Assembly: GCA_037042915.1 (NCBI GenBank)
Contig: CM073194.1
Span: 124,001-188,000, forward strand
Direction of reading: 5' to 3'
Length of the DNA: 64,000 nt
DNA from: Auricularia sp. M13
Taxonomy: Eukaryota; Basidiomycota; Agaricomycetes; Auriculariales; Auriculariaceae
In this document: one piece after another, positions 1 to 64,000 of the stretch
How positions within the stretch are numbered: position 1 is the stretch's first letter
Layout of the letters: each line of letters begins with the position of its first letter
Made by a program: the position numbers and the translations under genes
The notes under the pieces: model-generated
What the model was told of the DNA's origin: nothing
Seen by the model: the letters and a program-made list of their open reading frames with translations, nothing else
Databases searched by the model: none

Positions 1-1043
1 GCGCCGTTGAACTTGATGTCGAACGTCTTCACAACGTCTACTGAAATCGACCACGTCTGTCCGTGCTGGTAGCCTGCGGTGCGCATTTCGCTTCTGCAGC
101 GCGTCTTGAATCTCGGCAGACTCTGATTCGGCTGCCAGTGCCTGCGACGCCGAGGGCATCACCACGGTGAAATATTTCCGGGTCAGGCGAGGATGTCGTG
201 GGTGGAGTGCGGACGTCAAAATTATGGTCTGGCAAACGCTGGGATATGTCAGCTTCAATCGCAGTCCGTCTCGGACATCAGGACGGGCGTTGCGTCCAGC
301 TGCGTCCTTTCCGAGTTGCAATTTCCGTTCATCGCATGCATCGTATCTCGCGCTCATAGCACCTTTCCCTGTCGCGCAGTCGGAGAATGCTCATGCACAT
401 TGCCAACACGCGCGCTCCTTGGAAGGAACCTCAGTGTCGATCAGGCACGTACATAGAGGAAATGAGCGCGGGAGCGACGTCCTGGACCATGCCATGGCAT
501 GGGATGAACAAGCTCAGTTGAGGGATCGAAGAAACAGGTTGTCATGGGCACACTGAGGGTGCTAAAGTGCCAGCGAACGTCGAGGCTCACAAGACAGAAT
601 TATTCCGTTCCGCTAATTCGTATCTGCTCATATGTCATATGTCCAGTGGCTGAGATTCAAAGAGATTATTGTTTGTGCAGCTTCCATTCCGGGCCAGAAT
701 TGTCCAAATTCAGAAATCCGAATCTTAAGAACGGGTACGCAGTTCCAAGTCGTTGCATTCATTCTGGAGTCGAAGAATTTGATTGTGCATATTTCATCTC
801 GGAAAAAATTCGTGGCTGCGTCATCCATTTCCCTTCAGACGCTCGTAGAATGTAGCTCATGATGCGACTTGCGTGACTAATGAGGAACATGTTTGCATTG
901 TTCCAACTTCGAACTCCGCCCGCTGCACGTTGTCTTTCGCCATTCATCTTTGCGTCCGCGGGAACGCTGCGCACCATCCTGCACACCATCTGTGGGCTTA
1001 GCTGTCTGAGTACAGCGCACTTCAAGCATACAAAGTAATCAGA
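1..1043. other. Intergenic, upstream of broken F-box gene
   Basis: No gene could be supported. Open frames here are short, overlap on both strands and lack splice-linked continuations. The last 150 bases resemble the sequence just before the paralogous F-box gene at 26061, so they probably hold its promoter and 5' leader. Confidence 0.5.
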
Positions 1044-2267
1044 ATGTCTGCTATCGACCTGGACGCGCTCAGCGCCCACTTCGTATCTGTTTTTGACGGT
1101 TTTGCGCACGGAGTTCACGAGTATGTGAGTCACGTTTGCCTTCGTATCCTCTGACTGAGCTTTACAGTGAATCCACCATGAACAACGTGACCAAGTTGAT
1201 CTGCAACACCGTTCTATCTGCGCTGAGCGGGCGTCTTACTGAATGGAACGAATCAAACGCCAAATACCGTCTTCCGCCCGAGCTCTTCGCATTGTCCGTC
1301 CAGCACCTCTCATTCCTCGAAAAATTCAATGTTTCACACGTATCTCGCTCGTGGCGCGCCGCTATGAGTCCAAGTCTCTGGGCTCATATCGATCTTCCAA
1401 ATGTACGAGGCGCATCGAAACTTCTGGAGACGGCTCTGGTTCGGGCGGGCACTGTTCCCGTGGACTTGAAATTCTCCAGCTTTAATCCTGTGCACTCTGT
1501 CGAGTCCGTCATGAGCCAGCATATGCACCGATTCCGATCCATCGACTGGCTAGCCGCCTTGGGCGATCCCGACACCATCTGGACTCAGCCAGCGCCTTTT
1601 CTGGAACACTTGTCCTGCGCAACACGTTTCAGGATTCCCAGAGATTTCCTTGGCGGTCAGCCCGGCCGACTCACAACGCTGGAATTTGAGATGGTCTCCC
1701 TGCCTGCCGAGGCACCCGCGTTGGGCACGGTCACAACATTCTCGGGCAATGTCGTGCCGGACTCGAGCAGTCTCCTTCCGGATGGTATATCGACTGCCCA
1801 TATTTTCAAGCTCTTTCCGCGCCTAGAATCTCTCGAATTGTTGAATTTCCGTGCAGAGGACATCGTGCTGAGCGGCCGGGCACCACCCTCTCTCACCGAG
1901 CTTACTATCGAGTCTTGGTTCGAGGCTTGCGACGGCATACCACTCTATCTTGCGTTGAGGACGGGTCGTCTATCGCGTGTTGTGATATCCGGGCGTGCAC
2001 TGGAGGGAGACATCACGCCTTTGCTCACGGACGTGCGACACCTGGCGCTCAACAGCTTCGTAGATGCGACGAGATATAGTCTTGTCGCCGTTGACGCGCG
2101 AGGTCACAGTCGGACACTCTTTCTCCCAGCGACGATTCCCTCTGACCGCAGGCCGCCGCCTCTTCATCTCGTGGATACCATCCTGCACGTCGCTCCAGCT
2201 CTCAGACACCTCGAATCGCTGCAGATGTCGCCCGCCCAGTTCTGCTATCTCACGAAGCACCCTCACT

Positions 2268-2274
2268 ATCCTCA
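2268..2274. repeat. Left target-site duplication ATCCTCA
   Basis: The 7 bases ATCCTCA lie inside the F-box coding sequence just outside the left end of the element and recur at 25119-25125 just outside the right end. An 8-9 bp duplication with a mismatch is also possible. Deleting the element plus one copy restores the F-box reading frame. Confidence 0.75.
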
Positions 2275-2283
2275 ATGGTACCG

Positions 2284-2358
2284 GGGACTTTCGCTTAAGC
2301 GATTGCCGCACTTTGTGCAACGCATCGGTTCAGCGATTCCCGCACTTTGGCACGTTTT
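2284..2358. repeat. Left terminal inverted repeat
   Basis: This stretch matches the reverse complement of 25031-25106 with only a few differences over about 75 bp. It contains CGCTTAAGCG (a 10-bp palindrome) and two copies of CCGCACTTTG. It is translated as the tail of the truncated F-box frame. Confidence 0.92.
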
Positions 2359-2399
2359 TGAAAAGTAAGTAAATGTAATCCGAGTGTAGATAGAGACAC

Positions 2400-2730
2400 G
2401 TTACTACTGTATAAATCGCTGGGCATCGCTGAGAACAGCGTTTTGGGCCGCTTGTGATCGCTGGGTTTCGGTTGACATCGCTTGAAATCGCTTCGCATCG
2501 CTGAGCTACGGAATCAGCACGGATAGAACAATAAGCCTCACCGATGAGGATATTCGGTAGGAATCAGTGGGCATCGGTGGAAAGTGCTGGCGCAGCGGTG
2601 TGGAGGGTACACAGCCAAAAGAAGCCTGTGCTTTCACCATCGCTTGTGATCGCTGTACCACAAAATCGCTGGAAATCGCTGAAGATCGGTAGACATCGCT
2701 AGTAATCGCTAAATATCCCTGCAAACTACA
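2400..2730. repeat. Left subterminal heptamer array
   Basis: More than a dozen copies of ATCGCTG/ATCGCT occur at irregular spacing (for example near 2413-2475 and 2640-2710). The right end has the reverse complement CAGCGAT in a matching zone. Mirrored subterminal arrays of this type usually bind the transposase. Confidence 0.8.
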
Positions 2731-2822
2731 CCGACCGTCCGCTCGCCTATTACATTAAAATATAAATAGCCTCCGATTTCAAGCCAAAATGCTATCTTTG
2801 TTTACGGAGTACACTGCATAGA

Positions 2823-5800
2823 TTATATGAGCTTGTACGCATGCTGAGGGCTGCGCATACACTCACGGTCAGAGTCGAACTCATTCCACTCTTCGGCTAC
2901 CTTGAACTGAGCACAGGCTGTAGCTCTGAGCCGCTTGACCTCCTCCAACATAGTGCCATAAAATGACGCCTTCTGGAAAGCATAGGCTGCAGCCCCTTGT
3001 GCAATTTGCCGGCTGCGCAGCTCATCGGCGGGCTGACGCTGCCACCGCGGAACATCGGGGCCGTAGTTTGCTGCCGCTGCTGCGGCAGTATGCTCCATCT
3101 CCTCCGCTTTGTCGCCCTGCTGGTTACCGATGGCCTGCCAAATAGAACGCAGTCGAGAAAAGTGCCGTTCGCTGCGCCCAAATTCTGCGCCCACGATCGA
3201 CATCTGTTCAGACCAGCGCCGATAATGGCCTTGCAAACGAAAATACCGGACGCGGTTGTCTATGCAGTATGTTAATTTTGCAAAGACAACTCTGTCCGTC
3301 GACGCACCGTCATCTGTCAGAAGAGCAAGTTTGCTTTTCTCCTGCTTGGAAACAAGCCCAACGTCCAGTTCCCCTCGCCAGAACCAAGCAACATCTCCCT
3401 TGGACTTGCCAACATTCAGTGGCTGAGGTTTGTCGACGGGTGCGTGAGCGCGCAGCATAGTAGCATCCAGATCCTGATAGGTTGTGTCCTCCCGGCTCAG
3501 ACCCAAGGCCCTGAGCGCGCTGAGATGCTCCGAATAGATATTGACAAAGACATTTTGCTTGGACTTCATTTTTTTTAGGTATGCTCTCGCTCTCGTCTTA
3601 CCACCCGTGCTGTCCACCTGATCTCGAGCTTCATCAGCATTGGAGCCGAAAAGTCGAATGCTGAATCGCAGGTTCGAGAGCGTGCCCTCAGCGTGTGCCT
3701 TTCGAAGCTCTCGCTCCATGTGGACCAAGCGATCTGGCACGCCATTCTCCTTCCGCTCCTCCTCGCTGAACCAGGAGGGTAGCATTAATGGCACATCCTC
3801 AGCGTAACTGGTCTCCTCGAGACTCTCCTCGTCTTCGGAATCACCGGAGTCGATTTCACCCTCCGTAATAGCCTCGGCAAGGTAAGGCATATGCCTGAGC
3901 TGCAGTCGGCGAAAGCTGGCTATGCGCTCGCTCAAGTTACGACGCTTTTGTCTCAGGCTCTGCTGAGCTTCCTTGTCCTGCTTATTCTTTCGTGCGTTGG
4001 CGGCTTTCCCACGTAGTCGCACTCTGCGCATGTTGAGCTGTAAACGGTAAATTGTTCAAGCCACGTACTGATCTTCTGCTAACTGCACGCCTTTAGCCAT
4101 CATGCCCACAACACCGCTCTTACGGATCTGTCCAGGAAGACGCTCCTCCCGTTCAAGCCTTGCGATGACGTCCTTGTGATTAGGGCCTATCAGTGCGTAA
4201 GTGATTGGCTCTTCACAGATTCGTTTGAACTTCACGGTTGGCAGGGTCAACACAGTATCGCCCGAGAATAGTATCGTCCTTGACCACCGCAGTCTCCGTC
4301 GGATACTCTGCTTCCCAGGCAGCTATGCGCGCAGGATCAATGGAGCTGGAAAACTCCTCAAATTCTGCCTTCGACACGGCGATGTGTTTGTGTGCTTCTG
4401 CGGCCTGGGAGTAAAGATATTTTGCTTGCAAATTTTCTAAGTCCTTGCCAACAGCAAATCGGCCGCACTCACCAAGTCCAACCAGTTTGTTGAAATTCCA
4501 GAAATTATGAACGTCGTTGAGGATGTCATGACGATGACCGGCGTTCGCGTCCCGACATATGGCTGCCGCGAGCTTTGTTTCTGCCCATGGCCGCTCAACC
4601 CCTTCTCCGCACGCTCTCCCAGCACCCGGTGTGTACAGAAGATGATAGACATATTGACACTTCTCACAATGACCCTGTATATGCATTTTGGGTATAACCC
4701 ACACGAGCTCTTTCGCGATCTGCTGGACGTCCTCTCGGTCGGGGAATTCGTCTCGCAAACGCCGCATGATGTTGATGCACAAAGAGCAGGCTCTGTCACT
4801 CGACAGTGCCCTTGGTAAGTCGGTGTCAGGCTTCGGCCCTTGGGCATATACCCAGCCATGGTCAATCATATAATACCTGAGACATTAGCATTTTTTAGCC
4901 GCAGATCTCTGTGCTCAGACGTACTTTTCGCCCAGCTTCAAGTCTACCATTCCCATCGCCGGGAAGCTGCTGTGACGTATGCAGCACACAGCAGACAAAC
5001 CCGAAACCTCTCGATTGCTGAGGTCCTGGATTTTATGCATTTTGTCGTATCCAGGACACGATCCGGCCTCCTGATAGGTTATTAGTACTGCTTAGGCATT
5101 TAATGAATAAATGGTCATGCCTGCGAAACATCGCTATTTTTGGACGTGTATGCTTCCCAATCTGAGCGTCGAGGAAGGAAAGCGCATCCGTCGAGCAAGG
5201 AAGTGTCCCCAGCATCCCGAAGTTTGACCTTCAAATAAACCTTGAACGATGCGTCTGTACCGTGCCACAGGATGAATTTGAACCTTGTGTCACATGAATA
5301 CATGAATCCTGGAGACCTGATCTCTCACCTGTGCTTCTCGTCGTTGGCCAAGTCACGCCAGCCCGGCTGCAGATTGAACTCTGGCTCTGGACATGCAGGG
5401 CAAGCGACAATGACCGAGCCGGGCCAACGATTGGCGGGGAGATGCCCGTCAATTCCCAGAGCCTGACCGCTTCGAAGCTGCATTTTAAGTACGCGCCAAA
5501 AGTGTCCGGCTCGAAGAAATGCATGATAGCCTTTCTCTCCGGGTATGAGCCAAAATATAATACCCTGAAGATCTAAACTCACTCTCTCCTTGCCGCGTTT
5601 ATTTTTCTGACACACGGCCTGCCAGTAGTCCCAAGTTGATTTTTTGCTCTGGAGCGACTCCAAGTGCCAATGCATCATAAGCTCGAACGTATAGCCGACG
5701 GTCGGTCGAGTGAACGTGCTTGGGAAGATGCGTGCCCGCATGAGCTGATGCACCAGGCTGGGCAGCTCCTGTCGAGGGCCGCGACACCGGCAGAGGATGA

Positions 5801-6608
5801 AGTTCAAGGTGTGATGACCATTCAGGTGTACCACGGTCATCGAGTGAGTGTAACGATGCTCAGGCAAGACTTCAGCACAGGCTTGAACCTCCATCAACGT
5901 TGTCGGGCACGCCGCGCCGTCGTGTCCAAGATGTACCTTGAATTGCGGGTGATCGCCTAGTGCGGCGGGCTCGAACGACGACCCGTTCCATTTCTCGATG
6001 GCGTGCAGCGGTAGACTCCCATGGTGCTCAAGGAAGCAGGTATGACAGTGGACGGAGGATCCGAAACAGTCAAGGCATCGATAAAGACGTTGTCCATGCT
6101 CTTCGCAGTCACAGACTTTGCCAACATCGTCATTCCACTCCAAGCTCATCATACCGTCCAGCAACTGTGCTCGTGCCCGTTCAAATTCTTTGTTGAACTC
6201 CGATGTAGTCTATACAATCAGCGTCAATAAAAGTATCACGCGTTAAGAGTCAAAAGCACAGCGTACCTTGCCATGGGATGTACCCACACCCCTGGCTCGC
6301 CCTGCCGTTTGCCGATGAGGCACCGAGCTGGGAGCTGGCTGGGAGGCTGTTGCGTTGCCCACTGGTAATGCACCCTGTGGGGCGCTGTACTCTGTACTAT
6401 GTACATACACTTCAGCAGCCTTGCGTTTCTTGGGACTCGTTACGCTCGAGGTACCGGAATTACCAGGCAGGGATGTTATCTTATGGGTAGGGGAGTGAAC
6501 AGAAGTTACATGCACAGACATAGAAGAGGCAGCATTATTTTGGGCGGTATAGACTGTTTGCGTGAGTTCTGGCGCTCGGATTCGGGGGCGCTTGCCGCGA
6601 GGCGGCAT
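2823..6608 (-). CDS. KDZ transposase with CxC2 cysteine cluster (frame-disrupted)
   Basis: Transposase of the KDZ superfamily (RNase H-like fold) that would cut and join the element ends. Exons: 6608-6267, 6209-5329, 5283-5130, 5070-4925, then 4876 leftward. Introns are 45-59 bp; that at 5071-5129 has a TACTAAT branch site. After a basic/serine-rich N-terminus comes the CxC2 zinc cluster (CDCEEHG, YRCLDC, CHTCFLEHH, LGHDGAACP). Next are the KDZ core motifs: DASFKVYLK, then MVDLKLGEKY with YYMIDHGW, then PKMHIQGHCEKCQYVY and CGEGVERPWAE, with candidate catalytic acidic residues. The C-terminal 400 residues are basic and helical. Two lesions: one extra base near 4260 shifts the frame between DDTILG and VLTLPTVKFKR, and an in-frame TGA sits at 4056-4058 (a very short intron is a weak alternative). 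The family call is firm; activity is doubtful. Confidence 0.9.
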
Positions 6609-6851
6609 CCTGTAAAAAACGCAGCTAGAGCTGCAGTCCTGATCACGATGTAATACGCCACCGAATGGCGGCGCATATAACCTACACCCACGAATGCAGA
6701 TGCAGCTAGCAGTGCTGGTGGTAACAGAGCCTAGCAGGCCGCACAGGAACGGCGAGTACGAAGGGAAGTCCGGACTTTGAATTCTGTCGGTAACACGCGG
6801 GCCATCGGCTGAGCTCGCAAAAGCCAGAACAATATTATTATTATTTCCAGT

Positions 6852-9103
6852 CTAGCTATCAGTGTAATCCACCCCTTTAGTGCATACTCTCTTGGGTCTC
6901 TGAGGTCCATTACCGGCGGTTGCAGGTACTGTATTTTTGACGGTGCGTGCAATGTTCCTAACTGGTGCCAGTCCACGTGCGGGTGCCGGTGCCGGTGCCG
7001 GTGCCGGTGCCGGTGCCTTCGACGCACGTGTGCGCATGGTACGATCGGAAGATTGGGCACCTGCAGCTCGCAGCCGTTTCGTTGGCTCATTGCCGCTGTC
7101 ATTGACCTTGCGCCTGTGGAAGACGTTAAATGCATTCGGTGTACTGCAAGAAAATACGTACTTTTTGCCATTTACAGCGGTTGATTCTGCGGGTAAGGGA
7201 GTGAGGGGCGATTCAGGGTCTACAGAGCGGAAAGCACTGCTGCTGGGCGTGGTGGGAACTATTGTTGGGCGCACAGGCGGCTGCTGCGTTGGCTGGAGCG
7301 GCTGTGCGGGCGTCTGCACCGGAGGCACGGTCTGGTCCGGCGATCTCGGCATCTGTTGCTCCGGCGGTTGAGTCTCCAGCTGAGGCGCCTGCTGCACCGT
7401 CAGCGGTGTCTGCTGCTCCGGCGGTCTGGCCGTTTGCTCCGGCGGCTCCGGCGTCTGCTCGAGCTGCAGCGTCTGCTGCTCCGGCGGTCTGGGCGTTTGC
7501 TCCGGCGGCTCCGGAGTCTGCTCGAGCTGCAGCGTCTGCTGCTCCGGCGGTCTGGGCGTTTGCTCTGGCGGCTCCGGAGTCTGCTCGAGCTGCAGCGTCT
7601 GCTGCTCCGGCGGTCTGGGCGTTTGCTCCGGCGGCCGGAGTCTGCTCGAGCTGCAGCGTCTGCTGCTCCGGCGGCTCCGGAGTCTGCTCGAGCTGCAGCA
7701 TCTGCTCCCGCAGCTGAGGCGTCAGCTGCGGAGTTTGCTCCATCATCTGCTGGTCGGGCGGTTTGGGTGTCTGCTGCATTGAGCTTGGGCCTGTTAGGTG
7801 GAGAAGTGATATGAGATACCAACCACTCGTACATCATGTGAACTTACCGCGAGTAGTGCGCTCCGCGACTTTGCACAAACGCTTGACCTCCGCAGCGTGA
7901 ATACCTACAAAAACGTCAGCGATCTCAACGTCAGCGATCTGGTGCACCTTCCAGATGGACCATACCTGGTAAAACCCGCATGCAGTAGTCTCTCAAAGCT
8001 TCGTCGTGCCGGTTATGCTCCATGCTCTTGAGCCACTCGCTAACTTTGCCTTTCCCACCTATACCCTGTAGTCTGTTTCCATGTAAGCCATAATGCAAAT
8101 TTATGAACACCAAAAACTTACGACTTTATTACCACGTTGCCAGTTGCAGGATCGAGTTGTGCAAGCTGGAAAACGGCCATGTTCGTCGAACGATACGAGA
8201 GCTTTCCCATAAGGTCGGCGATTTTTTGCATAAGCTCTTGCTCGATCCTATATCGGAATTAGACAGGGAGATGCGGGGATGCCGTGCTTACACTTGCTCT
8301 TGCGCCTCCAAGTTTGCGGGCGAAGTGCGTGCCGAGGACAGTTCTTGCGCGGCCAAGGAATATCGCATCTTCTCTTGCTCGTCCAACACCGCCCATCGGT
8401 CTGAAAGGACTCGATTTCGAACTGCAATCCGCTCCTGGTTCCTATCCGCAGCATCAAATCCGGCGGTGAGCCTCTCGTCAATTTCACGATCCAAGTCGGC
8501 CTTGATCATCCGCGCATACAGTTCTCGAGCGCTGTCGGCCCGACCTTTGTCTGTGGTCGTGGGAGGCTGAGACTGACCGGCCTGCAGTTCATGCTCGGGC
8601 GTTGCTGCAGTGCTGGCCCCCGTTAGCACGGATGACGAGGGTAAAGAATTTAGAAAATACGCACCTCGTCTTCGACGTATTGAGCGACTGTTCGTAAATC
8701 TTGATCCACACGCAGTCTGGGAGCGAGTTGTTACGAACGTCCTGCCGAAACGCCTTACACAGCTGTCAGCTAGGAGAGAAAAGCCAGCAAACAGTCTTAC
8801 CGTTCGAGCGTCTTGAGACTTGCAGTCTGCGTCATAAAGCTCGGGAAATTTGTCCACGATGTGATGCCCATGCGCCTCCCAGATGGGAATGATGTGCTGG
8901 GATGTGTATATGCGTACTTCTGCTTTTGATGCACCCGACCGCTTCAATTGGTATAGCTTATACAACTCGGGCTTGAGCTCTTGCATGCACGCTGGGGTGA
9001 CGACAAGATTGGGATCGCCAACCGTCCAGATAGGCCGCTGTACGTGACGCTTGCCCTTGCGTTTTTGCTGCGTCGAGGCGGGTGGATCATCCGGTGGCGA
9101 CAT
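6852..9103 (-). CDS. Uncharacterised transposon protein with Pro/Gln repeats
   Basis: No known domain recognised. The gene has about eight exons: 9103-8801, 8753-8665, 8612-8292, 8247-8122, 8072 onward, a short exon near 7860-7910, then a long last exon from about 7795. All introns are 44-60 bp and in phase. The N-terminal half begins MSPPDDPPAS, is basic, then has a mixed globular part (IWEAHGHHIVDKFPELYD). The middle is helical (DREIDERLTAGFDAADRNQE, IEQELMQKIADLMGKLS). The C-terminal half is low complexity: 21-residue repeats of the type QLEQTPEPPEQ, then Ala-Pro dipeptides and a basic tail (RPKRVCTKG). A 2-base loss near 7630 in one repeat unit shifts the frame relative to both neighbours, so this copy may be broken. 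Upstream exons beyond 9103 are possible. It lies between the transposase and another minus-strand cargo gene, consistent with an accessory role. Confidence 0.6.
7428..7700. repeat. 63-bp coding minisatellite
   Basis: About four units of 63 bp (21 codons) built on TCTGCTGCTCCGGCGG followed by GTCTGCTCGAGCTGCAGCG. They encode the Pro/Gln repeat on the minus strand. The unit at about 7630 lacks 2 bases, which breaks the otherwise codon-multiple period. Confidence 0.85.
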
Positions 9104-9470
9104 CTGAGCAGTCCACGCAACACCACGACAGGGGACATGCATATAAGATATCCTCTGAAATGATCGCCCGCATAACGCATTTACCGACAGGACATGACCG
9201 GCATTAACGATCTCGCCGCAAAGGCCATGGAGATGATAACGTACATACCGCACCGATTCCCACGGACTTCCCATTTGATTTGGCAGCGAAGCACACAAAT
9301 CTGAGTGTAGTAAGCTATGTCTGATGCCCCAATGGCTTACCCTGCTCGATCTGCATTTGATCTCGCGTAGGACTCAGACCCACTGTGCCGCTTAACATAT
9401 TGGTGTTTCAGGTTGCCTCAGTCGAAGTACTGCAATTGATGGATGCTACAGGAGAATATCTCTCGATCTT

Positions 9471-10754
9471 TTACGTGCGTACGATTAGCTTCAGCTGTAC
9501 GTCAGTCACCTCCGTCACCTCCCCCCCCTCTGCCTCATTGTAGATATCATACTGTAGAGCAACGTCAGGTCCGTCGTTGATGCGGTCGTCGGCGACATCT
9601 TCGATACCAAGGATGGTGCGCGCCTCGTCCGAGAAGTCCTTGAGATAGAATCGGCAGTCGGCCATCCTGAGCCGACGGCGCGGTAGCTCAACGACACACC
9701 AATCTGCGCCGTCGCCGTCCATCTCGACATCCTGGACCTGTAAAGAATGAGAAAATTGTCCATGAATAGAGAGACAGCACTGCACATACAAAGTTGTGCG
9801 ACAGGAAGTAGCACTGCACATGCGCGAACACATTGCCGAGGGTGTCCCAGTCCCGATCGTAGTGGAGCTCCTCCGGTCGTAGATCGGTGACGTGACGTCC
9901 GAGCTCGGCGACGTCGACGTAGACCATGAGGCGCAGAACCGCGGTATGGGCGTTCAACTCATCGTACATTGCGTGCCCTTTGTAGAAGGCCAGCTGGCCA
10001 GCTATGGGATCGTCATCGTCGTCGTCCGCGTCGTTATAGTATATGCGGTCGAGTGTGATGTTGTCCAGTCGCAAGTCCTGCATCGTCCGGTCGCTGGTGG
10101 CCAGCTCGTGGTACTGCATGAATCGGCGTTTGCTGGCCCGCGTGCACATGGTGACTGCATAGGTCTTTTTGCCCGACGGGCGGACGGGGCTGCCCTGCAG
10201 CAAAGGATGAGCTCAACGTCGCCGATGGGGAGGGAGTACGCACCACCCAAACATGCGTGCAGGATATATGCAGCTTGATACGGCGGAGAGCGCGGAGATC
10301 CCGAACGTCGATTTCCTGGAGAGGTTTTGCGGGGCGGTCCGGGTACATGGCCTGGCCACGGGCAGTATGGGTGCGGAGGCGGCAGCGGACGCGAAAGATG
10401 GCACAGCAGTCGCCGCACAGCATCAGGGAACAATGGATGTCGCTGAGCCCGCGGCAGATGAGGCAACGCCCCGGGTTTTCGAGGGAGACTTGGACTTCGT
10501 TCGGGCTGCGGGCGTGCGCGAAGCTGAACGGAATGACGGTGCGGGCGGTTGAGAGCTGGTAGATGATACCGTGCTCCTTGCACTATGACCGGCCGTGAGC
10601 ATGTTTGGGCGCACTCGAGCGTTGGTGCACGTACCGCGGCGACCTGCATCGGCGTTGTACCACGGTACACTTGGTACCAGCGTGCTGCATGGCCGCATTC
10701 CGTCACGGGGCAGAGGACGTCGGGCTCGTTGCTGATGATGGAAGGGAGCGGCAT
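9471..10754 (-). CDS. Cys-rich uncharacterised transposon cargo protein A
   Basis: Four exons with GT..AG introns in phase. The start is MPLPSIISNEPDVLCP at 10754. The N-terminal 130 residues hold paired cysteines and histidines that look like a zinc ribbon or RING-related fold: CPVTECGH, CKEHG, CLICRG, CGDCC. The junction from the first exon (..PMQVAA) to CKEHGIIYQLSTAR is by a clean GTACGT..CATAG intron. The next exon reads GSPVRPSGKKTYAVTM and then an acidic globular region with a run of aspartates (NDADDDDDDPIAG). The last exon (VQDVEMDGDGADWCVVE) ends at 9471. I do not recognise the family. The Cys pattern suggests a nucleic-acid- or protein-binding metal site; this is inference. Confidence 0.6.
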
Positions 10755-11129
10755 GTTGCACGTTCGAGGGCCCGTGGGGTGCGGAATGACTCTGTGGCAG
10801 CCACAGCGCAGACGCCATATAAGTGGGGGTCACGCTGGGTCACACGGCGAGAGGCAAAAATGTATCACGGCAGGTACCGGTGGGATCATGAGCCCGACCG
10901 AAGCGTCCGTTGAATACAGATATCGCTTAAGGACCTGGTTGCGTCGATCCCTTGAGATGGGAGATTCTCTCACGTTTCAGTGGGTAATGTAATAAACCTC
11001 GGGGTCCTAGCACAGCGTTAGAGGTCCATCGAGCGAGGTCTTAGGCACATAATTATCCAAGACTCACCAGCACAGCACACGGTGTGCGCCACGAACTCCC
11101 CGCCATGCCGCTCATCACTGTACCTCGCC

Positions 11130-12161
11130 ATGTGCCCAGAGGTATACCTCGAGCTGCTGCGTGCGTAGAGCTTGCTTGTCGCCAGCATCATCCGACCATC
11201 ATGGCCACCGTCGACAGCTACCCAGAATACGCCGGGCATGCTATAGTAATTGTGAGCACTATGCATGCCCGTAATACAAGCTCGCAGCTCACCTGATATA
11301 GTGTCCTCGATACGGCACAATATGCGCGGCTTGGAACCTGCAGACATTCGGCTCTGTCGACCCGCATCGCATGCGCCCCATCGTACAGGGCCCACCGCAG
11401 CGCATCTTCTGCGATGGCGCAGACTGCCGCCGTCGACGGCCGCACCCGAAGCCTGGCAATCATCGATGTCGTCTGCGACAGTGTATCCATTGCTGTCAGC
11501 TCGCCGTCTGCCCAGCGACAGGCCACGGTGTTCGCCGTCAGCCAGCATCTGACACACCAACCACCGAGCCAGTTGTGATCGAGATCGTGCTGTCGGTGGA
11601 TGCAGAGCAAGGGTCAGCGGTATGCAACCTGTTGCAGACGCCCGCGCCGCCGGCTTACTTTTGTAGGCGCAGACAATGACAGTGCGATATCCCGTACACC
11701 ACGACTCGTTCAGCCTTCGCACGGTCGTCTGCGTCCACACCGTCGGCCTTCAGCTTCACAACGTTGTTCTTAATACTATGGAGGTCTTTGACGCGGGCGT
11801 GGACGACTGGCTCCCTGTCAGCATGGACGATATCATACACTTGCGCGGAGCCCGTACCGTCTTGCTGCGCGCCGTGCGCCGGCTGGCGTTCCCGCTCGTG
11901 TACACAGTGGACATGGCGGATGGTATGGATGCCTGCTGCAAGCGTCAGCCGCAGCAGACGCTTAAACAGGCCTTCCTCACAGCGTTTCCACGCTGCGATT
12001 GGTCGCCTGCGCTGTATACGGCGGCAGCACGCACCTGGAAGTATGCACCGCCTGAGGTGAAGCAAGCGTTTGTTGTAGCTGGGCGTTGCCCCGATGGACT
12101 TTGGATCCAGCTTGCAACGCAGGTCAATGTGTCCCTGCCTGATGTCATAGCCATTGATTAG
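11130..12161 (+). CDS. Cys-rich uncharacterised transposon cargo protein B
   Basis: Exons can be chained as MCPEVYLELLRA, then YPEYAGHAI, then CPRYGTICAAWNLQTFG, by introns with in-phase junctions. The third exon carries a cysteine cluster: CDGADC, then about 17 residues on CRLRQCIHCC and a final Cys in QLAVCPATGHG, likely a zinc-binding module. After another intron ending near 11664 the C-terminal part reads MTVRYPVHHDSFSLRTVVCV and DDWLPVSMDDIIHLRGARTV, ending with VNVSLPDVIAID. The layout (Cys cluster followed by an alpha/beta region) recalls uncharacterised proteins common in mushroom genomes, but I cannot name it. The start and the intron near 11610-11664 are the least certain parts. Confidence 0.5.
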
Positions 12162-12279
12162 ATTAGATACTATGACGGCATGTGATTGCGAGTAAAGTAC
12201 CTTAGTGCACCCCTATACTTGAAGGTCTATATAAACCCGCGCACGGCGGGGCTCGCTAGTATTAGCCCTTTCCCTCCTG

Positions 12280-12770
12280 CACTTGAGCCCGCCCCGAGCT
12301 TGTGCACCGCTGATTCAACCGCGTTACTACATCATGACATCACATGCCGCCCTCGTCCTCGCACCACCCGCGCGCACGCACTTGAGCCCGCTCCCGAGCT
12401 CGTGCACTGCACGCACTTGAGCGCACCGCCCACGCACTTGAGCCCGCCCCCGAGCTCGTGCACCGCACTCACACTTCGCACGCACTTGAGCCCGCTCGCA
12501 CGCACTTGAGCCCGTTCCCGAGCTCGCGCACTGCCCGCACTTGAGCGCACCGCCCACGCACTTGAGCCCGTCCCCGAGCTTGTGCGCCGCGCACACTCGC
12601 GCACACTCTTCGCACGCACTTGAGCCCGCACCCGAGCTCGTGCACCGCCCACGCACTTGAGCCCGTCCCCGAGCTTGTGCATCGCGCACCCTCGCGCACA
12701 CTCTTCGCACGCACTTGAGCCCGCACCCGAGCTCGTGCACCGCCCACGCACTTGAACCCGTTACCCAGTC
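12280..12770. repeat. GC-rich minisatellite, CACTTGAGCCCG type
   Basis: At least ten copies of GCACTTGAGCCCG(C/T) followed by a variant of CCCGAGCTCGTGCACCGC lie between the Cys-rich gene and the dioxygenase gene. Frames on both strands are open through it only because of composition. Longer units of about 100 bp repeat twice near 12560-12750. Confidence 0.85.
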
Positions 12771-12986
12771 GTGTACCGTCTCGTGCTCGCGCACCCGACT
12801 GAAAATTGTTAGCCTGGGGAATCATGCAATGAACGTACTACAATTATAAAAATTCCCCGCGCAAGAAAAATAAGTTGGCTCAGAATATCTTCTATTTAAT
12901 TGAAAAGAGACTTACCATTGGAATTTGTTCAGACGATAACACTGCTCCTGGGTTCATACGATGTGTTTTTTGCGGAAGGGTCTACA

Positions 12987-15489
12987 TCAATCGCGAGAAT
13001 AGTATTGAACCAGCTGATCAACAGTCAGAAGATCAGCCCAGGCTAAGTCACTCCAACTCTTCGCCGCGCGCATATACGCCCGCTTCTCCTCATCCGTCTG
13101 CAGCTCATTCAAACATCTTTCGCCCGCACAACGCCAACGGAACAATCCACCAGCGGTGTAGAAAGTCCACGATTGCCGATACTCATGTGGCTTCAATGGC
13201 GCGTTGCCGTGAGTGATGAGCGCTGACATGACGAAGAGAATATCGCCCGGGGCGAACTCGACGACGACGTTGGGCTCCTTCATGATGAAGTGGCCCGAAG
13301 TCTTCGCGTTGTATTTGCCCATGGCGATGATGGTGCAAATGCCCTGCTGCATGTTCATAGCGTCGCGATGAAAGAGCGTGGTGACCTATACACCGTCAGT
13401 CAAGACGGACGCGCAGAAAAAGATATAACTCGCCTGCGGACCGAGATTGAAGGTCATAGCCGCGAAATAGTAGTTGAAAGGCTCTCCATCTTCATCTTCA
13501 TCATCGTCGTCCAGGCGGAACGCTTCATTGAGGTTCAGATCCTCGTTGAGCTGGCGATACTTTGCCATCACTTCCGGGAACGCGGTCGTGGCAGATGCTA
13601 ACGACCATCAGCACGCGTGCTATGAACCGACATGCACGTACTTTGCGCGTACTGGACGACACGGCGAACTTTCTTGTCCTTGAGGAAGCCGCCGATGAGT
13701 CGACGATTCCGTTCCTGCCGTTTGGTGCGCTTGAAGTCGCTACCGATGTCCGACGAAAAACGAGTCGGCTTCTATGGGGCTCTCAGCCGCGAGCAAGAAT
13801 GAGCCAAGTGCAGAACACACCTTTTGACCGCCACCAAAGGAAGTGCCGACCTGGATTTTCGAAAAATTGCCGCGCGTGTTCGTGCTGGGCGAATTATCCT
13901 CGTGTATTATGACAAGCTCCTCCTGCAGACGCTTCAACTCTTTCGCGCAATGACGCTGCGCCTCCAGATAGCCGGGATCTGTGCATGCCGGCGCCTTGAC
14001 ACAGTAGATACGGCCCTTGTTGTCCGTCATGATCACGCCCCTGCAAAGTATAATTATGAGCATGACCCGCGGCAGGCGCAGTAATAAGCGCACACACCTT
14101 TCATCTGCAACAACGTAGAGTGCGCCCTGCTTCTCCACAAGATCGCGTACCATCGTCGAGATGTTGGGGTCTAACGTCGGCGGTGTGCGGGCAGACGACG
14201 TGGAGCTTTGAATCTGTTCCTCGCGGAACTTGGATGGCGCGATGAACGAGCTCTTGCCGGTGACGTGAGACTTGACGTCGATGTTGGACTCGACGCGGAC
14301 CGCCTGCTCGATCTGTTTTGTTGCATGGGCGGCGTTGGGTTCGCCCCGCGCACGTTGCTTCAATCGGTGACGCCGCGCAGCGCGGCGTTGCGCATCGGTC
14401 TTGGCCTTGGGCACCACGGACGTCCGCCCTGCTTCTGCGCACCCACAGCGGACGTCCCAACTTGCTTCTTCGTGGACGCAGCGGGCGTAGCGACTTGCTT
14501 CTTCGTGGGACGCAGCGGACGGTTTAGCTTGCTTCTTGTTCTTCATCAGCCGCGGTACCTTGCCCGGGCGATGTTCTGGACAAGAGCAGTGTAAGGCAGC
14601 GACGACGAACAGCGTGACAAACACACCGTCTTGCTGTTGGGAGTCATCGGTCCGACGTGCGTCCTGCGCTTGCGCTTTTGCGCGAGAGCACCTTATCCCG
14701 CATAGATGAGCTCGGTAATATGCACAACACAAAGAACTCACGTCGCTGGTCATACCGCACAATCTGCGGCGGTGCCATGCGAATAACACGCCCGTCGCCG
14801 AGCATAACATCGCGCCCTAGACCTCATCAGCATTACGCTCGAGAATACCAGACAAACATACCATTGCCGCGTGTAGCGGGAACTTGGTGTTGCAGAGGAC
14901 GGTGGAGGGCTTTGGTGCGCGCTGAAAGCTGGGGGACCAGGACGCACACCTCCCGGAACATAGGACTTGAGGTAGCTGTACGGGCAGCAAAGAGATCAGC
15001 GCATGGCGCCGTGTCAGGTGGAATACATACCGCGCGGAGCAAGCAAGGCGGGCGCTGAAGAGCCAGACGTGTCACGATCACCTGCAAGAGCAAAGTTAAC
15101 GATAGCAAGGGATGCAGCAAATTTGCTGACCTCTATGCCCCGCGGCGAGCGTCACACTAGCTGCGGGCGCGAAGTCAGCGCTGTTCAGCGGATCATAAGA
15201 TGGACTCACCCTTGCGCTTGATGCGCACAGGCTCCTCGCGACTGTCCGAACTCTCCGAGCCCGACAAGTCTGAAGGCTCATACTCGGAGCCAGAGTCCTC
15301 CAGCGAGCTGTCGAAGCCGTATTTTCTAGCGGGCATGAGGTTGACGGCGAGGTTGAGATCTGCGTGCGGATGGACGTCACGCGCGGTGAATCCGTCGAAT
15401 TCACCGATCTCAGCGGCGCGCGCGATGAGGTCGAAGTCTGAGCTGATGACAGGGGCGTCGTTGACGAAGCGGCCGCTGCGAAGTTCCAT
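12987..15489 (-). CDS. TET/JBP-family 2OG-Fe(II) dioxygenase
   Basis: Enzymes of this family oxidise methylated bases in DNA (5-methylcytosine to hydroxymethyl and further forms) using Fe(II) and 2-oxoglutarate in the nucleus. The catalytic double-stranded beta-helix is at the C-terminus. Fe ligands are visible as the H-x-D of LFHRDAMNMQQGIC and the distal His of SALITHGNAPL; the 2-oxoglutarate Arg is in HEYRQSWTFY. The flanks FNYYFAAMTFNLGPQ and TAGGLFRWRCAG fit the fungal TET/JBP group. The N-terminal exons, starting MELRSGRFVND at 15489, have an acidic serine stretch and basic blocks (KAKTDAQRRAARRHRLKQR). Most junctions are phase-consistent 45-60 bp introns; the intron just before LFHRD appears to be GC-AG. 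The junction near 14730 is unsure, so the part upstream of 14546 could be a separate gene. The catalytic region itself has no lesion that I can see. Confidence 0.85.
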
Positions 15490-15926
15490 CGTGGGTGGGG
15501 AGTGTAAGTGACCTTCCACAACGAGCGGTCTTATATGGCCCGCCCGAGCATCCCCTCGAGTGAGAGGGGTAATGCTGTCGGGCCGCGCGGAATGGTAAAG
15601 AAGGAAATGGATCTAACTATGAGGTCAGTCAGACGCCTGGGCGCTTCGACTGTGCTCACCAGGGTTTCAGGTCTTGAGCCAGAGTTGGATGAATGCATGT
15701 GTGTTGTCGACGATGATGTACCGTGACTGATTTTGCCGTTCGGGGTCCTTGACGTGCTCGTTCGGCCGACATCAAAGGAGATGATTGTGATTTTGACCGG
15801 AGAAAAGGTCAGACGGAACGCATGGAGATTGGCGCATGCCGAACTGCGCAGACGATCGCCAAGGTAGCGTGTGAAACATTTGCGGCTCGCAGACAGGAGC
15901 AGCTACAGCAGGCGTAACAAATATAT

Positions 15927-18066
15927 ATGCCGATGGCGAATTCGGGACTTCATCGTCAGACCCGCAGATCGAACGCGCACCCATGGAGTCCAAAGCCTCT
16001 CATCGTCGCGGCGCCACAACAGCACGCGCAGAAGTCCGCTAAGCCTATTGCTCTCACGGTGATTTGTCTCTGCTATAGCTATTCAGCAAGCTGACTAGCT
16101 CGTGCAGGTCGCACACGCACGTGCGGCATTACACACTGGCAGCCAGGTATGCTCTTCTCGACTTCACGAACCGCAGTTGATGGACAGCTTTGCAGGTAGG
16201 CGAAGGGCACGGTGTGGCTGCAAATCGCAAGGTACGCGCATTAATATACTGGTGCTGCCGAGGCGAAGTCGTGCTTACAATATTTTACAGAATAAGGCCA
16301 AGACGCCACCCGCAGACGTGATCATGATCTCGTCCGACTCTGAGGATGAAGTTCCCACGCAGGCGCATTCGACGTCGGCCACGTCGCGTCGCATCCGCAA
16401 GCCGAGCACCGTCATCGAGATCTCCGATACCGAGGACGAAAAGACAGACGATGGGAAGAGTCCTTGCGACTTCGGGTTCGACTTAATCAACGGCATCCTG
16501 GTTGAAAAAGACGCGTTAGTGCACAGGTCTCCAGCACTTGACGATTGTACTCACAGCACTACAGGACGACGTCGCGGCGGTCTCGGTGAGCGAGGGTGCG
16601 CGGTCCACACGCACGCTCGTCTCGAGAAAATGGCTGTCGACGGCGACGCTGCCGTAGCCGCTGAGGCTAACGAGGAGAGCGAGGAGGTTAGGCGACACAA
16701 AGCTGCATGGCCTTGACACTTACGTTCTCTTTGCAGGAGTTCGATCCCCAGCTTCGCGCTGGAAACAATGGTGAGTACAGCATTATAGTTGGTATATTTT
16801 ACTTACGGCCTGTGGTGCAGGAGGTTGACACGCAGCAACACGCGCCGAAGCTAGCGGCACTGCAGCGGGAGTTAGAGAAAGTGACAGCTGATCTGGCGGC
16901 CGAGGTACGTACGCACCGACATGTCGAGACGATCCGCGAGCTAACAACTTGCAGCGCGAGGTCAAAGAGAACAGCCTAGCGTGCTTCTGCGCTGCGGGTG
17001 CACAGGTACTATAGGTGAGTTCTATGTTTGTAGCGCCCGCAAAGTGTACTTACTCGGGATGTAGCTTGCGATGCGGACACGGCCCGTTCCATCTGAGCTG
17101 CCTGCAGCAAGCTCATGCGCAGCACGGCCGCTACCTCTACCGGGCGCCGCAGTGCCGACATGCCGTGCCACGATACGGCAGAAGCCCGTGGAGAACTGGA
17201 ACTTGCGGGAGGCGTGCGAGCACGGCAACTCAGACGCCGACCCGGATGAGGGCTTTGACACAACCTGGCTGGATCGCGTTGTATGGGGTCGTGCCGCACC
17301 GCGTAGAGTACCCAACGACGCGCCAATTCTCGACGAGCTGCCGCTCCCGCTTGGATTCGTACCCGCCGCGGCGGCACCGGACGATCCAGCTGACCCCGAC
17401 TATCAGCCCAGCGACGAAGAGCAGTGGGCGGACGAAGGCGATGTCGACATGCTCGAGGACGACGATGATGACGACGACCGTTCAGAGAATGGTTGGATGG
17501 AGGCGCTGCCGGTGACGCTCGACTATTTCAATCATTTTCCGCGCGACCTCCACCTGGATCCGCCCGTCCCCCACGCGACGGTTGACCTATTGACCGGCTG
17601 CGCCGATGAGCTCACGTTGTGGACATACGAGTATCGGGACATACTCGATGATCTATCAGGAGACACGGCTGGTGTGATTGCCAGGCTGGTCGACGCCATC
17701 CGCAACGCTCGACTCGAGCGTCTGGCAGAACATCTTCCCCGATTGGCGTACGGCATGGCGCTCGATTATGGAACCGTGCGCGCCGAGCAGGACGCCGCCA
17801 TTCCCGAGCTTGACCGGGCCACGCTTGACCTATTGACGGGCGATCAGCGCGAGCTCGAGCTGACGGTGATGCGCAACGCGTTTGCGCTGGACGGTGACGA
17901 ACCTTTGATGGAAGACAAGGTGGACCAGATCTTGCCCTTCGTCCACCACCGCATTCAGAAACTCCAGCCGTACCTGCCCCTGTTGAATTTGGACGGCATG
18001 CGCGAACTCCGCCGTATATCCGCCGCGGCAGCGCGACGCGGCGCGCTCCATATGATCACTGCGTAG
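15927..18066 (+). CDS. SIM-SIM, coiled-coil, RING protein (STUbL-like)
   Basis: Likely an E3 ubiquitin ligase that recognises SUMOylated proteins. The start is MPMANSGLHRQ at 15927, followed by several short exons. Two textbook SUMO-interacting motifs follow: VIMISSDSEDE (about 16319) and TVIEISDTEDE (about 16408). A helical, charged stretch (LAALQRELEKVTADLAAE, REVKEN) predicts a coiled coil. The RING-like finger has CTYSGC, LRCGHGPFHLSCL and, in the next frame, PTCRATIRQKPVENWNLR. The expected Cys-Pro pair before TCRA is lost through what looks like one missing base near 17156, so the gene may be inactivated or the assembly wrong there. The C-terminal 280 residues are acidic (Asp run at about 17460-17480) and hold two related segments ATVDLLTG and ATLDLLTG. 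SIMs followed by a RING define SUMO-targeted ubiquitin ligases; the assignment here is inferred from architecture. Confidence 0.68.
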
Positions 18067-19795
18067 TTCGCTTTTAGCTATCGGAATATTTTCAGAATAA
18101 TTTCATTACCTTGTTGCCTGCCACCGAGCTCAAGCACCACGAGAGATCCGCCCGCAAGACGAAGTCCTTGTGCGGCGGGATGTGGCCGGCCATTCATGAG
18201 TTACCGAGTTCGCCGCCAATTGCCGGGCGCCGGACTTGGGCGCTTCGGACTTGCGGGCGCTTCGGACTTGTGCTTGAGCGCGCGCTTCGGAGTTGGGCGG
18301 CCCGGAGTTGGCGGCGCTCCGGATGCTTGGCACTTCGGGCGCTTTGGACTTGACACTACCTGTGCTTGATGCGATTCAACCTATGCTCGACGGGCTTGTC
18401 GGACGATGCAATGCCGGCGACAGCACGGACCTTGGGTCTGGAGAGATAAGGAAGTCTGCCAATACTATACAAACACAATATGAAAACACGACGCGAGGTG
18501 ATATGGGAGATGCGGGGTAATACTACGAAGCACACATGCGACAACCGCTGGACGACTCGTCGACACCCCGTGGCCTATCTCATATGAGCGTGAGCACCGG
18601 TGTGGGCGAGAGAGGTAATACAGCTGACCTTATTCTGAGACCATGGCAAGCGCCAACCTGCGGTGCGTGAGGGCAATGCCAAACATCGCACGATGACGGT
18701 CAAAACATACCTGCCCTACCGATACAATGGCAGCCGATCTGGGACTTCACGGCGTGAGAGTGGGGCCGAGCAGACGGAATGGGTGGGGTGTAACATACCT
18801 GGCACAGGCATTGGCACCGGAGAGACAAGACCTCGTAGGACGTCAGCGCGCGTTGCACTCGTATACAACAAATATTCATACCTCACAAACAGCGTCAACG
18901 GCGATAAGAGAGCCTCAGAGAGGCCAGGGAGTTACCTGTGAATAAATGGCTGCGTCGGACACAAGCGCGACGGCGAGATTTCCAAGGCGCGACGTACCAG
19001 ATCTCGACTCGCGAACCATGCCACATCGTGGGCCCATACCGAGGCTGGGCGTTGGCCCATGGCTCCTGAGGGCGGCTGCCGAATGGCAGCCGCCCACGAT
19101 GCAGCGATGGTGGCCGATGGTCGGCGCGACCAGCAGATAGGGGCCAGCGGCCCGCGCGAAAGGATCGACCGCTCCCGAATGGGAGCAGCCCCAACAGCCA
19201 GGCAGAGGCGCCGGCGGCGCAGACAGTGTCGATGGCGCCGGGCTCGAATGAGCCCGTCGCCGGTGGGTGGTGGGGTGGTGGCGGGCGAGGCGGGACGAGA
19301 GCGAGATTGGCCAAGTCCGATTCGGACTCCGGCTGAATCTCGTCCTCCTCACGCCAAGTCCCGCCCCAGCAGCCACTGCCCACCGCCCAACACCCACCGC
19401 CCGCCGCGCCCCGCGCCGCGACGACCAGCACCAGGACCCATCGGCGCGTGCATTCGTGCGCGTCGACATCATCTGCGCACCTCCATTCGGAGGTGTGCAA
19501 TCGTACCACCGCCACCGCCAGCGCAGGCTTGCGCTTCGTCCTTGACCCTGGGCTGCAAGACCCCGCACACGTCCCACCCATCCGCTGCTACTCTCATTCG
19601 AGAGTGGTGGCCCTTTATTTCGCTCAGTTTCTTTCTTGGTAGGTCTATGCTGCGTCGATCTTGTGCTACTGCTCATCGCCGTCGGCGACGGCCACACTAT
19701 GCAGGCATCGCGGCCTCAGCCTTGTCCCCGACTCCAACATTATTAAGTGCTTCAATTTAAGTGCGTTTATCTGCAGTTTTATTGTGTTTTTGCAT
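18067..19795. other. Non-coding spacer inside transposon
   Basis: No gene supported. The first part (18120-18360) has loose repeats of TTCGGACTTG/TTGGGCG. Large open frames lie on both strands at 18900-19760, but they mirror GC-rich composition and lack recognisable protein features. The segment 19070-19605 carries the hairpin cluster listed separately. Confidence 0.55.
19070..19605. repeat. Cluster of short hairpins with GAAT/ATTC loops
   Basis: Five inverted repeats share a 4-base loop. GGGCGGCTGCC-GAAT-GGCAGCCGCCC is at 19070-19095 (11-bp perfect arms). GCTCCC-GAAT-GGGAGC is at 19171-19186. CGGGCTC-GAAT-GAGCCCG is at 19239-19256. GCGCACCTCC-ATTC-GGAGGTGTGC is at about 19475-19498 (one mismatch). 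ACTCTC-ATTC-GAGAGT is at 19590-19605. The arm sequences differ, but the loop is GAAT in the left three and its complement ATTC in the right two. Confidence 0.7.
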
Positions 19796-21060
19796 GGAGG
19801 TTGTCACGGCGGGCAAGGCGAGCCAAAGACTATCGAGGCGCGTGCGGGGAGCACATGACAGCCGCCACGGGGCGCCGTGCACATGCGGCAGCCGCTCCGG
19901 GCACGCGGTAGATGTTTATGGCGGGCGCGGCGAGCCGGGGACGTTGTTGGTGGGCGCGGCGAGCTGGAGACGGTCACGGCGGGCGAGGCGAGCCAGAGAC
20001 CATCGGAACGCGTGCAGCGAGCACATGACAGGCGCCTCGTGGCGCAGCGCGTATGCGGCAGACGGACACGGCGGGCGCGACAAGCACGGCGGGCGCGGCG
20101 AGCACATGACCGGCGCCTAGGGGCGCCGCGCGCATGCGGCTACCGCCCCGGCGGGCAGCAGACAGACGCGGCAGGCGGCAGACAGACGCGCCGGGCGCGA
20201 CGAGTACGGCGGGCGCGGCGAGCACATGACCGGCGCCTAGGGGCGCCGCGCGCATGCGGCTACCGCCCCGGCAGGCAGCAGACAGACGCGGCAGGCGGCA
20301 GACAGACGCGCCGGGCGCGACGAGTACGGCGGGCGCGGTGAGCACATGACCGGCGCTGCGGCTGCCGCCCCGGAGGGCGGCAGACAGACGCGGCAGGTGG
20401 CAGACAGACGCGCCGGGCGCGACGAGTACGGCAGGCGCGGCGAGCACATGACCGGCGCCTAAGGGCGTCGCGCACATGCGGCGGCCTCCCTGGCGGGCGG
20501 CAGACAGACACGGCGGGCGTGGCGAGTACATGACCGGCGGCTAGGCACGCCGCGCGCATGTGTCGGCCTCCCCGGTGAGCCGATGTTGACGGGGACCGGC
20601 GAGCCAGCAGAGTCCGTCATGGCGCGTGTAGCGAGCACATAACAGCCGCCTCGCGGCGCCGCGTGCATGCGGCGGCCGCCCTGGCGAGCCGGAGATATTC
20701 ACAGCGCGCGCGGCGAGCAGGAGACGTTTCGGGCGGGCGAGGCGAGCGGGAGACCGTGATGGCGCGCGCGGCAAGCACAGACAGCCGCCGATGCGCCGCT
20801 CGCACGACGACCGACCGCGGCGCGCGCGGCAGACGTTCACTGCGAGCGCGGCGCACATGACATGCGCCGCGGGACGCCGAGCTCGTGCGCGGGCTGCTCG
20901 GAGAAGGTTCACAGCGGGCTCGTGCGCGGGTTGCGCGGAGGGCGTTTCAGCGGGCGAGGCGAACACATGACAGGCGCTGCGTGGCGCCGCGCGCATGCCG
21001 CAGTCTCCCCGGCGAGCCGCAGTTGTTCACGGTGGGCGCGGCGAGCCAGAGTCTGTCGTC
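19796..21060. repeat. GC-rich minisatellite with 120-bp units
   Basis: Units anchored on AGCACATGACCGGCGC begin at 20101, 20221 and 20341 (exact 120-bp spacing), with shorter or degraded relatives at 20442, 20524, 20635 and about 20959. Nested in it is the tandem AGACAGACGCGGCAGGCGGC. Open frames on both strands here are artefacts of the repeat. Confidence 0.88.
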
Positions 21061-21246
21061 GCGCACGCGCAGCATGTGGTGGGCTCGAGAACTCGTAGGA
21101 CAGCGAGCTCTTCGGAGCACAGGATGGATTTGCGGGCGATAAAGAGCAAAATGGCTGTAGTCTAACGAATATCCAGCTCACGGATTCCTGATCTCGCAAG
21201 CCCAAGATGAGCGCTGTGTGACAGTCTTCCTTGTTAGCTGCAGCGG

Positions 21247-24200
21247 GAGCTGACCTGCTTGCAGAAACCATTCGAACCGGACGTGTACGACATGCTGGAC
21301 ATCACCCCTGGGTCCGTCCGGCCGCGCGACGTTGACATGGACGACCGCAGCGGCGACCCGATCATCCAGCATCAACAGGGCGATCTCGACGGCACTGCTC
21401 CGACCAGCACCCAACTTGACGACGTGGAGGACGGACTCGGCGACATCCATGTCGGCGGAGATGCCGACGACGTCAACATGCAGGTGGGTCACACCCACAA
21501 GTGCAGGCGATGGGCGCGCCGCTAACATTTCTCACAGGATGACGGGCGCGGTGTATCAGACTCTGCAGACGTGCCCTTGCCCACTTCCGAAGAGCAGGTA
21601 AGCATACGATCCAACGGTCGTTGACATCAGATTAAATCGACGGGTTTAGGATGCTCCCGGATACCATTCGCGCGCGCGGCGACTCGAAGGAGGCCGTGGC
21701 CACGCTTTCTGCGTCATGGCGCCCGCGGCTCGACAACGATCCATGGCCCTGCAAGCCGCAAGCTGTCGCGTTCGACTCCGAGGCCAAGCGATATATCTAC
21801 TCGTTCTCCCGGGGCGAGCCCATCCCGGACCTGCCCATCAACGAGTACCCGCGCCTGCGCACAGACTTCCGGCTGGGCGTACACGATCCGATGCAGTACC
21901 CTCAGTACTGGCAGCCTGCGGCACCACACATGGCGTGGATTCCTCTGGTCAAGCCGCACCGTGACCTGTACGGAGAAAACATCACGGGCTATGTCATGCA
22001 GCCCGAAGACTGGCTGCCGGTGCAGGACTGCGCTAGTTACGGGCGCCTGGGGCGGCCATTGCTGGCGCGTTTGCAGGACTCGTTCTATGAGATATACGTG
22101 CTCGTGCTGCCTCTTCTGCGGACGGCAAGGACGCGCATCTTGCTCCCCACCACCACCATCAACGACTGCATCCGCTTGCTGTCAGACTTCCAAAGTCTGA
22201 CAGCAACGTTCGCGAGACCGCTGTGTCCGTCACCCGCATACAACGCGGCATCGCCGAGCTCCGGGCTTTCAGATTGTTCAGGCTCGACGTAAAATATCAT
22301 GTTGGCGATGAACGCTTTGTATCGGATCGCATGTACGACTGTGTTGGCGTCTTCAGCACGGACAGCGCGATGGTGACGCTCCTTCACCGTCTCGGGATAC
22401 CCGTTTGGTTCGTCTCAAAATCCATGCCGCCCAATATGAGGAAAGACCAGCTGTCACGCGTGTTTGAGCACTTCCGCCGAGTTGAGATGACGCCAAGGGA
22501 CGCTCTCGATACCGAGGGACGAGATTGGAGTGGGGTTGTGTATCGGCCACCCACCCCGCCGTATTACCGCGACGACGACGAGCCGCCTGTGGGTACACCA
22601 CGACCCCAGGACGATGAGCCAATTGATGAAGCACCTGTGCGTGGACGTGAGCCCGCAACACGCTCAGTCTCCCGCGATCGCTCGCGGTCTCCGAGGCCCG
22701 GACGGGCACGTCCACGAGCACGGTCGCCGCCACGCACAAGAACGGAGCCAGCGTCAAGGGTGCCTCAATATTTGCTGAGGGAAGAGCCTCGTTACCCTGG
22801 TATGTTTGTGGGTTGGTTTCGGTGCCCTTGCTCACGCGTTTGCTTTAGCAGGTAGCAAGTCGCATCGTCCCGCAGACGCTCCCCCGGCGTGGATCGCACG
22901 GACCTGGGAAACCGACCCCGGGCACCAGGCCAAAGAGAACCCTGCTCTTCCAGAGTGGGTGCCGCGACCGCCAAAATGGCTTGCGCACGTCGCGTCTTCA
23001 GTGGACCGCTCTCGAATGCGCGAATATCGGCTATGCGCAGCCGACGTTCTGCACCCAGTTCCGCAGGCGCGATTTGGAGAGCCTTTACAGTATACCATGC
23101 CGCCCTTCCACCACTTCGTTGCGCAGAAGGAGAGCCGCATGGTCTTCGTCTTCAGGTCCTGGGTTGCGTTGCGCAACTTCTGGCTGCGGCGCATCATTCG
23201 CGACGGCTTCATTGGCTTATCGGCTAAAATATGGCGGAAAGTTCTTGACGACAAGTACCATACAACCCCGGAGCACGAGTCCTGGGTCGAGGTGAACTGC
23301 ACGGGCCTGGGCATCAAGGCTAGCGGCGTGAACAAAGCCGCCTCGCTCACCAGCGGGCACATATCCGCTGCACAACGCCACCGCCACATCGACTCTTGCC
23401 GGGAATACGGATATGAGCTCAGTTCTGCCGCCTGTCGCCGCCGCTGAAACTCGCCCCAGCACGGCATATACACGGCTGCCCTCCGAGGGCGAGGATCTTA
23501 TTGTAAAGAGCGTGCGGCGTTTGCCGAGCCGTACCAATGGAAGCAGAAGGTCAAGTTTGCTTCGGTTTTCTTCGAGCGCATCACTGGGCACATGTATGCA
23601 GCGGATACCGCAGACCGCGAGCTCCTGCTGACCGGGGAATGGGATGAGTTCTGGGATTACGAGAGCTGCCGCGTGCTGCTGTTCTGCAAATCGTCCCGCG
23701 TACCAGAGGAGGAGGCTGTGGGCGAGGACAACGAGATTCTGCTCGACGCGAGAATAACTTGACCTGGCACCAGTCAGTGGCAGATGCTGATGGCCTGGCC
23801 TCCGGCTCTCGCGCGATGTGGATGGCCGCCGTGCCCCTTCGTTGGGTGTGTGTTATCTTTCTGTGGCCGAATGCTGCTAATCAATGCATATAGGAAACAG
23901 CTGTGTTCGCTGGGCGCTCAGCTGCTGCTACGCCGAACCCCCCAACGCAGGGTGCAGATGCTGGGGCGGGCAATAAGCCGCCGCCCGATCCAGTGTACGG
24001 CTACGAGGCCGAGCAGCCGAATGGACGCGCAACGAAAGCCCTCTTCATCGGTCAACATTCTCTGGCCGAAGAGGATCTCGCTCGGGCCGACGTGCGCGCG
24101 TTCCTGGTGTGGGAGGTGCAGGAAACCTCGTTTCGATTTCAGCTGCGGGACCTCGACACCTACATCCTCAAGTCGCTCAAGATCTGGAACGACGCTGTGC

Positions 24201-24529
24201 GGCAGGACCGCGAAGCTCTCTGGCTCAAATGCTGGGGCGGGCAAGACGGATTTGTACCTCTAGGATTACAGCAGCCGCCTCACACCGACCCTAACCCCGA
24301 GAACCGCAAGGTCTCGATATATAGCCTGTGGAAGATCGTGCGCGCGTGGCCGAGATGCCGGGAGGTTACTAACCTCCGGCGCTACACTGCGACAGAGGGT
24401 TTGTCGATGGAGAAGTTGCTCGATATCGAGCGGGAGGTCTGGAGCTTCTACGCGCAGAGCTTCCAGGATTATTTCGGGATTCTTCCCACTCTGCCCACCG
24501 TGATGCCCCCCAATCCGTTCGTCGAGTGA
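21247..24529 (+). CDS. Large Arg-rich uncharacterised transposon cargo protein
   Basis: The first recognised exon opens after a splice acceptor at about 21246 (LQKPFEPDVYDMLDITPG); the true start is probably further upstream and not found. Two GT..AG introns (about 21484-21538 and 21600-21650) lead to the main body: an aromatic- and proline-rich region (PINEYPRLRTDFRLGVHD), LLHRLGIPVWFVSKSMPPNM, an Arg/Ser/Pro tract (RDRSRSPRPGRARPRARS), then RSWVALRNFWLRRI and a C-terminal part ending TLPTVMPPNPFVE. The motif GIPVWFV and the RNFWLRR segment recall large uncharacterised proteins that are common in mushroom genomes. Frame problems: an in-frame TGA at 23445-23447 with the same frame continuing (HGIYTAAL.., KVKFASVFFERITGHMY), and shifts near 22200 and 22800 that may be introns. 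No enzymatic motif was seen. Confidence 0.6.
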
Positions 24530-24689
24530 TGTAATGTAGATACGTTCTCAAATCGCTTCTCGTAGACTCTGCTTTGGCGAAACGACTGTATAGGACGCAC
24601 TGCTGTAACAACGCTAACATGTTCCGTGATTTTGCAGCCGTTCTTAGTTGCTTGACGCTGGGGTACGCGGCGGTAGGTCCAAGGTTGCC

Positions 24690-24980
24690 CGCATAGCTAT
24701 GCTCAGCAATGCGCAGCGATCCTCAGCGATGCGCAGCGATTCTCAGCGGTGCGGGGGCTGATCGACCGTGTCAGTATTTGTGCATGGTCCAGCGATGCAC
24801 AGCGCTTCTCAGCGAGGCTCCATGTTAATTCAGCGATTCCAAACTGTGTGAGTGCTAACCGAATGTTGCTCAGCGATTATCAGCGAGGCTCACTGACATG
24901 CGAGCGCTGACCGACTGTGCTCATATTTAAGCGACCTCAAGCGATTCCAAGCGATTCCAAGCGATTCCAAGCGATTTAAA
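24690..24980. repeat. Right subterminal heptamer array
   Basis: Many copies of CAGCGAT/AGCGAT (for example CTCAGCGATGCGCAGCGATTC at 24730-24750 and four consecutive AAGCGATTCC units near 24935-24975). They are in reverse orientation to the ATCGCTG copies at the left end. Confidence 0.8.
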
Positions 24981-25030
24981 TAATATTATTCGATAGCTAG
25001 TACCATTACACTACAGATGATTGTACACTG

Positions 25031-25106
25031 AAAACATGCCAAAGTGCGGGAATCGCTGAACCGATGCGTTGCACAAAGTGCGGGTATCGCTTAAGCGAAA
25101 AGTCCC
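25031..25106. repeat. Right terminal inverted repeat
   Basis: Reverse complement of 2284-2358, with about 50 bases in the middle identical. It ends outward in AAGTCCC. Confidence 0.92.
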
Positions 25107-25118
25107 GACACAGCTGCA

Positions 25119-25125
25119 ATCCTCA
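25119..25125. repeat. Right target-site duplication ATCCTCA
   Basis: Second copy of the 7-bp sequence at 2268-2274. It lies at the point where F-box coding sequence resumes (PQLLLSEL). Confidence 0.75.
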
Positions 25126-25534
25126 GCTTTTGCTTTCGGAGTTGAAAGTGCTGACCCTGCACATTCATGAGCAGGTCCCGCGGCAGACGCCCATGCGCCT
25201 TCGCGGAGTCTCTGCAACTGCGGAAGCAATGGATGCGATTTGCACGCGCAGCTTCCCCTGGCAGGAGCTGGAGAGTCTTTTCCATTCACAAGATATGAAA
25301 CTCGAGCTACATTCCTTCGTCCTAGAAGTTCGCTGCATTGACAACGCACGGTCTCCCACACGCGCCGACGTGCTGGACCTCTTCGGGCACCTTGGCAGCG
25401 CTGTGCAGGGAGGCTTCACCTCGGTGTGCATCCGAGGGTTTCCCGCTGCTGCTATTCACGACATCGACACGAACTCTGTTCCCGGTTTGCATATCACATT
25501 CGAGAAGGGCGCTCTGATGATTTGCGATCAGTAA
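25126..25534 (+). pseudogene. F-box protein gene, C-terminal part, orphaned
   Basis: Continuation of the F-box gene broken at 2274. It reads LLLSELKVLTLHIHEQVP, FPWQELESL, VRCIDNARSPT and IRGFPAAAIHDIDTNSVPGL, and matches the C-terminus of the paralog at 26061-27699 segment by segment (FPWWGLECL, VRCINDSHFPT, IRGFPAAVVREVDTNSVPNL). It lacks its own promoter and start, so it is not expected to be expressed as a functional protein. An open frame reaches back into the transposon end but has no coding support there. Confidence 0.88.
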
Positions 25535-26060
25535 GGATTCCATTGTCTCTCTTCATATGACACTCAGTCACTGGCATTTTGTTTTGGTGCAGTACATTAG
25601 CGCGTTCCAGAATAGTACATGCTGTGAATCGCAACGCCGCTCTGTCCTCTACGCGTCTACTACCCGTCAATCTTTGGTTCCTGTGTTCTTGTACACGTAT
25701 CATCACTTGGGCACATCGGTATCGGCGTCATCCAGGCGTTGTCAACACGTTCCTGAAGCCTCGAAGTCGGCGTCGATAACACCAGCTTGAGCTCCTCATC
25801 ACAAAGATTCGCCAAAAAAATTGCGCGGCAAAGGACAGCTACGCAGTATGAATTGCGGGGATGTGCAACAACATGCAGCTGAGTTATCCGGGAGGATTCG
25901 GGAGCCGAGACATCGACGTTGGATGCTTCAAACTCCGCCAGTTGCTTCTTGCCTCGAGGCTGCCATCAGCGTTCACGTAGGCTCTCTGCATTTCCTGGGG
26001 CCTCATCTGGCGGCTCGCGCACACAAAAACAGCCTGATCCCACGCTATATCTCTGTCGAA

Positions 26061-27699
26061 ATGTCGGCTGTCGACCTGGACGCACTGAGAGCACACGTCA
26101 TTTCTGTGTTCGATGGGCTTGCTGAGGACCTGCACGAGTATGTACGCATCAAGTATCACGAGCCTTCTGATTCCGGTTTTTAGTGAATCTGCTGTGAACA
26201 CCGTGTGCAACACGGTCGTGGATGCCGCTCTATTTGCCATTCGCGCGCGTCTTCGTGCCTGGAACCAGCAGCACGCCGGTGACCGTCTCCCACTGGAGGT
26301 TCTCGCCTCGTCCTTTCAACACCTTTCATTCCGCGACAAAATATCTGTCTCGCACGTATGTCACTCGTGGCGCGCCGCTGCGGTTGGATTTCCAGCCGTC
26401 TGGGCTGAAATCGAGCTCCCACCAGTGCGGGCTGCCGCGTCACTTCTTAAACTAGCTCTGAGTCGGGCGGGTAATCTTCCGGTGGAGCTCAGCTTCTCGA
26501 AAGCTAGAGGTGATGGCCAGGTCGAAAGCGTCGTGGGCCTGCATCTCCATCGATTCAAATCGATCAGTTGGCAAGCTAGCTTACTGGAACCTGACGATAT
26601 GTGGAACAGACCAGCACCATTTTTGGAACGCCTGTCTTGCAAGAACGGCTTCTTGATTTCAGAATTCTTCCTCTGCGAGCAAGCCGGGAGCTTGAAGAAC
26701 GTGGAACTTGGCGAAATCTACTTGCCCCCTAGAGCGCCCGCGTTGTCCACTGTCACTTCTCTGTCGGGCTGGGAGCCGCGGGACATGTTTGACTCGGACA
26801 CTTCCCAGGCTGAAAAGGAGGAACAGCTATCCAGGCTGTTCGAAATATTCCCACATCTGGAATCCCTTGCGCTCTGGAACTTGCATCAGCCGAATTTCTT
26901 TCCGAGGGGTCCAGTACCACCCACACTCACCAGACTTGAACTGCACTCAACTGAAGAATTGTACAATCCCATAGATCTCTACGTCGCGTGGAAAACGGAA
27001 CGGCTCTCGCATATCGAGATCACGACGACGAACCCGCAGATCGACATCGCGCCCTTGCTCGCGCACGTACGGCATCTCACTGTCGACGTGCGCCCGGATA
27101 AGAAGCAGGGCGAACTCGTTGCTGTCGACGCTCGCGGTCACCGGAGTACTGTTGTCGTGACCCATCGCAACTTTGCCGATCGACGGCGCCGTTTTCAGCT
27201 TGTGGAGAGCATCCTGCATGCGTCTCCTGCTCTCGCATTCCTGGAGTCGTTGGAGATTTCGCTCGATGAGTTCCGCTATCTCCTGGATGATCCTCAGCGG
27301 CCCAACCTGTCCACGATGACCAATCTCACCGTGCGCATCCGCGAGATTATTCCTCCTCCGAACATCTTCGCTGCATTCGGTGCATTCCCTTCACCTTCCA
27401 CGAATGCCAGACCATCCGTCACGAATGCCGAATCATCTTTGTCCTTCCCTTGGTGGGGTCTAGAGTGCCTAGCTCGTCTGCGACACATGCAGCTCCAATT
27501 GCAATCGCTCACTCTCGCAGTCCGCTGCATCAACGATTCTCACTTTCCCACGCACCATGACGCGCTGCAGCTCCTCCAGTCACTTCCACACAGCGATTAT
27601 GGCTCTATCACTCTGATAGCCATTCGAGGGTTTCCGGCCGCCGTTGTGCGCGAGGTCGACACGAATTCTGTTCCGAATTTGCAAATTAAGTTCGAGTGA
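26061..27699 (+). CDS. F-box protein, intact paralog
   Basis: Two exons: 26061-26137 and 26184-27699, with a 46-bp intron at the same place as in the broken paralog. The product has about 530 residues. The F-box is at about residues 50-95 (RLPLEVLASSFQHLSF, VSHVCHSWRAA, VWAEIELP). The rest is a divergent leucine-rich-repeat-like region that would bind substrates of an SCF ubiquitin ligase. It lies in tandem, same strand, about 500 bp after the C-terminal half of its broken sister, so the two arose by local duplication before the transposon inserted. Start chosen at MSAVDLDALRAHV because exon 1 and the intron phase are conserved between the copies. Confidence 0.9.
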
Positions 27700-28665
27700 C
27701 CTGGATAGGTAATAGTGGGCCGTGAAAACGATGTCTGAGGCGCCTATTCTCTGTTTCATTACTTTCAAATAGACCTTCTTGGACCAACGAGACTTCTCAT
27801 AGACAACTGGAAAATTTCATGCCGAATGTCCCGTGCGCAGCGGAGATAAGCATCATACAGCACGGCTTGGCGGTCCTAAGCACATCAAGTGCAATCCGCA
27901 TCCGGGTCCGACGGGCCTTGCCATCCGACCTCCACCATCCTGCAACGATCCATAGCGCGCGTAACTGATAACTGGCTCCTAATACTCGTCTGTGTCTGGC
28001 CCGTTGTTTATAGGTAGCTATGCACTTCGCTCTGCACGTGAGCACGCACGGCCTTACCTGGCGCAACGTCCTTCCATACCTCGCGCTCGCACTGCTCTAG
28101 GCTCTCTCGTACACTGCCAACAAGCGCCCTAGACGATGCCAACTGCTTTATACGACTTTCGCTGCATGAACTGGGCTGCCGCCGCTAATGGAGGCTTACG
28201 TTTGGTCTGCGGCCACCGTATCGCGGCTCTCGCCTCGTATTACTCTTGCGCGCATAACGGCCACGTTTCAACCTGCTCTAGAGCTTCTGGTAAATGCTAG
28301 ACTCTGTCTGGATGTTCGCGGGACTTATACGCCTCAATAATAGATTGCGCGTCTCGCCGCCCATTGCGCAGCACTCGGCCCCGCTCCGTCTCGGGTCTTC
28401 CGAAGTTTTACTACGTGTGCGTCAGCGCTGTGTCGAATGTGCCTCGCGCTCGAAGCTGAACCAAATTGTCGTGGAAGGGCGCGAGCCACTCGAATGCATG
28501 TGCTCCTTCGGATTTCCAGCCGACATGGCCCAGCTCGGGACCGCGGCGCTGTCCGCGTTTATTGCGTTCATCTTGTCCAGATTTGGCCAGTCCAGGCGAC
28601 TCTCAACATACTGTACTGCGGCGCGTCTATGCGGCCGGCACTCCACAATTAATACTTAAGGAAGG
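27700..28665. other. Intergenic
   Basis: No gene supported. Short open frames on both strands show no splice continuity or known motifs. Confidence 0.5.
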
Positions 28666-28673
28666 TATAAATA
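28666..28673 (+). promoter_or_regulatory. TATA box of secreted-protein gene
   Basis: TATAAATA 65 bases before the ATG at 28731, with a CA-rich leader (CACTCAACACACTCACCCAACA) between them, as in strongly expressed fungal genes. Confidence 0.7.
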
Positions 28674-28730
28674 CCCCTCCTCTGCGCCTCAGGGATACTC
28701 CACTCAACACACTCACCCAACAAGTATCGC

Positions 28731-29384
28731 ATGCTTTCCACACTAGCAGTCTTCGTCGCCGTCTCGGTTTCCGGCGCGGGCGCCCTGCCGACAACCTGCA
28801 CACCTGTCACGACCGGCGCGCTGACGATCATCGACACGCGCGACCCGACGTTCGTCCAGAACCTCGGCCTGACGCCCGTCAACGATGCGGACCGCAACCC
28901 CTTCCTGCAGCGCAGCCACGATCAGACCTTCACCCTCGAGAATTGCGGCAGTGTTTCGTGTGTCGCGCTCATTCATGGTGGATAAGCTGCTCATCGCTAA
29001 CCTGGAGTGCAGCCGCCTCTCAACCGAGTTTAACGGCACTGTTGGATGCCTCACTGTCCCGGGCAGCGTGGGTGTCGTCTCGCTCCAGCCGTGTACCGAC
29101 GACGCGGCGACGCAGGGCTGGGTGCGTAGTTATGATGCCGTCTCCAACGGCAGCTGACTGCTTTCGCGCAGGCCGTAGACCCGAGCAACGAGGTCCGCTT
29201 CTTTGGAAACGGCGAGGGATACCACGTCGCATTTCCCTTCCTCGGTGGGAACCAAGTCGTCTCAGGTGAGCACATAGAGGCGGTTGCTATATCCCGCAAA
29301 TTCTGACAGTCGTCACCGCCCGCAGAAATCAATACAACGCCGTTCCCAGAGTACAAAGTATTCTTCGGTGCACCAGCATCCTAG
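28731..29384 (+). CDS. Small secreted protein, unknown function
   Basis: Four exons joined in phase: 28731-28952, 29008-about 29120, about 29171-29264 and about 29326-29384. The first intron (28953-29007) has a GCTAAC branch site; the last exon ends FFGAPAS. The product is about 160 residues. The N-terminus MLSTLAVFVAVSVSGAGA is a clear signal peptide, and the mature part has five or so cysteines (TTCTPV, ENCGS, GCLTV, QPCTD) that could form disulphides. No catalytic motif or named domain was recognised; similar small secreted proteins of unknown role are common in wood- and litter-decay fungi. The strong TATA box supports a real, well-transcribed gene. Confidence 0.75.
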
Positions 29385-29886
29385 AACATTGCGCCATACC
29401 GGTACATGGACCTTAATACTGTAGCTATTGACGGACCTCTGGCTTATCACACGGACACGGACTGTACTGCACAATTTACAACACTTTAATTGAACTTTCC
29501 ATCTATCCATTGGACTTCTCACAACCGAGTCATCATCCGTGACCGGGATCTCGAACTACATTGAGTGTGGACGTACGCTGCGCGGAAGAGAACCGCTTTC
29601 GTGGGCGCGAGGCAGCCTCACTCAATCTCATGCAATTGAATCTCTCTGACGTATTCGGGCTGCTATCACTTGTGCGCATCACGCCTGCAGCTCCTATTCA
29701 CGACGTCGAGATCCACTGTCAATTTGTATGTGTTCTCCGTTTGAAGAGGCGTTCCATACGCTGTAATGCTTACGTGCAGCACTTGATCATGCTTATTGGG
29801 GAAATTCGTCACGAATGCTCCCAATCGCCCACGAGCCCGGCTATTCCTGGCTGCATATAGCATCCCGGATTTCGGTCTCGCACTAC
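29385..29886. other. Intergenic
   Basis: Nothing supported. The segment lies between the convergent 3' ends of the secreted-protein gene and a DJ-1/PfpI gene. Confidence 0.5.
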
Positions 29887-30764
29887 TCACACCAGCAGGT
29901 CTGCGACCTGCTCAGCCAAAATCTTCTGCTTCTCATGCGTCCAGTAGTCGGCCCATGCGTCGTCGTCTTGCGCGAGCGGCGTGTGCTCGATTATGCCGGT
30001 CACCTGCTCTGCGACGTCGGCGCCGACTAGCTCTGACAGCCACGCGTACGCCATGTCAAGTCCTTTGAGATTTCACACGCGTCAGCAAAGGTCCAACGCT
30101 ATGCGTCGCAGCGTGCTCACCGGACGTCACACCCGACGAGGTCCATACGTTGCCGTCAACGACCCAGCGCGCCTTGTGCACCCATTCAATCGATGTGCTG
30201 TTAGACCTGGACTGGGTAGCGCATCAGTTTGAAGCTGCGCAGAAGCGAAGGGACGCAGCAGCGTACTGAAACGACGTCGAACAGAGACTTGTTGGTCGTC
30301 GCCTTGCGTCCATCGAGCAGACCCGCGCGCGCAAGAATCCACGCGCCCGTGCACACGGACATGACATACTTCGCGCCGGGCGCCTGGACTTGCAGGAAGC
30401 GTATCAGGTCGGGCGGCGTGCGCGACGGCGACGTTCCCCATCCTGTGTTCATGACTTCAGCACAACAGCCAAACGTGAGAGCAGTGCGACGCCCACCTCC
30501 GGGCACGAGCAGCACGTCGAACTGCTCGTCGCCTTCAAGCAGCTTGGCGTATGTGGTGTCCATGCGCGCGCGCGGACCCGCAGAGGGCGCGATGAGCTCC
30601 TCCGGCCCTATGTGCGTGAACTGGAAGAGGTGCGACGGTTCCGGCTTGATGATAGAGTTCGAGGCGTTGAGGAAACCGAGCAGGTCGAGCGGCCCAGAGT
30701 AGTCGAGTAGCTGCGCGTCTGCGAAGAAGCAGACGGCGATCTTGAGGATCTTGGGGAGCAACAT
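29887..30764 (-). CDS. DJ-1/PfpI family protein, copy 1
   Basis: Member of the DJ-1/PfpI (ThiJ) superfamily, cytosolic, of the subgroup that includes isonitrile hydratases and transcription-regulator-like proteins. Four exons: 30764-30497, 30442-30267, 30211-30121 and 30062-29887, all with phase-matched short introns. The same intron positions occur in all copies here. Motifs: strand 1 and acidic site in AVCFFADAQLLDYSGPLDL; VPGG at the first junction; nucleophile elbow Cys in VMSVCTGAWILARAGLLDG; then KATTNKS and VDGNVWTSSGV, and a helical C-terminus. The start MLLPKIL is chosen because copy 3 starts identically; an ATG 12 bases upstream is in frame. The substrate is unknown. Confidence 0.88.
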
Positions 30765-30776
30765 GGTGTTGGGCAT

Positions 30777-31728
30777 TGTCGGTGAGTGCCCCTCGTATTT
30801 ATTCGCCACGGAAAGCGCAGTCGCGACGCGTGGCTGCGATAATCCCCACTTGTACGCTCGGTTCGACCGCCGATTGGGCGTGGCAGTTGCTGTGAGTACA
30901 CGTGGCGCACACCGCATCCTCAGTCCAAACCTTCGCAGGGTGTGTTCTCCGAGGTACATGCTCCGAGGCTAATCGGAGGCGTGTCGAATCGGAGGCGTGT
31001 TGGAGGCATGTTGTGATGTGTAGGTTGACTGCCAGTCCTCGCCTCCGAAAGAGACAACGAACAACGGCAACCTGACCATGCGAGCACTAGGTTGCGGGAA
31101 TAACATGATTACAGGGGGGAAAGTCAGACGATAATTGTGCCAGTTGCGAACGGGTCGAAGCAGGTCCAAAAGAGAAGGGATCCGAGAATGAGTCGCAGCA
31201 GATGACGCTCTGTGCTTAGTAGTGAAATCCGAACCGCGAGGACTTTCAGTCCGATGACGAAGATAAGACGCCCAGACCAACGTAGGTGTTGACTGTGTTG
31301 CCCAGGATGGATACCGGCGGATAAAACGGGAGCTACCGGGGCAAAGCAGAAGATTGACTACGTGTGTGCTGCAAGCGCAGATCGCGTGGAATATACACTG
31401 TGGCGGAACCTGTCCTAGCCAGGATCAGCACGGCTGCCGAGTTCAGTTCTCGCAGGAAGCCAAGAGTGTTCGCCGTTTCAATGTCCGATTCCGCTGCCCT
31501 TGTTCCGCGCGCAGACGGAATTAGTTCAAGACCACTGCAAACTTTGCATCCGCTCATCCTGCCGTCTTTTTTTTTCATCATTCCCTAGATCAACTTGTTG
31601 GGGTTTCAAATACCGTATCGAGACGAGTGCGCGTGCAGTTTTCTATAGTATAGCGATTGTTTGCAAGATGGGTCCTAGGCGGCGAAGCTCGACTTGGCTC
31701 AGCAGCTACTTTTGTCTGATAAGAAAGA
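30777..31728. other. Intergenic
   Basis: No gene supported; presumably contains the divergent promoter of DJ-1/PfpI copy 1 and the 3' flank of the next gene. Confidence 0.45.
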
Positions 31729-33396
31729 CTAAGGCGACACCGTAAGTACCTCTTTGCGGAGCTCCTCTGCCCAGCACATCCAGAGAAGATCGACTGCGCG
31801 CTTGGACTTGAAGTTGTGCGAATGCTATCCGACAGCCAAGTCTGAGCGTTATGCGGGCTGCTGCTGCTGCACATACCTTGTCGATGCGGCGGAGAAGTTC
31901 CCCGCCGAGCAATGCAGTTGTATGTTCAGTGAGCGCGCCAGGGACCGCCCTGCAGTCCGCCGTGTGCCGAAGTTTCGCAATGGGCGAAATTGCGAGGCAG
32001 ACCTCCTAACTACCGGTGCGGGATCCTCCACGTCATGTCCTGACTGTGAACGCAATAGATGGTACGACGCACTTGGCAGTGGTCCCCGGGATCGGGAAGA
32101 ACTTCTCGGACACGACTTTGACGATGTCGCGGAAGTCGCCATCCAGCTCGTCGACATCTTCGAGCAAACTATTGCGCCGCGCCGGTTCACTACTCTGGGT
32201 CTGGCCGAAGTTGCCCGTAGAGCCAACGAGAGCCAACGATTTGTAGCGATGGTTGTCCCAGAAGTCAGCGAAGCGGTCGTCTCGCCTGTACAGGATCTGC
32301 TCGCAGGCCCTGAAGTGTAGGTGCGCCATTGAATCCGTGCCAGAGGTGCTTCTCAGGTTAGTACACCGTTCGGTGCCAATACGCTCGTAAAATGGAGTAT
32401 GCGCGCCTGGACTGTGTCGCCGCCGAACGAGCCACGGGACGCTCATCAACACCTGAGGCAGCCCGAAGGCTGGGTCGCGAAAGATGAAGCAGTCGATCAT
32501 CGCGTACGGGGGATCGTAGCGCGATGGGTGATAGCGGAAGCCGATTGGAATCCTGGTCTATTTCAGCCAGCTTTGAGACGCGGCGAAATTTCACGCACAG
32601 CATGGTCCTGTGCGTTTGGTGGTGTGGGGAATCGACAACGCATGTGCGTTCGCCAGTGAACAGTTCGTATAGCTCCGCGAGCTTCTGGACGCGCTGTGAG
32701 TAGACTCAATCGATGTAGCGTAGTGCTCACGTGAAGCGAGGTTCTACCCATTGGCAGGTAATATTTCCCGTCGAATGGGTCCTGGAAGTGAAAGGATGGG
32801 ATGCCAAAGTCGAATCGTTTCGAGATATCCACGACGACGGAGTGAACCCTGGCAAGCGTCGCTCCCTGCTGTTGCGCGGTGTCCGTAAGCCGCGCTTGGT
32901 CATGGCTGACAGAGATATTAGAGCAGCAAATGCGGACATGATGAACCGCGCACCTTTGGGACAAGGCTAAGTAAGTGTGCACGACGTGCAGCTGCTCGGA
33001 TAGCCGCATTTTCAGTGCATCAGCGGCCTTCTTCCCGCCAAGAACGCTCCATGCGAGCATGGTCCAATATCTCTGCCACGCCGCCCCATGCGTTCTCACA
33101 AGGCCACGTCGGTACGAAGTTATCTGAATCTCGACAGCGCGGAGGATAGTTTCGCAGATGGAGAGCGCGTGCGCGATGCCGTTGCGGATATCTGGACTGA
33201 GCTGCTTCCCGCGCACTTCGAGCACCGACTTGACCTGCAGCAGCGACCGCGAGAAGGAGTCCATGTCGGCCACGAGTTCGCGGATATCGGCCGCGGTGGA
33301 GGCTGCCTCGTCAAGGACCGTACGGATCGCCCATGTGAGCCGCAGAATCGTGGCGATGTCCCCAAACGAGCCGATGCTAAACGCTGCTGCGGGCAT
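31729..33396 (-). pseudogene. HeLo-like N-terminal domain protein, copy A (nonsense codon)
   Basis: Same family and exon plan as copies B (35948-37652) and C (43403-45046). The N-terminus MPAAAFSIGSFGDIATILRL and about 180 helical residues resemble the HeLo-like domain found at the front of fungal signalling (STAND-type) proteins. Then FGIPSFHFQDPFDGKYYLPMG, the IPIGFRYHPSRYDPPYAMID block with VLMSVPWLV, and a C-terminal part (CLAISPIAKLRHTADC, LLGGELLRRIDK, LLWMCWAEELRK). At the start of the second-last exon, copies B and C read an in-frame codon where copy A has TAG directly after the splice acceptor. Either the gene is truncated (an alternative frame ends at 32033) or it uses another acceptor. 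No function is known. Confidence 0.65.
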
Positions 33397-35947
33397 GCTG
33401 GGTCGACGTCTGATGATAGGATAGAATGCAACGATCGCAACGATCTATTGTCCCCGATGGGCGCTCTTTCCGTCTCCTTCTGTAAAAACCATGGGACGCT
33501 ACCGACGGCTCCCTAGCTCTGATAGAGGGCAGAGCGCGTATCGCGACCCCCCCCTTTCTGCTGCGTAATAGGTTGCTATCCTTCGTTACGGAAGCGGCGT
33601 AGAACAGAGTCACGCTCTGATTACGCTACAGCCGCGCTACGAAATATCTCGCAGAGCGCTCTGTAGAGGGCCCGATATGGATTAATGCATGCAGCTAGAC
33701 GGCAGCCGCGATCAACCTGTCAAAGTTATGTCTGACGCCGATGCTGCGTGCCTCTTCTCGTGGGCTTCCCAAGCAGTCAATTAGGCTTATGGTCTCGCAG
33801 ACAGTTACGGTTTTAGAGAAAGCTTCATTAAAACACGTGCATAGAACAAGTACTGCTATCTACTAGTAAATATAGGCTGTCCATATCAGTACCGCCGCCG
33901 CCGCCGCCACACTCCAGCACACTCCCCATCCCCCGAATCAAGCTGAGAACGAAGCCGGCACGACGCTACCTCATGCGACTGCGGGCGTGCATGAGCGACG
34001 GGCATCATTTCGACGAGGTGCATACATACAGACTGTCCAGATCCCCCCAGTGGAGCGCAGAGCCGGCGCCGACGCGACTCGGAAGAGGCTCGAGCTGTGG
34101 CGCGGGCAAGACTTCAAGCACTTGCGAGGGAGGCACAATTGCGAGGGATGGGTGGCCCCGACAAAGCGCAGGACTTGGACAGAAAATGCGGACTGTGGGG
34201 CCGAGGGAAAAGAGCGTCTTGTTGGTGGAGGTCTGGGAGGCGCCCTTATAAGCCCGCAGAAGTGCCTTGAGTTAACTGAACGCCCGGTTGCCGCTTCTCA
34301 CAACTTCGCTGACAGGTGCATATGATTTTGCACAAACGTCCAGAGCGGGCAGAGCTGCCATAGCGGCTCCGCTAGACGCGGTAGTGTACCAGAGCGACAA
34401 GAGCTTGGCTGGACGCCACGTAGGCAGCAGAGACATATACGGCGGCTCTCAGCCGCTACACCACGCTATGGCAGCTCTGTGGACAGAGTCAACGCCGCTG
34501 CGCGCCGAGTAGCAATGACTTGCCGCTACAGCGACTTTTGGTTTTTACAGAAGTCCGGGGCCATTTCTGGCGCTTTGACGCGTCGAACATTGAGGAAAAC
34601 CGGAAGAAGGAAACGTCTCAGCAGAGATGTAGAAGATTAAATAAGAAGAACGCCAGGCACAGCATGTGGTGAATTCGAGCGCACACCTCGCGCAGAATAG
34701 TCGTGGCTGGCAGGGCTTGGGTGAGCAGCGACCATGCGAAGCACCACTCGTCATTGGCGGCGTCGATGGGCATCGCGCAGATAGAACACCGAGGCGTTGC
34801 ATTAAAAATACAAGGAAGGTTTGAAGTCCGTGCGCTGCTGGCGTCGGTCAAAGTCAGCTCATGCTCGGAAGGGAGAGGCGCATGTCTTCGGCGCCAGTCT
34901 GGGGAGTACTTGGCGTTGGAGCCGCGCGCAGAATACTATAGCAAAGGGATATCCTCCATGTGTCGAGAGGTCCGCTACATATAGCGCTAGAGTGGGACAC
35001 GTGAACGGAAGTCGAGGAGGCGAAGATGCGAATGCTTTCAAAGTCCGATCAACCTCTTCTTCTTCCGCTCCGCTCCGTTCGACCAAAGCTTTCGGCGCCA
35101 ATAGGCGAGGCGTGACTCAGCTACAGATAGATATAGGCTTATTATGGCGCGCTGCTCAAAGATGCTCCGTGAAATTTGGCTTTACGAGGCTCGGCAGCAC
35201 TCGCTCTCTTCAGTCTGCTCGGATGGATTCCACTCATCTACCACGAGCGCGCGTCTCCAATTTTGTTCCCCGCGCAACTACCGTGGTCTATTGCCTCCGC
35301 TTTCGCAGTATGATACAGGCTGTCCGTGCCCGAATCAGGCCTTCACTAGTTCTTCTGCCAACAGTGGGCAGGGATTCCGTACTCGTCGTGGCTCTATCTT
35401 GGTAGCGCCTAGTGCCCACATACTATTACGTTCTGCGACCTTGTGCGCACGGGCCTGCGACTCCTTCCCGCGACAGACCGACATCGTCTGGGAGAAGACA
35501 CGGCATGGATCGGCGCTGGTTTCACGAGCGTATCAGCCGTTGTGACACGCTCTATCGTCTCCCTGCGCTCGGTGTCGGCTATGTAGTTGCGGCCTCTGGG
35601 CCTGCCGACTGCAACGTCGCGACCCAGATGCTCCGAGATCCTTGCACACGCCCGGCCCTTGACACGACTACGTGCGATAAACGTTTTGGATATCTCAAAT
35701 GAGTGATGGATGCAGTTTAAATTGCGGCACCGGCCTACACCTGTGCGCGTTGACGAGGTACGACGAGCGTTTGCTCATTGGTCGACAGCTGCATGATTTG
35801 CTGCTCGCGAGCGCCGAAGCAGTAGCTCGCTAGGAATGATCTTGAGACGATTGACGCCGTCCGAACGCGGGGCATGTTCTAGGCAACGGCTTTCAAGTAC
35901 AGGTACACCGTGGAACCTACAAAGTTTGTTTCATCGACGCGCCAGCG
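33397..35947. other. Intergenic, gene-poor
   Basis: About 2.5 kb between two minus-strand paralogs. No gene could be supported. It contains a GCC-GCC-rich tract near 33890 and an inverted repeat at 34350-34479. Confidence 0.45.
34350..34479. repeat. 16-bp inverted repeat, about 98-bp spacer
   Basis: CAGAGCTGCCATAGCG at 34350-34365 and its exact reverse complement at 34464-34479. The spacer has further partial complementarity (GGTAGTG/CTACACC). It could be a small TIR element remnant or a stem-loop. Confidence 0.6.
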
Positions 35948-37652
35948 CTACGAGGTCGTAGTGAGCACCGTTTTACGCAGCTCCTCAGCCCAACACATCC
36001 ACAGAAGCTGAATGTCACGCTGGGCAGTAAATTGGCTCGCGTGCTATCGACCGTCAGATCAGCATTCTCTTCACCCGGGTGCTAGCACCGACGCACCTTG
36101 TCGATGCGCCTCAAAAATTCTTCCCCGAGTAAGGCGATTCTATGGCCGCCAAGGACGGTCGCCATATTCCTGCAATCCGCCGCACCCCGCAGCTTTACAA
36201 TGGGCGACATGGCGAGGCACACTTCACGGCTGAGGCGCGACCGTGACATACAGTAGTCAGTTTCGAGTCGATCAAGGTGAATGAGAGAAAGAGTGCTACT
36301 TCTCAATCATCCCCGGCGCCGGGAAAACACCAGCGCATATTGCCTGCGTGAGTTCGCGGGAATTATCATCCGGTATCCTCAACCTATGCAGCAGGCTGGG
36401 CGGCTTCTTCTTGTCGGAAGCTGCGTCATAACACCGGAGGTCAATCAAGGACTTGTAGCGGTGATTCTCCCAGAAGTCGGATAGGGTGTTGTCCTGTCTG
36501 ACGAGAATACGATTGCACGACTTGAAGTGAAGGTGCGTACATTCGCTCGAAAGCGAGGGCTTCAAGTGAAGGTGCGTACATTCGCTCGAAAGCGAGGGTT
36601 TCAGCGTGCAGCCGCGCGTGAGTCCGATGCGTTCGTAGAACGGCGTGTGCACGCCCGCGAAGCGGAGCCAGCGTGACACGATCCAGGGAGCGCTCATCAA
36701 AACTTGTGTCTGTCCAGATGTTGGATCGCGGTAAATGTAGCAGTCGATCATGGCGTAGAGCTGCCATCCAGCCGAGGGGTGGTATCGAAATCCGATGGGA
36801 ATTCTGCCATTGAGAGGTGAGCATGATCGTCCCCCCGGCCGATGGACGTACAGCATCATCCGATGTGTCTCTTCTCCCTCGAAGTCCGCAGCAGAAGTGC
36901 GTTCGCCCGTAAATCGCTCGTACATTTCCGCAAGGCTCTGAATGCCTCTTTAGAAATGAATGCGTCTAGTATGTTTCAACACTCACATTGAGAGAAGTTC
37001 GGCCCATGGGCATGTAGTACTTCCCATCGAATAGATCTTGGAAATGAAAGGCCGGTATCGCGCCGGTGAAACGGGTGGATATATCCGTCACGACTTCGGA
37101 TACTCTCGTGAGCGTAGTTCCATGCTGATTGACGGCTTCGAGGAGTCGTGCCTGATCATTGCTGATCTGCAGTATCAGATCTTTCAAAGCTATCAAACTC
37201 GCCGCGCACCTTTGAGCCAAGGAAAGGTAAGTGTGTACGGCCTGGACCTGCTCGGACAACCTCTGCTTCAAAGCATCGACCGCCTTCTTGCCGCCAAGCA
37301 CACTCCAGGCCACCATGCTCCAATACTTACGCGACGAGACGCCGTGTTTGCGCATCAGGCTCTTCTTGTACGAGGAAATCCGATGCTCGACAGCGCGCAG
37401 AACCTCGTGGCAGATCGACAGAGCGTGCGTGATGCCGTTGCAGATGTCTTGATTTAGTTCTATGCTGCGGCCGTCGATGACTGCCTTGACCTGCTGTAGC
37501 GATCGCGTGAAGGTATCCATATCGTCGATCAGCTGCTGGATCTCGCCTGCAGCCCCGGCTACATCGCGCAGTGCCGAAAGAATGGCCCACGCGAGCTGCA
37601 GTACGGCTGTGATGTCCCCGAACGATCCAAAGGAGAACTGGGCGACGGGCAT
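35948..37652 (-). CDS. HeLo-like N-terminal domain protein, copy B
   Basis: Six exons by comparison with copies A and C. Start MPVAQFSFGSFGDITAV at 37652. The helical N-terminal domain (about 190 residues) resembles the HeLo-like domains of fungal cell-death and STAND proteins. The central block has IPAFHFQDLFDGKYYMPMG and IPIGFRYHPSAGW with VLMSAPWIV. The apparent stop after GMIEK at 36296 is inside a GTAGCA..CCTCAG intron; the frame continues as CLAMSPIVKLRGAADC, LLGEEFLRRIDK, then LLWMCWAEELRKTVLTTTS. A 39-bp tandem duplication (36525-36602) adds a 13-residue repeat (PSLSSECTHLHL). No NACHT/NB-ARC or repeat domain follows, so this is an N-terminal-domain-only architecture. Function unknown. 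Confidence 0.75.
36525..36602. repeat. 39-bp tandem duplication in coding sequence
   Basis: The 39-base unit beginning AAGTGAAGGTGCGTACATTC is repeated at 36564 almost perfectly. Being a codon multiple, it keeps the frame of copy B; paralogs A and C have a single unit. Confidence 0.9.
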
Positions 37653-38761
37653 GCGGGTCGAGTGGACAACGATTGAAGCGGTCTATTGAACCCGACACTC
37701 AGCCGGAAAGACAGCGGAACCGGCGATGCAGCTGTGCAACTGCTTTGGGGCGGAATTCGAGGCCAATAGAAGGCGAAGAAAGCCCATCCGGGATTATCAA
37801 AGTTCAAACTGCATCATCTGACCAGCGCTTCCTCCCTGAAATTACAACATGAGCCTGCCCCGCGTTTTCCGCTACTTTATAAGCGCCGGGAAGATAGACA
37901 CGAAATCTGCTTGGATCGCGTCTTGGTGAAAATATTCTTGCCTACTTGCCGATGGCTCTGGAACTCGAAAACCTCTGATTGGCGCGCGGCTCAGTACTAC
38001 TACTACAGTTACAATCACCCTTCGTAGCCCTGCGGTACGTAGTCTATTTTATTAACCACAGTAATCATTGCTAGTTGAAATGTAGAAATGGCTAACCGGA
38101 CAGATCATTCCTCCAGCAGTCTACCGCCTGTCAGCGTCGCGCTCGGCGAGCTGGGCGATCCTCGCCCTGTCAGCGGGACCTGAGAAGCGCGGGCCACGAA
38201 AGCAATGGATAATAGCATCGGGGCGCGAAAGAGATGTAGGAGAGGAGAGTGGGAGAGAGGAAGGAAGAGAGGCGCTTCCGCGGACTCGGGAGTCGATCAG
38301 CGCAGTCAGAGCGCGTTGCGCGGTCGTCACTCAAGCATTCAGGCAGTAAAGAGCAGCGTCAGAATGGGCTATCCGAGCGTCGGAGAAGAAGCAAGACCCG
38401 GAGCGCACAAGCTGGCCGCAGCAAAATTTGCGCACCCCCGCGGCCTCGCCGTAACGAGCATCGTCGTAGCCGTTCTACAGGTCTAAAGCAGCGCAGGCGG
38501 ACCTCGTTATTTCAGATGGGCAAGAACCAAATTGCGAGCAAGGCGGTTGCGGCGCTGTTCACCATCTGGCGGGCGAGTGCTGAGATGATGAGGCGAAGAC
38601 TCAAACGCGGAGATCGAATCATTTCCGGCTCTTTGTCTCGTACCCCCACGTCTGCTTCACGCGCCTTCAATGACGCGGCCGAGAGGTCTTTTAATCTATA
38701 TCTCTCTTACCAGTCTGCTCGTGCGGCTGCGCGGTATTTCAGAAATGGCACCACCTCGTTA
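37653..38761. other. Intergenic
   Basis: No gene supported. Purine-rich (GA) low complexity near 38230-38290. Confidence 0.45.
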
Positions 38762-39640
38762 ATGTCGTCCTCCGCATCACCGCAAGCGCTCAGAGTCGCC
38801 ATGTACCTCTACCCGGGCACGCAGCTGCTCGCCTTCGCCGGTATGCTCGACCTAATGGGATTCCTGGTGTCCGCCACCATCCGCCGCCACCGTACACGCT
38901 GACGTTCACCCAACTCGGCGCGGGCGAGACGACGACGACGTCTGTGGGCCTCGTCCTGAATGCCGACTCGACGTATGAGAAGGAGCTTGCAAAGGCTGAC
39001 AGCGAGCTATTTGACGTGCTTTTTGTTCTTGGAGGTGCGCAGGATGCGGGATACTTGTATGATGTCGGGTCCGCGCTGACGCTCGCACGCCCAGGAACGG
39101 CCTCGTCGCCCGGCGCGAAGCCCGAGCTGCTCATCAAGTTCCTATAAAAGTATGCGCCGGGCGCGACGTACATCCTTTCCGTCTGCTACGGCTCGTGGAT
39201 CCTGCAGCAGGCCGGCCGTCTGAACGGCAAGCGCGCGACGACCAACAAGAGCCTGTATAACGTCATCACCGTGCCTCCTCTCTTCCTCAGCGGCCTCTAT
39301 TTCTCCGCGCGATCTGGCTAACCGAGATGGCTTTTGGTAGGCTGCATCGGCGAAGGAGGTGCAGTGGGCCGTCTGGACGTCGTCGGGCGTCGCGGCCGGC
39401 ACGTCACAGTGTTCGCCGCCTCAGTCCTGAGTCTCGACTTGATCATATCACTAATGCTGACATGCACCAGGCCTCGACATGGCGCTCGCGTGGATCATGC
39501 ACCTCGCCGGGGCCAAGACAGCGGCCACCGTCAGCAGCGGCGCTGAGTACACCGGACGCAGCGCCGATCACGACGAGTTTGCGGACATTTGGAGCGAAGA
39601 GGCGCAGGCGGCGCTCGTCAAGTCGCTCGGCGAGTGGATG
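38762..39640 (+). pseudogene. DJ-1/PfpI family, copy 2, degenerate
   Basis: Recognisable as a sister of copies 4 and 5: [54 protein letters not shown] (nucleophile Cys kept), [26 protein letters not shown] and FADIWSEEAQAALVKSL. Broken by a frame shift after LMGFLVS (about 38870), an in-frame TAA at about 39145 where copies 4 and 5 have a Gln codon, and loss of the VRKARWVVDGN segment near 39370. Not expected to make protein. Confidence 0.85.
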
Positions 39641-40206
39641 AAGAGTCTTTTAGCGCCACCGCGCTCTTTCTGTACAGATTTGTACCATCAGCTTGGAGGT
39701 GTAACAACAATGCAATCCCCGCTCCCTATGAAAGCGTCTATGTACAGTATGAGTTTCTCGGAGTCGCTTATCGCGCAAGTCTTTCATGGACGACGGCGAG
39801 CCTCGGGAGCTCAGAGCTGAGCTCAGCGCTCGGCACTTTCAGCATCGCCAGAGACTATCACCGTTATTTCAATTGCATTTCAAAACCCATCCAAAGTTGC
39901 AAACCTACCGCTACTTCGCTCGCAGAAAGGGCTTGCGATGATTCTCGGCAACTTGCCTCCGTTGACCGAAATCACGGTTGGAAGCATGGACGCGTATCAC
40001 CGAGCGGACTTTCGGACGTTGTTGACTTGCTTCTTACCGCGATGCACCCGCGAGCCACATTCGCCAGCATCCTCGATACGCGCGATAGAGCGCCCGAGCA
40101 AGCTCCATAAGAGCTTTTACGAGCACCTGGTCGTTTTTTTGCTCTTTGTGTCGGCCTCGGTTTCGATTAACTAAATACATTAATTACCCATTTAATCTGA
40201 TTATAT
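39641..40206. other. Intergenic
   Basis: No gene supported between the degenerate DJ-1/PfpI copy and the AT-rich element. Confidence 0.45.
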
Positions 40207-40698
40207 TACATTACCTATTACAATTATTCTACGTGGCCCTGTAATTTCCCTGTAACGGGTTGTAATGCATTATATCACCTATAAGCCTTATAATGCGAGA
40301 TATCAGGCTGGTGAGTGATGAGAGGGAAGATTTCTCAGTGATGGTAGGTGTGGGACTCTCATATTTTCTGATTGGACACCTGAGACCCTGGTGAGAGCAT
40401 CTACCAAGGCTCCTTTGCTTCAGTGATTATTCATTGATCTGCACTAACTGCCTCCGGAGTGTGTTCAGCCTCTGCAAAACCAATTTTCGGCCAATATGCC
40501 ACCCCATGCATCTCATGTAGTGTTGATGATTACACTGGTGAACATCTAGTAAGTTTGCAAGCAGTTGATACTGACCCCTCTCCCTGTACTCTAGGTACAT
40601 GTGCCACATGCGAGATATAATGAATTATAATGTATTACAACCTATTACATTACTTATTCCCATTATATTATCTTTGGGCGTAATGGTAATGTAATTGG
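40207..40698. mobile_element. Small AT-rich TIR element (MITE-like)
   Basis: About 490 bp of clearly lower GC than its surroundings. Ends ATTACATTACC (40207) and GGTAATGTAAT (to 40698) are inverted. A second, inner inverted pair is GGTTGTAATGCATTATA (about 40258) and TATAATGTATTACAACC (about 40630). It has no transposase; a short open frame inside is probably not coding. No convincing target duplication was seen. The TAATGTAAT ends suggest a non-autonomous DNA element, possibly hAT-like. Confidence 0.65.
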
Positions 40699-43402
40699 TT
40701 GGAGCTTTATTCCCAACTGATCTGGCTTGCGCCGCTCGGTGCGCACGGATTTAGTGGCTACATGAATGTGGCTAATCGTGGATTTCAGCTACCTTTCCTC
40801 TGACCAGTGCGTTCCGGGGTTAATAATTCCCTTCAATATCGTTTTTGGGTCACAATGCGCGGCCCACGCGCGGATTTTCAGTTCGACATTACCTCCTGGC
40901 CGCCTCTCTGCTCGCCGCGGCGGCTGTCCTTCCATCTCCACCAGCCTACCCCATACCTACATCTTTCTGTACTTTTTCCTCATCTACCACGGCTACGGCA
41001 TGGAGGCCCCGTGCCCGACTCAGCGCGCACCGTGGAATTCTGGCTCTGATTGGCCGTCAGTTCCCTTGCTTTCTGATTAAACAATGATCTTCTCCAGCCA
41101 GATGGCTCCAGGCGCTACGCGGTCTATTCCAGCACCTCAGCACAATGGTCCGCAGGCACTCGCCACCGCGTCTACCCACGATTGTGGCTCGTCCCACCCT
41201 TTCGAATGATCCAGCCACCCGCACGCTCAAGTTGAGGCTCATTGGTGACTGAGATCAAGATGTGCGCCGGGCGCGCGCTGTACTCGCCGCCGCGCTGGAA
41301 ATCTGGTACTTCCTCACACGATTGCCTTCCTGCCAAAGTTGCACTGCCTCGTCCGAGTCATAACATTCGACGTATCTTTCTTGTTCATTTCCGATGCATA
41401 ACTTCCATTCGACACCCGCTCTCGCTTCCTTCCAATCCGGGGATGCGGGCTCCTGACATCAAAATGTGCGGCTAGACGCGCACTCTGCTCGCCGCCGCGG
41501 TGGAGCTCCGGTGCTACCAATTCCAGTGCTTCATTCAATCGCCGTCTCTGCCTATGCACCGCCTCGCGAGACTTGAGTTATGTCATTCGAAGTACCTTGG
41601 CTTGTTTTTCTGCACAACACAATTGCCGCCCGCTCTCCCTTCCACTCTGGGGATGTCCGGCTGGTCCTTCCTCAGTCCTCTTTCGGGCACCAGTGTTTGT
41701 GCCTGACGTATTTGGGACCGCCTTCGGACTGCTGCGTTGTGCAGAAGCAGTCGAGTCTTCTCGTCGCGATGCAGCATAATATCCGCGGGGCGCGCTAACG
41801 GGTCCCGTCCAGCCGCGTCCCATGCTGTGCTCCTCCTTCTTCCTCGTTCCTCTTTCGGGCACCAGTGTTTATGCCTGACTTGTTCGGGGCCATCTCTGCA
41901 CTGTTGTGTTGTGCAGGAGCAGCCGCGTCTTCTTCTCGCGATGCAGCGTAATCTCCGCGGGGCGCGCGAGCTAAGTAACGTGTCCCGTCCAGACGTCTCA
42001 CGGGCTGTGCACATACTCTCCCCCGTTTTCGCTGCTGTCACGCCCTCCCTCCTGCGGCTTCTTGCTAACACAGCCGCATGCCCGCGGGGCTACGCACAAC
42101 GTCCTGCTGTGGCTACCGCTGCAGGATCACCGCTATCTCCGCGGTGAAGGGCCCCTTTCTGCACAAGGCCACAATAGCCACTCGGGCGTGCACCGCGCGA
42201 GTGTGTGTAGTCGTTATGCCTGTCATATATAAGCTCGGACGAGAGCCTGCTTGAGGCATGACGCATCCCCGCCATAATGTTGCCCGTCATGACTGCCGCC
42301 TGCTCCGTTCCTACATCCGGCAACACTGTTGGTCCTGGATCGCATGGCGGATACCCTTCGGCATCACCTATTTCCCATAGTCGGCTGCGTGAACTGCTGG
42401 AGATATTAGATGTCTACGATCACTTCGCAGAGGTGCCGCGGTTCCTTCCGAAGTGCTGTTCGATGCTAATTTAACCATAGTCGGCTTCGTACGCTAACAA
42501 TCTCTACAACTGTGCCATCGGTAAATCGCAGAGCATTTACTGGACAAGGCTAATTGAATAATTAGTACATGTTGGGGGTGCATATTCAAGCGAGGGGACC
42601 GCAGATAGCTATGAGGAGGCCAGAAGGATATCATCCGAGAAAACTGTTGATCATTTGAAAAGCGCGCTCCACAAGTGTTTACTCCTCATCCGCAACTGGT
42701 TTTCGTCAAGTGCTATCAAAGAGACGACCTGGCAAAGCCAGCGAGCTGAGAAACGATATAATTGCAATATATATAGTACGTCATTTGAGTGGGTTTACTG
42801 TAATGCATCCTAAGCTCTGGCACAGTTAATGGGAAGATCTATGGCCATTGTGGCGGGTCACACTTCGCGACTATGGCAGCCTCATGGAATGCCGTGCTGC
42901 GCCTCAGAAGAGACATAATGCACATCGTATCATCTGAACACGATCCCTTCGTTGATCTCACGAGGCTTCTCAAGACTTGGGGGCTTCCTATGCCCGAGGT
43001 GGTACGTGGAGTTCTCTTCTTGAGGCCAGCACTCAATGTATTACGAGATGCGTAGGTCCATTCATCAGCAGGATATGCATGGAGTTGCCGAATATCTGGT
43101 AGGATGGGCCCGCCGTTTACATGACAATTTCGCTGACCAAATGGAGTAACGCTACATACATGCTCAATCGAGGCTTCAACGAATCTACATCACACATTCG
43201 AAGAGGCTCGACAAACCGCCAGCAAGATGGTCATCACTGAGCTGTCAGAGGCGCTACAGGCAGTCTCCAATCGTTGATACTTGAACCCTCCGGCATTTGT
43301 AGGTGTCTATACACTATTGGCTCTTGCCGCAGCTCGGTCCAGGCCGCTTACTAATACATCGTTGCGATTGCACTATCACCACACCCACGCTGCGACTGAA
43401 CC
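40699..43402. other. Intergenic with tandem repeats
   Basis: No gene supported. Pyrimidine-rich segments and a 172-bp tandem duplication occupy 40.8-42.1 kb; 42.2-43.4 kb is plain sequence upstream of copy C. Confidence 0.45.
41677..42000. repeat. 172-bp tandem duplication
   Basis: Units start with CCTCTTTCGGGCACCAGTGTTT at 41677 and 41849 and share GTTGTGCAG.AGCAG, TCGCGATGCAGC and CCGCGGGGCGCG blocks. The second unit is slightly truncated. Weaker similarity extends left to about 41460. Confidence 0.8.
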
Positions 43403-45046
43403 ATGGCCACCGTTGCCTTTTCCATCGGCTCATTCGGAGACATCACCTCCATCTTGCAGATCGCCTGGGCAGTTCGGGGAGCCCTGGCCGAGGCTGCTTC
43501 CGCTGCTGTCGAAATTCAGCACGTAGTCGATGATGTGGACGCTTTCACGCATGCTCTGCAACAGATCAAAGCGACACTTGAGAGTCGTGGCGATCAAATC
43601 AATTCGGACATCCGCAATGGAATCACCCACTCACTTAACATCTGCGACGGTGTGCTGCGACAGGTCGAATCTCGGCTTTCATCGTACAGACAAGGCCTGG
43701 TGCGCAAGCACGGCTCATCCTGGCGAAAATATTGGATTATGCTTGCTTGGAGCGTTCTCGGAGGGCGCAAGGCCGCAGATTCGCTCAAACAACATCTATC
43801 GGGGCAAATTCACGCTGTTCATACATACCTCGCGTTGTCGCAAAGGTACCTGTTCCTTACCTACCTGCTGCTTGAATCGTTCACAAATTTGGCTAGTAAC
43901 GATCAAGCGCAATTGTTAAACCTTGCGAAGGAGCAGGGAATCGTGCTCACTCGAGTCTATGAAGTCGTGGAGGACATATCGAAGCGCTTTGACTTCGGCA
44001 TACCATCCTTCAAATTCCAAGACCCATTTGACGGCCAATACTACCTCCCTATGGGTCGAACTTCGCTTCAGGTGACTAGGGGGAATTATCATGGTGACTT
44101 CACTTATAGTGCCTGCAGAAGCTCACGGAACTGTACGAGTTGTTCACGAGCGAGCGCACTTGCATCCTGGACGTCCCCGACAACCAGACGCATAGAACTA
44201 TGCTGTTCGTTTACAATCCTCCCTTCGAATCCTCTCACGATGTTTAAATGTTTTAGGATACCTATCGGATTTCGTTACCATCCCACGTTAGGCGACCCGA
44301 CCTACGCTGTTGTGGACTGCGTCATATTCCGCGATGCGCCATTTGGTCAACCCCAAGTGTTGCTGAGCGTTCCATGGCTCGTCGAAAGGCGATGCAATCT
44401 CATTAACGCCAATACATACACACCCTTTTACGAACGTACGGCAGTCGGCAAATGCGCGTCTCACGCCAGGTCGGCCGAACGGGCGCACATGCACTTTCGA
44501 GCCTGCGAGCAAATACTTCTGCGGCAGGACATCCATTTTGATCAATTCTGGGACAGTTACCGTGATAGACCACTCATCGAGCTCACCTGCTACTACCAAC
44601 GGTCTCGGGAGAAACCCATGAATCTCCTAAACAAGTTGGAAGAGCCGGATGCAAAATCGCAGGGGTTCATCAAGTACCTGTGCTCAATGATTTACCCCGA
44701 ACCCGGAACAGCTGCGAAGTAACCCGTCTTTCAACACGGTTCGATGGTTGCTAACGCAATCCTCCAGCCGCAGCGTGTGCTTCGCCATGTCTCCAATTGT
44801 TCGGCTGAGACAAACAACGGATTGCGAGCTCTTGCCGTATCATCTGCGGAAAAACGTCAATTCTTTGCTCTCAAAAGAATTCCTACATAAAGTTGACAAG
44901 GTACGCACCGAATAGTCGCAGTATTTGTCAATGCAAAAGTTAATAGCCAATAGCATTCGTCTCTTTTTGATGTGGAGAAGGGTAGCGAGCTTGTCTGGCT
45001 GTGTTGGGCGGAGGAACTTCGCAGGGCGATACTCAACATTTCTTAG
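43403..45046 (+). CDS. HeLo-like N-terminal domain protein, copy C
   Basis: The cleanest of three paralogs. Exons: 43403-43845, 43897-44071, 44119-44204, 44257-44718, 44768-44900 and 44981-45046, which sum to 455 codons with every junction in phase. Start MATVAFSIGSFGDITS. The N-terminal 190 residues are helical and resemble HeLo-like domains of fungal signalling and cell-death proteins. The middle has FGIPSFKFQDPFDGQYYLPMG, LTELYELFTSERTC and IPIGFRYHPTLG with VLLSVPWLVERR. The C-terminus (VCFAMSPIVRLR, FLHKVDK, LVWLCWAEELRRAILNIS) is reached only after an intron that contains the first apparent stop at 44720. No effector or repeat domain. Role unknown; self/non-self or signalling functions are known for HeLo relatives but unproven here. 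Confidence 0.82.
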
Positions 45047-46394
45047 TTGCGCCGCCGGCCATTGTTCCGGAGACCAATCCTGCTTATCCACATGTGTGCC
45101 CGCCAGCGCTAGTACTCGCCGTGCCTCGTCTAGGCATTGCGCGAGTGCCGTGACTGGTGTCGCCAGAGGCGCGGCGCGCTTTCCATCTGAAGGGCGTCGT
45201 ATCGAAATGAAGTGGTTCGCGATCAGCTGAAGAGCTGGAGCACATGGCCGGACGAGCGTCTCAAGGACTAAGCGCTGCAGTAGCCGAAGCCTCGGGCAAG
45301 AAGAGCGAGCCTTGAGAAAGCAATTATGCGAACGTGTTTCAGCGCATTTAAGCATGAGCAGCCTGCGCAGCCTCCTTTGGGGCGGGCACAAGCATAGCAG
45401 AAATTAAATTTGTCCGTACGCGTGCTAGGCCGCCGGCTTTTACTTGGCTAAGTTGTGCTTCGCCTGCCGCGGCGAACGTGGCGAGCCGGAAGAAGAAGCG
45501 GTTCATCGGACTTTAAATATGTTCCCGTCTTTGCCTCCTGCAGTTCCGTCCAAGCGTCCGATCCTACCGCGTATATAGCGCAGCCAGCGTTAGCAAGAAC
45601 ATGGAGCTCGGGTTTGAAATTCTTTGCGCGCCTCGAAAATGCCCTTTTTCCGTGCAGACCGATGCCGACGCTCTGGCCTCGCTGCCGCGGCTGATCCTGA
45701 CCTTGACCTATACCCGGCGCTCCGCTTACTTGCGCAGTAACGTATACAAACACAGCGGGGGGCTTGCACCATATTTTTTGCCTTCAGCCTTTGATTTGCT
45801 TTCGTGCGGCTTGCGTTATCTAGCTTCTCGTATTTCCTGCTAGTGTCAGCCTTGGGTGCTACAGTCGACAGGTTGCCTCGGAAGTGTTTCAGTTCCACAT
45901 GGAAATCATTGATTTCCAAGCCTTAAGCGCCATCTGCATCTCGATCTCGGCATTCCTCTTCTGGACCTGCTTTGTTCTCTCTGAATTCTCCGCAATACTT
46001 GGCCCGTCGTCCTATGCCATCCCTCCCTGCAACCACTGCGCTTCCGCAGCAATTAACTCATATGGATAGGCTGCCCTTGTCGTCTCGCTCATTCGAAGGC
46101 GACGACTGACTCTCACCTACTGTATGATAGCATGGCTCGGATTCACCTCGCAGCACGCACCTCGGCGCAAAGCTCGTGCGAGGATCTGGATTGTAAATCT
46201 GGCGTGCGCCACGTGGCTTCACAGCAATTGCGACACCCAGGACTCATTCGGCCGCTAAACCGATTGCCCAAGTATCTAGCGCGCGCAACGCGTCTTGGAT
46301 AACAAAGCAGCGCGCTTCCCGTCGCGAATAAAACGCGAGGTACGCTCACCACTGGCAGCACATCCCAGCACCAACGCACCAACTCACCACAGCA
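45047..46394. other. Intergenic
   Basis: No gene supported. Open frames on both strands overlap and lack motifs. The right end carries the promoter of DJ-1/PfpI copy 3. Confidence 0.45.
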
Positions 46395-47298
46395 ATGTTG
46401 CTCCCCAAGATCCTCAAGGTCGCCCTCTGCCTCTTCACGGACGCGCAGCTGCTCGACTACGCCGGGCCGGCCGACCTGCTCGGCTTCCTCAACGCGTCGT
46501 CGGTTGTCCGGCCTGTGCCGCCGCACCTCTTCCAGTTCACGCATATTGGGCCGGAGGAGTTCGTCTCGCCCACTGCGGGCCCGCGCGCGAAGATGGACAC
46601 GACGTACGCGAAGCTGCTCGATGGTGTAGGCCACAAGGAGCAGTTCGACGTGATACTTGTTCCTGGAGGTGCGTCCAGCTCTCGCGTTTATGCTGCAGTG
46701 CTGAGACGGTCTTGACATCCATGGCAGGATGGGGAACGTCGCCGTCGCGCACGCCGCCCGACCTCATACGTTTCCTGAAGACCCAGGCGCCCGGCGCGAA
46801 GTATGTCATGTCCATCTGCACGGGCGCATGGATCCTCGCGCGCGCGGGTCTGTTAGACGGGCGCAAGGCGACGACCAACAAGTCGCTCTTCGACGTCGTT
46901 ACGGTGCGCTCTCGCATCTCCTGCCTTCGCTAGATGTGCTGAACGACGCGCCGTGCTCTGCAGTCCCGCTCAAACAGCAGCACGATTGAATGGGTGCACA
47001 AGGCGCGCTGGGTCGTCGACGGCAACGTGTGGACCTCGTCGGGCGTATCGGCCGGTGAGTGCGCTGCGACTGACGCATATGGTCGCGTTGCACCTCTGCT
47101 GATGATGCGCGAATAGGACTCGACATGGCATACGCGTGGCTGACCGAGCTGAACGGCGCCGACGTCGCGCAGCAGATGGCCGGCATACAGGAGCACACGC
47201 CGCTCGCGCAGGACGACGACGTCTGGGCCGATTACTGGACGCATGAGAAGCAGAAAGCGTTGGCGGAGCAGCCTGAGGTCGCTCCGCTGCTACTCTAA
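46395..47298 (+). CDS. DJ-1/PfpI family protein, copy 3
   Basis: Closest sister of copy 1. Exons 46395-46668, 46728-46903, 46964-47054 and 47118-47298, all in phase. Motifs: VALCLFTDAQLLDYAGPADL, VPGG, nucleophile Cys in VMSICTGAWILARAGLLDG, KATTNKSLFDVVT, STIEWVHKARWVVDGNVW, TSSGV and a helical C-terminus DVWADYWTHEKQK. Length about 240 residues, normal for the family. Intact. Substrate unknown; relatives include isonitrile hydratase. Confidence 0.9.
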
Positions 47299-49821
47299 TT
47301 TATGTCCTGAAAACGAGGAATCGTCACTGAGGATGCAGTGGCGTATGTATGAGACTCGGAGTCTGGTCGCTGGCATCGTTGTGATGCGGCTCCGCAATAA
47401 ACACGCACATTAGCTTCTCAGCATCTAAACCAGGAATGCACTGGCAGGTGTCAACCTCGAGAACGGCAGCCTCGAACTACCTGAGACAATGGAGCACGCT
47501 GCCGGCGTTGGATACGAAATGCGTGTTGTAATCATGTACGTTCTGCATATACACAATGCAACGAGTGGCACCCCGCGGCGCAGTTATAAAAAGCCGCCGC
47601 GGTGCCACTAGACTGCCAAGCCCAGCCATGAAGTCTCTAACCTTTTCTACGCTCACGCTCTCATCATCTGCTGCTCGCCAAATGGAAGACATGTCGGAGA
47701 GCTCGAGGCACTGACTCAAAATGAAGACCGCCCCACTGACAGTTTCGAGGGGAAAGAAGTAGAGCCCCGCAAGGTAGTCCGAGTTATGACCATGATCAGA
47801 TTCAGGCGTGCATGAGAATCATGCTGATTCATCCGCAGTCCAGGCGTACGACCGTCATATTCCACTACGAGACTGTGCTTTCTCCAGAAACACTAGCGCC
47901 CTAGTCTCACGGACTTCCGCAATCGCCCTCACGCCCGCCGACGAGCGTCATCCCCAGGTCGCCTGCCCGAGTCCGACTGTTCTATTTGGAACTCTGCGAA
48001 TAGTAAGGGGACATTGAAGGCGGCCAATGTAGTATTTTATACTGCAATGCGGACGATTGAGGCATCCGGCGGACGCCCTGCCACCGGCGCAGTCATTCCG
48101 GCGCGGGTTTCGTGATAGGCAGAATCCGCAAAACAGCGACGCGGCATTCTACAAGCATATCATGCGAGGCCGTGGATATGCACTGGCGCGACGAGCGCAA
48201 AGCTGGCTGAGGAGCGCGTCGACATTGTGACTCTACAGGTGCACCTGCATAATGAAACGCGCCCGACGGTTTGGAGTTGGTTCAGATGGCTAAAAAGCTG
48301 CGCGTTCGAAGGGGAAGGGCGCTGTCGGCGGGCTCAGGGTCAAAGCAATGCAAAGTGATGTCGGTATGTGCAAGGCCCGACGAGATGCTCTCCCAGCAGA
48401 AGGCCTAGAAGTGGAGTACTGGACGCTCGACTCAGGGCGAAAATTTTCAAGGCAGCGCAGGAATGAGTAGACCCAGAGAGCGCGAGCTTGTGTCGTAGAG
48501 CACATCTCGTATTCTAGAGAGGTAAAAACTCCTTAGACGCATATGAAGTAGAGCCCGCGAGTTCAAAGAAGCCCCGGAGAGTAAAGTAAGCTGTTGCGCG
48601 CGCACGCCTGCTAGGCAGGCGCTCGGCCCTACAAGAGTGCCAATCGAGACTTCCAACGCTGCCGTGCGACCAGACAATAGGTGATAGGAGCTCTCGGACG
48701 CGTTGTTAGAGGCGCTTGATGCGGAGATGAGAGCACGAGACAGAGAGCTGTAACCGATTCGATCTCCGCGCTTGTCTCTCTTCCACCTCCTCGTCTGCGC
48801 ACTTGCCCCTCGGCCGGCGACAAACCCCCGGCTGCTCTAAATTGGGTTCTTGTGCATCTAGCGTATAACGTGGTCCGTTTGCGCTGTTTCTAGGACCCGC
48901 GGGACGTCGGCAACGATGCTGGCAACGACGACGCCGCCCCGCCGTTGCGCGATTTTTGCTGTGGCCAGCTTGTCAGCTTTTGCGCGCTGGGTCTTGTGCA
49001 TCCATCCCCGGGCTCGGACATCCTACGCCACGGCTGCTCTTTACTGCACGGCTGCTTGAGTGACGACGATTGCAGCGCACGCTCTGACCGGTGCAATGCG
49101 CGACTTTTGCTGTGACAAGGACGGGCGCTTGTGCTTCAGAGTCCGCTGGTCCGATCCGCGGATGAGATCAAAGTCGGCTTCTGCTCGCTTGGTCATGACT
49201 GCGGTGCTGGGCCGCTAGCGGCCCGCCGTCGCTGGTTGTCCAGCGCGCAAAGAGATCTGGACGTTGTTTCCAAGGATAAAAATCTTGCATCAGCCGACCG
49301 GCGCCGTGCTTGCGCGTCTCGTTCGTCCATCGGCTAGGCTAGAATTCGTAAACCTGCCCACTCGTGACTTGCATACTCGTGACTTGCATTCCTGTCGCTC
49401 CTTGGTCGCCTTTCTGAAACTGTGACGCACGCAGACTGCGTCTTTCTGGCAAGTAATGAGGCATGAACGACAAACTGCGGTCTCATCACGTTCCCTGGTG
49501 TCTTCGCGTTCAGCAGCATGTTCATGTTAGGGGTGGTTACACGTCAGCTCGCTGGCACATCAACGCTGGGCGCCGATGATTGGATCCTCCATTAGCAGCG
49601 GCCAGCGCTATTGGTCTGATGCGGGTCCAAGCTTCGATTAGAACGCTCTCCACACCCTGTCAAGCATGCCAAGCGAGCCGCTGGCGTATCCCATGCCGTA
49701 TCCTGTCAAACGCGCCGTTCTACGCGTGTACCGTCTGCCGTCTACTCCCCTTCCTGCATAAATTCGGCTCAGACCTGCTGTACCTCGAATACTGCATCCA
49801 CACCCACATCCCCACAACGCG
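47299..49821. other. Intergenic
   Basis: No gene could be supported in 2.5 kb. A TATA-like box (TATAAAAA, about 47585) sits in a hairpin ahead of a short frame beginning MKSLTFSTLTLSS at about 47628; the same arrangement recurs near 52610-52652. Confidence 0.45.
47564..47609. repeat. Hairpin enclosing a TATA box
   Basis: Arms AGTGGCACCCCGCGGCG (47564-47580) and CGCCGCGGTGCCACT (47595-47609) are complementary apart from two extra bases in the left arm. The loop is CAGTTATAAAAAGC. Confidence 0.7.
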
Positions 49822-50847
49822 ATGTCGACGCCTCAATTCGAGACCCTCGCCGTAGCCATGTGCCTCTACCCCGGCGCGCAGCTGCTTGACTTCTCCGGGC
49901 CGCTGGACCTGATGGGCTTCGTCGCCCCGCAGACGGCGCCGTTCATCTCGCCGCTGCCGCGCTACGCGCTGACCTTCGCGTACCTCGGCACCGAGCGCAG
50001 CGTCCGGACGTCCGTCGGGATGCGCGTGGAGGCGGACGCTACGTACGCCGAGGAGCTCGCGAAAGAGGGCGGCGATGCGAGGCAGTATGATGTGCTGTTT
50101 GTTCCTGGTGGTACGTTCTGCCAGTCTAGTTATTCTCAGCGCGTCTTCCGCGCCATCAGTAGTGTCCTGTTATTGACGACTCGCGCTGTTTGCAGGAATC
50201 GGCTCCTCGCCTGGCCTCACGCCCCCAGAGCTCATCGCGTTCCTCCAGAAGCAGGCGCCCGGGGCGAAGTACATCCTGAGCGTGTGCTCCGGCTCGTGGA
50301 TTCTGCAGCAGGCCGGCCTGCTCAACGGCCGGAAGGCGACGACCAATAAGGCTATGTTCAACCTCATCACGGTGCGTTGAGCGTCCGAGTGGCCACACAA
50401 ACTCCTCGCCCGCCTCTCACTGTTATTCGTTTATTTCACTGGCTGATGATGAATTGTTGTGCTATCGCTCTGGCAGGGCGCATCGGCGCAGGAGGTGCAG
50501 TGGGTGCGCAAGGCGCGCTGGGTCGTCGACGGCAACATCTGGACGGCGTCGGGTGTCACGGCCGGTAAGTACGACTCCCCACCATCTTATCTCTCGCCCC
50601 CGCATACCTCACCGCCCCGCATATCCACCCGTCGCCTCGCGCAATTGCTGACGCAATTCCGCAGGCCTCGACATGGCCGTCGCCTGGCTTGCGCACCTCA
50701 TCGGGCCCGCGGGCGCGGCGAGCGTCGCAGTGAACGCCGAGCACGCCGCGCGCGCGGCCGACCGCGACGAGTTTGCGGACTTCTGGACGGACGAGAAGCA
50801 GGCGGCGCTCGTTGCGGCGTTTGGTGAGGGCATTAAGCGTTTGTGAT
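49822..50847 (+). CDS. DJ-1/PfpI family protein, copy 4
   Basis: Exons 49822-50110, 50196-50371, 50477-50564 and 50665-50847. Start MSTPQFETLAVAMCLYPGAQ. Motifs: LLDFSGPLDLMGFV, VPGG, nucleophile Cys in [68 protein letters not shown] and FADFWTDEKQAALVAAFG. Tandem with copy 5 (51234) on the same strand and very similar to it, so the pair is a recent duplication. Both differ from copies 1 and 3 in the C-terminal third. Intact. Confidence 0.9.
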
Positions 50848-51233
50848 TCGATATTGGCAAGTTTTGACGGTCCAGGGTTGTTGCTGTTTGAAATGTACGA
50901 ATCACCGTCGCGAAACGTATAGAAGACCATCCTTCGTTACCAATCTGCGCGCTTCTACTTACATCGTTCCGAGGACAACGGACAAAGGTAAAGTAGATGT
51001 AATCGCGGGAACTGCGGTCTGATCATGTTTGCACTTCTCTCATAGTACTTACAGTATTCACAGAGAGCGATCACCGCTGGCGATAATCATTCCGCAGCGC
51101 AAATCCACCCGATTTGACAGACGTACTTAAATGCAAACTGCTGTCAGTCCGCGCGCCCTTCCTCGACTGCTACAGCCATCCCCACATCTTTGCAGCGCCC
51201 ATTGCCCACTCGCCAGCCAATTTTTACCTCAAG
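50848..51233 (+). other. Spacer between tandem DJ-1/PfpI copies
   Basis: About 390 bp with no gene; holds the copy 4 terminator and the copy 5 promoter and leader. Confidence 0.5.
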
Positions 51234-52285
51234 ATGTCGACCCCTCAGTTCGAAACCCTCACCGTCGCCATGTGCCTCTGCCCCGGGGCGCAGCTGCTCG
51301 ACTTCTCCGGCCCGCTGGACCTCATGGGCTTTGTCGCCCCGCAGACAGCATTCATATACCCGCTGCCGCGCTACGCGCTGACGTTCGTGTACCTCGGCAC
51401 CGAGCGCAGCGTCCGGACGTCCGTCGGGATGCGCGTGGAAACGGACGCCACGTTTGCCGAGGAGCTCGCGAAGGATGAAGGGAGTGCGGTGCAGTATGAT
51501 GTGCTGTTCGTTCCTGGCGGTACGTCTCCGCGCGTGCCCAGCTTGCAGTTATCCATCGTAGACAGCTTCGCTGACATTTGTTTGCCACCTCGCGCACTGG
51601 CGCTGCGGGTCGTAGGCATAGGCTCCTCGCCTGGCCTCACGCCCCCGGAGCTCATCGCGTTCCTGCAGAAGCAAGCGCCCAAGGCGAAGTACATCCTGAG
51701 CGTGTGCTCCGGCTCGTGGATCTTGCAGCAGGCAGGCCTGCTCAACGGCCGGAAAGCGACGACGAATAAGTCTCTGTTCAACCTGATCACCGTGCGTTCG
51801 GCTTCCGAATCACCACACAAATTCCTCGCCCGCCTTTCAGCGTATGCCGCCATTTGCGTCGGCTGATGCTTCATAGGGTGCATCTGCGAAGGAGGTACAG
51901 TGGGTGCGCAAGGCGCGCTGGGTCGTCGATGGTAATATCTGGACTGCGTCGGGTGTCACAGCCGGTCAGTGTTCTCCCTGCCAACCGCCCCTCTCCCTCT
52001 CGCGCGCTTGCTCCCCTTGTGAATTACCCATCACACCGGCCTCTCACTCAGTCCGACCCTAGTCCTGAGCAACCTGCTAACGCCCCCTCCCCGCCCCCGA
52101 CAGGCCTCGACATGACCGTCGCGTGGCTCGCGCACCTCATCGGGCCCGAGGGCGCGGCGAGCGTCGCGGTCAACGCGGAGCACGCCGCGCGCGACGCCGA
52201 GCGCGACGAGTTTGCGGACTTCTGGACGGACGAGAAGCAAGCTGCGCTTATTGCGGCGTTTGGCCAGGGCATCAAGAATCTGTGA
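51234..52285 (+). CDS. DJ-1/PfpI family protein, copy 5
   Basis: Exons 51234-51519, 51616-51791, 51877-51964 and 52104-52285, with the same intron positions as copy 4. Start MSTPQFETLTVAMCLCPGAQ. Nucleophile Cys in [50 protein letters not shown]-terminus FADFWTDEKQAALIAAFGQG. An open frame extends upstream of 51234, but the conserved Met and paralog comparison place the start there. Intact. Confidence 0.9.
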
Positions 52286-55200
52286 GTGTACGGTTCCGGG
52301 TTTTGTGTTGTCCATGATCATTAGTGCTGGGCGGTCTGTACAGAGTAACGTCTCTCGCAACGCATATCGTCTCGACAACAATGAACAATGATGAGTAAGG
52401 ATTGAAACTCGCGCGCAGGTGCCACGGCTAAGTTTTGCTTGTGACATGGCAACATAGCTAGCTGTGGGGAAATAGAGTTCCCAGTGTGAAGCCACATGTT
52501 TCCACAGACAATGGTGCGGGTGGGCAGTCAAGGTGAAACGCACGCCCAGCGCGTGTTATACTCAATGCACGACTACAATGGAACGAACGCCACCCGTTCT
52601 CCACGGTATAAAGAGCTGTCGCGGAGCAGCCATTGATCGTATCCAGCTGCATATGAAGTCTTGCAACATCGTCGCCAGTTTTCTTCGCTTTATGTGCGCT
52701 CTCATCATCTGCTTCATGCCTGGCCGGCTGACGCCACGCACCAACCTACTGCCTTTTGCCTGTCCCCTGCCCGCGGTCGTATACACATAGTGCAGTTCGT
52801 AGTGTACATCGCGTGTGCTGTGTGTGGTAGTACACGTCTGCACCTTCGGGGGCCAGGCGCACAGGAGCGCGCGCCAGTGAGCACCGACTCGGAGTCTCGG
52901 ACCAAACGAGGCTTTCCATGGGTGCGTAATTGGACCCATGGCCCAAGCATTTTATTCACGAAAGGTTCAGACGACGCCGACAAGCTTTTACTGTCATTTG
53001 GTGTACCTCAGCAGGTCGGCAAGATGGTCAATGTCTCGGCCTCGACTGCTGGATGCGCCGCACAACCCGGATATCGAGTCTACAAGCATCGAGAAGCATT
53101 GAGGGCTCAGCCGTGAGTATGGGCTGGAGCTACTACAAAACAGCCGAGGCCGAACGACAGCTCTGGCGCTCCCGACGGCGTAAGGTCCGAATTGCGTGAC
53201 TCTATTTTCACCTCACACAACATCTCCGCCAATGAGGATGCGTGGCGCACAGGAACAGATACTGTATCAGTGTTTTCACCGTGGGAATAGATGGCTCGAT
53301 CTCAGGACGACCGAGTTAACGCCATTCTCCGGAGCAGGGAGAAAAGTGTGAGTCCGAAGCGCAGTGCAGCAGCGCGCATCATGCAATAGAAAAACCAGTA
53401 CAGTACCAGCTGATTAGAAGGCGCATCTCGTGCGAACGTCCGCGGGCTTGTATCGCAACAATGCTGGAGCCCGGCGGCATCGCGGTTGAGCGGAACTTTA
53501 CGGTCACGCTTTGGTGACCGTTTCTTATCTGTGGACCCTCGGTTCGGCGTTTGCCAATTCTGGCTCAGAATTTCGTTTGCCTCCGCAAAATCGCTGCCGC
53601 CGCGGCGTCTTATAAACCTCCTATCTGCCGCGCTGGGATGCTCGGGAACCGGATGGACCATGAATCCCGTTGCCTCAATTGCGCCCTCCCTTGACGCTGG
53701 GAGCGCAATAAAATGCCCAAAATACCTCCGGTTGCATCCGACCAGCATCCGACGCCCTGTTCCGCGGCCGCAAATCTGGCCCCGGGCGCGCACTGTGAAC
53801 GGTCTGAACGGGTTACTTTGCGTCGCGTTTCTGGCACGGCCTGCATTTCAGAAGTGGAATTGTAGTCTGATTTATGCATAGTTTATTGCAAGATATTTGG
53901 GACGGAAGTCCATTGAGTACCGCATTGTACATTTACATTATGAACAGGTAACGGAGGACTTGTATTGCACGCGGGTGCGACACGTCTAGAGCCGCAATCT
54001 GCGCGAGCCAGGGCCCGAGCTCCAGAGCGCGAGGCGGTTCGTGGTGTCGCTGGCGTCGGCGACGTGTACGCGGCGGTCGATAGCTGGCCAGCCAGCTGGT
54101 GCGAGCGCGGCGTCGCGTGGGCCGCGCGGGCCCACAGATGCGAGATACCAAGGACGGCCTGCTGTGCGCGCGAGCGCGTGCGCGAGGCGGCGGGCTTCAG
54201 AGCGCGATCCGGTGAGAGTTGGCGGTGGTGGCGGCGTCGCCGTCATGCGGCGGTCGATAGCTGCCCAGCCAGCTGGTGCGAGCGCGGGGACGCTCCTCGA
54301 CCTCTCCGTGCGCCAGATCGAGCCTGCGCGTCATCTGCTCGCGCCATCGAGCACCACTCGTCACCCGACGACCTCGCCCTTCCACGCCTGCCAACATCGC
54401 TGCGCGCAGTGAGCAACACATCCCGGCAACAACAACGGAGGTACGTACCATCGTAATGCCGGCGTCGCCTGCTGGCGCTGACTGCCTGCCCGCCGCGTGT
54501 AATAGACTGCGCCGGCCAACGCGCGTCCGAACGACGTGGCCGCGTCTGCGCGCGGCGTCTGCGAATGCGTCCGCGGCCTGCGCGCGTTCTGGCGGTGCGT
54601 CTGGAGCGGATAGACAATATATCAGTCCAGTTGCTAACGGCTACGCAGAAAATGGTGCGACGTACCACTGCAATCCAACGCGCACGGTCGCTGCGCCGCG
54701 TCCTGCGCGCTCTAGCTGGCCATCGGCCAACTGCTGCGAGCGCAGCGTCCCAGCGGCAGCGCACGAGTCACGGTCGGGTCATAGGTCAGCCGGTGCGCGT
54801 GCAGAGTCCCAGCGGCCATGCATGCACGGGGATATGAGGCTCGGCAGCATCTACGCGGGGTCGGCTTGCGTAAAAGAGGTGCGAGCGCTGAGAGCTGAGG
54901 CCGGGATGGCTGATTGGCTGTGCAGTAGGCCGCGGTGGAGACGGCTGCTGCGGCTGGCGGTCGCGCAGTCCGCATTGTGAAGTGGGTGCCTGCTAACTAG
55001 TGACGATGTCAGCGTCCCCGACCGAGCTCGAACCCGTGTGGACGTACTAGGCTTCAATGCCGTCGAAGGCAGCCTTAAGCAGGTTCAGGCCATGTCCGCG
55101 CCGCCGTCGAAGCCGTGGATGGCGCTGCAGATATTCCTGGGCAACCCGCAGCAGTTAAGCGCTGCGTGCGCGGAGGACGTGGACCTGTGGCTCACGAGCG

Positions 55201-55886
55201 TCAAGGCCGCCACGGCCGAGTTGGGGCACGAGATGGGTATCGGCTGGCGCGGCACAACAGTAGCGTGTGTCGTGAACGGATCAGTGTGCTGGAGCGCGAC
55301 TCGAGTTCGGTCGTAGGTCTGCGTGTGTCTGAATGGTCAACGGGCGCTGAATGGCGACTGCGGCGTGGTGATGGGGACGGGTCGGGTAGATGTAGCGTTG
55401 GATGGTCCTGGCGGACTGTGGTCAAGTGTGTCGTCGGAGTCTGCCTGTCAGAGTCACACTTCCGTCTGGCCGCACAGTTCGGATGTCGACGAATGTAGTC
55501 TGTAGCAGGCGCGCAGCCTGCCAGAGTAGTTCAAGGTATATACGAGCGATGTTGGAGAGGTTAAATTACGAGTCTTTTTGCAATGTGCGATACGATATAT
55601 TACAAGGTCGGTCTACTTACATAGCCAGGTCTTTTAATGAGTCTCTGTGTGCCGTCCCGGTTGACGGTGCTGCTGCTGTGGACACCTGGACATTGTCAGA
55701 GTATTCGAAATATGCCAGTTGAGCGTTGCGCGAGGTTGTCTTTGACCTCGCGCCGCGGTACCAATCAGGAGTTGTTGGTGTTTGTGTGTGTATCGCACAC
55801 GACCAGCGAGCACGCGAGACTCCCGACGGTCAGGTCGCGCAGCAGCTCGTCCACGCCGCCTTCAAACACGCTGCACGTCACCACTA
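52286..55886. other. Intergenic, gene-poor
   Basis: No gene firmly supported. A 45-codon frame at 52652 (MKSCNIVASFLRFMCALIIC) looks like a signal peptide behind a TATAAA box but is too short to call. A frame at 55091 (MSAPPSKPWMALQIFLGN) may be an upstream exon of the membrane-protein gene. 53.9-54.9 kb is GC-rich with partial repeats. Confidence 0.45.
54071..54289. repeat. 41-bp motif duplicated 177 bp apart
   Basis: CGGCGGTCGATAGCTGGCCA (continuing to about 54111) recurs at 54248-54289 with two or three changes. A weaker third relative is near 54711. Confidence 0.65.
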
Positions 55887-56736
55887 ATGGACGCGGTTCA
55901 GTCAGACCGTGACGCCGTCGTTGAAACTGGATCCGTTGCGTCGATGGACATAGTCGATGCACTGTGGGAGGACGTCGCGGACGTGCCGGCCGCTGGTCCC
56001 CACCGTGTTGTTGACATCGTGGTCGTCGTCGGTAGCGAGGTGGCGGTTGATGCTGTACTGTTGAGTACAGCTGTAATGTCTGTCTGGGTCAAGGTAATGT
56101 GTTAGTTTGCGCTGTGATCTGTTCTGCTGACAAGCTGTCAGCCCATGTGCTTCGTGGTATACAGGACCATCAGGAAGGTCGATCGTTGGCTGATGAAGCT
56201 GCCCGCCTTCAAGTACGTGCTTCGAGCGATTCTGGTCGTCCTCGGAGGTATCGTAGGCAACCTACTGTTGGGCGGGCGGACAGCGAAGCTCGTTGGGCTG
56301 TCCGTAGTCGTCCCTGGGATTATCGCGGTGCTGGTGATGCTGGGGCGATTTGGGGTGGCGCCGTCCTACGTCGAGCTCGTTGCTGACGGCGAGGACGGGT
56401 TCGATGAGGCCGCCGCCGTCAGCAATGGTGTGATGCGTGCGTGTCTCAAGGTAATGAGTTAGTTTGCGGTATGTTTTTGGCGCTCACAAGTTTCAGCGCG
56501 GGTGGTATGCGGTATACAGGACTATCAAAACGGTCGACCGTTGGCTCATGAGGCAGCGTTGGTTTAAATACGTACTCGGTGCGACCCTGGCGGTTCTTGG
56601 AGGTCTCGTCGGCAACTTGTTGTCGGGTGGGCGGACGGAGATCTTGGTTGGGTTATTTGTGGTCGTGCCGGGGGTTGTAGCAGTTTTGTTCATGCTGGGG
56701 CGATTTGGTGTTGCGCCGTCCCAGGCGATTTTGTAG
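55887..56736 (+). CDS. Small membrane protein with duplicated exon
   Basis: Exons 55887-56093, 56142-56450 and 56497-56736, all phase 0, giving about 251 residues. The N-terminal exon is acidic with one hydrophobic stretch (VVDIVVVVGSEVAVDAVLL). Exons 2 and 3 are tandem duplicates: YRTIRKVDRWLMKLPAFKYV and YRTIKTVDRWLMRQRWFKYV, each followed by two hydrophobic segments (ILVVLGGIVGNLLLGG, VVVPGIIAVLVMLGRFGVAP; AVLGGLVGNLLSGG, VVVPGVVAVLFMLGRFGVAP). The introns before them also start alike (GTAATG.GTTAGTTTGCG), so the duplication covered exon plus intron. It predicts four membrane spans in the duplicated part. No family recognised; an upstream exon is possible. Confidence 0.65.
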
Positions 56737-57579
56737 CGTAGTCGTGATGCTGAGTCTCGTAACCTTGTAGGATTCATGTGTACACGTATGGATTTAGGAA
56801 TGTGTAGTGTAGCAGTCGGGGTGGTGACGTACCGTACTCTGAGAGATTGCACTTATAGTGTGCAGCACTGTCGTCGGTCATGTCAGGACGGCCGGTAGAT
56901 AGAACGCGAATAGAGGCCTGAACACCTTGTGATGTGGGTGCGACAGACAGACGAGTCGACCGAGAACGTGTGCAAGGATCGTGACGCTGCTGGTTATCAT
57001 CAAAACGGTCGACAGCGCGGTTCCTGGTTTCTGAAAGCCGTAGTTAAACCAATAGACGGAGGGCGTGCAGTGGTCTTCGACGTACTTGTGCGTGTATACA
57101 CAGGTACGGGAGAATGTAGGAATTATCGGGACGGGATCACGACAGTTGTCGTGGACGTACTCGAGTGTGACAAACTGGACGTGGGACCTTGAGACGCGAC
57201 CCATTCCACATTCTGGAACACTAGTCAAGGTGTCCGGTGCAATGCTGAGGGTTGGTGTCGGATAAATTGACATTCACGTTGTGGCCCCGGGCTCGCGAGG
57301 TCGTTACCACAGAACAGGTAATTGTTGTAACAGCGGAGGACAACCTGGTGGCCTTCGGTGTGCTGAATGACATCGTACAACGGAGGGCGATCGGAGTGGA
57401 CCTGCTTACGTGTAGCGGTACAATGGCTCCGTAGGTGGTAGGGGATAATACTAGTGATGTCGGGTATACGTTGACGTGGGTGTTGACGACAGACGATGTT
57501 GATTAGACGGTGAGACGGCACGTGTGACGGTTAGTTTGGGAGACGTGGTTGATTCGATATCCTTGTTCCAGAATTACGG
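56737..57579. other. Divergent relatives of the satellite
   Basis: No gene supported with confidence. Minus-strand frames contain THKYVEDHCTPSVYW, related to RKYVEDGCALSDYKLQK at about 59660 and QYDDDDCTTSDDNIQK within the satellite. This suggests degraded copies of one ancestral sequence. Confidence 0.4.
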
Positions 57580-59410
57580 CGCTCGGTGTGATGTGATTTG
57601 GTGCTGTCGGACCACTCGAAGTTGAGCGGGTACGTAGGACTTGTGAGCCTGTTACTGAACGTGAGCCTGTCGCTGCGACTATGGAGGTCGACGTGGAGCA
57701 CTCGAGCCTTTTGAATGTTATCGTCCGACGTTGTGCAATCGTCGTCGTCGTATTGGGCGATGAAATTGATCTGCAGTTGGTATGAGAGAACGCTGTCGTA
57801 GTGCGTGTGTTGCTGTACCGACCGTAGGCTTTGACGTTACTGATGGTGTCGTGGGACTGGACGTCGACGATGGTGGGCTTCAGAGCGCTCGGTGCGATGC
57901 GGTTTGGTGTTGTTGGACCACTCGAAGTTGAGCGAGTACGTAGGACTTGTGAGCCTGTTACTGAACGTGAGCCTGTCGCTGCGACTATGGAGGTCGACGT
58001 GGAGCACTCGAGCCTTTTGAATGTTATCGTCCGACGTTGTGCAATCGTCGTCGATTGGGCGATGAAATTGATCTGCAGTTGGTATGAGAGAACGCTGTCG
58101 TAGTGCGTGTGTTGCTGTACCGACCGTAGGCTTTGACGTTACTGATGGTGTCGTGGGACTGGACGTCGACGATGGTGGGCTTCAGAGCGCTCGGTGCGAT
58201 GCGGTTTGGTGCTGTTGGACCACTCGAAGTTGAGCGAGTACGTAGGACTTGTGAGCCTGTTACTGAACGTGAGCCCGTCGCTGCGACTATGGAGGTCGAC
58301 GTGGAGCACTCGAGCCTTTTGAATGTTATCGTCCGACGTTGTGCAATCGTCGTCGTCGTATTGGGCGATGAAATTGATCTGCAGTTGGTATGAGAGAACG
58401 CTGTCGTAGTGCGTGTGTTGCTGCACCGACCGTAGGCTTTGACGTTACTGATGGTGTCGTGGGACTGGACGTCGTCGATGGTGGGCTTCAGAGCGCTCGG
58501 TGCGATGCGGTTTCGTGCTGTCGGACCACTCGAAGTTGAGCGAGTAAGTAGGACTTGTGAGCCTGTTACTGAACGTGAGCCTGTCGCTGCGACTATGGAG
58601 GTCGACGTGGAGCACTCGAGCCTTTTGAATGTTATCGTCCGACGTTGTGCAATCGTCGTCGTCGTATTGGGCGATGAAATTGATCTGCAGTTGGTATGAG
58701 AGAACGCTGTCGTAGTGCGTGTGTTGCTGTACCGACCGTAGGCTTTGACGTTACTGATGGTGTCGTGGGACTGGACGTCGACGATGGTGGGCTTCAGAGC
58801 GCTCGGTGCGAGGCGGTTTGGTGTTGTTGGACCACTCGAAGTTGAGCGAGTACGTAGGACTTGTGAGCCTGTTACTGAACGTGAGCCTGTCGCTGCGACT
58901 ATGGAGGTCGACGTGGAGCACTCGAGCCTTTTGAATGTTATCGTCCGACGTTGTGCAATCGTCGTCGTCGTATTGGGCGATGAAATTGATCTGCAGTTGG
59001 TATGAGAGAACGCTGTCGTAGTGCGTGTGTTGCTGTACCGACCGTAGGCTTTGACGTTACTGATGGTGTCGTGGGGCTGGACGTCGACGATGGTGGGCTT
59101 CAGAGCGCTCGGTGCGATGCGGTTTGGTGCTGTTGGACCACTCGAAGTTGAGCAAGTACGTAGGACTTGTGAGCCTGTTACTGAACGTGAGCCTGTCGCT
59201 GCGACTATGGAGGTCGACGTGGAGCACTCGAGCCTTTTGAATGTTATCGTCCGACGTTGTGCAATCGTCGTCGTCGTATTGGGCGATGAAATTGATCTGC
59301 AGTTGGTATGAGAGAACGCTGTCGTAGTGCGTGTGTTGCTGTACCGACCGTAGGCTTTGACGTTACTGATGGTGTCGTGGGACTGGACGTCGACGATGGT
59401 GGGCTTGGTA
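57580..59410. repeat. 306-bp satellite array
   Basis: The anchor TTGACGTTACTGATGGTGTC occurs at 57831, 58133, 58439, 58745, 59051 and 59357. Spacing is 302, then 306 four times. A partial copy precedes the first anchor, and the last diverges at about 59405. Units differ at only a few positions. 306 is a codon multiple, so every unit shows the same 86-codon plus frame and open minus frames; I treat these as repeat artefacts. Confidence 0.93.
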
Positions 59411-62400
59411 GTCAGACTTCAAGGCTACAGCGATTTAAAGCGAGGCACGAGAAGCACGGCGTTCGAAACGCTGTGGGTAATTCCTCGTGTGCGCTCACCA
59501 CGATCGCGGCGCTCGCCGAATTAGAGGGCTGGTTGTCAAGCGGCACGCCGGAGATGGATTAGTCGTCGTTGAGCGTAAGCGTAAGGGTAATGAGGCTGTG
59601 ACTGTACCTCAGCGTGGCGCTGTGAATATGGAGGACGACGTGGGGCACTATACCTTCTGAAGTTTGTAGTCCGACAGCGCGCAACCGTCTTCGACATATT
59701 TACGTGTGAACTGCGAGGCTGATGTTGTCGTCCTACGTGCGGAAATGTTCTGGATGTTGGCTTCGACGTTATCCATGGCGTTGTAGGACGGGACGTCGAA
59801 GGCGATGGTCTTGTCAGTCAGTGTCTTCAGCAAGTTCTGCGACGCGCGTCGACAACCGGCTTCGAAAGCTGAAGCCTTCGAGAGTGAAAATAGAAAGCGG
59901 TATAGACCTGGATGCCGTGGAGCTGTCTGCGCAGAGTCTTTGTGCAGCGGCGGCCGCGAGGTGAGCTGAAGGTACCGCGATAGGCGCGTGGTATCTAGAG
60001 GCAATACGGGCAGCTGAGCAGTTGTAGACACCTGGATTATATCACTTTGTGCACCTATGGGCGTTGATTGATTGTTGCGGCGCGATGTTGGTGGACAGCA
60101 GAGGATGGATGTGATGGCGATTGGTCCGCGATATGGTGTGTGGGGACGGCTAGGTGGCTGTGAAGCCGTTCATGGCTAGCATCAGCTCGGGTTGTGCTGC
60201 AGTATGTGGCATCATGGCCGAGCGTCGTTGGTTGCGCTCGGTACAACTGGATTCGCTGCGTACGGGTACGTGGTTGGGAGGTGCCAGACGGAACGGAAAT
60301 TCAAAGTCCGATCGTACCGACTACGGGATGCTGCCCGTACTGCCCGTATAATGCCGAGCGTACTGGGGGAGGGGGCGACTCACCCAACCGAGTTGCGCTG
60401 GGGTATCACCTGGGTATTTGGAACGGCTGAGGGATATACCTGGGTAATTCACCCGGGTGGTACTGGTCAGCGGGCGAACGTAGCATCTTTACCCATAAGT
60501 ACCGACACTGTTCAGGTAGCCGACTCGCGTGACCTGCGCACAGAATGCAGCGGTGGAAGCTCGAAGTAAGATGCCTGGAAGCTTCTGGTTTGTGTTGTCA
60601 TGATGGTGGAAAACCTGCCACCTGGGTGACACCGATGACTGCGTTTTAGACTAATGCGTTGCTGTGGAGGTCGATGTCATGGAAAGTAGCCAGGTAGGTA
60701 GGTAGGTAGGAATATTTAGGAATATTACGCGGTGTGGTGCGACAATCGATCGACAGTGTTTCATGTACTGAGATATGAGCGATACCGCGAAGGTTACGAG
60801 ATATGAGTGAAACTGCAAAGGTTACGATTAGTGCCGGCAGACGTAGTTACGTTTTCATCGATGTAGAAATTTTGATGCAGTCCCGGTGTTTGGATCGTTC
60901 CGGCAGTAGGATTAAGGTAGTGCGCAAGTACCGTCCATGCGGTTAAGTGGATTCTACCATACACGACTGCTGAGGGTTGAACGTTGTGTTTCTCAAGCCT
61001 TAGCTCTAGGAGAGGTTTGTGATCCAGCACGGGAGGCAGTAGGATTTTATGGCGTTGTGAGACACGCGACACGGAAAATAGGAAAGCTTTTGCGAAGGGA
61101 ACCATACTACAGTTAAGGAGTAAAACAGTCGTCGAGTTTAACACCAGGTGGGAACATTCAAACGTGAGACGCAAAGCGAGAGCCTCCTTAACAGGTTGTT
61201 CGCCGCGGCCTCTCCTTCGCCGCCGCCGCTCCCCCTACATCGCCTGCAATGGTCGGTTTCGTCCATTCGGCCGCGTGGTCGTCATCACTCATCAGATTCT
61301 ATGCAGCATGGTATACGACGAGTTCGAAGTCCAGCATGGACATGGCCGCCGAGATAACGTTCTGGAGACCTGCGATCTTTTTGTTTTTTTCTTCATAATT
61401 CGCGTTAGCACGAAGCGTCTAGAGGAAAGTTGGGTTAGTTGGTATGCCGAGCAGGATGATAAATGCAGAGCGAGCTGGTGTGAGGGATTCCGGGATCTTG
61501 GAGAAAAGTGGGGACGCATTCGCCACAACGTCCTCTGAAGTTTTTGAATTGAATATTAAGTGGTTGCATCATATGCGAAATAGTTGGACAGACAAGAAGA
61601 GTTGAAGCCTGGAAGGAATTAAAAAAAAAAAAAAAAACGACTCACTATGCGAGGTGGATGTGGCACGCGCCCACGACCGAGGAGCGCACGAGGGGCAGCA
61701 GCAAAGCAGGTGATAAGTCTTCTCGAGAGCACAACACGCAAAGTTGAGGTTTTGTGATCAGCAGGTCGCGCGCAGCTACCTAGCGGTCGGGAGCCCTGCT
61801 GCTTGCGTGCTCCGAGCCCAGAGCGCGGACGCGGGCAGCAAAGATCTCGCGGCCGTAGGGCAGCTGCGAGCGCCTGGGCGGGCCACGACGCGCGTTGGAC
61901 GGAAACTGTTTCGGAGGGAAGGGAAAAGGAGAGAATGAAGGGAAGATGGTGGGAAAATCCGACATCCTGCCTTTTTATCCTTTCGATTGGATCCGGGTTG
62001 CTTCCGGGCTGTGCTTCTTGTGCTAAGATTCAGACTGTGCTTCTTTCTTGTGCTTCGCGGAGTGTCTCAGAGTCGCAGAGTCAAGTGCAAGGTGTAAAAG
62101 TGCTCAGAGGGATGAAGGGACGCTCTCTTCTTGGACCGAGATTAGTCCGGCGGGGGGGCCGCCAAAGCCGTCCGCCCGTCGCTCCAGGAACCTGCCTCTC
62201 AATTGTCGAGAGATACCAACATGATGAGAGAGCATATCCCGCGATGCCCTAGTCCGTGACATTTACATCACGTGATATGGCCCAGCCGAGGTGTAAAGAG
62301 AGAGAAAGAACACTAGGTAAGGAACGATATTGGAGTCCCAGGCGTGTCGCGGACTTCTCCAGGAGAGAGAGCGACGAATTGGAGTGTGATAACATGAAGA

Positions 62401-62668
62401 TAAAAAAAAATACAGAGCATGGGCGGGTTCAGTGGGTTTGATCAGATGTTATAAAGGGGTCGATTCAGCTGCATCATCGGGAACGTTGTGTGTGCATTAC
62501 CGGAATAGAACGGTCAATCGCACATGTGCCTCGGCCTGAGAAAGCCAGAGCACTCTATCCGGTTTCCGAGTCTCACGGATCCTTATGTCGAGAAACGCCC
62601 AATGCATTGTACGATGAGATAAACTGCCACTAGATGACACGACACGTATAGAGACGGGCAATGCATCA
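59411..62668. other. Gene-poor region with satellite-like edge
   Basis: The 59.65-60.03 kb part shares the satellite's GACGTTA..TGGACGGGACGTCGA core in divergent form. A minus-strand frame here (TDKTIAFDVPSYNAMDNVEA) could be the single-copy coding ancestor. A 17-base A run lies at 61621-61637. No gene was firmly supported elsewhere. Confidence 0.4.
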
Positions 62669-63225
62669 TCAGTGCCACATCCACTCCACGCCCGTGAGCA
62701 GCAGGTCGTCCTTGGGTGCCATACCAAACACTCGCCACGCGTACATAACCCTCAGGCGCTCGAACGGGCGACGGAAGAAGGCTCGGGTGGGTTTCTCCTC
62801 CATGAGTCTGACGATCGACTACGCGCAGGGCTGTTAGACTGCATTGACCCGGTGATAGCGACTCACGAATATGATAGGGACCTCCGTAGCCCAGCTCTCC
62901 ACACAGATGCGCTCATCGCAAAGGGAGCGCGCGACACCCAGACAGTGGACCAAGAGAGCACCCGCAGTCGTAGACGGGCCGATGCATGACCACAGCGGGA
63001 TATGGCGAAGCTCACGCGCAATCTTTAGAGCCCTCGTTCTCTGGATGTCCGCCCGACGCTGCCATGCGAACTTTAATACTAGTGCGAATCCAGCGGGGGC
63101 AACACTGAACTCACAGACATGTCGCCTTCGAATTGCATATACTGACAGCGGCGATGCTTGCGATGGTCGGGGGGCTTGTCGGGCGCAACTTTCCTGCAGA
63201 TGCAGTCGATTTTTGGCGGAGACAT
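62669..63225 (-). CDS. Uncharacterised small protein
   Basis: Three exons with phase-consistent introns: from 63225 (MSPPKIDCICRKVAPDKPPD) to about 63117, a 44-bp intron, then FAWQRRADIQRTRALKIARE to 62867, an intron at 62819-62866, and the last exon 62669-62818 (IVRLMEEKPTRAFFRRPFER to LLLTGVEWMWH). Basic, about 160 residues. The N-terminal Cys pair (CICRK) and later Cys/His could bind metal. No family recognised. The existence of the gene rests on the open, joined frames only. Confidence 0.42.
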
Positions 63226-63594
63226 CAGAGTGAGCTTTGGAGTGGGGAACTGAACACACAACGGACAACCGTGGAAACTGCGACCGTTATTATAAGAATA
63301 CTATGGTGAGATCCGTGACACTAGAGCAGGCCGCATTAGATCCCGCGCATAAGCAAAGCATGTGTCAGAGCGCCATCGGAGATAAGCTACTTTGTGGCTG
63401 TGCGAAAGATCGCGTAATCGTGTAATATGCTCCGGATTTAACCATAGTAATCGTTTCCTAATTCGTATACAAGATGCGAACTATCGCAGACGGGTAGTCT
63501 ATGCCGGAGCACGCAAATCAGCTCCTGTTACCACGACACACCAAAAAAAGAAAAAAAAAAATCGGGTGACGTACATAAACCCGCGGTAAGGCGA
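63226..63594. other. Intergenic
   Basis: Nothing supported. Contains an A-rich tract near 63541-63560. Confidence 0.45.
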
Positions 63595-63864
63595 CTAGAG
63601 AAATGGTGGGTCATCGTCGCAATCTTGAGATCCGGCATCCTGCCACTTCCTCCAGCAATGATAGCACCGAACACTGCAAGTATTTGGCCGCAGATATATT
63701 GCCCGACCCATAACCTGCTCGCAGGTCTTGGCGCAGTCGTGAGAGTCCGGATTGTGCGCGCAACTGAAGCGGCAACAAGGCTTGCCACAATCTAGCCTAA
63801 TAACCTCGACGCCTCCAAGATGTCTGCAGGCCGACCGAGTGCTTGCAAAGGCGTTTTGACACAT
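63595..63864 (-). CDS. Small cysteine-rich protein
   Basis: Frame of 89 residues from MCQNAFASTRSACRHLGG with a repeated Cys/His pattern: LDCGKPCC, FSCAHNPDSHDCAKTC, NTCSVRCYHCWRK. The order Cys..CxH..DC..xxC..S..H..C..C matches a short cysteine-rich family that recurs in basidiomycete genomes and has no known role; it would bind zinc. The start at the second Met (63864) is chosen because the family begins MC. The 3' end could be followed by a further exon. Confidence 0.55.
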   Translation of the reverse strand: MCQNAFASTRSACRHLGGVEVIRLDCGKPCCRFSCAHNPDSHDCAKTCEQVMGRAIYLRPNTCSVRCYHCWRKWQDAGSQDCDDDPPFL

Positions 63865-64000
63865 GGTGCGAGAACAATGCAAATATTATCTACGTGTAAA
63901 GATGCAAGAGTTTCGGCGCTTTAATATAGCGTCGCTCGCCCTGACTTCGAATATGTCATCCATTCAGAATCCGCCAAGGACATTATCAATAACCCAAATG

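Follow-up and report, generated by a model that had tools for sequence, protein, structure and literature searches.

The 64,000-nucleotide stretch of Auricularia DNA analysed here (the window) very probably contains a 22.8-kb Kyakuja-like KDZ cut-and-paste transposon, which lies in one of two near-identical F-box gene copies and carries a conserved gene set. This reading builds on direct observation of the ends of the element, its copies, their target duplications, an empty site, the gene content and a bias of substitutions towards third codon positions. In the mechanism we propose, the transposase would recognise the terminal inverted repeats (TIRs) and mirrored ATCGCT arrays and integrate the element at a 7-bp staggered cut, with a 7-bp duplication as the result. 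The gene set carried along comprises the transposase, a gene named C, a TET/JBP-like dioxygenase, and genes G and H; the dioxygenase may oxidise methylated bases, and so could shield the element from methylation-based silencing.

Ends, insertion site and genomic copies

The family is marked by the end pair CAATGGTACCGG / CAGCTGTG. Exact matches to the 21-base left end number 12 in 52 Mb, and those to the 15-base right end 11, as against none for the reversed-pattern ends used as control. These ends pair into 11 two-ended elements, that of the window included, and one unpaired left end runs into a contig end; other copies with the same ends, on whose existence the preliminary description had staked its reading, are hence present in the genome. 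Each of the remaining ten two-ended elements is flanked by a perfect 7-bp target duplication and shares the termini CAATGG...CAGCTG with the window copy. Comparison of the 11 two-ended copies, and of the window with a natural uninterrupted copy of the insertion site (L009, at C2:482000–490000), gave the following features:

2273–25116: whole KDZ element, 22,844 bp, 5′-CAATGG...CAGCTG-3′ (ends from comparison of the 11 two-ended copies)
2266–2272: left target-site duplication, CTATCCT (ends set by the same comparison; L009 has CTATCCT once)
25117–25123: right target-site duplication, CAATCCT, one base unlike the left CTATCCT
1097–2272, plus strand: F-box gene, 5′ part of the split gene, an open frame (match to L009; Pfam)
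25124–25534, plus strand: F-box gene, 3′ part of the split gene (match to L009)
26060–27699, plus strand: neighbouring F-box paralogue, whose L009 counterpart is an open 536-aa frame
2284–2358, plus strand: left TIR, the inner, pairing part, with two ~34-bp units (inverted-repeat comparison)
25031–25106, minus strand: right TIR (inverted-repeat comparison)
2410–2715, plus strand: left subterminal array, whose ATCGCT-type units are often spaced by 10 bp (approximate edges)
24695–24975, minus strand: right subterminal array, mirrored, AGCGAT on the plus strand (approximate edges)

One 22.8-kb element had been recognised in the preliminary description, but with edges at 2275–25118 and ATCCTCA as the duplication. 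This 7-mer does occur at both 2268–2274 and 25119–25125, and those boundaries are just as compatible with the empty site; the ten other two-ended copies, however, set the ends 2 bp further left. ATCCTCA consists of 5 bp of the real duplication plus a CA that the right flank happens to share with the start of the element, and the 7-bp duplication that is present is instead CTATCCT/CAATCCT, 6/7 identical. The TIRs and mirrored subterminal arrays claimed for both ends stood up to scrutiny. TIR arms of 77 nt (2282–2358 and 25031–25107) are 92% complementary; in an alignment anchored at the true ends, pairing runs from about base 11 to about base 86 with one gap, and the outermost ~10 bp of the two ends do not pair. 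ATCGCT occurs 12 times in 2273–2760 and AGCGAT ten times in 24641–25116, compared to 0.2–0.3 occurrences expected in sequences generated from that stretch by a first-order Markov model and to 4 and 5, respectively, in the intervening 21.9 kb. Six other copies taken whole have the same array polarity, counted as the 5-mers TCGCT/AGCGA.

The uninterrupted copy L009, on the same contig as the window, aligns to window positions 1–2274 and 25119–29439 at 99.3% identity each, with a 7-base overlap. Its F-box gene has a stop-to-stop frame of 528 aa that reads HYPQLLLSEL across the insertion point, just as had been predicted from rejoining the two halves of the split gene (HYPQ/LLLSEL), and that scores 22.9 bits against PF00646 (cut-off 20.5) and 23.3 bits, slightly below the cut-off of 24.3, against PF12937. 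The element is inserted into one of two near-identical F-box gene copies. An empty site, proposed earlier to be sought in other strains or related species, thus exists within the one genome examined, as a duplicate (or a misplaced allele). It is rather unlikely, though well short of negligible, that the assembler put both alleles of a dikaryon into one contig, this site being the second of them, so that the insertion would be an allelic polymorphism. The 99.3% identity is allele-like, and similarity changes from place to place around the site (98% at C2:495k and 500k, pieces of 85–95% at 510k, and none seen at C2 478k, 505k, 515k, 520k and 524k), which would suit alleles; yet both copies lie on one contig, ~360 kb apart, in an assembly of 14 contigs and 52 Mb. 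The reading of the element is unaffected by whether L009 is a duplicate or an allele.

The six other whole copies are 99.3–99.9% identical among themselves, which suggests from sequence comparison that the family moved recently; the window copy is only 87.8–88.3% identical to them, so that this inference of mobility does not extend to it. Scattered 1-base indels interrupt exons in the other whole copies, though not the gene C exon that was inspected, and hence it is uncertain which copies are intact. The copy at C1:6148150 may combine window-like segments with segments of other copies, as hinted by the 96% identity of its gene G and by the strongly uneven identity profile between the window copy and the copy at C7:440k.

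Genes of the element

The following genes and internal features were located within the element:

2823–6209, minus strand: KDZ transposase gene (modelled exons 2823–4023, 4069–4186 and 4236–4869; separate upstream frame 5328–6209 with CxC2)
8118–9103, minus strand: modelled gene, 276 aa (gene model; third-position bias of ORF 8291–9373, p=9.5e-8; no Pfam match over cut-off)
9471–10754, minus strand: gene C, 374 aa modelled (gene model; third-position bias)
12990–14040, minus strand: gene for a TET/JBP-like 2OG-Fe(II) dioxygenase (exons at the 3′ end: 12990–13385, 13434–13597, 13642–13771 and 13821–14040)
17065–18063, plus strand: gene G, 333-aa open frame (third-position bias, 61/98 substitutions)
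19795–21070, no strand assigned: internal tandem repeats rich in G+C, where conservation within the element is lowest
21636–24529, plus strand: gene H, multi-exon, partly modelled (third-position bias; divergent from the transposase)

The KDZ identity given in the preliminary description was borne out by matches to the KDZ transposase domain PF18758 (E=1e-25, 91.2 bits, cut-off 26.6) and to CxC2, PF18803 (E=1.7e-18, 67.2 bits, cut-off 27). We take the transposase to be of the DDE type, as is the case for its family. Substitutions between the window and C7:440k copies fall mostly at third codon positions in the frames of the transposase, C, the TET-like enzyme, G and H, in a test that some opposite-strand frames pass as well. 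Within the transposase the bias is present in 4216–4884 and 5328–6209, and in this same comparison it is below threshold in the largest exon (2826–4055).

The element appears to encode a distant TET/JBP-like dioxygenase. Against PF12851, its last exon scored 21.2 bits (E=1.8e-4) and its spliced product 22.7 bits (E=6.4e-5), both under the curated cut-off of 34.9; one intron, read by eye, is GC-AG, and the 5′ exons are uncertain, with the model extending to 15489. Four residues are invariant in 10 sequences (H6, D8, H59 and R70), forming an HxD...H iron triad plus a downstream R, a residue with a role in 2OG oxygenases. A phmmer search of the enzyme against the PDB gave no match at E≤1. The best four rows of a profile search of the PDB were Naegleria Tet and CcTet (E 0.18–0.64), followed closely by two chains of the unrelated Ifi204 (0.67–0.70). 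With hhalign, comparison to seven TET proteins of the same genome (L028, which matches CcTet at E=2.7e-11, together with six others in alignment with it) reached E 0.00096 but a probability of 22%. AlphaFold models were poor, with mean pLDDT of 57.6 for the window exon and 46.4 for a relative, L059. The enzyme has HRD and hence is not of the PE type (HxE); in a by-eye gapless reading against CcTET, the residues after HRD at CcTET positions 331 and 337 are N and C, so that the AG-type residues (Gly/Ser331 and Asp337) are absent.

A diverged cousin and the unity of the element

An element at C2:2290002–2312478 (22,477 bp, with a perfect 7-bp duplication, CAATTTC) is a diverged cousin of the window family, with the same gene order, similar spacing and the same two end types, and 35–76% protein identity in C, the TET-like enzyme, G and H. 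Its termini are CAGCTG...CCATTG and its inverted repeats span 346 bp at 100% identity. Relative to the genes its ends are swapped, with CAGCTGTG on the KDZ side and CCATTG on the H side, the reverse of the window family. Read from this one cousin, the swap looks as if the interior had flipped. Tentatively, and as a possible but doubtful extension, we suggest a Kyakuja-like lineage with a fixed set of about five genes, in which an unclassified TET-like enzyme, with C, G and H as its companions, would act as a module for anti-silencing or transposition and the interior would flip between two non-equivalent ends by recombination across the inverted repeats.

The presence of at least five genes, internal repeat arrays and an uneven identity profile, together with a 4.65-kb version with the same ends elsewhere in the genome, could point to several smaller transposons, nested or in tandem, instead of one 22.8-kb unit. 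We consider this extremely improbable, given that ten large copies of 22.7–28.1 kb, the window copy included, have the same two ends with the duplication directly outside (6/7 in the window, 7/7 in the other nine), that the six other whole copies align end to end with the window element, and that the same arrangement recurs in the 22.5-kb cousin. It is likewise improbable, if less so, that the internal genes are passengers from the host and not a working part of the transposon. That no Pfam family matches C, G, H or the 276-aa model over cut-off would accord with passengers, and the TET-like gene has cousins of 37–46% identity at eight places, none within 35 kb of the KDZ matches listed, so that gene capture is possible. 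Against this, after merging of places by hand, close TET-like genes and gene G lie inside the family or its two cousins at 12/12 places each and gene C at 12/13, while H is at most 23 kb from a KDZ match at 17/19 places and divergent from the nearest at 16/19; gene order and spacing are moreover kept in the cousin despite its protein divergence, and substitutions favour third positions. We favour a single transposon with a gene set of its own, for which the earlier label of cargo, correct in that the genes are carried, is an understatement in view of that conserved layout and third-position bias. Gene H homologues adjoin other KDZ transposases too. A possible compact two-gene element of KDZ and H, examined by comparing C2:4.64M and C6:0.17M, had no nameable ends on either side: one side matches through all 3 kb compared and the other stops at 88% identity with no recognisable end.

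Relation to described elements

We classify the element as Kyakuja-like from its termini, duplication length and CxC2. Kyakuja elements with TET/JBP genes have been published (Kyakuja-1_LB, Kyakuja-2_LB and others; Kojima 2025, PMC12730594), and in the sections of that paper on Kyakuja they have 5′-CA..TG-3′ termini and 7-bp target duplications. The present family shares with them the KDZ transposase, the CA..TG termini, the 7-bp duplications (10/10 other copies; 7/7 positions in the cousin, 6/7 in the window) and a TET/JBP-related dioxygenase inside, as well as, judging by its gene content, a basidiomycete setting. It differs in having TIRs, of ~76 bp here and 346 bp in the cousin, where two Laccaria Kyakuja families are reported to have none, a trait that may not define the group. 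The AG-type TET described there for Kyakuja has Gly/Ser at CcTET 331 and Asp at 337, in place of the N and C found here, and genes C, G and H go without mention in those sections. Compared to the published TET-carrying Kyakuja, so far as those sections describe them, the family stands apart by its TIRs, by a TET-like enzyme without the two AG-type residues, by its conserved set of genes and by the swapped ends.

Zisupton, for which TIRs are reported, and the Dileera family Zisupton-1_PGr also have the KDZ transposase domain, but their target duplications are given as 8 bp in the relevant parts of the same paper (PMC12730594), as against 7 bp here in all ten other two-ended copies and the cousin. 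Cryptococcus KDZ1, KDZ2 and KDZ3 (PMC12810828) likewise combine a KDZ transposase with TIRs (139–241 bp), and a jump into a gene has been shown for them; they are however 9–11 kb long, with CxC1 and not CxC2 and 4–8-bp duplications, and no TET-like gene is mentioned in the parts of that report describing them. Starships are also large gene-carrying fungal elements, but their classification rests on a tyrosine recombinase known as the captain, whereas the element here has a KDZ transposase.

Our analyses map a large and apparently recently moving KDZ family from end to end, together with its target duplications and a natural empty site, and so make it possible to test what the TET-like enzyme and genes C, G and H do. 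They suggest that the TET-like genes of Kyakuja-like elements are more varied than the reported type, and that the additional genes in these elements belong to the transposon rather than being casual cargo.

Ends, target duplication and interrupted gene

A 22.8-kb KDZ transposon, with a KDZ transposase and CxC2 inside, splits an F-box gene in the window as proposed in the preliminary description, which was correct in substance; the insertion carries a 7-bp target duplication, defined ends and its own gene content, and its family has near-identical copies. The window corresponds to C2:124001-188000. Searching the same genome (52.1 Mb, 14 contigs) with the left end retrieved further copies and one flank-only place, and comparison with six further large copies, each taken whole, set the element ends at CAATGGTACCGGGGACTTT...GTCCCGACACAGCTG.

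Features of the window copy (genes C, G and H lack a Pfam match over the cut-off)
2273-25116, whole element, 22,844 bp, ends from copy comparison
2266-2272, left target duplication CTATCCT
25117-25123, right target duplication CAATCCT, one mismatch versus left CTATCCT
Minus strand, KDZ transposase with CxC2
Minus strand, modelled 276-aa gene
9471-10754, minus strand, gene C
Minus strand, TET/JBP-like gene
17065-18063, plus strand, gene G
21636-24529, plus strand, gene H
7329-7738, tandem repeats of about 21/63-bp units inside the element
12352-12780, tandem repeats of about 58-bp units inside the element
19795-21070, tandem repeats of about 120-bp units inside the element, its least conserved part

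The duplication had been read as ATCCTCA, because the element starts with CA and so does the right flank after the duplication. The copies' ends place it instead at 2266-2272 and 25117-25123, so its presence and 7-bp length stand, with one mismatch, but its sequence and position do not. It is perfect in all six further whole large copies and in 4/4 additional two-ended copies for which just the ends were read. In exact-pattern searches of the genome, the left end occurred 12 times and the right end 11 times, with no matches for the reversed-pattern controls of either. Every left end was paired with a right end except in the copy at C10:3642359, which reaches the end of its contig (3648102) 5.7 kb beyond its left end and lacks a right end, being truncated either by the assembly or by a chromosome end. 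The 11 two-ended elements comprise the window copy, nine other large elements (22,708-28,101 bp) and one short element (4,653 bp; C7:621701-626353) that shares these ends, is flanked by a perfect 7-bp duplication of TCATTGC and is probably non-autonomous.

The terminal inverted repeats (TIRs) and mirrored subterminal arrays noted earlier were both recovered: the TIR arms of the window copy are 77 nt long and 92% complementary, with two ~34-bp units per arm, and inside them the left array holds 12 ATCGCT motifs and the right array 10 AGCGAT motifs (0.2-0.3 expected). All six of the other whole copies show this polarity too.

An empty site, which had been suggested as a check in other strains or related species, was found at L009 (C2:482000-490000), an uninterrupted counterpart in the same genome. 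Window positions 1-2274 and 25119-29439 each match it at 99.3% identity, with 7 bases common to both matches, and its F-box frame (F-box by Pfam) is open over 528 aa and reads HYPQLLLSEL across the insertion site, as predicted from joining the two halves. A near-identical duplicate of window 1 to about 48000, bearing the empty site, sits on the same contig at a distance of about 360 kb. In short samples beyond L009, similarity was 98% at C2:495k and 500k and 85-95% in pieces at 510k on the right, with none at 505k, 515k, 520k and 524k, nor at 478k on the left; leftward of the window, similarity was 93% across C2:122600-124000. An allele wrongly placed by the assembler is a less likely reading of the L009 region than a segmental duplicate. 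Since L009 shows no footprint, the insertion is, most simply, younger than the split of the window and L009 copies.

Copies, cousins and conservation of the genes

Among themselves the six whole copies share 99.3-99.9% identity, and with the window copy 87.8-88.3%, not counting gaps. The exon stretches examined in them contain scattered 1-base indels, with none in the gene C stretch 9790-10194; 9-19 of the 15-35 per copy fall at homopolymers of at least three bases, above the 17% background, and some are therefore probably sequencing errors. Two copies carry an insertion in a transposase exon, of 1,273 bp (C6:811k) and 494 bp (C2:2680k), and the C4:1660k copy has about 1.1 kb extra near window position 12168.

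Between the window and C7:440k copies, third codon positions take most of the substitutions in the frames of each listed gene (24/32 in the last TET-like exon, 61/98 in G, 22/31 and 23/33 in two H frames), a pattern that purifying selection on the proteins would give; some opposite-strand frames also pass this test, and transposase exon 2826-4055 stays below threshold. Identity between these copies is uneven: the transposase and parts of H stand at about 95-99%, and the lowest values (54-70%) come from the repeats near 20 kb. Constraint and recombination between copies may each, or together, account for this. In the C1:6148150 copy, gene G (C1:6163159) is 96% identical to that of the window copy, other long family matches being at 74-88%. 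Taken with the uneven identity (54-99%), this hints at recombination between copies.

By hand-merged lists, G (12/12 places), the close TET-like gene (12/12) and C (12/13) lie within the window family or two diverged cousins, and H has a KDZ match within 23 kb at 17 of 19 places, being divergent from the nearest one at 16. One cousin (C2:2290002-2312478; 22,477 bp, duplication CAATTTC 7/7) has the gene order of the window element at comparable distances; its proteins are identical to those of the window element at 76% (TET-like), 45% (H), 44% (G, over 91 residues) and 35% (C) of positions. The 346-bp inverted repeats of this cousin match each other at 100%, and relative to the genes its two end types have traded places, the arrangement that a flip through recombination between these repeats would leave. 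The other, near C1:4677134-4710064, has the same genes at wider spacing.

The TET-like enzyme

The last exon matches PF12851 at E=1.8e-4, under the curated cut-off, and all 10 sequences compared (the window's and nine relatives in this genome) keep the iron triad and a downstream arginine unchanged. Naegleria Tet and CcTet took the best four rows of a PDB profile search, though at E values of 0.18-0.64; two Ifi204 rows followed at 0.67-0.70. Comparison with a profile of seven other TET proteins of the genome (L028, which matches CcTet at E=2.7e-11, and six aligned with it) gave E 0.00096 at a probability of only 22%, and two structure models were of poor quality. The dioxygenase is therefore likely, though not proven, to be a distant TET/JBP relative. 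It differs from PE-type TET in having HxD and, in a gapless reading, lacks both residues described for the AG type.

Across the genome, at least 149 matches to the KDZ domain and 19 to PF12851 occur, and only five of the latter lie within 30 kb of a listed KDZ match. Eight places (L057-L062 and two more) hold TET-like cousins of 37-46% identity; no KDZ match is listed within 35 kb of any of them, and they may be host genes or belong to other elements.

Relation to known KDZ elements

Kyakuja elements are described as having 7-bp duplications, CA..TG termini and AG-type TET genes, two Laccaria families lacking TIRs, and Zisupton as having 8-bp duplications (Kojima 2025, PMC12730594). Also described are Cryptococcus KDZ1-3 of 9-11 kb (PMC12810828), Pleurotus KDZ elements accompanied by CxC2 (PMC7641404), and TIR motifs of Marasmius KDZ and Plavaka, which are said to appear in a supplement (PMC8290104). 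The literature listings searched, which covered few subscription papers, figures or supplements, yielded no description of a KDZ element this large carrying a comparable set of genes. The element represents a large Kyakuja-like KDZ family bearing a TET-like gene. Judging from family knowledge, it would move by DDE-type cut and paste with binding of its subterminal arrays, and oxidation of methylated DNA would allow escape from silencing.
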